DNA of 64,000 bases from Bradyrhizobium septentrionale (lineage in GTDB: Bacteria; Pseudomonadota; Alphaproteobacteria; Rhizobiales; Xanthobacteraceae): the NCBI RefSeq assembly GCF_011516645.4, contig NZ_CP088284.1:1-64000 (forward strand), given 5' to 3'. The notes beneath the pieces were generated by a model, which was given only the letters and a program-made list of their open reading frames with translations, ran no database searches and had not been told where the DNA came from. Every line of letters begins with the position of its first letter. Positions within the stretch are counted from its first letter, which is position 1. Shown here piece by piece: positions 1 to 64,000 of this stretch. The translations under genes and the position numbers were made by a program.

Positions 1-539
1 CCCCTGACGAGCGGGCGTACCTGTTGGAGGCGCTGAACCGGACGGCGGTGACGTATCCTGAGCAGCAGTGCATCCATGAGCTGTTCGAGGCCCAGGTGCG
101 CCGTGCGCCGGATGCGGTGGCGGTGGTGTGCGCGGAGGAGCGCGTCAGCTATGGCGAGCTCAATGCGCGGGCCAACCAGCTGGCGCATCATCTGATCGCA
201 ATTGGGGTGACGCCGGACCAGCCGGTGGCGATCTGCCTACAGCGCAGTCCGATGATGGTGGTGGGGCTGTTGGCGATCCTGAAGGCGGGTGGGGCCTATC
301 TGCCGCTGGACCCGGCCTATCCGAGCGCGCGGCTGCGCCAGGTGCTTGCGGATGCGGCGCCGTCGCTGCTGCTGGCCGATGCGGCGGGACGATCGGCGCT
401 GGGCGCCGATGCGCTACGCGATCTGACGGTAGTGGATCTGGCGGCGGCGAGCCCGGCCTGGGCGGCGCTGCCGGCCACCGATCCCGACCCGTGCGCGCTC
501 GGCCTGACCTCGCGCCATCTGGCCTATGTGATCTACACC
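1..539 (+). repeat. NRPS1 direct repeat, A-domain N-terminal part (copy at 3267-3805)
   Basis: This stretch matches 3267-3805 almost base for base; the one difference I noticed is t/c near nt 129 of the first copy. Similarity stops abruptly inside the YTSGS motif codons. A second shared block follows at 1011-1734 and 4269-4992. The cores between the blocks, 540-1010 and 3806-4268, differ. Confidence 0.85.
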
Positions 540-3500
540 TCGGGCTCGTCAGGCACCCCCAAGGGCGTCATGGTCGAGCATCGCGGCCTGGTCAATCTGG
601 GGCTGGCTCAGATCAGGCTTTTTGGCGTTTGTTCAAACAGTCGCGTGGTGCAGTTCGCCTCCTTTGGTTTTGATGCCAGCGCCTCGGAGCTGGTTATGGC
701 ATTGGGCTCAGGAGCCGCATTGCATTTGCCTGCGGATGAGCTCCGTCAAGCAGGTAACAAGCTATCGGATTATCTGCGAAGCGAAGCCATCACCCATGCG
801 ACGTTGCCTCCAGCATTGCTTCAGGAAGGCAGGAATGTGGAATATTTGGCGTCGCAGGCTCTCATTCTTGCTGGAGAGCTGCCGAAGGCTGAACTCATCC
901 GACGCCTGCCTGCAGCATCTATTGTCAACGCCTATGGACCTACCGAAGGGACAGTCTGTGCGACGACGTGGAGCTGCCCGGATGGATTTGATGGAGCCAT
1001 TGTCCCGATCGGCCGTCCGATTGCGAACACGCGGGTGTACCTGCTTGACGGTCATGGTGCGCCGGTTCCGTTTGGCGCGGTCGGGGAGCTTTACATTGGC
1101 GGGGCGGGGGTGGCGCGCGGCTATCTGAACCGGCCGGAGCTGACGGCGGAGCGGTTCATCGCCAGCCCGTTTGTGGACGGCGACCGGCTGTACCGCACTG
1201 GCGATCTGGCGCGCTACCTGCCGGACGGCAATCTTGAGTTTTTGGGCCGCAACGACGACCAGGTGAAGATCCGCGGCTTCCGGATCGAGCCGGGGGAGAT
1301 TGCGGCGCGGCTCATCGAGCATGCCTGGGTGCGCGATGCGGTGGTGGTGGCGCAGCAGGATGGCGCCGGCGAGAAGCGGCTGGTGGCCTATGTGGTGTGC
1401 GCGCCTGAAGCTCGATCGGATGAGCCGGATGGCGCTGGCGCTGAGCTGGCCGCGACGTTGCGGGCGCATGTGGGCGCGCACCTGCCGGACTACATGGTGC
1501 CGGCGGCGTTCGTGCGGCTGGCGGCGCTGCCGCTGACGGTGAACGGCAAGCTCGACCGCCAGGCGCTGCCGGCACCTGCGGATGAGGCGTATGCGCATCG
1601 CGCTTACGCGCCGCCGCAGGGCGAGATCGAGACGGCGCTGGCGCAGATCTGGGCCGAGCTTCTCGGTGTGGAGCGGGTCGGACGCCACGACCACTTCTTC
1701 GAACTGGGCGGCCACTCGCTCTTGGCGGTGCAGCTGATGGAGCGGCTGCGGCGGCGGTCGCTGGGGGTCGAGGTGCGGACCTTGTTTGCAAAGCCCGTGC
1801 TGGCGGATCTGGCCGCGAGCCTCGGCAGTCATCACGAGGTGGCGGTCCCGGCCAACCTGATCAGCGAACAGAGTGCGGCGATCAGGCCAGAGATGCTGCC
1901 GCTGATCGAGCTGACGCAGGACGAGATCGCGCGGATCGTCGTCACGGTGCCGGGCGGCGTCGGCAACATCCAGGACATTTATGGCTTGTCGCCGCTGCAG
2001 GACGGCATCCTGTTCCATCATCTGTTGGCGACAAAGGGCGATCCGTACCTGCTGGTCTCGCAGATGGCGTTTGCCGATCGTGACCTGCTCGAGCGCTATC
2101 TTGCCGCGGTTCAGCGGGTGGTGGGTCGGCACGATATCCTGAGGACGTCGTTTGTCTGGGAAGGGCTGTCGCGCCCGGCCCAGGTGGTGTGGCGGAACGC
2201 GCCGCTGGAGGTGAGCGAGGTCGAGCTGGACGGGTCTGGTGGTCCTGGCGCCGCGCAGCTTAAGGATCGGTTTGATCCGCGCCGGCAGCGCATCGAGCTT
2301 GGCCGGGCGCCCTTGTTGCGGTTTGTGATTGCGCGCGAGCCCGGCAGTGCGCGCTGGCTGCTGCTGGAGCTGCAGCATCATCTGATCGGGGATCACACCA
2401 CGCTGGAGGTGATGCATGCCGAGGTCCGGGCCGTGCTGGAGGGACGCGAGCATGAGCTGGCAGCCCCGCAGCCGTTCCGCAACCTGGTGGCGGCGGCACG
2501 GCTTGGCGTGGGTGCAGAGGCGCATGAAGAGTTCTTCCGGACGATGCTGGGGGACATCGCTGAGCCGACCACGCCGTTTGGGCTGAGCGAGGTCCACGGC
2601 GAGGGCCGCGGGGCTCATGAGGCGCGGCGCATGCTGCCGCAGGCGCTCAACGCGCGATTGCGCAGCCAGGCGCGGCGGCTGGGGGTGAGCCTGGCGAGCC
2701 TGTGCCATCTGGCCTGGGGGCAGGTGGTGGCGCGCAGCAGCGACCGCGAGCAGGTGGTGTTCGGCACGGTGCTGTTCGGCCGCATGCATGGCGGGGCGGG
2801 TGGCGACCGCGCGATGGGTCTGTTCATCAACACGCTGCCGCTGCGGCTTGACCTGGACGGGACCGGGGTCGAGGCGAGCGTGCGGACCACCCACGCGCGG
2901 CTGGCCGAGCTGCTCGCACATGAGCATGCCTCGCTGGCGCTGGCGCAACGCTGCAGCGGCGTTGCGGCGCCGGCGCCGCTGTTCAGCGCGCTGTTGAACT
3001 ACCGCCACAACACGCCGGCGGCGATCTCCGCCTCCGCAGCCGATGATGCGCTGTCCGGCGTGGAATGGCTGGGCGGGGAGGAGCGCACCAACTATCCGCT
3101 GATCTTGTCGGTGGAGGATTTTGGCGAGGCACTCGGGCTGACGGCGCAGGTGGCGGAGGGCGTCTCAGCGGATCGGGTCTGCGGCTACATGCAGCACACG
3201 CTCGCGCAACTGGCGGAGGCGCTGGAGCGGGCGCCGACCACGCCGGTGCGGGAGCTGGACATCCTGCCCCCTGACGAGCGGGCGTACCTGTTGGAGGCGC
3301 TGAACCGGACGGCGGTGACGTATCCTGAGCAGCAGTGCATCCATGAGCTGTTCGAGGCCCAGGTGCGCCGTGCGCCGGATGCGGTGGCGGTGGTGCGCGC
3401 GGAGGAGCGCGTCAGCTATGGCGAGCTCAATGCGCGGGCCAACCAGCTGGCGCATCATCTGATCGCAATTGGGGTGACGCCGGACCAGCCGGTGGCGATC

Positions 3501-5984
3501 TGCCTACAGCGCAGTCCGATGATGGTGGTGGGGCTGTTGGCGATCCTGAAGGCGGGTGGGGCCTATCTGCCGCTGGACCCGGCCTATCCGAGCGCGCGGC
3601 TGCGCCAGGTGCTTGCGGATGCGGCGCCGTCGCTGCTGCTGGCCGATGCGGCGGGACGATCGGCGCTGGGCGCCGATGCGCTACGCGATCTGACGGTAGT
3701 GGATCTGGCGGCGGCGAGCCCGGCCTGGGCGGCGCTGCCGGCCACCGATCCCGACCCGTGCGCGCTCGGCCTGACCTCGCGCCATCTGGCCTATGTGATC
3801 TACACCTCCGGATCCACCGGAACGCCCAAGGGCGTCATGATTGAGCATGCGAGCACCGTGAACCTGCTGCATTGGAGCAGCGGCGTGTTTGCGGAGGAGA
3901 CCAGCCGCATGCTGTTCTCCACCTCGATCAGTTTTGATCTGTCGATCTATGAGTGCTTCGTTCCGCTGTCACAAGGAAGCACGCTTTATCTTGTCGAAAG
4001 TGCGTTGACGCTGGGGCAGACGTCCTTGGATGTCTCCTTGATCAACACAGTCCCCTCGGCGATCGCCGCTCTGGTCGATAACAAAGCCGTGCCGCCCTCG
4101 ACAAGGGTCATCAATTTGGCGGGCGAGCGGCTGCAGGCAGGCCTCATAGAGAAGGCTTTCGAGAGCAGTCGGGTCGAGAAGATCTGCAATCTGTACGCGC
4201 CTTCGGAAACCACGACGTACTCGACCTGGATTTGCATGCGACGGGGAGAGACTGTCGTCGAGACGATTGGCCGTCCGATTGCGAACACGCGGGTGTACCT
4301 GCTGGACGGTCATGGTGCGCCGGTTCCGTTTGGCGCGGTCGGGGAGCTTTACATTGGCGGGGCGGGGGTGGCGCGCGGCTATCTGAACCGGCCGGAGCTG
4401 ACGGCGGAGCGGTTCATCGCCAGCCCGTTTGTGGACGGCGACCGGCTGTACCGCACTGGCGATCTGGCGCGCTACCTGCCGGACGGCAATCTTGAGTTTT
4501 TGGGCCGCAACGACGACCAGGTGAAGATCCGCGGCTTCCGGATCGAGCCGGGGGAGATTGCGGCGCGGCTCATCGAGCATGCCTGGGTGCGCGATGCGGT
4601 GGTGGTGGCGCAGCAGGATGGCGCCGGCGAGAAGCGGCTGGTGGCCTATGTGGTGTGCGCGCCTGAAGCTCGATCGGATGAGCCGGATGGCGCTGGCGCT
4701 GAGCTGGCCGCGACGTTGCGGGCGCATGTGGGCGCGCACCTGCCGGACTACATGGTGCCGGCGGCGTTCGTGCGGCTGGCGGCGCTGCCGCTGACGGTGA
4801 ACGGCAAGCTCGACCGCCAGGCGCTGCCGGCACCTGCGGATGAGGCGTATGCGCATCGCGCTTACGCGCCGCCGCAGGGCGAGATCGAGACGGCGCTGGC
4901 GCAGATCTGGGCCGAGCTTCTCGGTGTGGAGCGGGTCGGACGCCACGACCACTTCTTCGAACTGGGCGGCCACTCGCTCTTGGCGGTGCAGTTGCTCAGT
5001 CGCGCAGTCGATCTCGGGCTCAAGTTCAGCGCCGCCGACCTCTTCCAAGCCCCCGTTCTAAAGGAACTTGCATCCAAGATTCATTTCGAACCAGAGCCCA
5101 GCAGCGCGGGAGTGATTTGTGTTCGAGAAACCGGATCGCAGCCGCCGCTGTTCTTTGTTCCCACAGGTTTAGGCGATTGCTCCTATGTCCTTAGTTTGGT
5201 GCAGGAGATGGGCGCAGGATGCCCTGTCTACACTTTGCCATGGCCGCCATTTCGTGAAGTTCAATTTCCAACTCTTGAAGAGATAGCCTCGCAACTAAAT
5301 TTGGCAATTAGAGAGATCCAGCCACGAGGTCCATATCGGATCGCTGGATACTCATCCGGAGGAATCTTGGCTTACGCAATTGCGCAGCAATTACTGGACC
5401 ACGACGAAGCTCTTTCACTCATCGCTCTAATTGACGTTGTACTATTTTCAAATCCATCAAGCGTGTCGCCCACCCAAAGGATACAAGAAGTGATCCTGGA
5501 ATCTCTCGAGTTAGACGACGAAAGGTTCCAAATACTTGAACGCTTCGCTGGACGAAGTTCAATTTCTCAATTCCTGGAAAAGGCACAGAAAATTGGGGCG
5601 ATCCCTCAGGATCGCAATCTCCACAGTGACATTCTGACGTATGAAAGGGCCATGCAGTTCCAATTGGCGCTGGACTCGTATCAAGCTCCATCCCTCCCCG
5701 TCGAGGTATACCAGTTCTATGCCAATGAACCTCTTCGCCATCGGACACGATCTCGCAAGAATTCAATAGGTCCAGAAGCGCGTTCGCCTTTGCGGGGGTG
5801 GGACCGAATTTTGAGTACGGAAGCCATTCATGCTGTGCCAATTCCAGGTGACCACATAACGATGATGAATGTCCCGGCGAACCGCCTAGTTCTGGCTCGA
5901 TGCCTATCAAGGGCCCTTGGCCAGTCAGCGAGCGGCGCCAAACGGATTCCAATAAATCATAGGGCACAGGTGACCTGCCACTGA
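3..5984 (+). CDS. NRPS1, terminal modules with thioesterase (5' end outside window)
   Basis: This is the 3' part of a non-ribosomal peptide synthetase; the frame is open to the left edge (PDERAYLLEALNRT), so the start lies outside. Counting residues from nt 24, the order is A domain (YTSGSSGTPKG near 172), PCP (LGGHSLL near 565), condensation domain, A domain (YTSGSTGTPKG near 1259), PCP (near 1649) and a type I thioesterase (GYSSGG near 1774, GDHITM near 1942). The condensation domain carries HHLLATKGD, matching the dual epimerisation/condensation signature HH[IL]x4GD, plus HHLIGDH. Specificity residues read by eye are DASTIAAVCK (aromatic-like) for the first A domain and DLYNNALTYK (Ala-like) for the second. 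The thioesterase makes this the releasing subunit. The codons and GC content of the thioesterase (5000-5980) differ from the GC-rich modules before it. An IS21-type element follows the stop directly. Confidence 0.95.
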   Translation, partial: PDERAYLLEALNRTAVTYPEQQCIHELFEAQVRRAPDAVAVVCAEERVSYGELNARANQLAHHLIAIGVTPDQPVAICLQRSPMMVVGLLAILKAGGAYLPLDPAYPSARLRQVLADAAPSLLLADAAGRSALGADALRDLTVVDLAAASPAWAALPATDPDPCALGLTSRHLAYVIYTSGSSGTPKGVMVEHRGLVNLGLAQIRLFGVCSNSRVVQFASFGFDASASELVMALGSGAALHLPADELRQAGNKLSDYLRSEAITHATLPPALLQEGRNVEYLASQALILAGELPKAELIRRLPAASIVNAYGPTEGTVCATTWSCPDGFDGAIVPIGRPIANTRVYLLDGHGAPVPFGAVGELYIGGAGVARGYLNRPELTAERFIASPFVDGDRLYRTGDLARYLPDGNLEFLGRNDDQVKIRGFRIEPGEIAARLIEHAWVRDAVVVAQQDGAGEKRLVAYVVCAPEARSDEPDGAGAELAATLRAHVGAHLPDYMVPAAFVRLAALPLTVNGKLDRQALPAPADEAYAHRAYAPPQGEIETALAQIWAELLGVERVGRHDHFFELGGHSLLAVQLMERLRRRSLGVEVRTLFAKPVLADLAASLGSHHEVAVPANLISEQSAAIRPEMLPLIELTQDEIARIVVTVPGGVGNIQDIYGLSPLQDGILFHHLLATKGDPYLLVSQMAFADRDLLERYLAAVQRVVGRHDILRTSFVWEGLSRPAQVVWRNAPLEVSEVELDGSGGPGAAQLKDRFDPRRQRIELGRAPLLRFVIAREPGSARWLLLELQHHLIGDHTTLEVMHAEVRAVLEGREHELAAPQPFRNLVAAARLGVGAEAHEEFFRTMLGDIAEPTTPFGLSEVHGEGRGAHEARRMLPQALNARLRSQARRLGVSLASLCHLAWGQVVARSSDREQVVFGTVLFGRMHGGAGGDRAMGLFINTLPLRLDLDGTGVEASVRTTHARLAELLAHEHASLALAQRCSGVAAPAPLFSALLNYRHNTPAAISASAADDALSGVEWLGGEERTNYPLILSVEDFGEALGLTAQVAEGVSADRVCGYMQHTLAQLAEALERAPTTPVRELDILPPDERAYLLEALNRTAVTYPEQQCIHELFEAQVRRAPDAVAVVRAEERVSYGELNARANQLAHHLIAIGVTPDQPVAICLQRSPMMVVGLLAILKAGGAYLPLDPAYPSARLRQVLADAAPSLLLADAAGRSALGADALRDLTVVDLAAASPAWAALPATDPDPCALGLTSRHLAYVIYTSGSTGTPKGVMIEHASTVNLLHWSSGVFAEETSRMLFSTSISFDLSIYECFVPLSQGSTLYLVESALTLGQTSLDVSLINTVPSAIAALVDNKAVPPSTRVINLAGERLQAGLIEKAFESSRVEKICNLYAPSETTTYSTWICMRRGETVVETIGRPIANTRVYLLDGHGAPVPFGAVGELYIGGAGVARGYLNRPELTAERFIASPFVDGDRLYRTGDLARYLPDGNLEFLGRNDDQVKIRGFRIEPGEIAARLIEHAWVRDAVVVAQQDGAGEKRLVAYVVCAPEARSDEPDGAGAELAATLRAHVGAHLPDYMVPAAFVRLAALPLTVNGKLDRQALPAPADEAYAHRAYAPPQGEIETALAQIWAELLGVERVGRHDHFFELGGHSLLAVQLLSRAVDLGLKFSAADLFQAPVLKELASKIHFEPEPSSAGVICVRETGSQPPLFFVPTGLGDCSYVLSLVQEMGAGCPVYTLPWPPFREVQFPTLEEIASQLNLAIREIQPRGPYRIAGYSSGGILAYAIAQQLLDHDEALSLIALIDVVLFSNPSSVSPTQRIQEVILESLELDDERFQILERFAGRSSISQFLEKAQKIGAIPQDRNLHSDILTYERAMQFQLALDSYQAPSLPVEVYQFYANEPLRHRTRSRKNSIGPEARSPLRGWDRILSTEAIHAVPIPGDHITMMNVPANRLVLARCLSRALGQSASGAKRIPINHRAQVTCH
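1011..1734 (+). repeat. NRPS1 direct repeat, A-domain C-terminal part plus PCP (copy at 4269-4992)
   Basis: Near-identical to 4269-4992 (one substitution seen, gcttgac/gctggac). It begins at the IGRPIANTR codons and ends inside the PCP after HSLLAVQ. Together with the block at 1-539 it frames a swapped specificity core. Confidence 0.85.
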
Positions 5985-6076
5985 AGTTTCATCCAGCGGC
6001 AATTAGAGTCTCGGGGTTTTGTACGCCAAGTGGCGTGGGTGGAGCAACGGACGATCGGCGGAGCTGGTCGGGGTTG

Positions 6077-7969
6077 GTGCGCCACGACGGCGCGAAGAAG
6101 GAGGTAGATCAATTGACCTAAAGCCTTCAAGCAGCCTTGCTGTGCAAGAGATGAGGGTAGGCCCCTCGGGCTCGGATTGCAGGATCAGAGTCCAAACCAC
6201 CACAAGCTGCTTCGACACAACGGTCGAGGTGGTGAGCGTTGTTGGAAAAGGCGGGCGCAAGCCCGTCAGGTAAGCCTCAGGAAGGCGAGCGGAAGCGAAC
6301 CGCCGATGAAGCATCGAAAACCAGTACAGACGTTGTCGAAACCAAGGGTTCAACCCTTCCTTGGGAGCAAGCCTATCGGGAGCCTGGTTACTGGATGGGT
6401 GACGACCGGTGTAGAGGCGGCGCGATCCTGATGGCAGGCTCTTACACGGAACGTGGGAACCTGTGTCGTGATGCCAAGGGAGAACCTGAAAGCGGCAGCA
6501 CCGCTGAGGGGAGAGTACCGATGCACGGCGCAGGGGCGGACGGGTTCGCAGTAGTGATGAAGCCTGGTAATGCAGGTGGAGCGAAGGGACCCGATCATCT
6601 GGCCAACGACAACAGCCAACCCGCAATGGGGATGAACTGATGTCCGAGGCAAAGCCGTATGATATCTCCAAGCACCTTGTTTGGCAGGCTTGGAAACAGG
6701 TCAAAGCAAACCAAGGGGCCGCGGGCGTGGATGGCGTCTCCGTCGCGGCGTTCGAAAAGGACCTGAAGAGGAATCTCTACAAGGTCTGGAATCGCATGTC
6801 GTCGGGGACGTATTTTCCACCGCCTGTTCGTCTCGTGGAAATCCCCAAATCCGATGGCAAGAGTGTCAGGAAACTCGGCATTCCCGCCGTCGGAGACCGA
6901 GTGGCCCAGACGGTCGCAAAGATGGTCATAGAAAAGGAAGTGGAGCCAGTCTTCCACCCCGACTCTTACGGCTATCGGCCCGGACGCTCTGCGCTCGATG
7001 CGGTGGGGAAGGCGCGCGAGCGCTGCTGGAAATTCGATTGGGTCATAGACTTGGACATCAAGTCGTTCTTCGATACGATTCCATGGGACCTGATGGAAAA
7101 AGCTGTAGCCCACCATGTGGAATTGGGCTGGGTTCGTCTCTACGTCAGACGGTGGCTGCAAGCCACCGTGGAGCGGAAAGACGGGACCCGCGACGAGCGA
7201 ACACGAGGAACCCCTCAGGGTTCTGTCGTCTCGCCCGTACTCTCCAATCTCTTCATGCATTATTGTTTCGATGCATGGATGCAACGGACCTTCTCACACC
7301 TGCGCTTCGAAAGATTCGCTGATGATGCGATCGTCCATTGCTGGAGTGAGGAGGAGGCCAAAGCCGTACTGGGAGCGATCCGTAATCGCCTTGCCGAGTG
7401 CGGTCTGGAACTCCACCCGGAGAAAACCCGGATCGTCTACTGCAAGGACAACAATCGGAGCGGAGGGTACGAGCAAATCACGTTCGACTTCCTCGGCTAC
7501 ACGTTCCGGCCGCGCAAAGCTCGGGACAGCAAGGGTGAGAAGTTTGTCAGCTTCGCACCGGCCATCAGCCGCAAGGCAGCCAAGGGAATCCGGCAGGCTA
7601 TCCGCGAATGGCGGGTGACAAGCAGGAGCAACCAAACGCTGGAAGACCTAGCCAAACTGATCGACCCTGTCGCGAGAGGATGGCTGAACTACTACGGGCG
7701 GTTTTACCGCTCGGAGTGCGTCAACGTCCTTCGTCACGTCAACATGGTGCTCACCCGGTGGGTGATGGGGAAATATAAAAGGTTCAAGCGCCGGAAAACT
7801 GCGGCCATATCCTGGCTAGGACGTCTCGCAAAACGAGCGCCAAGCCTGCTGTATCTGTGGAAAGTCGGCATCAGACCAACGGCTGGATGATAGAAGCCGG
7901 ATGAAGCGCGAGCTTCACGTCCGGATTCGTGAGCGCCTGGGGGTGAAATTCCCCCGGGCGACTCGACCG
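6077..7969 (+). ncRNA. Group II intron
   Basis: A retroelement intron with an ORF at 6640-7890. The proposed 5' end is GTGCGCC at 6077, which can pair with GGCGCG just downstream as group II domain I starts do. Domain V is recognisable at about 7893-7929 (AGCCGGATGAAG, then CTTCACGTCCGG as the other arm). It is followed by a GC-rich hairpin fitting domain VI and a 3' boundary near 7969. About 560 bp of structured, ORF-poor sequence precede the reverse transcriptase. The intron lies opposite to the istB gene it interrupts, so splicing would not repair istB. The 3' boundary is better supported than the 5' one. Confidence 0.7.
6640..7890 (+). CDS. ltrA: Group II intron reverse transcriptase/maturase
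   Basis: A 416-residue intron-encoded protein that would copy the intron into DNA targets and assist splicing. Visible features are the RT fingers/palm segment (GYRPGRSALDAV, DLDIKSFFDTIP), the catalytic motif as FADD near residue 226 in place of the usual YADD, the RT block GTPQGSVVSPVLSNL, and an X/maturase segment (GWLNYYGRF). It ends GIRPTAG just before domain V and shows no C-terminal HNH endonuclease, so it belongs with the endonuclease-lacking bacterial forms. The start at ATG 6640 gives the usual N-terminus preceding the KANQGAAGVDGVS block. The ORF is intact. Confidence 0.93.
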   Translation: MSEAKPYDISKHLVWQAWKQVKANQGAAGVDGVSVAAFEKDLKRNLYKVWNRMSSGTYFPPPVRLVEIPKSDGKSVRKLGIPAVGDRVAQTVAKMVIEKEVEPVFHPDSYGYRPGRSALDAVGKARERCWKFDWVIDLDIKSFFDTIPWDLMEKAVAHHVELGWVRLYVRRWLQATVERKDGTRDERTRGTPQGSVVSPVLSNLFMHYCFDAWMQRTFSHLRFERFADDAIVHCWSEEEAKAVLGAIRNRLAECGLELHPEKTRIVYCKDNNRSGGYEQITFDFLGYTFRPRKARDSKGEKFVSFAPAISRKAAKGIRQAIREWRVTSRSNQTLEDLAKLIDPVARGWLNYYGRFYRSECVNVLRHVNMVLTRWVMGKYKRFKRRKTAAISWLGRLAKRAPSLLYLWKVGIRPTAG

Positions 7970-8727
7970 GAGACGGCGCGAGCGCGGGTTGTTTGAACAT
8001 CGTCGCGGCTTTTGAATCGCCAGCTGTCGTTGCCGGTCTCGACGATGTCGCAGTGATGGGTCAATCGGTCGAGTAGCGCGGTGGTCATTTTGGCATCGCC
8101 GAACACGCTTGGCCATTCGCCGAACGCAAGATTTGTGGTGACAATGACGGAGGTACGCTCGTAGAGCCGACTGATGAGATGGAACAGGAGCTGACCGCCG
8201 GATTGCGCGAACGGCAGATAGCCCAGCTCGTCGAGAACGATGAAGTCCATCCGGGTCAGATGCTCGGCGAGCCGTCCCTGCCGACCGTTGCGGGTTTCGG
8301 TCTCGAGCCGGTTGACGAGGTCGACGACGTTGTAGAAGCGTCCTCTAGCGCCATCGCGGATGCAACTTCTGGCGATGGCAATGGCCAGGTGTGTTTTGCC
8401 TGTACCGGTGCCGCCAACCAGCACGACGTTGCGTTGTTGGGCGATGAAGCCGCCGTCAGCGAGATCATTGACGAGAGTCTGATTGATCGGCGTGCCGTCG
8501 AACTGGAAGTCGGCGATGTCCTTGGCGAGCGGCAGCTTGGCAATGGTGAGCTGGTATTTGATCGACCTGGCTTGCTTCTCGTTGATCTCGGCGTTGAGCA
8601 GGCCGCCGACAATGCGCTGAGGTTCGTGCTGGCGCTTAACGGCAGTTGCCATGATCTCGTCGAAGGCAGCCTTCATGCCGTAGAGCTTGAGTTCGCCCAT
8701 GAGGTCGAAGATTTGGGTTCGTTCCAT
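7970..8727 (-). CDS. istB: IstB-like ATPase, IS21 element no. 1 (3' end displaced by intron)
   Basis: The AAA+ helper ATPase of an IS21 element. The start at 8727 ([18 protein letters not shown]) overlaps the istA stop as TGATG. Walker A is GGTGTGKT and Walker B is [12 protein letters not shown], followed by [19 protein letters not shown], the usual IstB core. Conserved coding ends near SWRFKSRD; the frame then continues through the intron junction to a stop at 7915, adding residues from intron antisense. The ATPase core is complete, but its partner istA is frameshifted, so the element is probably not autonomous. Confidence 0.85.
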
Positions 8728-10243
8728 CAGATGGTCCTCCGGAGGTTGTCGTAGCGGGCACAATCGGCGATCGGTGCATGACGGAGCGTCAGTGCGGCCG
8801 GCGTCATGATGTTGGCCGGTGGGGCAGGTTCACGTTGACGGGCGAGGATATTGAGAACGACATCGGCGGAATGGACGCTGTGACTGAGCGCTTCGGCACA
8901 GGCCGCTTCCACCGCGGACAGACCGTCAGTCAGCACCGCGTTGAGGATGTCGACCATCTGCCGATTGCCATCGTCGGTGCTGGCCAGCTTGCGCCGGATC
9001 CGCTCGATCGCGGCCGGCAGCACCCAGTCTTTGAAGGGAGCACCGTTGCGCAAGGCGCCGGGTTTGCGGGCGAGCACCGGCACATAATGCCAGGGGTCGT
9101 AGACGGTATCGCCGCGGCCAAAGGATCGCGGGTGCTCGGCAACGATGCGTCCATCCTGACGGATCACGATGCGATCGGCATAGGCTTGAACCTCGACCGG
9201 TCGTCCGACTGCGCTGGCTGCGACCGAGTACTTGTTGTTGTCGAAGCGCACCAGACTGGTCTTCGAGACCGACGCCGGCACCGCATGGAAGCCGTCGAAG
9301 CGACCGGCATAGGGAACGAGTTTGGGGCGCTCGGCTTCGAGCACGTCCCAGATCGTCTGATCGGTCAGCTCCGGATGGCGATGAGCCTTCGCGTAGGCGA
9401 TGCATTTGTCGAGCAGCCAGGCGTTTAACTCGTCGAGGTTTTTGAACCGCAGCCGCGGCGTGAAGAAGCGTTCCCGGACCAGCCCGACCTGGTTCTCGAC
9501 TTGCCCCTTCTCCCAGCCCGACGCTGGCGTACAGGCGACCGGATCGACCAGATAGTGGCTGCACATCTGCAGGAAGCGGCGATTGTAGAGACGGCCTTTA
9601 CCGACAAAGATCGCCTCCACCGCGGTCTTCATGTTGTCGTAGATGCCGCGGGTGCAGGTGCCTTTGAACAGGGCGAACGCCCGGTCGTGGGCGTCGAACA
9701 CCATCTCCTGCGTCTCCCGCGGATAGGCCCGCACGAACAGCATGCGGCTGTGACAGAGCCGGACATGGGCAGCCTTCACCATCACCGTGGTGCGCTCAGC
9801 AGGACGACCTCGTGGCTCCAGTCGAACTGGTAGGCTTCGCCTGGTGCAAAGCTCAGCGGCACATAAGCCGACGCTGTCGAGGGGCCGCGTTCCTTGCTCC
9901 ACCGTCGTGCGTATCGACGAACCGCATCATAGCCGCCGGCATAACCCAGGCCGCGAAGCTCCTCGAATAGCCGGATCAGCGTCAGCCGTTCCCGCGCCGC
10001 CTTGCTCTCATTCCCTGCCAGCAACCGATCAAGCTCGGCACTCCAGGCACCCATCTTCGGGAGCGGCTGCGTCTCGCGCTCGTACCGGAACTCCGTCGCT
10101 TGAGAACGAATGACCTTGCGAACCACCTTCCGCGATACGCCAAGTTCTCGGCAGATCGCCTTGATCGGACGACCATCAACAAAGTAGGCGCGACGGATCT
10201 TACCAATCGTCTCCACCACCAGCATCCCAACCTCGGCTTCCAT
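8727..10243 (-). pseudogene. istA: istA transposase, IS21 element no. 1 (frameshifted)
   Basis: The IS21-family transposase (integrase core). The N-terminal part is in the frame starting at 10243 (MEAEVGMLVVETIGKIRRAY, helix-turn-helix around AICRELGVSRKVVRKV) and reaches FDWSHEVVLLS. Near 9793 the reading moves to another frame that continues RTTVMVKAAHVRLCHSRM through GIYDNMKTAVEAIF to the stop at 8727. The two halves together match a full-length IstA of about 500 residues, so a one-base change has split it. No slippery sequence typical of programmed frameshifting was evident at the junction. Confidence 0.85.
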
Positions 10244-10501
10244 GACTCGATGGAAGCCACTGTGGACCCTTATCCCGGGGTCCCGATTGGATGCCGATCA
10301 CCCCGAAAACGGGGGCCTTATTCCATGCCGAAACACAGAGTGAAGACAATCAACAAATTCGTCGCAAGCTCTTTTGACATTCTTCATTGCACCTCTTTCA
10401 GACCTTTTCTTGTTCTTAAACGCGACTACCCCGCATGATTCGCCATGTGCGTGTATTGCGACGTTGCGGCAGCTTTGCGGCAAGAACAATTCCAAAACGG
10501 C

Positions 10502-10517
10502 CTGTCAGAACTGACAG
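10502..10517. promoter_or_regulatory. lux-box-like palindrome upstream of the luxI-type gene
   Basis: CTGTCAGAACTGACAG is a perfect 7-2-7 inverted repeat. It fits the loose CT-N12-AG pattern of LuxR-type binding sites. It lies 66 bp upstream of the ATG at 10584, where an acyl-homoserine-lactone receptor would activate transcription. No luxR-type gene was found in the window. Confidence 0.6.
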
Positions 10518-10583
10518 CGCAACGCAGTGACTGCGCCTGCTTTCTTGATCTCGAAGCTGTGATTCGTAAGCCGGAGGTCGAGA

Positions 10584-11219
10584 ATGAAAGTCATTGTGCG
10601 CACGCGTACAGCGCTACTGCACGACTCAGAACTGACAATGGGAATGCACCGTCTGCGGGGGCGGGTGTTCAAGGAGCGGCTCGACTGGGACGTCTCCGTC
10701 AAAGGCGGATTAGAGATCGATCAGTACGACGCGCTGAAACCCACTTATCTTCTCGTGGTCGAGCGGCGCGAGGTTGTCGGTTGTGTTCGCCTGCTGCCTA
10801 CCATTGGACGCAACATGCTGGCGGATACGTTCCCGGTGTTGCTGGATGGTCACGCGGCACCGAAAGCAGCCAGGATCTGGGAGAGCTCGCGCTTTTGCGT
10901 TGATACCAAAACCGTCGCGGCGACAGCAGAGAACGGCTTGCGGGAAGCAACATACCTGCTGTTTGCGGCAATGATCGAATGGGGCCAGGAGCGCGACCTT
11001 CAGGCCATCGCGACGGTCACTGATCTGCGCATGGAGCGCATCCTGCGTAGGGCCGGATGGCACCTCGATCGCCTGGGCGCACCTCGTCAGATCGGGGCGA
11101 CCAAAGCCGTCGCAGGACTGCTGCCGGTTACCGAAGAGGCTCTTGGGGCAATCCGAGCGGCCGGGACGATTTCGGGGCGGGCAATTGAAGCACAGTCAAG
11201 CCTTTCGCTCGCGGCGTAG
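10584..11219 (+). CDS. traI: Acyl-homoserine-lactone synthase, LuxI/TraI family
   Basis: It makes an acyl-homoserine-lactone signal from S-adenosylmethionine and an acyl donor. The 211-residue protein has the family landmarks: LRGRVFKERLDW near 24-35 (invariant Arg, Phe, Trp), the acidic IDQYD, CVRLLPT and WESSRFCVD. The ATG at 10584 has a good ribosome site (GGAGG 8-9 nt upstream). It is the first gene of a same-strand block leading into virB1-virB11, as in rhizobial plasmids and islands where traI heads the conjugation operon. A perfect lux-box-like palindrome 66 bp upstream suggests positive autoregulation. Whether the signal is made, and its acyl chain, cannot be read from sequence. Confidence 0.93.
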   Translation: MKVIVRTRTALLHDSELTMGMHRLRGRVFKERLDWDVSVKGGLEIDQYDALKPTYLLVVERREVVGCVRLLPTIGRNMLADTFPVLLDGHAAPKAARIWESSRFCVDTKTVAATAENGLREATYLLFAAMIEWGQERDLQAIATVTDLRMERILRRAGWHLDRLGAPRQIGATKAVAGLLPVTEEALGAIRAAGTISGRAIEAQSSLSLAA

Positions 11220-11257
11220 CGTCCGCGTCTTCAACTCCCGAGGCAAAGTCATCAACA

Positions 11258-11827
11258 ATGGATCCTGCTGCTTTCTCGGCTCTGGTCGAACAGTGCGCGC
11301 CGACGCCGGACTTCGTGCGACCGCTGACGGCGATTGTGCGGCAAGCGAGCTCGTTCGAGCCGCTGCTCATCACAATTCAGGGGCGGAGACCGATTCCGAT
11401 TCAAGCAAATGACCGTGACGAAGCCATCCAGCTCGCGACCGAGGCCATTACCGCCGGCCAGTCGGTCCGGACCGGTCTCGCGCAACTTGATGCCGAGGAG
11501 AACAAGCAGGCCGGGTTGACGGCTACCACGACCTTCGACACCTGCAAGCATATTGCGGGTCTTGGCAGATTGTTCGAGGTCCGCTTGCAAGCAGCAAACG
11601 TGAACGCCTCGGGCCGCGATCAGGCTATTGCCAGGGTGGTCGCGAGCTTCGCAGCCAAAGCTCCCCGAACAACGCCCGAGCCCCGTACCTTGCCGGCCGA
11701 TGCTGCCGACATTTCCAACACGGACATGCCGACAAGCGTCACGCCAGCTCCCTCCGTCAGGGAGCGCCCGAACTGGGACGTCTATCGCTCAGGTCTTGGC
11801 ACATCAGCCTTCGTCTATCAACGATAA
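11258..11827 (+). CDS. virB1: VirB1-like lytic transglycosylase, catalytic Glu apparently lost
   Basis: The position between traI and virB2, and the pattern VEQCAP..., IVRxxSxFEP, GLAQLD and FDTCKHIAGLGRLF, identify a VirB1-type SLT-fold protein, which normally opens peptidoglycan for the secretion channel. In active family members the first helix ends in Glu-Ser (as in VRTESGFNP). Here it reads VRQASSFEP, with Ala at the catalytic Glu position. The following GLGQIN-type motif is GLAQLD. The protein is 189 residues with a Pro-rich C-terminal tail and no obvious signal peptide. It may be catalytically dead or act only as an assembly factor. A second transglycosylase could be encoded elsewhere. 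Confidence 0.7.
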   Translation: MDPAAFSALVEQCAPTPDFVRPLTAIVRQASSFEPLLITIQGRRPIPIQANDRDEAIQLATEAITAGQSVRTGLAQLDAEENKQAGLTATTTFDTCKHIAGLGRLFEVRLQAANVNASGRDQAIARVVASFAAKAPRTTPEPRTLPADAADISNTDMPTSVTPAPSVRERPNWDVYRSGLGTSAFVYQR

Positions 11828-11903
11828 GGGATTCTTCTGTTTTGCGTTCACTCAACACCGCGGTCCGGGCTGGTCCGGCTGCACTGCCAATCGGAGCCGT
11901 GTC

Positions 11904-12200
11904 ATGACTTCTCCTCTTAAACACTCCGCTGCCCTGCTTTGCATGGGGGCCGTCCTCAGCATCGCGTTGGTTGAGCCGGCGCTGGCGCAGACCGCAAACA
12001 TCGAAGGCGTGTTGCAGAACATCGTGAACATGCTGACCGGCAACGTCGCGCGCCTGCTGGCGACGCTTGCCGTCATCATCGTCGGCATCGCCTGGATGTT
12101 CGGGTATCTCGATCTGCGCAAGGCCGCCTATGTCGTGCTCGGTGTCGCCATCACGTTCGGCGCCTCCGAGGTGGTCTCGACCTTGACCGGAGGCCGTTGA
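11904..12200 (+). CDS. virB2: VirB2/TrbC-type conjugative pilin
   Basis: The major pilus subunit of the type IV secretion system. The 98-residue protein has a long signal peptide ending ALAQ (cleavage near residue 28), then a short segment (IEGVLQNIVNMLTG) and two hydrophobic helices separated by a short polar loop with LDLRKA, the usual pilin layout. The start at ATG 11904 rather than upstream in-frame codons gives a proper signal peptide. Its stop overlaps the virB3 start by one base, indicating translational coupling. Confidence 0.9.
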   Translation: MTSPLKHSAALLCMGAVLSIALVEPALAQTANIEGVLQNIVNMLTGNVARLLATLAVIIVGIAWMFGYLDLRKAAYVVLGVAITFGASEVVSTLTGGR

Positions 12201-12538
12201 TGATCGAGCCCGCGCGTCTCACGGAGGACACCCTATTCCTCGCCTGCACGCGACCGGCCATGATTGCCGGCGTCACCATGGAAGCCATGGCGCTCAACGT
12301 GATGTTGTCCTGCATCCTGTTCCTGGTGGCCGGAAGCATCATCTACGGCCTGGTCGCGATTCCGATCCATGGGCTTTGCCGCATGATCTGCCGGCACGAC
12401 CCCAACATGTTCCGGATTCTGCTCGCCTGGATCGAAACCCGCGGGCGCACGCGCAACGCGTCCTTCTGGGGCGGATCATCCTGCACACCGCTCAAGCTCG
12501 TCCGGCGATATCAGGCACGAGACCTTGGCTATGCGTAG
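12200..12538 (+). CDS. virB3: VirB3-type inner-membrane protein
   Basis: A small T4SS inner-membrane component that works with VirB4 in pilus assembly. The 112-residue protein begins MIEPARLTEDTLFLACTRPAMIAGV, the usual VirB3 opening with a hydrophobic hairpin following (residues about 22-60). It ends with a basic, Trp-containing tail (ARDLGYA). ATG 12200 overlaps the virB2 stop, and the 3' end overlaps virB4 by a few bases. Confidence 0.9.
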   Translation: MIEPARLTEDTLFLACTRPAMIAGVTMEAMALNVMLSCILFLVAGSIIYGLVAIPIHGLCRMICRHDPNMFRILLAWIETRGRTRNASFWGGSSCTPLKLVRRYQARDLGYA

Positions 12539-14897
12539 CGCAGCGCTCAAAACCCGGGAGATCGGGCCCGAAGTCTACCTCCCGTTCGGCCGGCATGTCA
12601 CCGATTCCGTGATCAGTCGCACGACCCGGGCCCTGCTCACGGTGATCCGGCTCGACGGCACCTCGTTCGAGACCGCCGAGACGGCGGATCTGAACGATCT
12701 TCACGCCAAGCTGAACCTCACTTTGCGCAATGTTGCCGATCCGCGGCTGGCGCTCTGGACTCATCTGGTGCGGCGTCGGACGTCAGACTCTCCGGCCGGG
12801 GCATTCCGCTCGCCATTTGCAGCCTCGCTTGACGCCCAGTATCGCGACCGGATTCGCAAGGCAGCTCTATTTCGTAATGATCTCTATCTGACGCTGGTTT
12901 GGCATCCTGGTCGCGCCCCCGCCGATGCCGCAGCTGCGTTCTTCAGGCGGCTTGGCCGGAGCGCTGCGGCTCGCGTCGAGGTCGACAGCGACGCCTTGAA
13001 GCGGCTCAACGATGCCACGCGGGATATGGTCGCGGCATTGGAGCGCTACGGCGCTCATGCTCTCGGATTGGCCGAGCGCGACGGCATCACCTTCTCAGAG
13101 CCAATGGAGCTACTCCACGCCGTGGCCTCCGGCGAGTGGATGCCAATGCCGTTGGCGCAAGGGCCGATCGGCCCCGCACTCTACTCAAACCGTGTCATCT
13201 TCGGCCGTGAAGCCATCGAAATCCGCAGCGCGGGTGGATCGCGCTTCGCCGGCATGTTCGGACTCAAGGAATATCCTGCGTCCACCAGACCGGGCCTGTT
13301 GAACGCGCTGCTTTCCGCACCTTTCGAGATTATCCTCACGCAATCCTTCGCGTTTTTGTCGAAAGCCGACGCCAAGACGGTCCTGACGCGTAAGCAGAAC
13401 CAACTGGTCTCGGCTCAGGATCCGGCGGCCTCGCAGATCGACGAACTCGCTGACGCGCTCGACGATCTCGAATCCAACAGGTTCGCGCTTGGAGATCATC
13501 ACCTGTCGCTCCTGGTCTACGCCGAGAGGCCTACGCAGCTGCAGGACCACATGAGCGTGGCGCGACGCGTCCTGGCGGATGCGGGTGCAGTCGTCGCGCG
13601 CGAGGATCTCGGACTTGAAGCGGCTTATTGGGCGCAACTCCCCGGGCTGTTCAAGTATCGGGCAAGAACTGGGGCGATCAGCTCGCGCAATTTCGCGGCA
13701 TTCTCCCCATTCCACACCTATCCCACAGGACAGCCTGCCGGCAACCACTGGGGGCCAGCGGTTGCGATGCTCAAAACCGCATCCGGCTCGCCGTTTTATT
13801 TCTCGTTCCATCACGGCGACCTCGGCAATACCTTCATCTGTGGCCCCTCGGGGTCCGGCAAAACCGTCGTGCAGAACTTCCTGCTGTCGCAGGCCGAGCG
13901 GCTCGGCGCCACTTACGTCTTCTTCGACAAGGACCGCGGTGCGGAGATATTCGTTCGCGCCGCCGGCGGCACTTATCTGACACTCCGCAACGGCGTTGGG
14001 ACCGGCTGCGCGCCGCTCAAGGCGCTGGAGCTGACGCCAGCCAATCTTTCGTTCCTGGGCGAGCTTGTCCGGAAGCTCGTAACGCCAGACAACCGTCCGC
14101 TGACCGTGATCGAGGAGGAGCGGATCGATTCCGGATTGCTAGCCCTTGCTCAATTGCGGCAGGCGGAGCGCTCGTTCGGAGCGCTGCGGGCTTTTCTGGG
14201 CCAACAGGATCGCGAAGGAATCGGCGCTCGCTTGGAGCGATGGTGCCGAGGCGCTCCTTTCGGCTGGGTGCTGGATGGCGAGCAGGATGCAATCGGGCTA
14301 GACGCCCGGTTCATCGGTTTCGACATGACCGATCTGCTGGATCATCCGACCGTTCGCACGCCGCTCATGATGTATCTGTTCCATCGGGTCGAGCGCCTGA
14401 TCGACGGCCGGCGCATGATCATCGACATCGACGAGTTCTGGAAGGCGCTTGGCGACGAGGCATTTCGTGATCTCGCCAACAACAAGCTCAAAACCATCCG
14501 CAAGCAGAACGGAGTCATGGTGTTCGGCACGCAGTCGCCGCGCGACGCGCTGGCCTCTCCGATCGCACACACCATTGTCGAGCAATGCCCGACGCACATC
14601 TTCCTGCCAAACGCGCGGGGAACGCGCTCGGACTATGTCGACGGCTTCCATCTGACCGACACTGAATTCCGCCTGATCAAGGAGGAGCTCGCGCCCGAAA
14701 GCCGGCGGTTCCTGGTCAAGCAAGGCCACAACTCGGTCGTGGCGGAGCTCGACCTCAGCGGTTTTGACGATGCACTCGCCGTGTTGTCTGGACGGACTGA
14801 CACGGTCGAACTGCTCGACCGCATTCGGGCAGAGGTCGGCGACGATCCGGGGCAATGGTTGCCGGTATTTCAAGCGGAGCGGCGGGACGTCCGATGA
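12531..14897 (+). CDS. virB4: VirB4 ATPase of the type IV secretion system
   Basis: The large cytoplasmic ATPase that powers pilus assembly and substrate transfer. Walker A GPSGSGKT is near residue 440 and Walker B (RMIIDIDEFWKAL) near 628. Downstream are KNGVMVFGTQSPRDAL-type and IFLPNARG segments typical of CagE/TrbE/VirB. At 788 residues it is full length. I prefer ATG 12531 (MRSAALKTREIGPEVYLP) to the TTG two codons upstream. It overlaps virB3 at its start and virB5 at its end (ATGATG). Confidence 0.93.
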   Translation: MRSAALKTREIGPEVYLPFGRHVTDSVISRTTRALLTVIRLDGTSFETAETADLNDLHAKLNLTLRNVADPRLALWTHLVRRRTSDSPAGAFRSPFAASLDAQYRDRIRKAALFRNDLYLTLVWHPGRAPADAAAAFFRRLGRSAAARVEVDSDALKRLNDATRDMVAALERYGAHALGLAERDGITFSEPMELLHAVASGEWMPMPLAQGPIGPALYSNRVIFGREAIEIRSAGGSRFAGMFGLKEYPASTRPGLLNALLSAPFEIILTQSFAFLSKADAKTVLTRKQNQLVSAQDPAASQIDELADALDDLESNRFALGDHHLSLLVYAERPTQLQDHMSVARRVLADAGAVVAREDLGLEAAYWAQLPGLFKYRARTGAISSRNFAAFSPFHTYPTGQPAGNHWGPAVAMLKTASGSPFYFSFHHGDLGNTFICGPSGSGKTVVQNFLLSQAERLGATYVFFDKDRGAEIFVRAAGGTYLTLRNGVGTGCAPLKALELTPANLSFLGELVRKLVTPDNRPLTVIEEERIDSGLLALAQLRQAERSFGALRAFLGQQDREGIGARLERWCRGAPFGWVLDGEQDAIGLDARFIGFDMTDLLDHPTVRTPLMMYLFHRVERLIDGRRMIIDIDEFWKALGDEAFRDLANNKLKTIRKQNGVMVFGTQSPRDALASPIAHTIVEQCPTHIFLPNARGTRSDYVDGFHLTDTEFRLIKEELAPESRRFLVKQGHNSVVAELDLSGFDDALAVLSGRTDTVELLDRIRAEVGDDPGQWLPVFQAERRDVR

Positions 14898-15616
14898 TGG
14901 TTCAGCGTATGCCGGCAATCTTCACCTGCGTGTCGATCGTGGCCCTCCTGACGGCATCTCCCGCAGCAGCGGAGATTGTGTTCGATCCGAGCGTCTATGC
15001 GCGGCAATTCGAGCAACTGACGGAACTGAAGAAGCAGGTCGATACCCTGACGTCGCAGCTGAAGGTGGCGCAGGATCAACTGAACCAGGCCAAGCAGCTG
15101 TATGACAGTTTCAACAAGCGGACCAACGCCAACGACATCGGCGCGCTGCTCAACACGCCGCAGTTCCGGAAAGTCCTGCCCCAACAGTTCTCTGACATCG
15201 AACGTCTCGTGGCGGGGCAGGGCGGCGGTAACTTCGCCGACGCGATGAACCAATACCTTTCGCAGAACCGCGCCTATGCCGGCAACAGCGGCAATTCATA
15301 TTACCAGAGCGAGCTCGACCGGATAGCGCGACAGACTGGCGCCAAGCACTCCATGGGCCAGGCGGTCTACGACACTGCCTCGCAGCGTATCGATGCGCTT
15401 GAAGAATTGAGAACGCGCATCAGCTCGGCGACCGACGTCAAAGAGACTCTTGATCTGTCGGCACGGCTGCAGGCCGAGCAGGCGCTGCTGCAGAACGATG
15501 TGCTCCGGATGCAAGGGCTAGCGATGATCCAGCAGGCCCGCACGGACATGGACGGACAACGGGAGCGCGAGAAGCAACGCCAACTGGTCGATGAAATGAA
15601 GGCGGCCCTACAATGA
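14894..15616 (+). CDS. virB5: VirB5-type minor pilin/adhesin
   Basis: A periplasmic or pilus-tip protein of the T4SS. The first 26 or so residues are a signal peptide (VALLTASPAAA followed by EIVFDPSVYARQ). The mature part is alpha-helical with heptad-like stretches (LTELKKQVDTLTSQLKVAQ), as in VirB5/TrbJ proteins. The start is at 14894 or the adjacent ATG at 14897; both overlap the virB4 stop. The 3' end overlaps the next small lipoprotein gene (ATGA). Confidence 0.85.
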   Translation: MMVQRMPAIFTCVSIVALLTASPAAAEIVFDPSVYARQFEQLTELKKQVDTLTSQLKVAQDQLNQAKQLYDSFNKRTNANDIGALLNTPQFRKVLPQQFSDIERLVAGQGGGNFADAMNQYLSQNRAYAGNSGNSYYQSELDRIARQTGAKHSMGQAVYDTASQRIDALEELRTRISSATDVKETLDLSARLQAEQALLQNDVLRMQGLAMIQQARTDMDGQREREKQRQLVDEMKAALQ

Positions 15617-15858
15617 CGATGAAGGCATCTGTTCTGGCGAACGCTGTTGCGGCTACTCTTATCGGTTGCAACGATTCCGACAGCGGTCAGCAGAGGAAGA
15701 CCGTCAGCTGGTTCATTAATCATCGGGATGAACTTCAGGCAACGCTCAAGGCGTGCCGCGATAACCCAGGCGAGCGCGGGAAGACGGCCGACTGCATCAA
15801 CGCCAACGAAGCTCGCAAGAAGATCACCGTCCAAGAGATGAAAGACGCGCTGAAGTAA
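15613..15858 (+). CDS. eexN: EexN-like entry-exclusion lipoprotein
   Basis: A small protein of 81 residues with a short hydrophobic N-terminus and a lipobox-like LIGC around residues 16-19, then KTVSWFINHRDELQATLKACRDNPGERGKTADCINAN, typical of EexN/TrbK-type proteins that block redundant conjugative entry. It is translationally coupled to virB5 (ATGA overlap), the usual place for eex genes, just before virB6. Confidence 0.8.
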   Translation: MTMKASVLANAVAATLIGCNDSDSGQQRKTVSWFINHRDELQATLKACRDNPGERGKTADCINANEARKKITVQEMKDALK

Positions 15859-15869
15859 GGATCGCGGCG

Positions 15870-16856
15870 ATGGCCATAAACGTCTTTGACAGCTTCTTGA
15901 AGGAGTTCGAACAGCCGATCACGACATTCGTGTCGACCTCGGTGTCGAATCTTGCCTCCTACATTGATGGTCCGCTCCGCACGGCCGTGATGCTCTATGT
16001 CATTCTCTACGGTTTTGCGGTGATGCGGGGCGCAATTTCCGAGCCTATTATGGAGTTTGCCTGGCGGGCGATGCGGATCGTGGTCGTGGTTCTACTCGCG
16101 ACCAATTCAAGCGCGTTCCAGCAATACGTCACGGGCCTGTTCTTTGATTCCTTGCCGAGGGAGATCGGCAATGCGTTAGCGGGCTCGGGATTGAACACGA
16201 ATTCAGGAGCTCCTTTCGATCAGCTTCTGTCCAAAGGAATCGACGTCGCCAATAAGATCTACGACCAAGCGGGAATAACCGACGTGGCTCCAGCACTGAT
16301 TGCCGCCATTCTCCTGATCTTTGTGGCGATCGGCTCCTTCTTGCAGTTTGCCATCCTGCTCTATGCCAAAGTTGGCCTTGGCGTCGTGATCGCGCTTGGG
16401 CCGCTCTTCATTGCACTTGGACTATTTGAGGCTACGCGCCCGTTTACAGAGGCCTGGCTTCGGCAGGTCGCGAATTTCGTGATCCTGCTGGTGCTGGTGG
16501 TCGCTCTGGTCGGGCTGATGTTAACGACCGTCAGCGGCTTCATTGACAGGTTCGCCGCAAACGCCGGCACGGCCGGCGAGATGGTGGTGGCCGCAGTCGC
16601 CATCAGCGCGGTGCTCGGTCTGTCCGGATACATCGCGCTTCAACTGCCGATCATCGCAGGCGGTCTCGCCGGGGGGGGCGCTTCGCTCGCCAGCCGGCTG
16701 GTCACTAGCCCAATGATTGCCAATGCCACGGCGGCAGCCAGCGGCGCTTACGCCGGCGCGCGCTGGTCAGCCAGCCGTGGTCTCGCGGCCGTAAGAGCCA
16801 GCCGTCAGGGCGGCAGCATGCGGCGTACCCGATCGCCGGGGACTACGGCGGCTTAA
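15870..16856 (+). CDS. virB6: VirB6/TrbL-type inner-membrane channel protein
   Basis: A polytopic core component of the DNA-transfer channel. The 328-residue protein has hydrophobic segments at about 38-55, 65-85, 145-170, 172-192, 200-220 and 235-260, with a central loop around residues 90-140 as in VirB6. The C-terminus is Ala/Arg-rich and cytoplasmic-looking. It starts 12 nt after the eexN stop, with GGATCG ahead of ATG as a weak ribosome site. Confidence 0.9.
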   Translation: MAINVFDSFLKEFEQPITTFVSTSVSNLASYIDGPLRTAVMLYVILYGFAVMRGAISEPIMEFAWRAMRIVVVVLLATNSSAFQQYVTGLFFDSLPREIGNALAGSGLNTNSGAPFDQLLSKGIDVANKIYDQAGITDVAPALIAAILLIFVAIGSFLQFAILLYAKVGLGVVIALGPLFIALGLFEATRPFTEAWLRQVANFVILLVLVVALVGLMLTTVSGFIDRFAANAGTAGEMVVAAVAISAVLGLSGYIALQLPIIAGGLAGGGASLASRLVTSPMIANATAAASGAYAGARWSASRGLAAVRASRQGGSMRRTRSPGTTAA

Positions 16857-16907
16857 GCAATTGATCGCCGGCAACAGGCGACTGAGAAACACAGGGGCAT
16901 CAGAACG

Positions 16908-17207
16908 ATGTGGCGTCGACTATTCATCATCTGCGTCATCGCATGGCAGCTTGGCGGCTGCGCGAACTGGTCAAAGGGGCCGCCGTCATGTGATGGCCAG
17001 GCTCGCCGGCCGCTCAATCGTTCGCTGTGGGATTGGGAGACCGGTACGCCATTCGCGACACCGGAGCCACCACCTCCGCCATCCGCGCCAGCACCGGTCG
17101 TCCGCAAAGGCGAGACCAGCCCGGCAGCGCCATCCACGCAACTGTTTGCATCAGGCCACCAGGCCGCCATTGCAGCTTCTTACCGCGCTTGCGGCAAGGA
17201 GGCGTGA
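16908..17207 (+). CDS. virB7: VirB7-like lipoprotein
   Basis: A 99-residue protein with signal peptide MWRRLFIICVIAWQ and lipobox LGGC-AN near residue 18, then a Pro-rich stretch (PEPPPPPSAPAPVV). VirB7 is the outer-membrane lipoprotein that pairs with VirB9. The assignment comes from the lipobox and the position between virB6 and virB8. It is longer than the classical VirB7 of about 55 residues. Confidence 0.75.
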   Translation: MWRRLFIICVIAWQLGGCANWSKGPPSCDGQARRPLNRSLWDWETGTPFATPEPPPPPSAPAPVVRKGETSPAAPSTQLFASGHQAAIAASYRACGKEA

Positions 17208-17208
17208 G

Positions 17209-17880
17209 ATGGTCGGGCATAATGAGTTGAACGCCTATTTCGACAACGCGCGTCGATGGGAACAGGATTTGTTGCTGTCGGCCCATCGCTCGCGGCGAAC
17301 GGCATGGGTAATTGCCGGGGGCGCCTGTGCATTGGCAGTCGCCTCGCTCAGCGCGGTCGCAGCGCTTGCGCCGCTGAAGACGGTCGAGCCGTTCGTGATC
17401 CGCGTCGATAATGCCACCGGCATTGTGGACACCGTCTCCGCCCTCAATTCGACGCCGGCGCGCTATGACGAAGCCGTCACCAAGTATTTCCTCGGGCGTT
17501 ATGTTCGGGCGCGAGAGGGCTATAGCTACCCAGAAGCCGAAACGAACTTCCGCACCATTTCGCTACTCTCGGGGCAGGGCGAACAGGCCCGTTTCGCGGC
17601 ATGGTACCGCGGCTCCAATCCGGAAAGTCCGCAAGTCGTTCAGGGCCGTTTCGGGGTCTCCACCGTGCGGATCAAGGCGATCTCGCTCCTGGCCGATAAT
17701 GTCGCCTCGGTGCGTTTCATGAAAGAGAGCCGCAAGGGCGAGGAAACCCGCGTGACCCACTGGGTCTCCACCCTGACGTTTTCCTATGCCAACGCGCCAA
17801 TGTCCTCCGCCGACCGTCTCATCAATCCGCTCGGCTTTCTCGTCTCGGAATATCGCGCCGATCCGGAGGTCGTGCCATGA
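17209..17880 (+). CDS. virB8: VirB8 assembly factor
   Basis: A bitopic inner-membrane protein that nucleates the channel. MVGHNELNAYFDNARRWEQD is cytoplasmic, one membrane helix follows at about residues 28-50, then the periplasmic NTF2-like fold (KTVEPFVIRVDNATG, FLGRYVRAREGYSY, NPLGFLVSEYRADPE). The ATG at 17209 follows the virB7 stop by one base and has a strong AAGGAGG site. A longer upstream frame exists but lacks this site and would overlap virB7. Length (223) is normal. Confidence 0.93.
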   Translation: MVGHNELNAYFDNARRWEQDLLLSAHRSRRTAWVIAGGACALAVASLSAVAALAPLKTVEPFVIRVDNATGIVDTVSALNSTPARYDEAVTKYFLGRYVRAREGYSYPEAETNFRTISLLSGQGEQARFAAWYRGSNPESPQVVQGRFGVSTVRIKAISLLADNVASVRFMKESRKGEETRVTHWVSTLTFSYANAPMSSADRLINPLGFLVSEYRADPEVVP

Positions 17881-18728
17881 AATCCTTCGCTCTCTTGATG
17901 ATTTTCGCCCTGGGATTCGCGGGGCCGGCAATGGCCTTGCAACAGCCGTCACCGGGTCAGCATGATGCCCGCGTGCGAACCGTGACCTACGATCCGGCCA
18001 ACGTCGTCAAGGTCAACGGCGTGATTCGGGCGTCAACCCAGGTGTTGTTTGCCGACGATGAGGAGGTCGCGCATGTCGCAATCGGCGACGCGATCGCATG
18101 GGAGGTCGCACCGGCGGGCTCAATCCTGTTCCTTAAACCCCGGGAGAAACATCCGCCAACCAATCTGCAGGTCGTCACCACGCGCCCTGATGGCCGCAAG
18201 CGGTCTTATCAATTCGAATTATCGATCGCCGAGACGACACTGGCGGACAGTTACTTCGTCGTCCGCTTCGCCTATCCCGGCGACGAGATGGAGCGCCGAC
18301 GCACTGAGGCGGCTGCCCGCGGCGCCGAGCGGGAAGGCGCGCTGATCGAGCGGACCTTCGATCTGCATCATGCCTATGGTGCGCGCAACTGGCGCTTTTC
18401 AGCGCAGGGATCGATCGACCTCGAACCGGAAGCTGTTTTCGACGACGGCAAGGAGACCACGTTCCGCTTTGCGGGCAACCGTGAAATCCCCGCGATCTAC
18501 CTGATCAACTCCGATGGTTCGGAAGGCCTGGTGCCCAAGGACGTCCGCGGCGAGCTCGTGGTCGTTCACGCCACGGCCCGGGAGTTTCGGCTGCGCAAAG
18601 GCGACACCGTGCTCTGCATTTTTAACGAAGCATTCGACGCGGTGGGAATTAATCCGGGCACCAACACCACAAGCCCGTCTATTGAGCGGCGGGCGAAGAA
18701 ATCAGCACCAACTCCAAGGCCACGATAG
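17877..18728 (+). CDS. virB9: VirB9 outer-membrane complex protein
   Basis: Part of the outer-membrane core complex with VirB7 and VirB10. A signal peptide ends at about GPAMA (residue 20). The N-terminal beta domain (DARVRTVTYDPANVVKV, FADDEEVAHVAIGD) and C-terminal domain (NWRFSAQGSIDLEPEAVFDDG, FRFAGNREIPAIY) are both present. ATG overlaps the virB8 stop (ATGA). Length 283 is normal. Confidence 0.93.
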   Translation: MKSFALLMIFALGFAGPAMALQQPSPGQHDARVRTVTYDPANVVKVNGVIRASTQVLFADDEEVAHVAIGDAIAWEVAPAGSILFLKPREKHPPTNLQVVTTRPDGRKRSYQFELSIAETTLADSYFVVRFAYPGDEMERRRTEAAARGAEREGALIERTFDLHHAYGARNWRFSAQGSIDLEPEAVFDDGKETTFRFAGNREIPAIYLINSDGSEGLVPKDVRGELVVVHATAREFRLRKGDTVLCIFNEAFDAVGINPGTNTTSPSIERRAKKSAPTPRPR

Positions 18729-18739
18729 GCGAGGGCGAT

Positions 18740-19885
18740 ATGACCGAACATGATGATGAGAAGATCGCCGGCGACCGTGCCATTACGCCTGTGGGAGGAG
18801 GGGACAATGCTCGCGCGACGATGCTCAAACGCGGCTTCGGCGCGCTGGCGCTCACCGCCTTTGCCGCTCTGATCATCTGGGGCACTTGGAAGGGCGAGAA
18901 GCCTGTCAGCGATTCCGCCCGAAAGCTGATAATCCGCCAGGCGGCAGCTTTCGAACCCATCCCGGAAGCGCCGGCCGCGCCTGTTACCACGGCCTCAGTT
19001 GGAGCCCCGCCGGTCTCAGCCACGCCAGCGGTCCCCGCGCCCGCCTCCGACCAGCTTCTGGAAAGTGCCCGGCGCGCACCGGTGCTGGCCTATAACAGGC
19101 CGAGTTCTGTAGGACGCGCGGCCCACGACGGCGTGACCGGAAGTGTCGTCACCGACCCCTATGGGTTCGGACGGGGCGAGCCGCGCAACGACCTCGCCGA
19201 CAAGCTGAAGCCGACCCCGATCGAGGGCGTGCGCGCGGCGCGGCTCCCCAACCGCAATCTGCTGGTCACCCAGGGCACCTCGATCCCGTGCGTGCTGGAG
19301 ACGGCGATGTCCTCGGACGTGGCCGGCTTCGTCTCCTGCGTCGTCGTGCGGGACGTGATGTCCGATTCCGGCAACGTGGTGCTGATGGAAAAAGGCACGC
19401 AAGTGGTTGGCGAGTATCGCGGCAATGTGCGGCGCGGATCAAAACGCCTGTTCGTGCTGTGGACCCGCGCCAAGACGCCGACCGGCGTCATTGCGGCATT
19501 GGCCTCGCCGGCCACGGACGCACTGGGTCGCGCCGGTTTTGACGGTGACATCGACACCCACTTCTTTGAACGGTTCGGCTCGGCGCTGTTGCTGTCCATC
19601 GTCAGCGACGCCTCCTCAATCGGGCGTCAGCAGCTGCAGGACAGCTCGATCCAGATCAACAACACCACGGGAGCCACCAACACTGCCGCCGGCATCGCCG
19701 TCGAGCAGTCCATCAACATTCCGCCCACTCTGAACAAGAATCAGGGCGAGCTCGTCAATATCTTTGTAGCGCGCGATGTTGATTTCTCCTCGGTCTATCG
19801 ATTGCGGCGGGTCGAGACCCGCACGCAGATTTTGGACCGCACCGTCCCCGGGGGCCTCGTGGCCCCGGCGGTGGTGACAAAGTGA
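18740..19885 (+). CDS. virB10: VirB10 energy-sensing channel protein
   Basis: This protein spans the envelope and links the inner-membrane ATPases to the outer-membrane core. It has a short cytoplasmic N-terminus, one membrane helix at about residues 33-50 (FGALALTAFAALIIWGTW), a Pro/Ala-rich linker and a C-terminal beta-barrel-type domain (GTSIPCVLETAMSSDVAGFVSC, GTQVVGEYRG, NIPPTLNKNQGELVNIFVARDVDFSSVYRL). At 381 residues it is normal for VirB10/TrbI. It starts 11 nt after the virB9 stop. Confidence 0.93.
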   Translation: MTEHDDEKIAGDRAITPVGGGDNARATMLKRGFGALALTAFAALIIWGTWKGEKPVSDSARKLIIRQAAAFEPIPEAPAAPVTTASVGAPPVSATPAVPAPASDQLLESARRAPVLAYNRPSSVGRAAHDGVTGSVVTDPYGFGRGEPRNDLADKLKPTPIEGVRAARLPNRNLLVTQGTSIPCVLETAMSSDVAGFVSCVVVRDVMSDSGNVVLMEKGTQVVGEYRGNVRRGSKRLFVLWTRAKTPTGVIAALASPATDALGRAGFDGDIDTHFFERFGSALLLSIVSDASSIGRQQLQDSSIQINNTTGATNTAAGIAVEQSINIPPTLNKNQGELVNIFVARDVDFSSVYRLRRVETRTQILDRTVPGGLVAPAVVTK

Positions 19886-20913
19886 GTGCCGTACATTCCA
19901 TCGAGCGCGATGGCAGCCGGCTCGTGCTAGCGCGCTATCTCGAGCCGTTGGCTCCATTTCTGGCGGACAAATCCTTGACCGAAATCGTCGTCAATCGCCC
20001 CGGCGAGGTCTTCGTGGAAGGTCCCGGCGGCTGGACCCGGCACGAAGCGCCAGCTCTGACGCATGCCTACCTATCACACCTGGCGACCGCGGCCGCCGGC
20101 CACACCCGTCAGGACATCGGCCCGGAGCATCCGGTGGTCTCGACCACCCTGATCGGCGACGAGCGCTGCCAGATCGTGGTGCCGCCGGCGGTGCCAACAG
20201 GAACGGTCAGCCTCACCATCCGCAAGCCGTCGGCTTTGACAATGACACTGGACGCCTTTGACCAGGCAAAACTGTTCGATGAAGTCCGCGCCGCCAACAA
20301 CGAACTCACTACCGACGAGCATCGGCTTCTGGCCCTGAAAGAGGCCGGTGCCTGGCGCGACTTCCTCCAGCTTGCCGTCTCAACGCGGCGCAATATCATC
20401 ATTTCCGGCGCAACGGGTTCGGGAAAGACCACGCTATCCAAGGCGTTGATCTCGGCGATCCCGGCACATGAGCGGCTCATCACCATCGAGGACACCGCCG
20501 AGCTTGTTGTCCCTCATCAGAATTGCGTGCGGCTGCTCTACGCCAAGGACGGGCAGGGTCTTGCCAAAATTGGCCCGCGCGAACTTCTGGAGTCCTGCCT
20601 GCGGATGCGGCCGGATCGCATTCTGCTGCAGGAGCTGCGCGACGGGACGGCGTTCTTCTATCTGAGGAATGTGAACTCGGGCCACCCCGGATCGATCACA
20701 ACGGTTCATGCCGACAGCGCCAGGCTCGCCTTTGAGCAGCTGACGTTGCTTGTCAAGGAAAGCGCGGAAGGGCGCGACCTGCATCGCGACGACATCCGCT
20801 CACTGCTGCTGCTTCTCGTCGACGTCGTCATCCAGATGCAGAAGCGGGACGGCCGCTACCGCATTTCGGAGATCTACTATGATCCCGTTCGCAAACGCGA
20901 CCACTTCCGTTAG
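19882..20913 (+). CDS. virB11: VirB11 hexameric ATPase
   Basis: The traffic ATPase at the base of the channel. The start is GTG at 19882, overlapping the virB10 stop (GTGA). Walker A is GATGSGKTT near residue 177. The Asp box (ITIEDTAELV), Walker B region (RILLQELRDGTAFFYL) and His box (SGHPGSITTVHADS) are all present. The 343-residue length is normal and the gene looks intact. Its last 35 bases overlap virD4. Confidence 0.93.
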   Translation: MSAVHSIERDGSRLVLARYLEPLAPFLADKSLTEIVVNRPGEVFVEGPGGWTRHEAPALTHAYLSHLATAAAGHTRQDIGPEHPVVSTTLIGDERCQIVVPPAVPTGTVSLTIRKPSALTMTLDAFDQAKLFDEVRAANNELTTDEHRLLALKEAGAWRDFLQLAVSTRRNIIISGATGSGKTTLSKALISAIPAHERLITIEDTAELVVPHQNCVRLLYAKDGQGLAKIGPRELLESCLRMRPDRILLQELRDGTAFFYLRNVNSGHPGSITTVHADSARLAFEQLTLLVKESAEGRDLHRDDIRSLLLLLVDVVIQMQKRDGRYRISEIYYDPVRKRDHFR

Positions 20914-22048
20914 GGCGGCGCAGGGCCCTGCCGCGCTCTTCCTATTGGTTGCCTCCAATGTCTTACTACTGGGGCTTAGGCTTCATGATGGCGGCCTGCA
21001 CTGGTCGGAGATCGCCACGGGCTGGCCACGTTACGGTGCCGACCCACGTTTCGACCGCTGGCTGACCCTCTCGACTCTCGCCGGCGCGGTTGTGGTCTTT
21101 GGCCTGCTCGGTGCAATCTTCCGGCACCGTCCTCTCCCGCTTCACGGCAGCGCGCGCTTCGCGTCCGAGCGCGAAATCAAGGCCGCTGGCCTGCGATCCA
21201 AAGAGGGCGTGTTGCTCGGCCGCAAGGACGGTGCGCTGCTCTGCTTCGGCGGATCGGAACACGTCATGGTCTACGCTCCAACGCGCGCCGGCAAGGGGGT
21301 CGGCTACGTCATTCCGAACCTGCTCAATTGGCCAGATTCAGTCGTGGTGCTGGATGTGAAGAAGGAGAACTGGGATCGTTCCGCGGGATTTCGGGCGGCC
21401 CACGGGCAGGAAATCTACTTGTTCGACCCACTCGACGAGAACGGTCGCACCGCGCGCTACAATCCGCTGGGCTATGTGCGCAGCGATCCCGCGGACCTCT
21501 ATGACGATCTGCAGCGCATCTCGGTCATGCTGTTTCCGGCCGAAAGCCGCGGCGATCCCTTCTGGTTCGAGGCCGCACGTTCGGCCTTTGTGGCGATCGG
21601 CGGCTATGTCGCGGAAACGCCAGGTCTTCCATTGACGATCGGCGAGATCCTGCACCAGCTGTCCGCGGCTCACGACCTCAAGGCACATTTTGAGAAACTC
21701 ATTGCCTCTCGCAAGTCCGGCCCTTCACCACTGTCGCGGAATTGCATCACGGCCTTGAACGACTTCCTCGCGGCTTCTGAAAACACCATGAACTCCGTGC
21801 GCAAGACCGTCACGGCGAGGCTCGGGCTTTGGCTCAACCCGCGCATCGATGCCGCCACATCGACCAACGATTTCGACTTGCGGTTGCTGCGGCAACGGCC
21901 GATGTCGATCTATCTCGGTGTGACGCCTGATAATCGTAAGCGCGCATTTTACTGCACAGGCTGCGCGCGCGGCTGGCCGCGGCGTCGCGTGGCGCCGGGG
22001 CCCAGCGGGATCATCGGAACGGCTTGATTGATCCTGAGCGTTTGACGG

Positions 22049-23650
22049 TCAGCCGCTGTCGTTGTCAGCTGGCAGGTTTTTTTGAGCGGTGCAATTGAAC
22101 GGCAACAGATCTTCGATATCGGCGTCTGGCGCGCGTTGGGGCAATTCGGTGAGCGCGTGACGTAGCCATGCATAGGGATCGACGCCGCATGCCCGGCATG
22201 TCAGCACCAAACTGTAGATCACGGCGCTTGCCTTGGCGCCGGCAACGGTGTCGCTGAACAGCCAACTTTTTCGTCCGGTGCAAAACGGCCTGATGTCGCG
22301 CTCCAGAACATTGTTATCGATCGGGGCGAGACCGTCACTGGTGTAACGGGTCAGATAATCCCATTGGTTGCGTGCATAGGCGATCGCCTTGCCGGTCAAG
22401 CTTTCGGGTAGCACCTTCGGCGCCTGGTCGTCGAGCCAGGTCCGGAAGGCGGCCAATACCGGCAGGCTATGCTGCTGGCGCAGCCGCAAGGTGTATGCGG
22501 CGCGCGTTTCGCCGTCGGGCGGCGTCTGGCGCGCCACCCTCTCGACCTCGTACAACGCCTCGAAGAACTTGAGCGCCTGCAATGGCGGACCGCCAGGCTT
22601 TGTCCTGGCCTTGAGCGCATCGGTAAATTTCCTGCGCGCATGCGCCATACAGCCGAGATGGGTCGCGCCTGTCAGCGTGCGCCAGGCGTCATAGCCGTCG
22701 CTCATCAACAAGCCGCGATAGCCGGCCAGGAAGGCCTGAGGATGTTGCTGGCCGCGACCGGGCTGGTAATCGAACAGCACGACCGGCTGCGCGCAGCCCT
22801 GGCCGCTGCGATAGGCCCACATGAAGGATTTGGCCTGCGCATCACGGCCGTCCTCTTTAAGAACCTGGACCCAGGTTTCGTCGCCGTGGACCAGGGGCTG
22901 CGACATGAGCTTTTGCTGTAGCGCGTCATAGACCCGATGCAGATGCAACTCGCTCGCCCGGATCACCCAGTTGCCCAGCGTCCCGCGGCTGATGCTGACG
23001 TCGGCGCGCCCCAGCGCGTCCGCCACACGGTACAGCGGCGTGCCGTCGACGTATTTGTTGGCGAGCACCAGCGCCAGCGTCGATGGCGTGGCGACGCTAC
23101 CCGGCAGCGGCTGCGCCGGCATCGGCGCGGTCACAATCGGGGTGTTCAGCGCGGTGCGCTCGCAGTGACGGCAGGCATATTTGAACCGCACATGTTGCAG
23201 CACCGACGCCTTGACCTCGACGTGCAACTGCTCGGTGACGGTCTCGCCCATCCGATGCATCCGATTATGGCAGCACGGACAGTCCTTTTGATCCTCACCC
23301 AGATCGTGTTCGACGCGTTGGCGCGGCAGATCGTCAGGCAGCGGCTTGCGGCCGCGTGCCTTCGGCGCCGGCTTTGGAGCCTCCGGCAACCCCGTGTCCG
23401 GCACGGCGACCGCCTCGACATCGTCGTCGTCCCGGCTTTCAGCGGCGGCCTGCTCGGCTTCGTTGAAGATGCGCTCCTTGAGCTTTTCGCTCTTCGGCGC
23501 ATACCGGTGCAGGCGCTCCAGGCGCAACTGCTCCTCTAGATGCAGCACGCGTTGTGCGAGTTTCTCGTTTTCGGCCTTCAGCGCCGCGATCTCGGCCGCG
23601 TGCGCCGCGATCAAGGCTTCCAGTTCGTGCGTCGTGGGCTTGCGACTCAT
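22049..23650 (-). CDS. tnpC: IS66 transposase TnpC
   Basis: The main IS66 transposase, 533 residues. The N-terminal coiled coil (LKAENEKLAQRVLHLEEQLRLERL) leads to a zinc-finger segment (DCPCCHNRMH, then YACRHCERTAL) and the DDE-type catalytic region (VHGDETWVQVL; YRGLLMSDGYDAWR; LAPIDNNVLERDIRPF). It ends with the C-terminal WLRHALTELP block. It is the last gene of the element and complete. Confidence 0.95.
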   Translation of the reverse strand: MSRKPTTHELEALIAAHAAEIAALKAENEKLAQRVLHLEEQLRLERLHRYAPKSEKLKERIFNEAEQAAAESRDDDDVEAVAVPDTGLPEAPKPAPKARGRKPLPDDLPRQRVEHDLGEDQKDCPCCHNRMHRMGETVTEQLHVEVKASVLQHVRFKYACRHCERTALNTPIVTAPMPAQPLPGSVATPSTLALVLANKYVDGTPLYRVADALGRADVSISRGTLGNWVIRASELHLHRVYDALQQKLMSQPLVHGDETWVQVLKEDGRDAQAKSFMWAYRSGQGCAQPVVLFDYQPGRGQQHPQAFLAGYRGLLMSDGYDAWRTLTGATHLGCMAHARRKFTDALKARTKPGGPPLQALKFFEALYEVERVARQTPPDGETRAAYTLRLRQQHSLPVLAAFRTWLDDQAPKVLPESLTGKAIAYARNQWDYLTRYTSDGLAPIDNNVLERDIRPFCTGRKSWLFSDTVAGAKASAVIYSLVLTCRACGVDPYAWLRHALTELPQRAPDADIEDLLPFNCTAQKNLPADNDSG

Positions 23651-23775
23651 CGGAGTCTTGAATCGAAGTCATGCCGCCGCGTCAACCGGGCTCCCATGTC
23701 TTCGTCATGTCTTCGGCCGCGTCATCTGAGAACGGCCATGCCGAAGCCCGATGACGCCGCCCGCATCGAACACGC

Positions 23776-24129
23776 TCAGCCCACGCTCTGATATTGCCGC
23801 ACCGGATGACGACGCACCGCCGCGATGTTGATGCCGTCAAGCAGCCAGTGCAGCTCCTCCGTCGTCAGCGTCAGCACCGCCTCCTGACTTCGGGGCCAGT
23901 GGAATCTGTCGGCCTCCAGCCGCTTCAGCAGCATCCAAAATCCTGACCGATCATAAATCAGCAGCTTGATCCGGTCGCGGCGACGATTGCAGAACGCGAA
24001 CACCGCGCGCTGGAACGGATCCAGCCCCATCGACTGCTCGACCACGATCGCCAGGCTGTTGATGCCCGCCCGGAAGTCAATCGGTTCGCGGTGAAGGTAG
24101 ACCCGAAGATCAGACGCCAGTCGGAACAT
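23776..24129 (-). CDS. tnpB: IS66 accessory protein TnpB
   Basis: A small protein essential for IS66 transposition, of unresolved biochemical role. The start MFRLASDLRVYLHREPIDFRAGINSL is the usual TnpB opening; upstream in-frame codons extend it by seven residues. The IKLLIYDRSGFWMLLKRLE segment is characteristic. It overlaps the end of tnpA. Confidence 0.92.
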   Translation of the reverse strand: MFRLASDLRVYLHREPIDFRAGINSLAIVVEQSMGLDPFQRAVFAFCNRRRDRIKLLIYDRSGFWMLLKRLEADRFHWPRSQEAVLTLTTEELHWLLDGINIAAVRRHPVRQYQSVG

Positions 24130-24556
24130 CGCAACGCCCCAGCGCTTCAATCACCGCCGACAGCAACTGCGCGTCGCCGCCTTCCAGCGAAAGCGTCACG
24201 CCGTTGGGCATCGATGCCGTCAGCCGCCCTGCACAGGATCGCTCCGTCGCGCAAACCGCAATCGCGCCAGCAGATCGAGTTGGCGACGGCGACGGCGCGC
24301 GAACCGGAATAAAGGCTGGCGCAATCGGCGCCCGCGCCTCCGGCTGGCCATCCCCGTTCTGAAGTTGTCGCTTGGCCACCCACTTGCGCAGCAGGTTCGC
24401 GTTCACGCCGTGTTGCAGCGCAAGCCCCGCCAGCGACACGCCAGACTGCAGACAGGCCTCGACCAGCCGCTGTTTGCTGGCCGGATCATAGCGACGCCGG
24501 CCATTGCGCAACACGCCGACCGTCTCAAGTCTCAAAGGTTCTTCTGGAGTGATCAT
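24110..24556 (-). CDS. tnpA: IS66 accessory protein TnpA
   Basis: A helix-turn-helix protein of 148 residues (RRRYDPASKQRLVEACLQSGVSLAGLALQHGVNANLLRKWV), the first IS66 gene. It precedes and overlaps tnpB. It is nearly identical to the copy at 29290-29736. Confidence 0.92.
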   Translation of the reverse strand: MITPEEPLRLETVGVLRNGRRRYDPASKQRLVEACLQSGVSLAGLALQHGVNANLLRKWVAKRQLQNGDGQPEARAPIAPAFIPVRAPSPSPTRSAGAIAVCATERSCAGRLTASMPNGVTLSLEGGDAQLLSAVIEALGRCDVPTGV

Positions 24557-24802
24557 CGATCGTGTCCACCTCGCTCATGGTGGACACCTCATCCCATCCC
24601 CGCGCTCAACTGCATAGGTGCGTAGAAAGGAGCGCTTACTGATAATCTCGATCGCATGGCGCCAAGTCTCGCGTGATGCCAAGCTTCGTTTTCAGTTCCA
24701 AATTGAAGGACGGCCCAGCCAGATCCACACAAGGCATGCGCGCTTTATGACGTTGGGGGTGAGCCTGTAATTAAAGAGAAGGGCAAGCAGGGTCAACCGC
24801 AG

Positions 24803-25372
24803 TTGGAGATCGCGCCGTACCCCAGTTCACTGCGCGGCCGGAGGCTCGAGCCCGCAAGCCAGGCATTGGTCAAGTTTCACGAACGATTGGCTGCGAGGCT
24901 CGATTCCGAGATTGCCTTGGCGCCAGTGGAGCAAGACCTGCTGGACTTCCTCAATGGTATCAGGCTGTCGCCATCGATGATGGCGCAGGCCTGTCGGCAG
25001 AATGCGACCATGCGCGCGCCCCTCGGCCTGGACACGGTGGGGCGTGCCCCACCGCCGATCCCCGACGCGCTGTCGTTCGCGCTTTATTGCAACGCGCTGC
25101 TGAGTATATGCGCCCCGGAGGCAGACCAGATGAATACCAACCCACCCGTTCAGCTCACCGCGAATTTCTCCATTTCCACTCGCGAGCAGTCGCCGCACCC
25201 GGCGCAGGGGCTATTTTCGTACAAGTGCGTTAGCATTGCTGGCCGGCAGCGAAAACGCTCGCTTGGCCTGCTCAGCGATTTTGTCACCAATGAACTGCCG
25301 CACCGCATTGCGGAGATTAGATGCAGTGAACAACCAAACGACGCGGTCAGGACCCTTGGCCGCCCGCGTTGA
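24803..25372 (+). CDS. Unrecognised ORF, possible gene fragment
   Basis: Codon third positions in this frame are mostly G/C, so it resembles real coding sequence, but I recognise no family. The open frame extends upstream to about 24705 without a good start, which suggests a 5'-truncated fragment. It contains a helical stretch (QALVKFHERLAARLDSEIALAPVEQDLLDFL) and a Pro-rich middle. The last 60 residues look less protein-like. It lies between the broken virD4 and a NifA-type promoter, so it may be debris left by the event that removed the virD4 3' end. Confidence 0.35.
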   Translation: MEIAPYPSSLRGRRLEPASQALVKFHERLAARLDSEIALAPVEQDLLDFLNGIRLSPSMMAQACRQNATMRAPLGLDTVGRAPPPIPDALSFALYCNALLSICAPEADQMNTNPPVQLTANFSISTREQSPHPAQGLFSYKCVSIAGRQRKRSLGLLSDFVTNELPHRIAEIRCSEQPNDAVRTLGRPR

Positions 25373-25671
25373 AGGCCGGGGATTGGGCGAAGGCGCTTTC
25401 GGCCGTCGAAGAGGCTGTCGCCGTGATGCCGGACGACCTCCATTTCCGCATGCTCCATGCGGATCTGTTGCTTCATAAACTGCGCGGCTTGCAGTCCGGC
25501 TTGCCGGCCCTGCGGCAATTTGTTCGGGACGCGATCGACAAAAAATCCGAGCTATGGATGGAAGGGGCGCTGCGCCAACTCTTCAGTTCGGCGAATGATA
25601 ACTCCCACTTCCCGCCTGCCGAGCGCCTTGGGATGGGCAAGGATGTTGTCCGAACTGCTCGGCCCTTATAG
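25369..25671 (+). CDS. Small helical-repeat-like protein, hypothetical
   Basis: A 100-residue frame with LKAGDWAKALSAVEEAVAVMPD, a stretch like one tetratricopeptide repeat, followed by further helix-forming sequence. It has no convincing ribosome site (the start is a TTG), so it may be the 3' part of a larger lost gene. The frame ends 64 nt before the NifA-type site at 25735. No function can be assigned. Confidence 0.35.
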   Translation: MKAGDWAKALSAVEEAVAVMPDDLHFRMLHADLLLHKLRGLQSGLPALRQFVRDAIDKKSELWMEGALRQLFSSANDNSHFPPAERLGMGKDVVRTARPL

Positions 25672-25734
25672 CACGACAACCGGTGAGCAACCAGCCGAGC
25701 GAGATATGTCGTTTTGGCGTTATCTTTGTCGATT

Positions 25735-25750
25735 TGTCGCGGTCGCAACA
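25735..25750. promoter_or_regulatory. NifA-type upstream activator site
   Basis: TGTCGCGGTCGCAACA is an exact TGT-N10-ACA. It lies about 94 bp upstream of a TGGCAC -24 element that precedes the peptide gene at 25909, the arrangement of NifA-activated promoters. Confidence 0.6.
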
Positions 25751-25834
25751 CGATCATTCAGAGTCTGCCACCACGCGCTCAGCCAAGTCACTGAACAAAA
25801 TGGAGAGCGGCTTTTGGAGTTCATCCTGTGCAAC

Positions 25835-25850
25835 TGGCACGAACATTGAA
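25835..25850 (+). promoter_or_regulatory. Sigma-54-like -24/-12 promoter, variant -12
   Basis: TGGCACGAACATTGAA: a consensus -24 (TGGCAC), five-base spacer and TTGAA in place of TTGCA/T. The GG and the spacing are right, but the -12 GC is GA. The same variant recurs before the peptide genes at 40262 and 50283. The predicted start is about 50 nt before the ATG. Confidence 0.5.
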
Positions 25851-25908
25851 GACGTCATTTCGTGACGGCAGCGGCCGCTGACCGTCCTCACGGAAAAGGA
25901 GTCAAGAA

Positions 25909-26070
25909 ATGAAAAGCGACATGTCCGACTATGATGTAACTGAACTGACTCTCGAAGAAGCATGTTCAACGTCGGGAGGCGACAAATGTATCATTTTTAA
26001 GCCGCCGCCGGGTGGCGGAACCATTGATGCCAATCCCCTGCCCCCCGCCGGGGATAGAGGGTTGATGTAA
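25909..26070 (+). CDS. Double-glycine leader peptide 1 (Pro/Gly-rich core)
   Basis: A 53-residue precursor with a 24-residue leader, MKSDMSDYDV then TELTLEEACSTSGG. It matches in length and pattern the leaders at 40262 and 50283. Cleavage after Gly-Gly by a C39 peptidase exporter would release 29 residues starting DKCIIFKPPPGGG and ending GDRGLM, with one Cys and many Pro/Gly. AAGGAG lies about 8 nt before the ATG. A NifA-type promoter lies upstream, a strong hairpin downstream, and an hlyD gene follows. The core resembles no bacteriocin I know; antimicrobial or signalling roles are guesses. Confidence 0.75.
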   Translation: MKSDMSDYDVTELTLEEACSTSGGDKCIIFKPPPGGGTIDANPLPPAGDRGLM

Positions 26071-26079
26071 ACTGACTAC

Positions 26080-26131
26080 AAGCCTGCCAGGGACGCGATC
26101 ATAACTCGCGTTCGCTGGCAGGCTTATTCTT
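26080..26131 (+). terminator. Hairpin terminator after peptide gene 1
   Basis: AAGCCTGCCAG (26080-26090) pairs perfectly with CTGGCAGGCTT (26115-26125), giving an 11-bp stem, with an inner cgcg/cgcg pairing. It is followed by attctta, a weak T-tract. It lies 10 nt after the stop. Confidence 0.65.
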
Positions 26132-26312
26132 ATGCCCTCGTAACATGAGAACTCCATCGGGAACAACCGTTCGGATGCGTCGTAGAGGCCAGATTCGCGC
26201 GAAGGCCGATCTTGCTCGCGACCTCAAGATGACTAATCTCGACCGGCGGCGGAGGCCGAAGCCCGCCAATCGGCATCGCTGACGGTGCTTACCATCTGGA
26301 AAGAGGGGAGCC

Positions 26313-26440
26313 ATGAAGCCTGAGATGTGGCTGAATTAACAGTTGAAGAAGCATCTGAACCTTCCGGAGGGAGTAGTTGTCGCAACTGCACTCGCGGCTA
26401 TGGCTGCGTGGCAGCTGTCATCCGCCGCACTTGCATCTGA
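26313..26440 (+). pseudogene. Double-glycine leader peptide 2 (Cys-rich, damaged leader)
   Basis: AELTVEEASEPSGG is the conserved end of the leader seen in the other three peptides. It is followed by a 22-residue core starting SSCRNCTRGYGC and ending RRTCI, with four Cys. The expected start (GAGGGGAGCC then ATGAAGCCTGAG at 26313) is out of frame with it, and about 13 bases of leader are missing. Translation could only start at GTG 26327, giving a 14-residue leader. No -24/-12 element was seen upstream. I read it as a damaged paralogue, though the core is intact. Confidence 0.55.
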
Positions 26441-26536
26441 AGCGAGTTAGATGCGCAACCGCCTGACGTCGCATGGTGCAGACTGGCAGTTTCGCTACCA
26501 AATTAACGATAGCAAACCTTGTGACATAATCGAACA

Positions 26537-27700
26537 ATGACCAATATCTTACTTCCTCCTGAAATTGTGAGCTACACGGCCGAAAGCATCCTCTCCCGGC
26601 AATCAGGACGATCTTTTCTCATTTACAAGATCATTGTGCTTTCTGTGGTCGCCGCATTGGTGGCGTTGCCACTCATTACCGTAACGGTCTCTGTTCAAAG
26701 CGCCGGCACCATTCGTCCCACCATCGAGAAGACTCCCCTGATCGCGCCCGTCTCAGGGCGCATTTCGCGTATCCTTGCCGTTGAGAACGATGTGGTTGCC
26801 CTGGGGCAAGAAATCCTCACCCTCGATGCCGTGGTGGTTGAGGAGAAGCTCAGAGCAGTTACAGGCGAAATTCGCGCCAAGGGCGATCTAGCCCGTGACC
26901 TTGAGACCCTAATCTCCTCCGGAACAGAAGCCAAGGACCCGATCCAGCTGCTGACCGAGTCCGCCACGGCCGAGCGGCTGCATTTTCTGAACCTGCTGCG
27001 GGAGAATGAATATGCCCGCAGTAACGCCGCGGCAGAACTCGAGCGCGCCAAGCGGCTGCTCTCCGTTGCTGCAGCGCCCGCAAAGGCGGTCGACGAACGG
27101 GCTTTCGCTCTCCAGAGCATTGAGGTCAAAGGCGAGATCCTCGCCCGGCGCAAAGCCGCCGAGTGGAACCAACAGCTCTTCGACACGAATTTGCGCTTGA
27201 AGGAACTCACTGCCAGCTTGCATCAGCTCGAGAACGAACGAGATCTGACCCGGATTCGAGCTCCCGTGTCCGGTGCTCTAGAGCAATTCTCCGGCCTCAC
27301 CCCTGGTGGCTACGTCCAGGCGGGGCAAACTGTCGCTCGCGTCTCGCCGGATGGCGAACTGGTGGCGGAGATCTACGTCTCCCCCAACGACATTGGCTTC
27401 GTGCGAACCGGCCAGTCAGTGCGGCTCCAGGTGGATGCCTTCAACTACAATCAATGGGGCGTTCTAGAGGCGACAGTGCTCAACGTGGCCCAGGACTTCA
27501 CCCTCCACGATAAAAGCCCGATCTTTAAGGTCCGCTGCGCGCTCTCTGCCAGTCATCTCACGCTCAAGAACGGAGTCATCGGTCAGTTGAAAAAAGGCAT
27601 GACCGTGCGAGCCCGCTTCCTCGTGGCCGACCGCAGCCTCCTTCAACTCTTCTACAATGAGGTCGACGATTGGCTCAATCCGCTCCTTGCAGGCGGTTAA
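26537..27700 (+). CDS. HlyD-family periplasmic adaptor of a peptide exporter, copy 1
   Basis: The membrane-fusion subunit that joins a C39 ABC exporter to the outer-membrane channel. It has one N-terminal membrane helix (about residues 30-50), a lipoyl-like half (IAPVSGRISRILAVENDVV), a long coiled-coil region (about 95-235) and the returning half (LTRIRAPVSGALEQFSGLTPGGYVQAGQTVARVSPDGELVAEIYVSPNDIGFV). At 387 residues it has the same length as the adaptor at 48799 and is clearly similar throughout. The gene is intact although its partner transporter 29 nt downstream is destroyed. It could serve the exporter encoded at 46612. Confidence 0.9.
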   Translation: MTNILLPPEIVSYTAESILSRQSGRSFLIYKIIVLSVVAALVALPLITVTVSVQSAGTIRPTIEKTPLIAPVSGRISRILAVENDVVALGQEILTLDAVVVEEKLRAVTGEIRAKGDLARDLETLISSGTEAKDPIQLLTESATAERLHFLNLLRENEYARSNAAAELERAKRLLSVAAAPAKAVDERAFALQSIEVKGEILARRKAAEWNQQLFDTNLRLKELTASLHQLENERDLTRIRAPVSGALEQFSGLTPGGYVQAGQTVARVSPDGELVAEIYVSPNDIGFVRTGQSVRLQVDAFNYNQWGVLEATVLNVAQDFTLHDKSPIFKVRCALSASHLTLKNGVIGQLKKGMTVRARFLVADRSLLQLFYNEVDDWLNPLLAGG

Positions 27701-27909
27701 TTCTTCCTCTTCAGAAACAGTGAGCGTCAATGTCGAGTAACGTCATCAAGTACAAACAGCGCGACGCCACGGATTGCGGAGCCGCCAGTCTTGCTTCCGT
27801 CGCAGCTTTCTATGGCTACAAGCTGCCATTGTCACGCATCCGCCAGTAGGCGTCGACCGGCCGCTCCGGCACCACGGTGTCGGGCCTCATGCAGGCGGCT
27901 CAACAGCTA

Positions 27910-29027
27910 GTACCTACTGTTCTTAAAGCGTGAGTCGTGATTCAAGGTCGGGATGATACCCGAAGCAAGAGAAGTCCACCTTTCGAGGAAAGATCGCAAG
28001 GTGCTTGAGGCGTGTTGCCGCTCCCCGGTGACGTTGCAGCGCGATTTGAAGCGGGCGCGGATAGTTCTGTTGGCGGCGGATGGACGCAGCACTCGGTCGA
28101 TCGCCAAGGAAGTTGGGGTCCAGCCGCGGATTGTCAGCCTTTGGCGGCATCGCTATGCCGACCAAGGCCTTGAAGGGCTGCAAGACAAGCCGCGACCGGG
28201 CAAGCAGCCAATCTATACGAAGGCCACCGACAAGCGGATTCTGAAGCTGCTGGACAAGCCGCCGCCGGACGGGTTCGCACGCTGGACCGGGCCCCTGCTG
28301 GCCGGGGCGCTGGGCGATGTTGACGTCCAATATGTCTGGCGGTTCCTGCGCAGCCACAAGATTGACCTCGCGGCTCGTAAGTCCTGGTGTGAGAGCAACG
28401 ACCCGAACTTTACGGCCAAAGCCGCCGATGTTGTCGGCCTCTATGTCGCCCCGCCCGCGAAGGCCATTGTGCTGTGCGTGGACGAGAAGCCCTCGATCCA
28501 GGCTTTGGAGCGAGCGCAGGGTTATCTGAAGTTGCCCAATGGCCGCGCCTTGACCGGCCAGAGCCACGATTACAAGCGGCATGGCACCACAACATTGTTT
28601 GCGGCGCTCGAAGTCGCCACCGGAAAGATCATCGCGGCGCATTCAAAACGCCGACGCCGCGTCGAGTTTCTCGACTTCATGAACAGCGTCACCGCGGCTT
28701 TTCCGAACCGGAAGCTTCACGTCATCCTCGACAACCTCAACACCCACAAGAAGAACGAGCATTGGCTCAAGGCCCACCCCAACGTGCAATTTCATTTCAC
28801 GCCGACAAGTGCGTCTTGGCTCAATCAGGTCGAGGTATGGTTTTCGATCTTGCAGGGGCAGTCGCTCAGCGGCACCTCCTTCACAAGCCTCACGCAGCTT
28901 CAGGAGCACATCGATGCCTACGTCAACGCATACAACGACAGAGCCGAGCCCTTCGTCTGGACCAAGAAAAAGGTCCGTCAACGCCGTTTCAAAGGCCGCC
29001 GTATCACTCAGCTCTGATTCTGGGTAC
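27910..29027 (+). mobile_element. IS630-family element, copy 1 (1118 bp)
   Basis: The ends are GTACCTACTG and the complement of CCCAGAATCA at GGTAC, inserted between duplicated TA dinucleotides (27908-27909 and 29028-29029) as IS630/Tc1-type elements do. Removing it and one TA restores the exporter codons (AAQQL-GFIAK). It appears identical to the copy at 44726-45843. Confidence 0.93.
27953..29017 (+). CDS. IS630-family transposase
   Basis: A 354-residue protein with an N-terminal helix-turn-helix (RSTRSIAKEVGVQPRIVSLWRHRYADQGLEGLQDKPR) and a DDE domain: Asp in LCVDEKPSIQALER, Asp in HVILDNLNTHK, Glu in WLNQVEVWFSIL. Complete. The same protein is encoded at 44769-45833. Confidence 0.95.
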   Translation: MIPEAREVHLSRKDRKVLEACCRSPVTLQRDLKRARIVLLAADGRSTRSIAKEVGVQPRIVSLWRHRYADQGLEGLQDKPRPGKQPIYTKATDKRILKLLDKPPPDGFARWTGPLLAGALGDVDVQYVWRFLRSHKIDLAARKSWCESNDPNFTAKAADVVGLYVAPPAKAIVLCVDEKPSIQALERAQGYLKLPNGRALTGQSHDYKRHGTTTLFAALEVATGKIIAAHSKRRRRVEFLDFMNSVTAAFPNRKLHVILDNLNTHKKNEHWLKAHPNVQFHFTPTSASWLNQVEVWFSILQGQSLSGTSFTSLTQLQEHIDAYVNAYNDRAEPFVWTKKKVRQRRFKGRRITQL

Positions 29028-29289
29028 TAGGCTTCATCGCCAAAGGGGTGAAGGGTGGGTTCGACAGCCTTTACAAGATTCCCAAGCCCGCCATCGCGCA
29101 TTTAGTCGTTAAGGAGGTCCTACACCACTTCGTCGTCATACAGGCGATCGACCGCCGGTCGATCATCGTCATGGACCCGGCCTATGGCGAAATCCGCAAG
29201 TTGTCGGTAAGCGCTCCTTTCTACGCACCTATGCAGTTGAGCGCGGGGATGGGATGAGGTGTCCACCATGAGCGAGGTGGACACGATCG

Positions 29290-29736
29290 ATGATCACTCC
29301 AGAAGAACCTTTGAGACTTGAGACGGTCGGCGTGTTGCGCAATGGCCGGCGTCGCTATGATCCGGCCAGCAAACAGCGGCTGGTCGAGGCCTGTCTGCAG
29401 TCTGGCGTGTCGCTGGCGGGGCTTGCGCTGCAACACGGCGTGAACGCGAACCTGCTGCGCAAGTGGGTGGCCAAGCGACAACTTCAGAACGGGGATGGCC
29501 AGCCGGAGGCGCGGGCGCCGATTGCGCCAGCCTTTATTCCGGTTCGCGCGCCGTCGCCGTCGCCAACTCGATCTGCTGGCGCGATTGCGGTCTGCGCGAC
29601 GGAGCGATCCTGTGCAGGGCGGCTGACGGCATCGATGCCCAACGGCGTGACGCTTTCGCTGGAAGGCGGCGACGCGCAGTTGCTGTCGGCGGTGATTGAA
29701 GCGCTGGGGCGTTGCGATGTTCCGACTGGCGTCTGA
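29290..29736 (+). CDS. tnpA: IS66 accessory protein TnpA, copy 2
   Basis: Same 148-residue helix-turn-helix protein as the gene at 24110-24556. A single nucleotide difference was noticed across tnpA/tnpB, near 29640. The reading frame is intact and is followed by tnpB with overlap. Confidence 0.92.
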   Translation: MITPEEPLRLETVGVLRNGRRRYDPASKQRLVEACLQSGVSLAGLALQHGVNANLLRKWVAKRQLQNGDGQPEARAPIAPAFIPVRAPSPSPTRSAGAIAVCATERSCAGRLTASMPNGVTLSLEGGDAQLLSAVIEALGRCDVPTGV

Positions 29737-30070
29737 TCTTCGGGTCTACCTTCACCGCGAACCGATTGACTTCCGGGCGGGCATCAACAGCCTGGCGATC
29801 GTGGTCGAGCAGTCGATGGGGCTGGATCCGTTCCAGCGCGCGGTGTTCGCGTTCTGCAATCGTCGCCGCGACCGGATCAAGCTGCTGATTTATGATCGGT
29901 CAGGATTTTGGATGCTGCTGAAGCGGCTGGAGGCCGACAGATTCCACTGGCCCCGAAGTCAGGAGGCGGTGCTGACGCTGACGACGGAGGAGCTGCACTG
30001 GCTGCTTGACGGCATCAACATCGCGGCGGTGCGTCGTCATCCGGTGCGGCAATATCAGAGCGTGGGCTGA
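29717..30070 (+). CDS. tnpB: IS66 accessory protein TnpB, copy 2
   Basis: Same protein as the gene at 23776-24129 (MFRLASDLRVYLHREPIDFRAG). Intact. The downstream tnpC is broken, so this copy of the element could move only with TnpC supplied in trans by copy 1. Confidence 0.92.
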   Translation: MFRLASDLRVYLHREPIDFRAGINSLAIVVEQSMGLDPFQRAVFAFCNRRRDRIKLLIYDRSGFWMLLKRLEADRFHWPRSQEAVLTLTTEELHWLLDGINIAAVRRHPVRQYQSVG

Positions 30071-30310
30071 GCGTGTTCGATGCGGGCGGCGTCATCGGGC
30101 TTCGGCATGGCCGTTCTCAGATGACGCGGCCGAAGACATGACGAAGACATGGGAGCCCGGTTGACGCGGCGGCATGACTTCGATTCAAGACTCCGATGAG
30201 TCGCAAGCCCACGACGCACGAACTGGAAGCCTTGATCGCGGCGCACGCGGCCGAGATCGCGGCGCTGAAGGCCGAAAACGAGAAACTCGCACAACGCGTG
30301 CTGCATCTAG

Positions 30311-31754
30311 GAGCCCGTCCAGATATGTTTTCGTGACGGGCATTTGTTGTAGAGTAGCAGGCTCAGGCTGCGTTTGCGAGGTTGAACAGCTTGAGGAGGT
30401 TATGGACGGTGCAGATCATTGTCCACTCGGCGCGCACTTTCTCGATGCCCCGCAACAGGAACTGGCGGAAGCCTCTTGCCTGTTTGATCTGCCCGAACAC
30501 CGGCTCCACCACTTGCTTTCGCAATCGGTAGGGTGTTTCGAAGCCGCCATCGTCGATCTTCTTTCGCATGGCCTGTGTCAGCGGGCCGCCGACTTTTCCG
30601 TTCGCTACTGTCGGGTGCTTGGCGCGTCCGGGCGCGACATAGCCATCGATGCTGCGTGTGTCGAGCGCTTCGAGATTGGCTTCGCTGCAGTAGCCGGAAT
30701 CCGCTGAGGCCTGCCGCGGCTTGCGGCCAAGATTGCTCTCGATGGCCTCGATCAGGGGCACCAACTGGCCCTGATCGCTGCCGTGCTGGGTCAGTTCTTG
30801 CGCGACAATGATCTGGGCATGTGCATCGACGGCCGCCTGGGCATTATAGGCCTGAACGAAGCCATCCTTCGACTTCATGATGCGGCTTTCCGGATCGGTG
30901 AAGTTGCGTTGCGCCTTGGGATTGGGTTCCTCCGATGGCAGCGCCGCCGGTTTGCCCGGCTTCTTGCGGCCTTCGGCCTGGCGCTGCTGTTCCTTTTCGG
31001 CCTCGATGCGGCGCTCTTCCTCCGCCGCCAGTTTGGCGTCCGCTTCCAGCGCCGCCATCGCTTGCTGGATCTTCGCCAGCCGTTTCTGCTTGTCGACGGT
31101 CCAGTCCGGCAGTTCGTCGCTGTTGCCGAAAGTCTCATCCTCCGAGGCATCCGCCGCCTCGGCGGCCGCCAGCATGCGAGCGACCTCGGCCTTCAATTCC
31201 GCCTCGCGCTTCTTCATGCGCTCATAACTCATCGCCTTGTGTTTCGACGCGTTCGCCTTGATCTTCGTACCATCCAGCGCGACATGACCGAGCTTGACCA
31301 GCCCGGCCGTCTCGCACAACTTCAGAACCTGCACGAATAGCGCGCCGAGCGCCTTCAAATGTCGCTTGCGAAAGTCGCTGATCGTCCGAAAATCCGGCGC
31401 ATCCAGCGCCACGATCATCACAAAATCGTTCCGCTCCCGGCAGGCCTTGGCAATCCGACGCGACGAATACAGCCCACTCGCATAGCTATGCAGCAGCAGC
31501 GCCACCATCATCCGCGGATCAAACGGCGGCTGCCCAAGCCCGCTCACATAGCTGCCCATGATCTCCCTGAGATCGAGGCTCTCCCGCACCAGATCAACCA
31601 TAAACCGCGAGACATGGCCTTTCGGCACGAAGTCCTGCACATTCGGCGGCAGAAGCAGCGTCTGATCGATGTTCCAAGGCCGAAAATACTTGCTCATCGC
31701 CCAATGTTGAATCAGACCCGACCAGATTTGAACAGCGACTATCCAGACAAGCTC
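30311..31754 (-). mobile_element. IS1182-family element (1444 bp)
   Basis: Imperfect inverted ends GAGCCCGTCCAGAT and GAGCTTGTCTGGAT, flanked by ctag at 30307-30310 and 31755-31758. The undisturbed IS66 copy has a single ctag at this site, which proves the insertion point. One transposase gene fills it. Confidence 0.93.
30363..31697 (-). CDS. IS1182-family transposase
   Basis: 444 residues. N-terminal DUF772-type region (RPWNIDQTLLLPPNVQDFVPKGHVSRFMVDLV, then PPFDPRMMVALLLHSYASGLYSSRRI), a DDE domain with Asp in VALDGTKIKANAS and Asp in ASADSGYCSEANL, and the C-terminal YRLRKQVVEPVFGQIKQARGFRQFLLRG with the Glu. A long charged, coiled-coil-like insert lies around residues 165-260. The gene appears intact. 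Confidence 0.95.
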   Translation of the reverse strand: MSKYFRPWNIDQTLLLPPNVQDFVPKGHVSRFMVDLVRESLDLREIMGSYVSGLGQPPFDPRMMVALLLHSYASGLYSSRRIAKACRERNDFVMIVALDAPDFRTISDFRKRHLKALGALFVQVLKLCETAGLVKLGHVALDGTKIKANASKHKAMSYERMKKREAELKAEVARMLAAAEAADASEDETFGNSDELPDWTVDKQKRLAKIQQAMAALEADAKLAAEEERRIEAEKEQQRQAEGRKKPGKPAALPSEEPNPKAQRNFTDPESRIMKSKDGFVQAYNAQAAVDAHAQIIVAQELTQHGSDQGQLVPLIEAIESNLGRKPRQASADSGYCSEANLEALDTRSIDGYVAPGRAKHPTVANGKVGGPLTQAMRKKIDDGGFETPYRLRKQVVEPVFGQIKQARGFRQFLLRGIEKVRAEWTMICTVHNLLKLFNLANAA

Positions 31755-33917
31755 CTAGAGGAGCAGTTGCGCCTGGAGCGCCTGCACCGGTATGCGCCGA
31801 AGAGCGAAAAGCTCAAGGAGCGCATCTTCAACGAAGCCGAGCAGGCCGCCGCTGAAAGCCGGGACGACGACGATGTCGAGGCGGTCGCCGTGCCGGACAC
31901 GGGGTTGCCGGAGGCTCCAAAGCCGGCGCCGAAGGCACGCGGCCGCAAGCCGCTGCCTGACGATCTGCCGCGCCAACGCGTCGAACACGATCTGGGTGAG
32001 GATCAAAAGGACTGTCCGTGCTGCCATAATCGGATGCATCGGATGGGCGAGACCGTCACCGAGCAGTTGCACGTCGAGGTCAAGGCGTCGGTGCTGCAAC
32101 ATGTGCGGTTCAAATATGCCTGCCGTCACTGCGAGCGCACCGCGCTGAACACCCCGATTGTGACCGCGCCGATGCCGGCGCAGCCGCTGCCGGGTAGCGT
32201 CGCCACGCCATCGACGCTGGCGCTGGTGCTCGCCAACAAATACGTCGACGGCACGCCGCTGTACCGTGTGGCGGACGCGCTGGGGCGCGCCGACGTCAGC
32301 ATCAGCCGCGGGACGCTGGGCAACTGGGTGATCCGGGCGAGCGAGTTGCATCTGCATCGGGTCTATGACGCGCTACAGCAAAAGCTCATGTCGCAGCCCC
32401 TGGTCCACGGCGACGAAACCTGGGTCCAGGTTCTTAAAGAGGACGGCCGTGATGCGCAGGCCAAATCCTTCATGTGGGCCTATCGCAGCGGCCAGGGCTG
32501 CGCGCAGCCGGTCGTGCTGTTCGATTACCAGCCCGGTCGCGGCCAGCAACATCCTCAGGCCTTCCTGGCCGGCTATCGCGGCTTGTTGATGAGCGACGGC
32601 TATGACGCCTGGCGCACGCTGACAGGCGCGACCCATCTCGGCTGTATGGCGCATGCGCGCAGGAAATTTACCGATGCGCTCAAGGCCAGGACAAAGCCTG
32701 GCGGTCCGCCATTGCAGGCGCTCAAGTTCTTCGAGGCGTTGTACGAGGTCGAGAGGGTGGCGCGCCAGACGCCGCCCGACGGCGAAACGCGCGCCGCATA
32801 CACCTTGCGGCTGCGCCAGCAGCATAGCCTGCCGGTATTGGCCGCCTTCCGGACCTGGCTCGACGACCAGGCGCCGAAGGTGCTACCCGAAAGCTTGACC
32901 GGCAAGGCGATCGCCTATGCACGCAACCAATGGGATTATCTGACCCGTTACACCAGTGACGGTCTCGCCCCGATCGATAACAATGTTCTGGAGCGCGACA
33001 TCAGGCCGTTTTGCACCGGACGAAAAAGTTGGCTGTTCAGCGACACCGTTGCCGGCGCCAAGGCAAGCGCCGTGATCTACAGTTTGGTGCTGACATGCCG
33101 GGCATGCGGCGTCGATCCCTATGCATGGCTACGTCACGCGCTCACCGAATTGCCCCAACGCGCGCCAGACGCCGATATCGAAGATCTGTTGCCGTTCAAT
33201 TGCACCGCTCAAAAAAACCTGCCAGCTGACAACGACAGCGGCTGACCGTCAAACGCTCAGGATCAATCAAGCCGTTCCGATGATCCCGCTGGGCCCCGGC
33301 GCCACGCGACGCCGCGGCCAGCCGCGCGCGCAGCCTGTGCAGTAAAATGCGCGCTTACGCTTGATCCTCGGCTATTACAATCACGTCCTGAGCCTGCCTC
33401 AGAAGTTTTTCGACAGCATGCGTATAGGTGAAATCGTCTCCCGTATGAACGACGCAATGAAGATCAGAAGCTTCCTGAACGAAGTCTCGATCACCATGGT
33501 GGTTAACGTGCTCGTGATACTGTTCTCGTTCGGGCTGATGTTCGTCTACTCGTGGAAGATCGCCTTGGTCGTGGCGACCTCTATCCCACTATACTTATTG
33601 GCCTATTGGACCATCAATTGGCTGAATAGGAAGCGCCAGCGCACCATTATGGAAAATGCCGCCGATCTGGAAGCGCAATTAGTTGAATCACTAGGAGCGG
33701 TCTCCACGATCAAGACATTCGGTATAGAGAGCCTGGCCAATCTTAAGATGGAGACCCGCTTCATCAAGATGCTACACTCCGTCTATAGCGCCGGCCTTAT
33801 CTCGGTCTTCGGAGACAATTGCATATTTCAGTGATGGTGAGCAGCGATTTCGCGCGATCATGAGCGGCGAATTCAGACGATCGTGAGCAGCCCGCTCCGG
33901 CCGAGGCGGTGATAGAG

Positions 33918-34679
33918 TCAGCGTTCTGGCTGCTCGTCAAGGGTGATGGTTCTGGCGTTGCGTTTTCGCATGCTTTCGCCGGCAAGCTGGAGGCGGTGAG
34001 CGTTATGGACGAGGCGATCGAGGACAGCGTCGGCGTAGGTTGGGTCTCCGATAACTTCGTGCCATGTGTCCACAGGGAGTTGGCTGGTTACGATGGTGGA
34101 GGCGCGGCCATGGCGGTCCTCAAGGACTTCCAGTAGATCGCGCCGTTCGGCAGCGGTGAGCACTGACAATCCCCAATCGTCCAAAATCAGAAGCTGGGCG
34201 CGGCCAAGGGTTTTGAGCAAGCGGGCATAACGTCCATCCCCCCGCGCGAGTGCCAACGCTTCGAACAATCTTGGGACGCGATGATAGAGAACCGAGCGAT
34301 TGTCGCGGCAGGCCTTGTGGCCGAGGGCACAGGCTAACCAACTTTTGCCCAATCCGGTCGCTCCGGTTATGAGCAAATTCTCGTGGCGATCGATCCAGTC
34401 GCCGCTGACCAGCTTGGCGAAGACGGCCCGGTCGATACCCCGCGGCGTGCGCAAATCGACGTCCTCCAAGCAAGCATTCTGGCGGAGCGCGGCCAGCTTG
34501 AGGCGCGTAGTGAGCCGCCTGGTGTCGCGTTCCGCGGCTTCCCGGTCGACCAGCAGGCCGATGCGATCTTCGAACGGCAAGGCTTCGAGATCAGGTGATC
34601 GTCGCTGCTCCTCGAAGGCCTTGGCCATGCCGCTCAAGCCGAGCTCGATCAGGCGTTCGTGGGTGGGATGGGTGAGCAT
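33918..34679 (-). CDS. istB: IstB helper ATPase, IS21 element no. 2
   Basis: A 253-residue AAA+ ATPase for target selection. Start MLTHPTHERLIELGLSGMAKAFEEQ, Walker A GATGLGKSW, Walker B LLILDDWGLSVL, then TSQLPVDTWHEVIGDPTYADAVLDRLVHNAHR. Intact, 16 nt after istA. It is a different subfamily from the istB at 7970. Confidence 0.95.
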   Translation of the reverse strand: MLTHPTHERLIELGLSGMAKAFEEQRRSPDLEALPFEDRIGLLVDREAAERDTRRLTTRLKLAALRQNACLEDVDLRTPRGIDRAVFAKLVSGDWIDRHENLLITGATGLGKSWLACALGHKACRDNRSVLYHRVPRLFEALALARGDGRYARLLKTLGRAQLLILDDWGLSVLTAAERRDLLEVLEDRHGRASTIVTSQLPVDTWHEVIGDPTYADAVLDRLVHNAHRLQLAGESMRKRNARTITLDEQPER

Positions 34680-34695
34680 ACAGGTCTCCTTGGCT

Positions 34696-36237
34696 TCAGT
34701 GGAAATAATCCCGGCCGCGGATGTTGCCGTGGCGCAGGGGTTGGGGTTCGGAGGGCTCGTCGAGAAAGGTGCGATCCAGGCCGTTCTGGAGGATGGAGCG
34801 GATCGAGGCGACGGATCGCGCCTTGATCAGAATGCCGCGCCGGCAGGCCGCGTCGACGCGCTCGGCGCTGTAGCTTTTGGCCAGCGACAGAATGCCGAGG
34901 CAGGTGCGAAAGCCTTGCTCGGGATGCGGCCGGGCCGCGATCACGGCCTGGAAGAAGGCGGCGGTCGACGGACCGATCCGCTCGCCGGCGGCGATCACTC
35001 CGGCGGGCGTCCATTGGCCGTAGCGCCGATGGGCGCTGGGCATGTGGTCGGCGGTGGTGGTGTGGCCCCGCCGGTTGGGCGCGCGGGCGTGGCTGGCGAT
35101 CCTGCGGCCGTTGTGGAAGATCTCGACCGTCCTGTCGTCGATGCGGGCATCGACAAGCTCACGGATGAGCCGATATGGCGTGGAATACCAGTGTCCATCG
35201 ATCTCGATATGATAGTCGGGGCCGACCCGGCATCGCTTCCAGCGCGCGAAAGCGTAAGCCTGATCCGGCAGCTTTGTGAGCTTGGGCTTGTCGAGTTCGG
35301 AGAACAGTTCGGCGCGGCTGGCGCCAAAGTCGCGCATCTGCCGGGCATTGAGTTCGACGACGAGTATTTTGATGGCTGCGTTCAGCTCCGCCAACGAAAA
35401 GAAGCGTTGGTTGCGCAGCCGCGCCAAAATCCATCTCTGGGCGACTTGCACCGCAACTTCGACCTTTGCCTTATCTTTTGGGCGCCGCGGCCGGGCTGCG
35501 AGAATGGCCGTGCCGTAATGGCTCGCCATCTCGGCATAGGTTCGGTTGAGGCCAGGATCGTGGCGGTCGGGATTGGTGACGGCGGCCTTGAGATTGTCGC
35601 AGACCACGAATGTCGGCGCGCCGCCGAGGAAGGCGAAAAGGTTGATGTGGACCCGGATCCAGTCGGCGAGCCCCTCGCTTGGGCAGGCCTCGGCGTAGGT
35701 ATAGTTGGAGGCGCCCATCGCTGCGACGAACAGCTTCATCGACTGCACTTCCCCACTTGAGGGGGCGATGACGTCGATGGTGTCGCCGGCGAAATCCACG
35801 AAAACCTTCTCGCCGCCCAGATGGGTCTGCCGCATCGAAGGCCGGGCTCGCCCCTTCCAGGCCTCGTAGGTCGTGCAGAACCATGTGTAGCCGAATCCAT
35901 CGGGATGGCTGGCGCGATACTCGTCCCACAGCAGCCGGCGGGTCACGTTGCGCCGGCGCAGCTCCTTGTCGACATAGCCCCAGTCGGGAACGGGCCGCTG
36001 TGGGCTCTGTGACGCAGGCCTCGGCGCAGGGAAAAGCAGCAGCTCCAGGTCTTCGTCGGTCATTCCGACCGGCAACGGCCAGTTCAGTCCGGCAGCCCCG
36101 GCTCGGCGCAGATAGCTGTGCACGGCTCCGTTGCTGATGCCCAGGGTGCGCGCGATGGCTCGCTCCGGCAAGCCTTGAACATGTTTTAAGCGGAGAACCT
36201 CTTTGATCCGGCGCATCGACAATCTCTGGGTGGGCAT
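34696..36237 (-). CDS. istA: IstA transposase, IS21 element no. 2
   Basis: A 513-residue transposase. It has an N-terminal helix-turn-helix (GLPERAIARTLGISNGAVHSYLRRAGAAGL) and an integrase core with Asp in VFVDFAGDTIDV, Asp in FVVCDNLKAAVTNPDRHD and KAKVEVAVQVAQRWIL carrying the Glu. The C-terminal domain is present. Intact, so the element may still be active. Confidence 0.95.
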   Translation of the reverse strand: MPTQRLSMRRIKEVLRLKHVQGLPERAIARTLGISNGAVHSYLRRAGAAGLNWPLPVGMTDEDLELLLFPAPRPASQSPQRPVPDWGYVDKELRRRNVTRRLLWDEYRASHPDGFGYTWFCTTYEAWKGRARPSMRQTHLGGEKVFVDFAGDTIDVIAPSSGEVQSMKLFVAAMGASNYTYAEACPSEGLADWIRVHINLFAFLGGAPTFVVCDNLKAAVTNPDRHDPGLNRTYAEMASHYGTAILAARPRRPKDKAKVEVAVQVAQRWILARLRNQRFFSLAELNAAIKILVVELNARQMRDFGASRAELFSELDKPKLTKLPDQAYAFARWKRCRVGPDYHIEIDGHWYSTPYRLIRELVDARIDDRTVEIFHNGRRIASHARAPNRRGHTTTADHMPSAHRRYGQWTPAGVIAAGERIGPSTAAFFQAVIAARPHPEQGFRTCLGILSLAKSYSAERVDAACRRGILIKARSVASIRSILQNGLDRTFLDEPSEPQPLRHGNIRGRDYFH

Positions 36238-36982
36238 CGGCCTTCCTCGTTCACTGACGAGGCAGTTCCTAAGCCGGTTGAGTTGTCGGCCGAAGCGGGC
36301 TGAGCCGCTGAAAAGCTGCTCACGATCCCGCGAAATCCGTGCTCACGATCGTCTGAAATCTCTGCTCACGATCCCCTGAAATCCGTGCTCACGATCCCGC
36401 GAAACATGCAGACAATGCCTCAACCCTCCTCTCAAACCTATTCACCGTCGTGCTGATGTGGTTCGGTACGACGCTTGTCCTCGATCAGAGCGTCACGCCC
36501 GGCGAACTACTGTCCTGCTATACGCTGCTTGGCTATATTACCCGGCCGGTTGCCAGCCTGATCCAAACCAATCGGATCGCTCAGGATGCGTTTATCGCCG
36601 CGGATCGCCTGTTCGAGATCTTCGACCTGGAGCCGGCAAGCGGTGGCAGCATCGATGCCACCAAGTCCGAACTTGGCGATATCTGCCTGGAGAACGTCAC
36701 GTTTCGCCATGGCGCGCAGCCTGAGCTTTTCCAGCATCTCAGCATCACCTTCCGCCGAGGCGAGATGACGGCCGTGGTGGGGAAAAGCGGCTCAGGCAAG
36801 AGCTCCCTTGCAGCGCTGGTGCAGAATCTCTATCCGCTTGAGCGTGGATGTATCCGGATCGGCCCGCATGACCTCCAGGACCTCTCGACTGAATCCCTGC
36901 GTAAAGTTGTCGCTGCGGTACTGAGCTGGCTCCGGTTGTCTGAACAGATTTTCCGCGTCGATAAGTGGAGCCTCTGCCATGG

Positions 36983-37810
36983 TTAGGCTGCCAAGCGGAG
37001 TGGCAGCGGGTTGAAGTAGGCTTGATCGGGGGTGACGCCGTCAAGGCTCGAATGCGGGCGCCGACCGTTGTAGAAGTCGAGGTATCGGCCGATCGACGCG
37101 AGGGCCTCGCTGACGCTGTCATAGGCCCGCAGATACACCTCCTCGTATTTGACGCTGCGCCATAGCCGTTCGACAAACACGTTGTCCCGCCAGGCTCCCT
37201 TGCCGTCCATGCTGATCGCAATGCCGTTGTCGGCGAGCACGCCGGTAAAAGCCTGTCCGGTGAACTGCGAGCCCTGATCCGTATTGAAGACGTCCGGCTT
37301 GCCGTGACGAGCCAGGGCATCCTGAAGCGTCGCGACACAGAACGCCGCCTCCATGGTGATCGATACGCGCCACGACAGCACGCGGCGGCTGAACCAGTCG
37401 AGCACAACCGCCAGATAGACGAAGCCTCGCGCCATCGGGATGTAGGTGATGTCCATCGCCCACACCTGGTTCGGCCGCGTGATCTCCATCCCGCGCAGCA
37501 GCTACGGGTAGATCTTGTGGCCCGGCTCGGGCTTTGTCGTGCGTGGACGGCGATAGAGCGCTTCTATCCCCATCCGCCGCATCAACGTCTTCACATGCCG
37601 ACGGCCGATCTTGCACCCATCGGCAGCCAGCAGCCCTCGCAACATGCGAGAGCCGGCAAAAGGGAACTCCAGATGCAGCCGGTCGAGGCGCTGCATGATC
37701 GCAAGGTCGGCGTCCGGCACCGGCCGCGGCAGGTAGTACACGCTGCCGCGGCTGATGTTCAAAGCCTCCGCCTGCCTGGTGATCGACAGCTCGTGCTCAC
37801 GGTCGATCAT
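36983..37810 (-). pseudogene. IS3 OrfB transposase with internal stop
   Basis: Starts MIDREHELSITRQAEALNISRGSVYY and continues in one frame to GVTPDQAYFNPLPLRLAA, with the DDE core (WAMDITYIPM, NTDQGSQFTG). A TAG at 37502-37504 interrupts at KIYP-stop-LLRG; the homologue at 42241 has a Tyr codon there (KIYPYLLRG). One point mutation accounts for the break. Confidence 0.9.
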
Positions 37811-37858
37811 CGCTTTGCGCTCAGCAATCCCGCCTTGGTGAGCGCTCCTTCTAAAAAA

Positions 37859-38086
37859 CTATGCGCGGCGATGCGCTCCCCCTGTGGGATAGAAACGGAC
37901 CGGCGCTAGATTGCCGACCGGGAGGGAGCGGCCGATACGATTTTGGTGGCACGTGACCCCGTTAAAAAACCTGGTCCATGGGTTGTCGCGCACTTGAGAG
38001 TGGTGACGCCATCCGGCGATCCCGTTTAGGAATCTGACGTATAGCGCAGCCCAGCCCTTCCGCCGCCGTCAGCAGGAGGATTAGAG
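37859..38086 (+). ncRNA. IS110 left-end noncoding region, candidate bridge RNA
   Basis: About 228 bp lie between the IS110 left end and its recombinase start, with no ORF. In IS110-group elements the left-end noncoding region encodes the structured bridge RNA that pairs with donor and target DNA. The size and position fit; I did not derive a fold or identify guide loops. Confidence 0.4.
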
Positions 38087-39469
38087 ATGAACCCCAAAAG
38101 ATCGAAGTCGAGGAACGGAGGTAAGATGCAGATGGTGCACCCGGACGCGGCTGCCATCGACGTCGGAGCGACTATGCACATGGCTGCCGTGAGGGCAGAT
38201 CGCGCACCGGAGCCAGTCCGCAGCTTCGGTACCTTCACGGCTGATCTGCATCGGCTAGTCGACTGGTTTACTGAATGCGGCGTCGAGACTGTCGTCATGG
38301 AATCGACCAGCGTCTACTGGATTCCGATCTTCGAGCTTCTCGATGCCCGGGGATTTAACGTGTTTCTTGTCAACGCGCGCGATGCCAAGCACGTGCCGGG
38401 GCGCAAGACCGATGTCAGCGATGCGCAATGGCTGCAGCGGCTCCATTCATTCGGGTTGCTGCGGGCCAGCTTTCGGCCCAAAGGGCAGATTGCCGAGCTG
38501 CGAGCCTACGTGCGTCAGCGCGAGCGTCTGCTGGAGTACGCGGCCTCACACATCCAGCATATGCAGAAGGCCTTGACGGAGATGAATCTTCAGCTGCACC
38601 ACGTCGTCACCGACATCACCGGCGTGACCGGCCTGCGTATCATACGGGCGATCCTTGCCGGCGAGCGCGATCCTGAGGCGCTGGCGTGCTTGCGCCATTA
38701 TAGTTGCCGCTCCAGCGCCGAGACGATCGCGAAGGCGCTCACCGGAAGCTACCGCGCCGAGCATCTGTTTGCGCTCGAGCAGGCACTTGCGCTTTACGAC
38801 GCCTACCACGAGAAGGCATCTGCCTGCGACGCCCGAATTGAAGCCGTGTTGAAGGAACTGAGCTTCCATCGGGGGCATGGCCACGGATCAGCGCCGCGGG
38901 TCTCGCGGCGTCGGAATCGAACCGATCAGGCGAACGCTCCAGCTTTCGATGTCCGCGAGGCGCTGTTCGCGTTGCTCGGAAAGGACCTCACCGCGATCGA
39001 CGGCCTCGGTCCTTACCTCTCGCTGAAGCTGATCGCTGAATGCGGCGACGACCTCTCCTCGTGGCCAAGTGCAAAGCATTTTACCTCCTGGCTGGGACTG
39101 GCGCCGAGCAACAAGGTCTCCGGCGGCAAAATGCTCTCGTCCCGAACGCGCCGATCCGGCGGCCGAGCGGCGGCACTTCTGCGCCTTGCTGCCGTGACCG
39201 TGGGTCGTACAGACACTGCGCTCGGCGCCTTTTATAGACGGCTCTCAGCGCGCATCGGCAAGGCCAAGGCCGTGACCGCCACGGCCCGGAAGATCGCAGT
39301 TCTGTTCTACAATGCTGTGCGATACGGAATGGACTATGTCGATCCCGGGGCCTCGTCCTACGAGACGCGTTACCGGATGCGAGTGGTCAACAATTTGCAT
39401 CGGCGTGCCAAGGCATTCGGCTTTGTTCTCCATCCCTTGGAGCCGAAAGTAGATGCTGCCGTTTCTTAG
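38087..39469 (+). CDS. IS110-family RNA-guided DEDD recombinase
   Basis: 460 residues. The N-terminal RuvC-like DEDD domain has Asp in AAIDVGA (about 25), Glu in VVMESTSVYW (about 70) and Asp pair in KTDVSDAQWLQ (about 108-111). A coiled-coil middle follows, then the C-terminal Tnp20-type domain (IDGLGPYLSLKLIAECGD, HFTSWLGLAPSNKVSGGKMLSSRTRRSGG) with the candidate catalytic Ser. ATG 38087 has AGGAGG 9-10 nt upstream. Intact. It joins DNA ends at IS110 insertion using a bridge RNA in characterised relatives. Confidence 0.93.
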   Translation: MNPKRSKSRNGGKMQMVHPDAAAIDVGATMHMAAVRADRAPEPVRSFGTFTADLHRLVDWFTECGVETVVMESTSVYWIPIFELLDARGFNVFLVNARDAKHVPGRKTDVSDAQWLQRLHSFGLLRASFRPKGQIAELRAYVRQRERLLEYAASHIQHMQKALTEMNLQLHHVVTDITGVTGLRIIRAILAGERDPEALACLRHYSCRSSAETIAKALTGSYRAEHLFALEQALALYDAYHEKASACDARIEAVLKELSFHRGHGHGSAPRVSRRRNRTDQANAPAFDVREALFALLGKDLTAIDGLGPYLSLKLIAECGDDLSSWPSAKHFTSWLGLAPSNKVSGGKMLSSRTRRSGGRAAALLRLAAVTVGRTDTALGAFYRRLSARIGKAKAVTATARKIAVLFYNAVRYGMDYVDPGASSYETRYRMRVVNNLHRRAKAFGFVLHPLEPKVDAAVS

Positions 39470-39732
39470 GAATCGTTCTCCAGCGTCAGTTCGCCGATCT
39501 TGGCGTGCAGCGACTTCACGTCGATGGCTGCTTGCTCCGCTCCGGAGCCGCCGCCGGGACCGAACGCATCGGCGGCCTTGCTTTCAAGCTGAGCCTTCCA
39601 CGCCGTGATCTGATTGGGGTGGACGTCGAACTGCTCGACAAGCTGAGCCAGCGTTCGATCGCCCTTCACGGCGGCGAGCGCCACCTTCGCCTTGAAGGCC
39701 GGTGTGTGGTTCCGGCGTGTTCTTCTGCTCAT
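39466..39732 (-). pseudogene. IS3 OrfA, truncated by IS110
   Basis: The helix-turn-helix OrfA protein, MSRRTRRNHTPAFKAKVALAAVKGDRTLAQLVEQFDVHPNQI, is cut after IGELTLEND. The homologous OrfA at 43065 continues FLSGALTKAGLLSAKR. The residual stop belongs to the IS110 junction. Confidence 0.9.
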
Positions 39733-39822
39733 TGTCGCTCCTGATTCGCAGGCACAGCGTGCCCGCTGTCAGCCAGAAACTCCACTTATCGCCCTGTGCA
39801 GAATTCCGGGGCCGGCTCTGTC

Positions 39823-40089
39823 ATTGATCGGCAGGCGTTTGAGGCCAGCTTCTACGCATTGTTGGAAAAGTGGAGGCTGCGTCGGTACACGCCGTGATCA
39901 AAATAGACGTCAGTGCAAATCAAGGCGCTTGAGCCGGCCTTACGATCAATTGCAGACCGATGCGTGATCACCATTCCTATTTGGTGGCGCCTGCTCCGGC
40001 GCGATCGATGACCCAGGCCACCATGTTGCCCTTGGCCTCTTGAGCCTGCACGTGCCGGAGGGCCTCGGAGTAGGTTAGTAAGGGCGTTT
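39823..40089. other. Gene-poor stretch between IS3 no. 1 and the peptide 3 promoter
   Basis: No complete gene. On the minus strand a short frame reads SEALRHVQAQEAKGNMVAWVIDRAG and then stops, which looks like the C-terminal scrap of a protein I cannot name. The rest shows no coding pattern. Confidence 0.4.
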
Positions 40090-40105
40090 TGTCGCGTCCG
40101 TGACA
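40090..40105. promoter_or_regulatory. NifA-type upstream activator site
   Basis: TGTCGCGTCCGTGACA is an exact TGT-N10-ACA, centred about 96 bp before the -24 GG at 40193-40194. Its spacing matches the site before peptide 1. Confidence 0.6.
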
Positions 40106-40191
40106 CGGTGATGTTCGGCCGGCGTGCCGCCGCACTCAGTTAAGCCGTTGAATAGATAGCAGAACGCTTTTCTGGGCTGTTCCTATGCAGT

Positions 40192-40207
40192 TGGCACGAT
40201 TCTTGAT
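40192..40207 (+). promoter_or_regulatory. Sigma-54-like -24/-12 promoter, variant -12
   Basis: TGGCACGATTCTTGAT: consensus -24, five-base spacer, TTGAT at -12. A 20-bp stretch covering this element is identical to that upstream of peptide 4 on the other strand (50367-50386). Confidence 0.55.
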
Positions 40208-40261
40208 TTTCTTGCCAGCCGGCATCGCTCACTCATCCTAAGATTTGGAAAGGACACAGCA

Positions 40262-40423
40262 ATGAAGGCCGATATCTCAGCCTTGGGTCTAACTGAACTA
40301 ACTCCTGAGGAAGCATCTGCTACTTCGGGAGGCGTGCTTTGGGGGGTTGTGTTTGCAATTGTCGGCGTTGTTGGGATGGCAGCCGCCGCAATAGGTGGAT
40401 ATATAGGGGGCGGTCCACGTTGA
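40262..40423 (+). CDS. Double-glycine leader peptide 3 (hydrophobic, Gly-rich core)
   Basis: 53 residues. Leader MKADISALGL then TELTPEEASATSGG (24 residues). The 29-residue core starts VLWGVVFAIVGVVG and ends YIGGGPR, with Gly and Ala spaced through a hydrophobic stretch as in helical class II bacteriocins. GGAAAGGA lies 8-14 nt before the ATG. It is preceded by the NifA-type promoter pair and followed at once by an hlyD scrap, so its own exporter is gone and it would depend on the cassette at 46612-49962. Membrane activity is inferred from composition only. Confidence 0.75.
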   Translation: MKADISALGLTELTPEEASATSGGVLWGVVFAIVGVVGMAAAAIGGYIGGGPR

Positions 40424-40470
40424 GGATAAGCTCGGGACGCTTACAGGCGAAATCGTTGCCAAAACCGCAT
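40424..40470 (+). pseudogene. hlyD remnant
   Basis: Directly after the peptide 3 stop, one frame reads EDKLGTLTGEIVAKT, matching EEKLRAVTGEIRAK of the adaptor at 26537 and QEKISVLSGEIRAK of the one at 48799. The first 100 or so codons and everything after are missing. Confidence 0.65.
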
Positions 40471-40600
40471 TGCCTCAAACGGCGTTGATGACGGTAAGCC
40501 GGTCCCTCCTATCCACGCGGGAACGACAGAAGGACGTTCGCTTTGTCAATCGGCGTGTCCAATTTTGGCTCGCGTATTGCCGCATTAGCGAATGTTACCC

Positions 40601-41822
40601 TCATGGCGCCATCGTACTGGTCGATACGACCTTGAAGGATTGGCCGCGCCAAGTGGCTTTTCCGGCTTGCTCGACGAGAGGGGCTGTGGGCGGGTCGGGC
40701 CCTACATAGCCCGGGCCGTCCACAGCCCCGGGCCATGGGGCAGCGGTTGTGGCGTCGTCGAGCGGGCCCTGGGCGACCAACCGTTCGGCAGCCCTTCGTC
40801 TGAGCGCCTTCAGCAGACGTTGCACAATCGAATGCTGTCTCTTTCCGAACTCCTCGGGGTGTTTCTCGCGCAGCCGGCCGACAATTGCGAGTGCCGTCAG
40901 CTGCGGCTGCTCTGCGAGCCACGCTTCGATCGCGGCAATATGCGGGTCGAGCTTGGACGGCATGCGAACTCTGGTCTTATAGGGTCGACGAGTTCGCCGG
41001 TGTGTAGCACGCGCGGCTCGCCGACCGTCACGCTCTTGCCGAGCGTCTTCGCGAACGTCGCTGCGGTCGCTGGCAGGATGCTAGTGTGAGCGGGTTGCGG
41101 GCCGCGCGCCTGTCCGGCACGACGATCGACGCGATTGCCTAGTTCCTCTTGGATCGCGCGAATCTCTGCCAACAGCGCGACCGGATCGAGCGAGCGATAC
41201 TGATCGCGTAGCCGTTTCTTCACGGCCGCGGTCACCTTGGGATGCGCTAAGGCACGCTCTTAGGGCGTCGATGGGAGATGATAGCGCTTGATCACTTTAG
41301 CTCCTTCGCGACGCTTCTCCTTCAGCTTGAACGACGGTTGGAAGAAGTTGATGTAAAGCCGTGCCGCCGCATATAGGCGGCCCATCATACGCGCCGTCTC
41401 GACGCCATCGAAGCGGCCATAGCCCATGAGGCGGCGGACGACGGCACCACTCTTCTGCTCGACAAACGCCTGATCATTCTTCTTGTAGGCGCGCGAGCGA
41501 GTTACTTCGAGCTTCTGTTCGCGACACCATGGCACGACGACATCGTTCATGAAGGCGCTGTCGTTGTCGAAGTCTACGCCGCGCAACAGCCAGGGGAATA
41601 GGCTCTGTGCGCGGTTGATCGCCTCGACGACGAGCGAACCTTCCCGCGTCAGCAACGGCAGGCACTCCGTCCAGCCGGTGGCGACATCGACCATCGTGAG
41701 GGTCTGGATGAACGAGCCAGCCACCGACGTGCCGCCATGGGCGACCATGTCGACCTCGCCGAAGCCGGGCACCGGGCTGTTCCAGTCAGCGAACGTGCGG
41801 ATCGGGACCTCGCGCCTGATTG
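40601..41822 (-). pseudogene. Integrase-core transposase, truncated and frameshifted
   Basis: The remains of a DDE transposase: IRTFADWNSPVPGFGEVDMVAHGG, TMVDVATGWTECLPLL, LLRGVDFDNDSAFMND (second Asp) and KKNDQAFVEQKSGAVVRRLMGY (Glu). After YHLPSTP a TAA at about 41261 replaces the usual Tyr codon, then ERALAHPKVTAAVKKRLRDQY continues. Near 40960 the frame shifts to LDPHIAAIEAWLAEQPQLTALAIVGRL. The N-terminal DNA-binding part is absent. The gene is dead; I could not assign the family with certainty. Confidence 0.8.
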
Positions 41823-41835
41823 CCGAATAGAATCC

Positions 41836-41955
41836 GGCACGGCGCCGCCTGAACGCCGCTCGCCGCGATCTTCACATCGACGAGCAGGCGATCGATGGTG
41901 GCGGTCCATCCCCCGACGGAAATCGATCGGCTGCGTCGCGATCCAGATCGACAAC
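41836..41955 (-). pseudogene. IS66 tnpB remnant
   Basis: The frame reads IWIATQPIDFRRGMD, the N-terminal signature of TnpB, then degenerates. It abuts the transposase pseudogene on one side and a recombinase scrap on the other. Confidence 0.65.
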
Positions 41956-42061
41956 CCAAGTCCTGCGTCGCGCCTAGCAACAATGGCGAGCTCCTGCTCC
42001 ACGGCATCGCCTGGTGCGCACGATGTGGTCATAAGATGTACGTCCGCTACAAGGGCGGTGG
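41956..42061 (+). pseudogene. Large serine recombinase zinc-ribbon remnant
   Basis: NNGELLLHGIAWCARCGHKMYVRYKGGG has the CxxC-containing zinc beta-ribbon typical of the middle of large serine recombinases. Only about 30 codons remain, cut by the IS3 element at 42095. Confidence 0.6.
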
Positions 42062-42174
42062 AGTTTCCCTTCGCCGGTTGGCGAATGCTGAGAAAGAGCT
42101 GGCGCCGGTTGTTTGGACAGCGCCCCGCGGGATTTAAGTGGATTCCTGCCGGGTTATGCTGAACGCGGGGCCTT

Positions 42175-42231
42175 ACGATTTTGTCGTTGCGTCGGGAGGG
42201 CGTAGCCCGACCAGAGCGACGACAAAATCGT
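42175..42231. terminator. Strong hairpin at the 3' end of IS3 no. 2 orfB
   Basis: ACGATTTTGTCGT (42175-42187) pairs perfectly with ACGACAAAATCGT (42219-42231), and an inner gtcggg/cccgac stem extends it. It lies just past the orfB stop inside the IS. It could terminate transcription or protect the element from outside transcription. Confidence 0.5.
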
Positions 42232-42240
42232 CGGCGACGG

Positions 42241-43068
42241 TCATGCGGCCATCACCATAGCTTGCGTGCCGAAGTAAGCCTCGTCGGGCGTGCGCCCGTC
42301 AAGGCTCGAGTGAGGGCGTCCCTGATTGTAGAAGGCCAGATACTTGGCAATTGACGCTCGCGCCTCGGACACGCTGTCGTAGGCGCGGAGATAAACTTCT
42401 TCGTATTTGACCGTGCGCCAGAGCCGCTCGACAAACACGTTGTCGCGCCAGGCGCCCTTGCCGTCCATGCTGATGGCGATCTTCGCGTCCAGCAGCACAT
42501 CGGTGAACTCGAGGCTGGTGAACTGGCTGCCCTGGTCCGTGTTGAAAATCTCGGGCCTGCCGTGCTTCGCCAACGCCTCCTGGACCGCTTCGACGCAGAA
42601 GGCCGCCTCCATTGTGATCGAGACGCGATGGGCCAGGACCCGTCGGCTGAACACATCGACGACCGCCGCGAGATAGACGAAGCCACGCCGCATCGGAATG
42701 TAGGTGATGTCCATTGCCCACGCCTGGTCGGGCCGCTCGATCTTCAATCCGCGCAACAGGTACGGGTAGATCTTGTGACCCGGTGCCGGCTTACTCGTGT
42801 TCGGGCGACGATAGACCGCCTCGATCCCCATGCGCTTCATCAGCGTCGCGATGTGGCGGCGACCGGCGTATACGCCCTCCCGCCGCAGCAACGATCGCTG
42901 CATACGCGCTCCCGCGAAGGGATAATCGAGATGCAGCTCATCGAGCCGACGCATCAAGGCAAGGTCCTCGGCCGAAACTGGCCGAGGTTCATAGTAGACC
43001 GTGCTGCGAGCCAGCTTCAGGACCTTCGCCTGGCGCACGATAGAAAGATCATGACCGCGGTCGATCAT
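42241..43068 (-). CDS. IS3 OrfB transposase
   Basis: 275 residues. MIDRGHDLSIVRQAKVLKLARSTVYYEPR, then the DDE core: Asp in WAMDITYIPM, Asp in NTDQGSQFTS, Glu in the final helix before the HSSLDGRTPDEAYF end. Intact, overlapping the orfA stop (ATGA); similar to the broken copy at 36983. Confidence 0.93.
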   Translation of the reverse strand: MIDRGHDLSIVRQAKVLKLARSTVYYEPRPVSAEDLALMRRLDELHLDYPFAGARMQRSLLRREGVYAGRRHIATLMKRMGIEAVYRRPNTSKPAPGHKIYPYLLRGLKIERPDQAWAMDITYIPMRRGFVYLAAVVDVFSRRVLAHRVSITMEAAFCVEAVQEALAKHGRPEIFNTDQGSQFTSLEFTDVLLDAKIAISMDGKGAWRDNVFVERLWRTVKYEEVYLRAYDSVSEARASIAKYLAFYNQGRPHSSLDGRTPDEAYFGTQAMVMAA

Positions 43069-43370
43069 CGCTTTGCGCTCAGCAGGCCCGCCTTGGTGAG
43101 CGCGCCGGACAAAAAATCGTTTTCCAACGCCAGCTCGCCGATCTTGGCATGTAACGCCTTCAAATCGACCGGCGTCTCGGCCGACGCCTTGTCATGCCCA
43201 AACACGCCTGCGGCGCCTTCCAGGAGCTGGTTTTTCCAGATCGTGATCTGGTTCGGATGAACATCAAACAGTTGCGCCAGCTCCGCCAGCGTCTTGTCGC
43301 CTTTGACCGCAGCCAAAGCAACCTTCGCCTTGAATGCCGGAGAATGCATCCGGCGGCTCTTCTTCGTCAT
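43065..43370 (-). CDS. IS3 OrfA
   Basis: A helix-turn-helix protein of about 101 residues (MTKKSRRMHSPAFKAKVALAAVKGDKTLAELAQLFDVHPNQI), ending with a leucine-rich stretch (LHAKIGELALENDFLSGAL). I place the start at 43370, matching the start of the truncated homologue at 39732; upstream codons lie in the IS end. Confidence 0.9.
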   Translation of the reverse strand: MTKKSRRMHSPAFKAKVALAAVKGDKTLAELAQLFDVHPNQITIWKNQLLEGAAGVFGHDKASAETPVDLKALHAKIGELALENDFLSGALTKAGLLSAKR

Positions 43371-43458
43371 CTTCGCTCCTGATTCGCAGCAAGAATCCTC
43401 GCCGCTGTCAGGCAGAAAATCCACTCAAGCTACTGTCCGAATTTGCGGAGCCAGCTCT

Positions 43459-43938
43459 CTTCGCTGGCTCCACATCCAGACGCTCCGACACGTCCTCGCC
43501 GATCACCACCTTCTGCTTGCCGGCATGCTCAGCAAGGTCTTCCGGCTCAATGACGGTTTCGATCCGTTCCAGATGGGGCGCAAAGCCCTTGCGCCGACGC
43601 GGTGCACGCTTGCCATCCGCTTGCTCACGGCCCTTGCTGACCTGGGCCTTGATTGCAGCGATGCCGGTCTCAATTTCCTCGAAGACAAAGGCCTGCTGTT
43701 CATCGTCGCCGTTCGCAGAGCCGAGCTTTTCCGATCGTCGGCCGAACCGGGCGCGGTCGAAGGCCTTCAGGATCTGCGTCAGCCGCTCGATACGCGCATC
43801 GGCATCGGCGTTGCGCACCCTGAGATCGGCGACTTCGCTCTCCAGAGCATCGGCGCGGGCCGCCCTCTCGGCCAGGGCAAGCACCATGGCTCTCAGCGTC
43901 TCTACGTCATTCGGGAGGTTGAGATCGGGCGGCGTCAT
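43459..43938 (-). pseudogene. tnpC: IS66 no. 3 TnpC, N-terminal fragment
   Basis: MTPPDLNLPNDVETLRAMVLALAERAARADALESEV, a coiled coil, then FDRARFGRRSEKLGSANGDDEQQAFVFEEIE and the region ahead of the zinc finger. It ends at the IS3 junction (VEPAK) with the catalytic part missing. Confidence 0.88.
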
Positions 43939-44011
43939 TGGCCCGACCAAGCACATTTTGCCCCGGTTCTCTTGCCTTTTCAGCTCACTGATTCACTTCG
44001 CCGCAGCGCTT

Positions 44012-44356
44012 TTACCCAACAATCTCCGGCGGCTTGACCGCCACGGTCCGGACCCGCTTCCAGTCCATTCCATCCACCAGTGCCATCAACTGCGCAGGAT
44101 TCATCTGCACCCGATGATGCCCGATCCGCGGCCAGCAGAACTTCGCCTTTTCGAGACGTTTTAAATAGAGGCACACGCCGGAGCCATCCCACCATACGAT
44201 CTTTATTCTGTCGGCTCTTTTGGCCCGGAAGACATAAAGCGCACCGTCGAACGGATCTGAGCCCGCATCGCGCACAAGCGCAACCAGGCCATCGATACCC
44301 TTGCGGAAGTCGACTGGATGGCTGGCGAGGAACACCTTCACGCCCGAGGGAATCAT
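44012..44356 (-). CDS. tnpB: IS66 no. 3 TnpB
   Basis: 114 residues. MIPSGVKVFLASHPVDFRKGIDGLVALV and KIVWWDGSGVCLYLKRLEKAKF, the two TnpB hallmarks. Intact, but its element is defective. It overlaps the tnpA stop by four bases. Confidence 0.92.
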   Translation of the reverse strand: MIPSGVKVFLASHPVDFRKGIDGLVALVRDAGSDPFDGALYVFRAKRADRIKIVWWDGSGVCLYLKRLEKAKFCWPRIGHHRVQMNPAQLMALVDGMDWKRVRTVAVKPPEIVG

Positions 44357-44700
44357 GCCGAACGCACCGCCCGGATCACTCGCTGCAAGTGCGCCTCGTC
44401 GACGTCCACGCCGGCACGCACGACGACCTCGCCAATGGCAATCTCAATCACTGTGCCTGCCACAGACGCCACCACGCCCTCGCAACTCGAGTGCCGCGAG
44501 CGATAATGCCGCTCGGCCCGAGCATCACGGCGCCAAGCGAACAGCTGCGACGGGTGAATGCCGATCCGGCGGGCGATCGCCGAGACGCTCGCGCCAGGCT
44601 CCAGCGCCTCTGTCACAATTTGCGCCTTGAACTCGTCCGACCAGCGTCGGCGAAGCTGCCGCGGCGCTCCCTCAAGACGGTCGGCGACCGCTTCGATCAT
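44353..44700 (-). CDS. tnpA: IS66 no. 3 TnpA
   Basis: 115 residues with a helix-turn-helix (RRWSDEFKAQIVTEALEPGASVSAIARRIGIHPSQLFAWRRD). First gene of the element; its promoter region is split from the coding sequence by IS630 copy 2, 25 nt upstream. Confidence 0.92.
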   Translation of the reverse strand: MIEAVADRLEGAPRQLRRRWSDEFKAQIVTEALEPGASVSAIARRIGIHPSQLFAWRRDARAERHYRSRHSSCEGVVASVAGTVIEIAIGEVVVRAGVDVDEAHLQRVIRAVRSA

Positions 44701-44725
44701 ATGGAAGGTTCTAGTTCCAGAACTA

Positions 44726-45843
44726 GTACCTACTGTTCTTAAAGCGTGAGTCGTGATTCAAGGTCGGGATGATACCCGAAGCAAGAGAAGTCCACCTTTC
44801 GAGGAAAGATCGCAAGGTGCTTGAGGCGTGTTGCCGCTCCCCGGTGACGTTGCAGCGCGATTTGAAGCGGGCGCGGATAGTTCTGTTGGCGGCGGATGGA
44901 CGCAGCACTCGGTCGATCGCCAAGGAAGTTGGGGTCCAGCCGCGGATTGTCAGCCTTTGGCGGCATCGCTATGCCGACCAAGGCCTTGAAGGGCTGCAAG
45001 ACAAGCCGCGACCGGGCAAGCAGCCAATCTATACGAAGGCCACCGACAAGCGGATTCTGAAGCTGCTGGACAAGCCGCCGCCGGACGGGTTCGCACGCTG
45101 GACCGGGCCCCTGCTGGCCGGGGCGCTGGGCGATGTTGACGTCCAATATGTCTGGCGGTTCCTGCGCAGCCACAAGATTGACCTCGCGGCTCGTAAGTCC
45201 TGGTGTGAGAGCAACGACCCGAACTTTACGGCCAAAGCCGCCGATGTTGTCGGCCTCTATGTCGCCCCGCCCGCGAAGGCCATTGTGCTGTGCGTGGACG
45301 AGAAGCCCTCGATCCAGGCTTTGGAGCGAGCGCAGGGTTATCTGAAGTTGCCCAATGGCCGCGCCTTGACCGGCCAGAGCCACGATTACAAGCGGCATGG
45401 CACCACAACATTGTTTGCGGCGCTCGAAGTCGCCACCGGAAAGATCATCGCGGCGCATTCAAAACGCCGACGCCGCGTCGAGTTTCTCGACTTCATGAAC
45501 AGCGTCACCGCGGCTTTTCCGAACCGGAAGCTTCACGTCATCCTCGACAACCTCAACACCCACAAGAAGAACGAGCATTGGCTCAAGGCCCACCCCAACG
45601 TGCAATTTCATTTCACGCCGACAAGTGCGTCTTGGCTCAATCAGGTCGAGGTATGGTTTTCGATCTTGCAGGGGCAGTCGCTCAGCGGCACCTCCTTCAC
45701 AAGCCTCACGCAGCTTCAGGAGCACATCGATGCCTACGTCAACGCATACAACGACAGAGCCGAGCCCTTCGTCTGGACCAAGAAAAAGGTCCGTCAACGC
45801 CGTTTCAAAGGCCGCCGTATCACTCAGCTCTGATTCTGGGTAC
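44726..45843 (+). mobile_element. IS630-family element, copy 2 (1118 bp)
   Basis: Appears identical to copy 1 and has the same length. Inserted between duplicated TA dinucleotides (44724-44725 and 45844-45845) in the 5' leader of IS66 no. 3. Confidence 0.93.
44769..45833 (+). CDS. IS630-family transposase, copy 2
   Basis: The same 354-residue protein as the gene at 27953-29017, with all DDE residues (LCVDEK, VILDN, NQVEVW). Two apparently identical copies in one window suggest recent transposition. Confidence 0.95.
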   Translation: MIPEAREVHLSRKDRKVLEACCRSPVTLQRDLKRARIVLLAADGRSTRSIAKEVGVQPRIVSLWRHRYADQGLEGLQDKPRPGKQPIYTKATDKRILKLLDKPPPDGFARWTGPLLAGALGDVDVQYVWRFLRSHKIDLAARKSWCESNDPNFTAKAADVVGLYVAPPAKAIVLCVDEKPSIQALERAQGYLKLPNGRALTGQSHDYKRHGTTTLFAALEVATGKIIAAHSKRRRRVEFLDFMNSVTAAFPNRKLHVILDNLNTHKKNEHWLKAHPNVQFHFTPTSASWLNQVEVWFSILQGQSLSGTSFTSLTQLQEHIDAYVNAYNDRAEPFVWTKKKVRQRRFKGRRITQL

Positions 45844-45906
45844 TAGGCGCAGACATAGAAGCTCACATCGGCTCACAAACTCAGCAGCCGATAGCCGATC
45901 GCTTAC

Positions 45907-46611
45907 CACTCCGCCAGACGGGGTTTCTTTGCCGCTTACGAGCTGCGGGGCGACCAGTTCAGAATGCCCGCCATGGAGCCGCTAGATCGAAGGAAGATAT
46001 TTTCGGCTGCCGAAACTTCGCAACGGTTGATCGGCGCGACCTACAACATCCGCTGAAACAGGAGCTGGGAATGGACAAGGTCGTGCATTACGTAGTCAGC
46101 CGACTTCCGGTGATCGGCGCCGACCCGGCGGTGATCAACTACAATCGGATTGATCGCCTTCGTTTCGCCCCTCAGGCGGGCGCATGACGCATCCTGAGGA
46201 TATTCGCGACCTGCTCTTACGGTTCACAGGCCCCGACGCTAACGCAGACGCTTGCGCGAATCGAGAGCGCGATGCGCGGGGTGGAGGCGAAGGATTGCGA
46301 AAGCTTTTTCGAAGGCGTGGGAGGAAGCCTTGGCCGCGGCCGCCGAGATGAAGCGCCTGGCCGGGTAGATCAATGGACCATCCATGGCTCGGCATCCTGC
46401 TTTGCCTTCCGCACATCCTCGAACCGGGCGACTGGGTCGAATATCGCTCGGCGCCGGCAATACTGGGCGCGATTTCGACCTGGAGACCAACCTGCCGGTC
46501 GCCGAGCTCAAAAATTCATTCGATGGCAGGGCGGCGCGGAGTCGATCCGTGAGATCCCGTGTTCAAGGATTAGCTGCTGACGTTGCTGCCGCCAGGGTAA
46601 TCCACGAGCGC
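45907..46611. other. 705 bp without a recognisable gene
   Basis: Small frames occur, such as MDKVVHYVVSRLPVIGADPAVINYN from 46072, coupled by an ATGA to a frame starting MTHPEDIRDLLLRF at about 46183. Near 46290-46370 a frame reads IAKAFSKAWEEALAAAAEMKRLAG. None matches a family I know and frames shift between them, so this looks like decayed coding sequence beside the exporter cassette. Confidence 0.4.
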
Positions 46612-48768
46612 TTAACTGAATCCGGTCTGCGCCCGCCACAAGCGAGCGTAAGCGCCTTCAGCCGTCAGCAGATCAGCATGCCTTCCCTCCGCAACAACAC
46701 GTCCCTTATCCAACACGACGATCTTATCGGCTCCGCAAATCGTGTTGAGTCGATGAGAGATAACCACGATGATCTTGCCGGCCAGACGCAGTTCCTCAAT
46801 CGCCCGTATGACAAATGCCTCGGCGACGGAGTCGAGAGAGGCGGTCGCCTCGTCGAGGATTAAGACCTCTGGATCGCGGTACAAAGCTCGAGCCAACGCT
46901 AGGCGCTGCTTCTCTCCGCCCGAAGGGCGTACGCCGTTCTCGCCCAGATAGGCCTGGTAGCCACCTGGCCAGCGCTCGATCACGTCACGCAGACCGATTT
47001 GTTCGCAGATGTGCACTATCTTCCCGGTGTTCGGTTCGAACTCGCCAAGCGCGATGTTCTCGATGACTGAGGCCGAGAACACGTCCACGGATTGCGGTAC
47101 CGCGGCAACAATCTTGCGCAGGGATTCAGCCGAGAGGTCTTGGAGGTTATAGGAGCCGATGCGGATGCGTCCACCCTCAAGCGGGTACACATTTTGCAGC
47201 AAGGCAGCAAGCGAACTCTTGCCCGAGCCGCTTTCTCCGACCACAGCCGTGATCTCCCCTCGCCGGAAGCTGACGCTGAAATCCTTGAAAAGCTCCGGCT
47301 GGGCGCCATGGCGGAACGTGACGTTCTCCAGATGAATATCGCCAACGTCCGACGTGGTGGCATTAATGCCGCCGCTGCCTGCTGGATCAAGGTCGAATAT
47401 CTCGAACAGGCGATCCGCCGCGATAATGGCATCCTGAACAATCCTGTTGGCGTGAATTAGGCTTGTAACCGGGCCGGTGATATGGCCGAGCAGCGCATAG
47501 CAGGACAGTAACTCGCCGGGTGTAATGGTCTGATCGAGGGCGAGCGTTGCACCGAACCACATCAGCACGATGGTAAAAAGGGTCGAGAGGAAGATCGATG
47601 CATTGTCTCCGACGATTGAGATGAGGCCGGACCTGTAGATGGAGTGCAGGGTCTTAACAAAGCGAGTCTCAAACTTCAGGCCGGCATAGCTCTCTATTCC
47701 GAAAGCTCTGATCGTGGAGATGGCTCCGAGTGATTCTACCACCTGCGCCTCCAGATCTGCCGCATTCTCCATAATTGCGCGCTCGCGCTTGCTATTCAGC
47801 CGGTTCATGGTCCAATAAACTAAGAGGTATACTGGGACGGAGCCCGCCACTACCAAAGCGATTTTCCATGAGTAGACGAACATCAGCCCAAAGGAGAACA
47901 GGATCACCAGCACATCAACAAATAAGGTGATCGAGACGTCGTTCAGAAAGCTTCGGATCTTGACCGCGTCGTTCATGCGGGAGATGATTTCTCCTGTACG
48001 CATGCCATCAAAAAACTTCTGGGGCAGGCTTAGGACGTGATTGTAGTAGCCTAGGATCAAGTGGAGATCGATCTTTTGCCCCGTTTGCAGGACGAGCCGG
48101 TTTCGCAGGAAATTGATCAGGGTCTGCGGCACAAGGATCAGCAGCATCACGACGCTCATGAGATTGAGCAAATTGCGGTTTCCTGCTGTGATAACATGAT
48201 CGACAATCTTTTGGATGTAGATGGTCGTCGAGAGGCCGAGGAGGGTCGTTATCAGTGCGCCGACGAGGGCCTGCGTTAGTGCGGCTTGGTGGGGCGCAAC
48301 CAGTCGGGCAAAGCGGAGAAGGGGGGAGGTGGTCTCGTCGCGGCGCTTGAAGTTGTCTGCCGGGACCATGAGCAACAGGACACCAGTCCATTGCGTCTTG
48401 AATTCCTCGTGAGACAGCTTGCGGATCTCTCCATACGCTGGGTCCATGATGGTGACCCACCTCCGGTCGATCGCTTGAACGACTACGAAGTGGTGCAGGA
48501 CCTCCTTTACCACCACATGCGCGATGGCGGGCTTGGGAATCTTGTGCAAGCTGTCGAAGCCACCTTTGACGCCCTTCGCAATGAAACCGAGCTTTTGAGC
48601 CGCTTGGAGGAGACCCGACACGCTGGTCCCGGAGCGGTCGGCCGAGGCAAACTGACGGATCAGCGACAGTGGCAACTTGCAGCCATAGAAGGCGCCCACG
48701 GAAGCAAGACTAGCAACCCCGCAATCCGTGATGTCGCGCTGCTTGAACTTGGGGATTCGACTCGACAT
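46612..48768 (-). CDS. C39-peptidase ABC exporter (bacteriocin-type), intact
   Basis: A 718-residue exporter that would cut double-glycine leaders and pump the peptides across the inner membrane. Peptidase C39 domain: Cys16 (RDITDCGVAS), His93 (VLHHFVVVQ) and Asp109 (IMDPAYG), all present. A six-helix membrane domain follows (about 155-440). The ATPase has Walker A GESGSGKSS near 509, signature PSGGEKQRLALARAL near 614 and Walker B VLILDEATASLD near 636. It lies 30 nt after the HlyD adaptor gene and downstream of peptide 4. It is the only whole exporter of this type in the window, so the peptides at 25909 and 40262 probably depend on it. Confidence 0.95.
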   Translation of the reverse strand: MSSRIPKFKQRDITDCGVASLASVGAFYGCKLPLSLIRQFASADRSGTSVSGLLQAAQKLGFIAKGVKGGFDSLHKIPKPAIAHVVVKEVLHHFVVVQAIDRRWVTIMDPAYGEIRKLSHEEFKTQWTGVLLLMVPADNFKRRDETTSPLLRFARLVAPHQAALTQALVGALITTLLGLSTTIYIQKIVDHVITAGNRNLLNLMSVVMLLILVPQTLINFLRNRLVLQTGQKIDLHLILGYYNHVLSLPQKFFDGMRTGEIISRMNDAVKIRSFLNDVSITLFVDVLVILFSFGLMFVYSWKIALVVAGSVPVYLLVYWTMNRLNSKRERAIMENAADLEAQVVESLGAISTIRAFGIESYAGLKFETRFVKTLHSIYRSGLISIVGDNASIFLSTLFTIVLMWFGATLALDQTITPGELLSCYALLGHITGPVTSLIHANRIVQDAIIAADRLFEIFDLDPAGSGGINATTSDVGDIHLENVTFRHGAQPELFKDFSVSFRRGEITAVVGESGSGKSSLAALLQNVYPLEGGRIRIGSYNLQDLSAESLRKIVAAVPQSVDVFSASVIENIALGEFEPNTGKIVHICEQIGLRDVIERWPGGYQAYLGENGVRPSGGEKQRLALARALYRDPEVLILDEATASLDSVAEAFVIRAIEELRLAGKIIVVISHRLNTICGADKIVVLDKGRVVAEGRHADLLTAEGAYARLWRAQTGFS

Positions 48769-48798
48769 GGCGGCCCACTGGCCCCTTAGAAAATTTAA

Positions 48799-49962
48799 CT
48801 AACGAGGTGACAGGAGCGGGTTAAGCCAATCATCGATCTCGTTGTAGAGTAGTTGCAGGAGTGTGCGCTTCGCCACGAGAAAGCGGCCGCGCACGGTCAT
48901 GCCCTTCTTCAAATGACCGATTATCCCGTTTGTGAGCTCAAGATAATTTCGGGAGAGCGCGCAGCGGACCTTGAACACAGGGTTCTTGTCACGCAGGGTG
49001 AAGTCCTGCGCCACGTCTAGCACTGTCGCGTCGATCATACCCCATTGATTGTAGTTGAAAGCATCGACCTGGAGCCGCACCGGCTGGCCCGGCCTTACGA
49101 AACCGATGTCTTTGGACGAAACGTAGATTTCTGCCACCAGTTCGCGGTCGGGCGAGATCCAGCCGACAGTTTGCCCCGCCTGGACGTAGCTTCCGGGCAT
49201 AAGGCCGGCGAATTGCTCGATAGCCCCTGACACGGGGGCACGGATGATAGTCAGATCACGTTCGTTCTCAAGCTGATGCAAGTTGGCTGTTAGTTCTCTC
49301 AGGCGCAGATTAGTGTCGAAGAGCTGCTGGTTCCATTCGGCGGATTTGCTCCGGGCGAGGATCTCGCCTCTCGCCTCAAGGCTCTGGAGAGCGAAAGCCT
49401 TTTCCTCAATTGACTTCGCGGGCGCGGCAGCAACCGAGACGAGACGCTGAGCACGTTCGAGTTCTGCGGCGGCATTCCTGCGGGCATATCGGTTCTCCCG
49501 CAACAAGTTGAGAAAATGCAGCCACTCGGCCCTGGCGGACTCGGTCCGCAGGGGGATGGGCGCGTCCGCCTGCGCACCGAAAGAGATCATGGTCTGAAGA
49601 TCAGTGGTGCGATCGTTCTTCGCACGAATTTCGCCAGAGAGCACACTGATCTTCTCTTGAATGCCCTTATCGTCAAGGGCGAGGATTTCTCCGCCTTCTG
49701 CAACAATATCGTTCTCAACTGCGAGTACACGTGAGATGCGCCCGGAGGTGGGCGCGATCACAGGAGTCTTCTCGACGGTAGGACGAATCGCACCAGCACT
49801 TTGAACTGACAGCGTGACGGTTATGACTGGCAGCGACAGCAACGCCGCAGCGACCGAAGACACGATGATCTTATAGATCGCCAAAGATCGTCCTGTTTCT
49901 CGCGACAGGATGCTCTCTGCAGTGAAGTTGATCATTTCAGGAGGGAGCAGGATATTGGTCAT
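48799..49962 (-). CDS. HlyD-family periplasmic adaptor, copy 2
   Basis: 387 residues, the same length as the adaptor at 26537. N-terminal membrane helix (about 29-50), lipoyl-like half (VIAPTSGRISRVLAVENDIV), coiled-coil arms (about 95-235) and the returning beta half (IRAPVSGAIEQFAGLMPGSYVQAGQTVGWISPDRELVAEIYVSSKDIGFV). It would link the ABC exporter to an outer-membrane TolC-like channel, which is not in the window. The order peptide, adaptor, exporter on one strand with short gaps indicates one operon. Confidence 0.93.
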   Translation of the reverse strand: MTNILLPPEMINFTAESILSRETGRSLAIYKIIVSSVAAALLSLPVITVTLSVQSAGAIRPTVEKTPVIAPTSGRISRVLAVENDIVAEGGEILALDDKGIQEKISVLSGEIRAKNDRTTDLQTMISFGAQADAPIPLRTESARAEWLHFLNLLRENRYARRNAAAELERAQRLVSVAAAPAKSIEEKAFALQSLEARGEILARSKSAEWNQQLFDTNLRLRELTANLHQLENERDLTIIRAPVSGAIEQFAGLMPGSYVQAGQTVGWISPDRELVAEIYVSSKDIGFVRPGQPVRLQVDAFNYNQWGMIDATVLDVAQDFTLRDKNPVFKVRCALSRNYLELTNGIIGHLKKGMTVRGRFLVAKRTLLQLLYNEIDDWLNPLLSPR

Positions 49963-50094
49963 TGCAGACGTATATTCCTATCGACGATTGGCTGCCTCCA
50001 TTGAAACTCTGATCGAGTGGGGCTGGTCGCTGCTTAAGTGGTGCACCGACCAGCGCCGCGCTCTGATTGCGGTGATAAGGCTTTGGCCATCTCA

Positions 50095-50283
50095 TTAAGG
50101 ATGGCGACCACCGCGCCCGCGAATCATTCCAACTCCAATTATTGCACCGACCACCACTGTCGCAACGTTAACCACTGTTTGAACGACCCTATCGAAGACC
50201 TTCCAGAACGAGCCTCCCAAAGTTGCCGCTGCTTCTTCTGGGGATAATTCGGTTACGCCGTAGGCTAGCAGGTCGATTTTCAT
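50095..50283 (-). CDS. Double-glycine leader peptide 4, first gene of the exporter operon
   Basis: 62 residues. Leader MKIDLLAYGV then TELSPEEAAATLGG, again 24 residues, followed by a 38-residue core starting SFWKVFDRVVQTVVN, with a hydrophobic GAIIGVGM stretch and a basic tail RGRGGRHP. Starting at 50283 gives the same leader length as peptides 1 and 3, with GGAAA upstream; an in-frame ATG at 50301 would add MEKRAT. A helical, membrane-active bacteriocin-like peptide is the simplest reading, but activity is untested. hlyD follows 132 nt downstream. Confidence 0.8.
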   Translation of the reverse strand: MKIDLLAYGVTELSPEEAAATLGGSFWKVFDRVVQTVVNVATVVVGAIIGVGMIRGRGGRHP

Positions 50284-50366
50284 CGTTGCTCGTTTTTCCA
50301 TGATTGCTTCTTTCTGTTGTCGATAAACGATGCGCGTCAGCGCCGCCGACTCGCAAGCAGATGGAC

Positions 50367-50382
50367 ATCAAGAATCGTGCCA
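50367..50382 (-). promoter_or_regulatory. Sigma-54-like promoter of the peptide 4/exporter operon
   Basis: Reading the minus strand: TGGCACGATTCTTGAT, the same 16 bases as before peptide 3. It points towards peptide 4 (-12 about 66-84 nt before the alternative starts). The exact NifA-type site at 50561-50576 lies about 190 bp upstream; only a TGT half-site is at the closer position (50449). Confidence 0.55.
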
Positions 50383-50560
50383 ACTGCTCTGAGAAAGCGG
50401 AAATCTTTTCCATGCTGCTCGAAGTTCTCACTCGATGACGAAAATCCTTGTGAGGCATTCTGACCAGCAAGGGTGATCCTCAAGCAATTAGTCTTCTCGG
50501 CGATCCTCGCCATTGACGGTGCGTGCTTTGTGTTGGGCCGTGTCTGGTCCAAGACGTCGC

Positions 50561-50576
50561 TGTCCCAGGCCCGACA
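50561..50576. promoter_or_regulatory. NifA-type activator site between divergent operons
   Basis: TGTCCCAGGCCCGACA is an exact TGT-N10-ACA, 82 bp before the perfect -24/-12 of the NRPS2 operon. It sits between that promoter and the divergent peptide 4 promoter, so it may serve both. A near-match (TGT-N10-ACG) is at 50541-50556. Confidence 0.7.
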
Positions 50577-50648
50577 GTAAGACGGCAGTATTCAGTCAAC
50601 GCAGCGATAGGTGCGTTGTTTCTTTAAGAAAAGCCCGCAGAGCGCCAT

Positions 50649-50664
50649 TGGCACGTCGGTTGCT
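50649..50664 (+). promoter_or_regulatory. Sigma-54 promoter of the NRPS2-NRPS3 operon
   Basis: TGGCACGTCGGTTGCT matches TGGCAC-N5-TTGCT at every defined position. The transcript would begin near 50676, ahead of the NRPS relic and NRPS2. Confidence 0.75.
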
Positions 50665-50702
50665 TGAGATGCGCGAGTGATCCCTCACGACCATGATCAA
50701 GG

Positions 50703-50849
50703 GACCGGGTGCCTTATCCTTCGAACAAGTGCATTCAAGAGCTGTTCGAGGTCGAGGTGAGGAAAGCGGCCAACGAAATTTCTATTACTTTGCTCGAACG
50801 AGCATTCGAGCGTGACGAGCTTCAGAAGCTGTTCTCGCTGGGCGCGTAG
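50703..50849 (+). pseudogene. NRPS relic: A-domain start fused to synthetase C-terminus
   Basis: One frame reads PYPSNKCIQELFEVEVRKAA, the opening of an A domain, then jumps to NEISITLLERAFERDELQK and stops with the same ending as NRPS2 (57380-57457). A whole module body of about 1500 codons or more has been deleted in frame. It has no start codon in frame. It lies 2 nt upstream of NRPS2, just as NRPS2 lies 2 nt before NRPS3. Confidence 0.85.
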
Positions 50850-50851
50850 AA

Positions 50852-57457
<6,606 letters not shown>

Positions 57458-57459
57458 AA

Positions 57460-64000
<6,541 letters not shown>

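Follow-up and report, generated by a model that had tools for sequence, protein, structure and literature searches.

A rhizobial family of double-glycine peptide precursors with its own exporter and predicted NifA/sigma-54 promoters

Rhizobia carry a family of small peptide precursors that share a double-glycine (GG) leader, are encoded with an exporter of their own and are very probably under NifA/sigma-54 control. We analyzed a window of 64,000 nucleotides of Bradyrhizobium septentrionale DNA, for which an original prediction had proposed a NifA-regulated set of exported peptides, possibly antimicrobial or signals to the plant. The pairing of leader and exporter, together with -24/-12 elements and TGT-N10-ACA sites that recur at the spacing typical of NifA, supports the proposed regulation and export at the level of sequence, and the underlying observation as a whole was partly confirmed. 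The fuller reading, that of a NifA/sigma-54-controlled microcin-like export system with an antibacterial target, we would hold at a probability of about 0.45.

Results

The window contains three precursors with a common 24-residue GG leader. Precursor A (25909..26070, plus strand, stop included) translates as MKSDMSDYDVTELTLEEACSTSGG followed by DKCII... and joins the leader to a 29-residue Pro/Gly-rich core with one Cys. Precursor B (40262..40423, plus strand; MKADISALGLTELTPEEASATSGG followed by VLWGV...) carries a 29-residue hydrophobic Gly/Ala/Val core, and precursor C (50095..50283, minus strand; MKIDLLAYGVTELSPEEAAATLGG followed by SFWKV...) a 38-residue hydrophobic/cationic one; the annotated start of precursor C is 50301, six codons earlier than 50283. 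With our leader profile the three score 62-66 bits, a circular result since all of them are among the 13 profile seeds. The original prediction had described four GG peptides with this leader and unrelated cores. The translations at 25909, 40262 and 50283 agree on both counts, and the fourth place, at 26313, has no open frame. The genes had also been called too short for ordinary gene calling, which was mistaken for two of them: in the related plasmid pBs162S2a, precursors A and C are annotated as hypothetical proteins (WP_166217173.1 and WP_166217193.1). Precursor B is absent from the corresponding stretch of pBs162S2a; its leader is found at 100% in 10 plasmid records, with no gene listed beneath it in the gene table used, which is incomplete.

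At 26313..26440 (plus strand), the ATG is out of frame with the leader-like DVAELTVEEASEPSGG and reads MKPEMWLN followed by a stop, so that a working fourth peptide was rejected. In the frame of DVAELTVEEASEPSGG a TGA lies directly upstream, and a profile search of the genome reported the place with two TGA codons inside. We regard it as a decayed copy of leader and core, a GTG-started gene being the less likely alternative. Two further family copies on the chromosome of the same organism are decayed as well, and we counted these against our best explanation.

Two exporter clusters accompany the precursors. Downstream of precursor C the gene order is an HlyD adaptor (48799..49962, minus strand), assigned by Pfam and placed in the rhizobial clade of our HlyD tree, and then an intact peptidase C39/ABC exporter (46612..48768, minus strand) with Pfam domains PF03412, PF00664 and PF00005. 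The exporter aligns with the bacteriocin exporter 4RY2 at the Cys, His and Asp expected of a C39 active site, which we take to be its catalytic residues. Against TIGR01193 (peptide cleavage/export ABC transporter) it reached 490.4 bits (E 1e-146), under the curated cut-off of 523.85, which makes it a close relative rather than a member; an assignment to NHLP-type bacteriocin export (TIGR03796) was rejected at 453.5 bits against a cut-off of 853.3. Cluster A, beside precursor A, retains an intact HlyD-family membrane fusion protein (26537..27700, plus strand; 387 aa, Pfam HlyD_3) that is 75% identical to that of cluster B. Its C39/ABC exporter gene is broken by insertion sequences into four matched pieces (27730..36923, plus strand) covering exporter residues 1-60, 59-119, 189-390 and 387-558; two of the pieces contain stops, and transposases were found in the region. 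Precursor B has no directly adjoining exporter in the window.

The predicted promoters were where they had been reported, with TGGCAC-N5-TTGA at 25835(+), 40192(+) and 50382(-). The -24/-12 element of precursor A, TGGCACGAACATTGA (25835..25849, plus strand), lies 74 bases before the start codon, and a TGT-N10-ACA site of NifA type (TGTCGCGGTCGCAACA; 25735..25750, plus strand) stands 100 bases before the -24 element. For precursor B the corresponding distances are 70 bases for TGGCACGATTCTTGA (40192..40206, plus strand) and 102 bases for the upstream site TGTCGCGTCCGTGACA (40090..40105, plus strand), close to the roughly 95 bp originally given for two exact sites. The same element TGGCACGATTCTTGA precedes the precursor C start at 50283 by 99 bases (50368..50382, minus strand). 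A TGT-N10-ACA site at 50561..50576 (plus strand), between precursor C and a nonribosomal peptide synthetase (NRPS) gene, is 194 bases from the -24 element of precursor C and 88 from the one on the NRPS side; the spacing of 194 falls outside the usual range of roughly 90-120 bases and was counted against our best explanation. The NRPS-side element, TGGCACGTCGGTTGC (50649..50663, plus strand), is perfect and faces the divergent NRPS open reading frame (50852+); the NRPS of B. barranii is preceded by the same element. Exact TGGCAC-N5-TTG matches in the window number four only, namely those of the three precursors and the one facing the NRPS. With one mismatch allowed, the -24/-12 pattern gave 25 window matches against 16 expected, and TGT-N10-ACA alone gave 11 against 5.9 expected. 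The window alone would prove little, and the weight is carried by the comparison across species. In the nifH promoter of the same genome, TGT-N10-ACA sites lie upstream of the -24 element at distances of 88 and 117 bases.

We followed the leader through 52 loci, the window and 51 others (L049-L099). Hits of at least 24 bits numbered 84, and reversed sequences gave none of 20 bits or more, which rules out a chance origin of the leader. Removal of identical leader-plus-core combinations left 57 distinct precursors. The loci include near-copies: L050 duplicates precursors A and C, a single genome supplies the three copies L059-L061, and L054 and L072 are one locus. To thin these, 48 rows were picked for the HlyD tree and 35 loci for the search for immunity genes. 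At least one leader, the kind of substrate expected beside a C39 exporter, is encoded in 39 of 41 rhizobial HlyD loci among the best 80 of 350 kept; the other two loci end at contig ends. Leader and the same HlyD protein, with the C39 exporter wherever this was examined, occur together in Bradyrhizobium, Mesorhizobium, Sinorhizobium, Rhizobium and Microvirga. The original prediction had staked itself on finding the leader with exporters in other genomes, and among 265 Bradyrhizobium genomes leader peptides are present in 16/16 with the exporter, as against 7/249 of the others. A family operon also occurs on p42d, a model symbiotic plasmid from Rhizobium etli CFN42, where a nifX-associated gene and nolL come after it.

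The promoters recur with the peptides. Allowing no more than one mismatch, we found a -24/-12 element within 330 bases of 47 of the 57 distinct precursors, compared with 5/57 in the reversed control and 38/1040 random stretches. Precursors below 36 bits (two) were left out of the spacing and core-class analyses. We defined direct promoters as those whose element lies 50-170 bases from the start, which gave 39 distinct cases. An exact TGT-N10-ACA stands 60-140 bases above the element in 26 of these (simple shuffles: mean 0.44, maximum 4), a comparison in which related loci are not independent; the 13 direct promoters that lack it count against our best explanation. The -12 part reads TTGA in 33/39, as opposed to the standard TTGC. 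PMC3538637 shows the same type of -24/-12 element, TTGA included, for the NifA-RpoN regulon in M. loti R7A and R. etli: it prints TTGA for the nifH promoter of M. loti and states that position -12 is A in R. etli nifH too. The upstream site is given there as TGT-N10-AGA, and neither a GG-peptide operon nor a C39 exporter operon is named in Table 1 of the same work. A search of titles and abstract openings returned no paper on GG peptides under NifA in rhizobia; the 2010 R. etli regulon study (10.1128/AEM.02007-09) and the Gram-negative GG-peptide screen of Dirix et al. (2004) may list some of the genes.

Family presence goes with nifH and nodulation genes. All 23 leader-positive Bradyrhizobium genomes carry nifH, compared with 137 of the 242 others (160/265 overall; p 5e-6, kinship ignored). 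Across the family, nifH was found in 30 of 39 exporter genomes (6/6 and 24/33 in two sets), and its absence from nine was counted against our best explanation; each of the nine has nifA above the cut-off. Four exporter genomes without nifA over the cut-off all have nifH, so that one or the other gene is present in 39/39. The nine comprise Mesorhizobium carmichaelinearum and eight Rhizobium contig assemblies. In bean rhizobia nifH is repeated, and for the eight we suspect that it sits on contigs too short for inclusion.

Leaders are conserved across genera, while cores vary. In 12 related, partly overlapping pairs, codon changes were 19 nonsynonymous to 23 synonymous in the leader and 65 to 16 in the core (p 2e-4). 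In five of the 12 pairs dN does not exceed dS for the core, a further point against our best explanation. The main core class consists of hydrophobic, helix-like peptides of about 30 residues, often in tandem pairs, and a second class is rich in Cys or Pro. After two precursors with cores under 15 residues were also set aside, 36 of 53 cores were hydrophobic, and all 36 contain a small-xxx-small motif, which is a loose one. Different cores coexist, several per genome.

No immunity-like gene stood out among open reading frames outside the transporter with relatives in at least three genera in the 35 loci, a search that could miss a short frame or a lineage-specific gene. Such frames were precursors, split transporter pieces, transposase-like genes, and short frames over peptide or promoter DNA. 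The same loci showed no conserved modifying enzyme gene, sulfotransferase-like genes included, and no receptor or kinase gene conserved beside the operon. In 21 of the 27 loci where the distance was measured, fewer than 300 bases separate the last peptide from HlyD, which counts against an antibacterial reading. Some short frames over promoter DNA are kept in at least three genera, for example L070 1618-1776 (6 loci); they probably reflect the conservation of the promoter DNA itself rather than a small gene.

Discussion

Judged from sequence and from what is known of these protein families, the system would work as follows. At low nodule oxygen, NifA bound to TGT-N10-ACA would activate transcription by sigma-54 polymerase from the -24/-12 element. 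The conserved leader of the precursor would then be bound by the exporter's C39 domain, which would cut behind Gly-Gly, and the core would leave through the ABC/HlyD pair, presumably joined by a host TolC-like channel. The membrane-active peptides released in and around nodules may act mainly on competing bacteria, in a microcin-like role.

Class II microcins of the MccV type have a GG leader and leave the cell through the CvaA/CvaB C39 exporter with its membrane fusion protein, and TolC. The rhizobial family resembles them in its short GG-leader precursors, C39 ABC exporter, HlyD-type adaptor and hydrophobic Gly/Ala-rich cores. It differs in its own leader family, its NifA-type control and its several unrelated cores per genome, and the cognate immunity gene that adjoins a class II microcin precursor was not found in the 35 loci. 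Tandem hydrophobic peptides and small-xxx-small motifs recall the class IIb two-peptide bacteriocins (lactobin A/cerein 7B, TIGR03949), from which the family is set apart by its Gram-negative exporter and, again, the lack of a detected immunity gene. Membership in TIGR03949 was rejected, and this was counted against our best explanation: precursor B reaches 10.1 bits against a curated cut-off of 21.5, precursor A matches no family, and TIGR03949 is not among the five families listed for precursor C. A Sinorhizobium fredii relative, WP_082912367.1, carries the TIGR03949 family name. More distant are GG-peptide loci of Bacteroidota and Desulfobacterota (L100-L138), whose HlyD proteins are 33-40% identical to the rhizobial ones (among the best 80 of 350). 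Several have leaders of similar shape, such as KNLNLESFGVQELTQKEMNEIDGG; their HlyD proteins fall outside the rhizobial clade, and their best leader score is 22.7, against 59-69 for rhizobial seeds.

Nodule bacteria are often clonal. Because NifA control implies expression in such bacteria, an antibacterial use is not obvious, and because no immunity gene was found, a role directed at the plant has to be weighed. Under the same control and export, the cores would have the host as their target, either a plant receptor or the membrane of the symbiosome, as bacterial equivalents of plant nodule peptides. Co-occurrence with nifH and nodulation genes, expression expected within symbiosomes and variable cores behind kept leaders fit this idea, which we nevertheless consider rather unlikely. 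Known membrane-active bacteriocins resemble the hydrophobic, single-helix-like peptides that make up 36/53 cores, and the exporter is present in only 15/139 nodA-positive Bradyrhizobium genomes, which speaks against a general requirement. RaxX is a GG-leader peptide exported by RaxABC. A precedent for plant-relevant export by a C39/MFP system is provided by Xanthomonas RaxABC (PMC4216712), from which the rhizobial loci differ in their mutually dissimilar cores, their NifA-type promoter, their legume-symbiont hosts and the absence of a conserved sulfotransferase-like gene in the 35 loci. The most specific version, in which NifA drives release into the symbiosome of diversifying membrane-active and disulfide/proline-rich peptides that act on the plant cell or membrane, as the bacterial equivalent of those antimicrobial-like peptides that the plant makes specifically in nodules, is more doubtful still.

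It is improbable that the exported cores are pheromones by which bacteroids coordinate differentiation or nitrogen fixation. C39 exporters do secrete signals, and HetC, a C39-type exporter of the nitrogen fixer Nostoc, is required for heterocyst differentiation (PMC10986499); the cores, however, differ strongly, with several per genome, and no receptor or kinase gene is conserved beside the operon in the 35 loci. The promoters might also answer to another sigma-54 activator, or not be sigma-54 promoters at all, as the 13/39 without an exact upstream site and the prevalence of TTGA would allow. We give this little credence, given that spacing and site agree with nifH of the same genome, that TTGA is itself the nifH-type element of M. 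loti (PMC3538637) and that nifA or nifH is present over the cut-off in each of the 39 exporter genomes. Decaying mobile cargo without present use would account for the broken copies at 26313 and on the chromosome, and for the split exporter of cluster A in its IS-dense surroundings. It is very hard to reconcile with promoters that are retained, leader positions conserved across genera and the leader kept with HlyD in nearly all rhizobial loci compared (39/41, among the best 80 of 350).

On the favored reading, that of a microcin-like system, a diverse array of peptides is probably secreted by the bacteria within root nodules. Because p42d of R. etli CFN42 carries a family operon, the two questions that this raises, how strains exclude one another from nodules and how symbionts act upon the host cell, could be tested with existing genetics. 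Should the reading hold, strain-specific peptides would be released by nodule bacteria from several families at the very time when these fix nitrogen, which would bear on both.

Peptide precursors and exporters in the window

Translation of the genes at 25909(+), 40262(+) and 50283(-), here called peptides A, B and C, gave precursors with a common 24-residue leader ending in Gly-Gly. Each has TGGCAC-N5-TTGA upstream, and two of these promoters are preceded by TGT-N10-ACA sites 100 and 102 bases further up. On the three peptides and their promoters the original prediction was largely right. Its proposed fourth peptide at 26313(+) fell away, being no open precursor: translation from the ATG runs for eight codons only, and the frame that reads as a leader is preceded directly by a TGA. 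A related plasmid, pBs162S2a, from the soybean-nodule isolate Bradyrhizobium septentrionale 162S2, already has two of the three peptide genes in its annotation, listed as hypothetical proteins. Window positions 46500-51000 are 100% identical to this record, but peptide B is absent from the part of the plasmid that was analysed.

Downstream of peptide C, in the same orientation, lie an HlyD adaptor and an intact C39/ABC exporter (cluster B). In this exporter the Cys, His and Asp of the expected C39 active site align with those of the solved bacteriocin exporter 4RY2. Peptide A is followed by the decayed copy at 26313 and then a second HlyD (cluster A). The C39 exporter gene of this cluster is broken by insertion sequences, with four matched pieces left among them at 27730-36923, yet HlyD and peptide are intact. 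Peptide B stands alone. We infer, as the simplest reading, that the intact exporter of cluster B serves all three peptides. The window also holds conjugation (type IV secretion) genes at 12525-22027, with VirB/TrbE, TrbL, VirB8, CagX, TrbI and coupling-protein domains, and at 6640-7890 a group II intron reverse transcriptase/maturase, shortly past an NRPS gene.

Promoters and probable NifA control

Neither motif would stand out in the window by itself: -24/-12 matches with at most one mismatch number 25 against 16 expected, and TGT-N10-ACA sites 11 against 5.9. We therefore give weight to comparison across precursors. Allowing one mismatch, we found a -24/-12 element within 330 bases of 47 of 57 distinct precursors, compared with 5/57 in reversed controls and 38/1040 random stretches, where some of the matches may be genuine; in tandem pairs, the second peptide sometimes has no promoter but that of the first. 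In 39 precursors the element lay 50-170 bases from the start; an exact TGT-N10-ACA stood 60-140 bases above it in 26 of them, whereas 500 simple shuffles averaged 0.44 and never exceeded 4. At -12, 33 of these 39 have the unusual TTGA. In PMC3538637, the M. loti nifH promoter is printed as TTGGCACGAGTTTTGAA, with TTGA at -12, R. etli nifH is stated to have A at -12 as well, and when nifH or other genes with promoters of this kind were fused to lacZ, expression was lost in the nifA2 mutant. Good sequence evidence, short of proof, thus points to NifA control of the peptide genes, and for the NifA-regulated, exported set that had been proposed, cross-species comparison lends good support to both regulation and export.

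The window lies on a 457-kb contig (C1) of a 10.4-Mb genome in four contigs, and the nifH and nodA matches lie on another (C2). The nifH promoter of this genome has the same layout, with TGT-N10-ACA-type sites 88 and 117 bases before the -24 element. C2, the chromosome, also carries two decayed copies of the leader, at 5171023-5171139(-) and 4492283-4492380(-). Both have TGGCACGACTCTTGA upstream, the same promoter as the window peptides, and reading frames with stops or a frame break.

Divergent from peptide C is an NRPS ORF (50852-57457, plus strand). Motif search found a perfect TGGCACG-N4-TTGC element facing it, with TGT-N10-ACA 88 bases upstream (50561-50663). The same gene in B. barranii keeps the -24/-12 element, and the nearest TGT-N10-ACA found is ~1,000 bases off. 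The NRPS may belong to the peptides' regulon, and would then be controlled with nitrogen fixation.

Spread of the family

To trace the family, nine HlyD proteins were combined into a profile and compared with bacterial and archaeal genomes, one for each species; the search started from two short conserved words, so that relatives without both are missed. Among the best 80 of 350 matches, 41 were rhizobial loci, with HlyD identities of at least 51%; the remaining 39 reached at most 40% and came mostly from Bacteroidota, with a few deltaproteobacterial bins. At least one leader was present in 39 of the 41 loci, and in the remaining two (L065, L066) the sequence begins 288 bases before HlyD. In a midpoint-rooted tree built from a selection of 48 rows, a branch with 100/100 support set the 27 rhizobial rows apart from the rest; among them Bradyrhizobium, Mesorhizobium, Sinorhizobium, Rhizobium and Microvirga were intermixed. 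These five genera also supplied every plasmid-collection record with an HlyD match at E 1e-60 (75/75) or a match to the 40262 peptide (28/28); a looser DNA search added 7 Leisingera, 2 Agrobacterium, 1 Phocaeicola and 1 Bacteroides records. Because the Bacteroidota loci with related HlyD also hold GG leaders of similar shape, though with far lower scores than the rhizobial ones, rhizobia may have acquired the system a single time, with later spread among them; that it moved in this direction is inferred. Local expansions were seen in B. neotropicale (L067) and B. centrolobii (L068), with four and five leader matches upstream of one exporter, and two single genomes (G057, G109) held 10 and 9. 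The most divergent member, from B. aeschynomenes (L099, 51% HlyD identity), has a Gly/His/Pro-rich core.

Across 265 Bradyrhizobium genomes, matches were found to the exporter HlyD in 16, leader peptides in 23, nodA in 139 and nifH in 160. The predicted pairing of leader with exporter recurred beyond this genome: all 16 exporter-bearing genomes had leaders and nifH, and 15 had nodA. The one lacking a nodA match is, judged by its coordinates, Bradyrhizobium aeschynomenes, which nodulates without Nod factors. Among leader genomes, nifH was present in 23/23 (p 5e-6) and nodA in 22/23 (p 4e-6), statistics that ignore phylogeny. Seven genomes (G001, G076, G110, G118, G119, G169, G237) had leaders but no matching HlyD, all with nifH and nodA matches. 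Where exporter and nodA lay on one contig, the distance was 27-65 kb for five genomes and 1.4-7.9 Mb for three. The 41 loci come from 39 genomes; nifH was found in 30 of these, nifA over the cut-off in 35, and one or both in all 39. On p42d of R. etli CFN42, a nifX-associated gene and nolL lie downstream of the operon.

Leader, core and function

Near-fixed leader positions are Gly-1, Gly-2, Glu-8, Leu-12, Val-15 and Tyr-17, each kept in 42-45 of 46 distinct leaders. The cores were hydrophobic and helix-like in 36 of 53, Cys- or Pro-rich in 12 and of other kinds in 5. In 12 partly overlapping pairs of related precursors, codon changes were 23 synonymous and 19 nonsynonymous in the leader versus 16 and 65 in the core (Fisher p 2e-4), and dN exceeded dS in the core for 7 pairs. 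The leader therefore behaves as a translated, constrained sequence, and the core looks relaxed or diversifying.

The set of precursor, exporter and adaptor would work like that of class II microcins. On this likeness we place antibacterial use of the exported cores first, at a probability of about 0.45. A class II microcin is, however, expected to come with an immunity gene, and none was found in 35 loci among the non-transporter ORFs that have relatives in at least three genera, a search that could miss a lineage-specific or very short gene. The ORFs so kept were precursors, split transporter pieces, transposase-like genes and short frames overlying the peptide and promoter DNA. In 21 of 27 loci measured, the last peptide lies less than 300 bases from HlyD. 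For this reason a plant-directed use of the cores, though rather unlikely in itself, is kept close behind the antibacterial one. The type of peptide export is already known, and the form seen here across several rhizobial genera is a new one.
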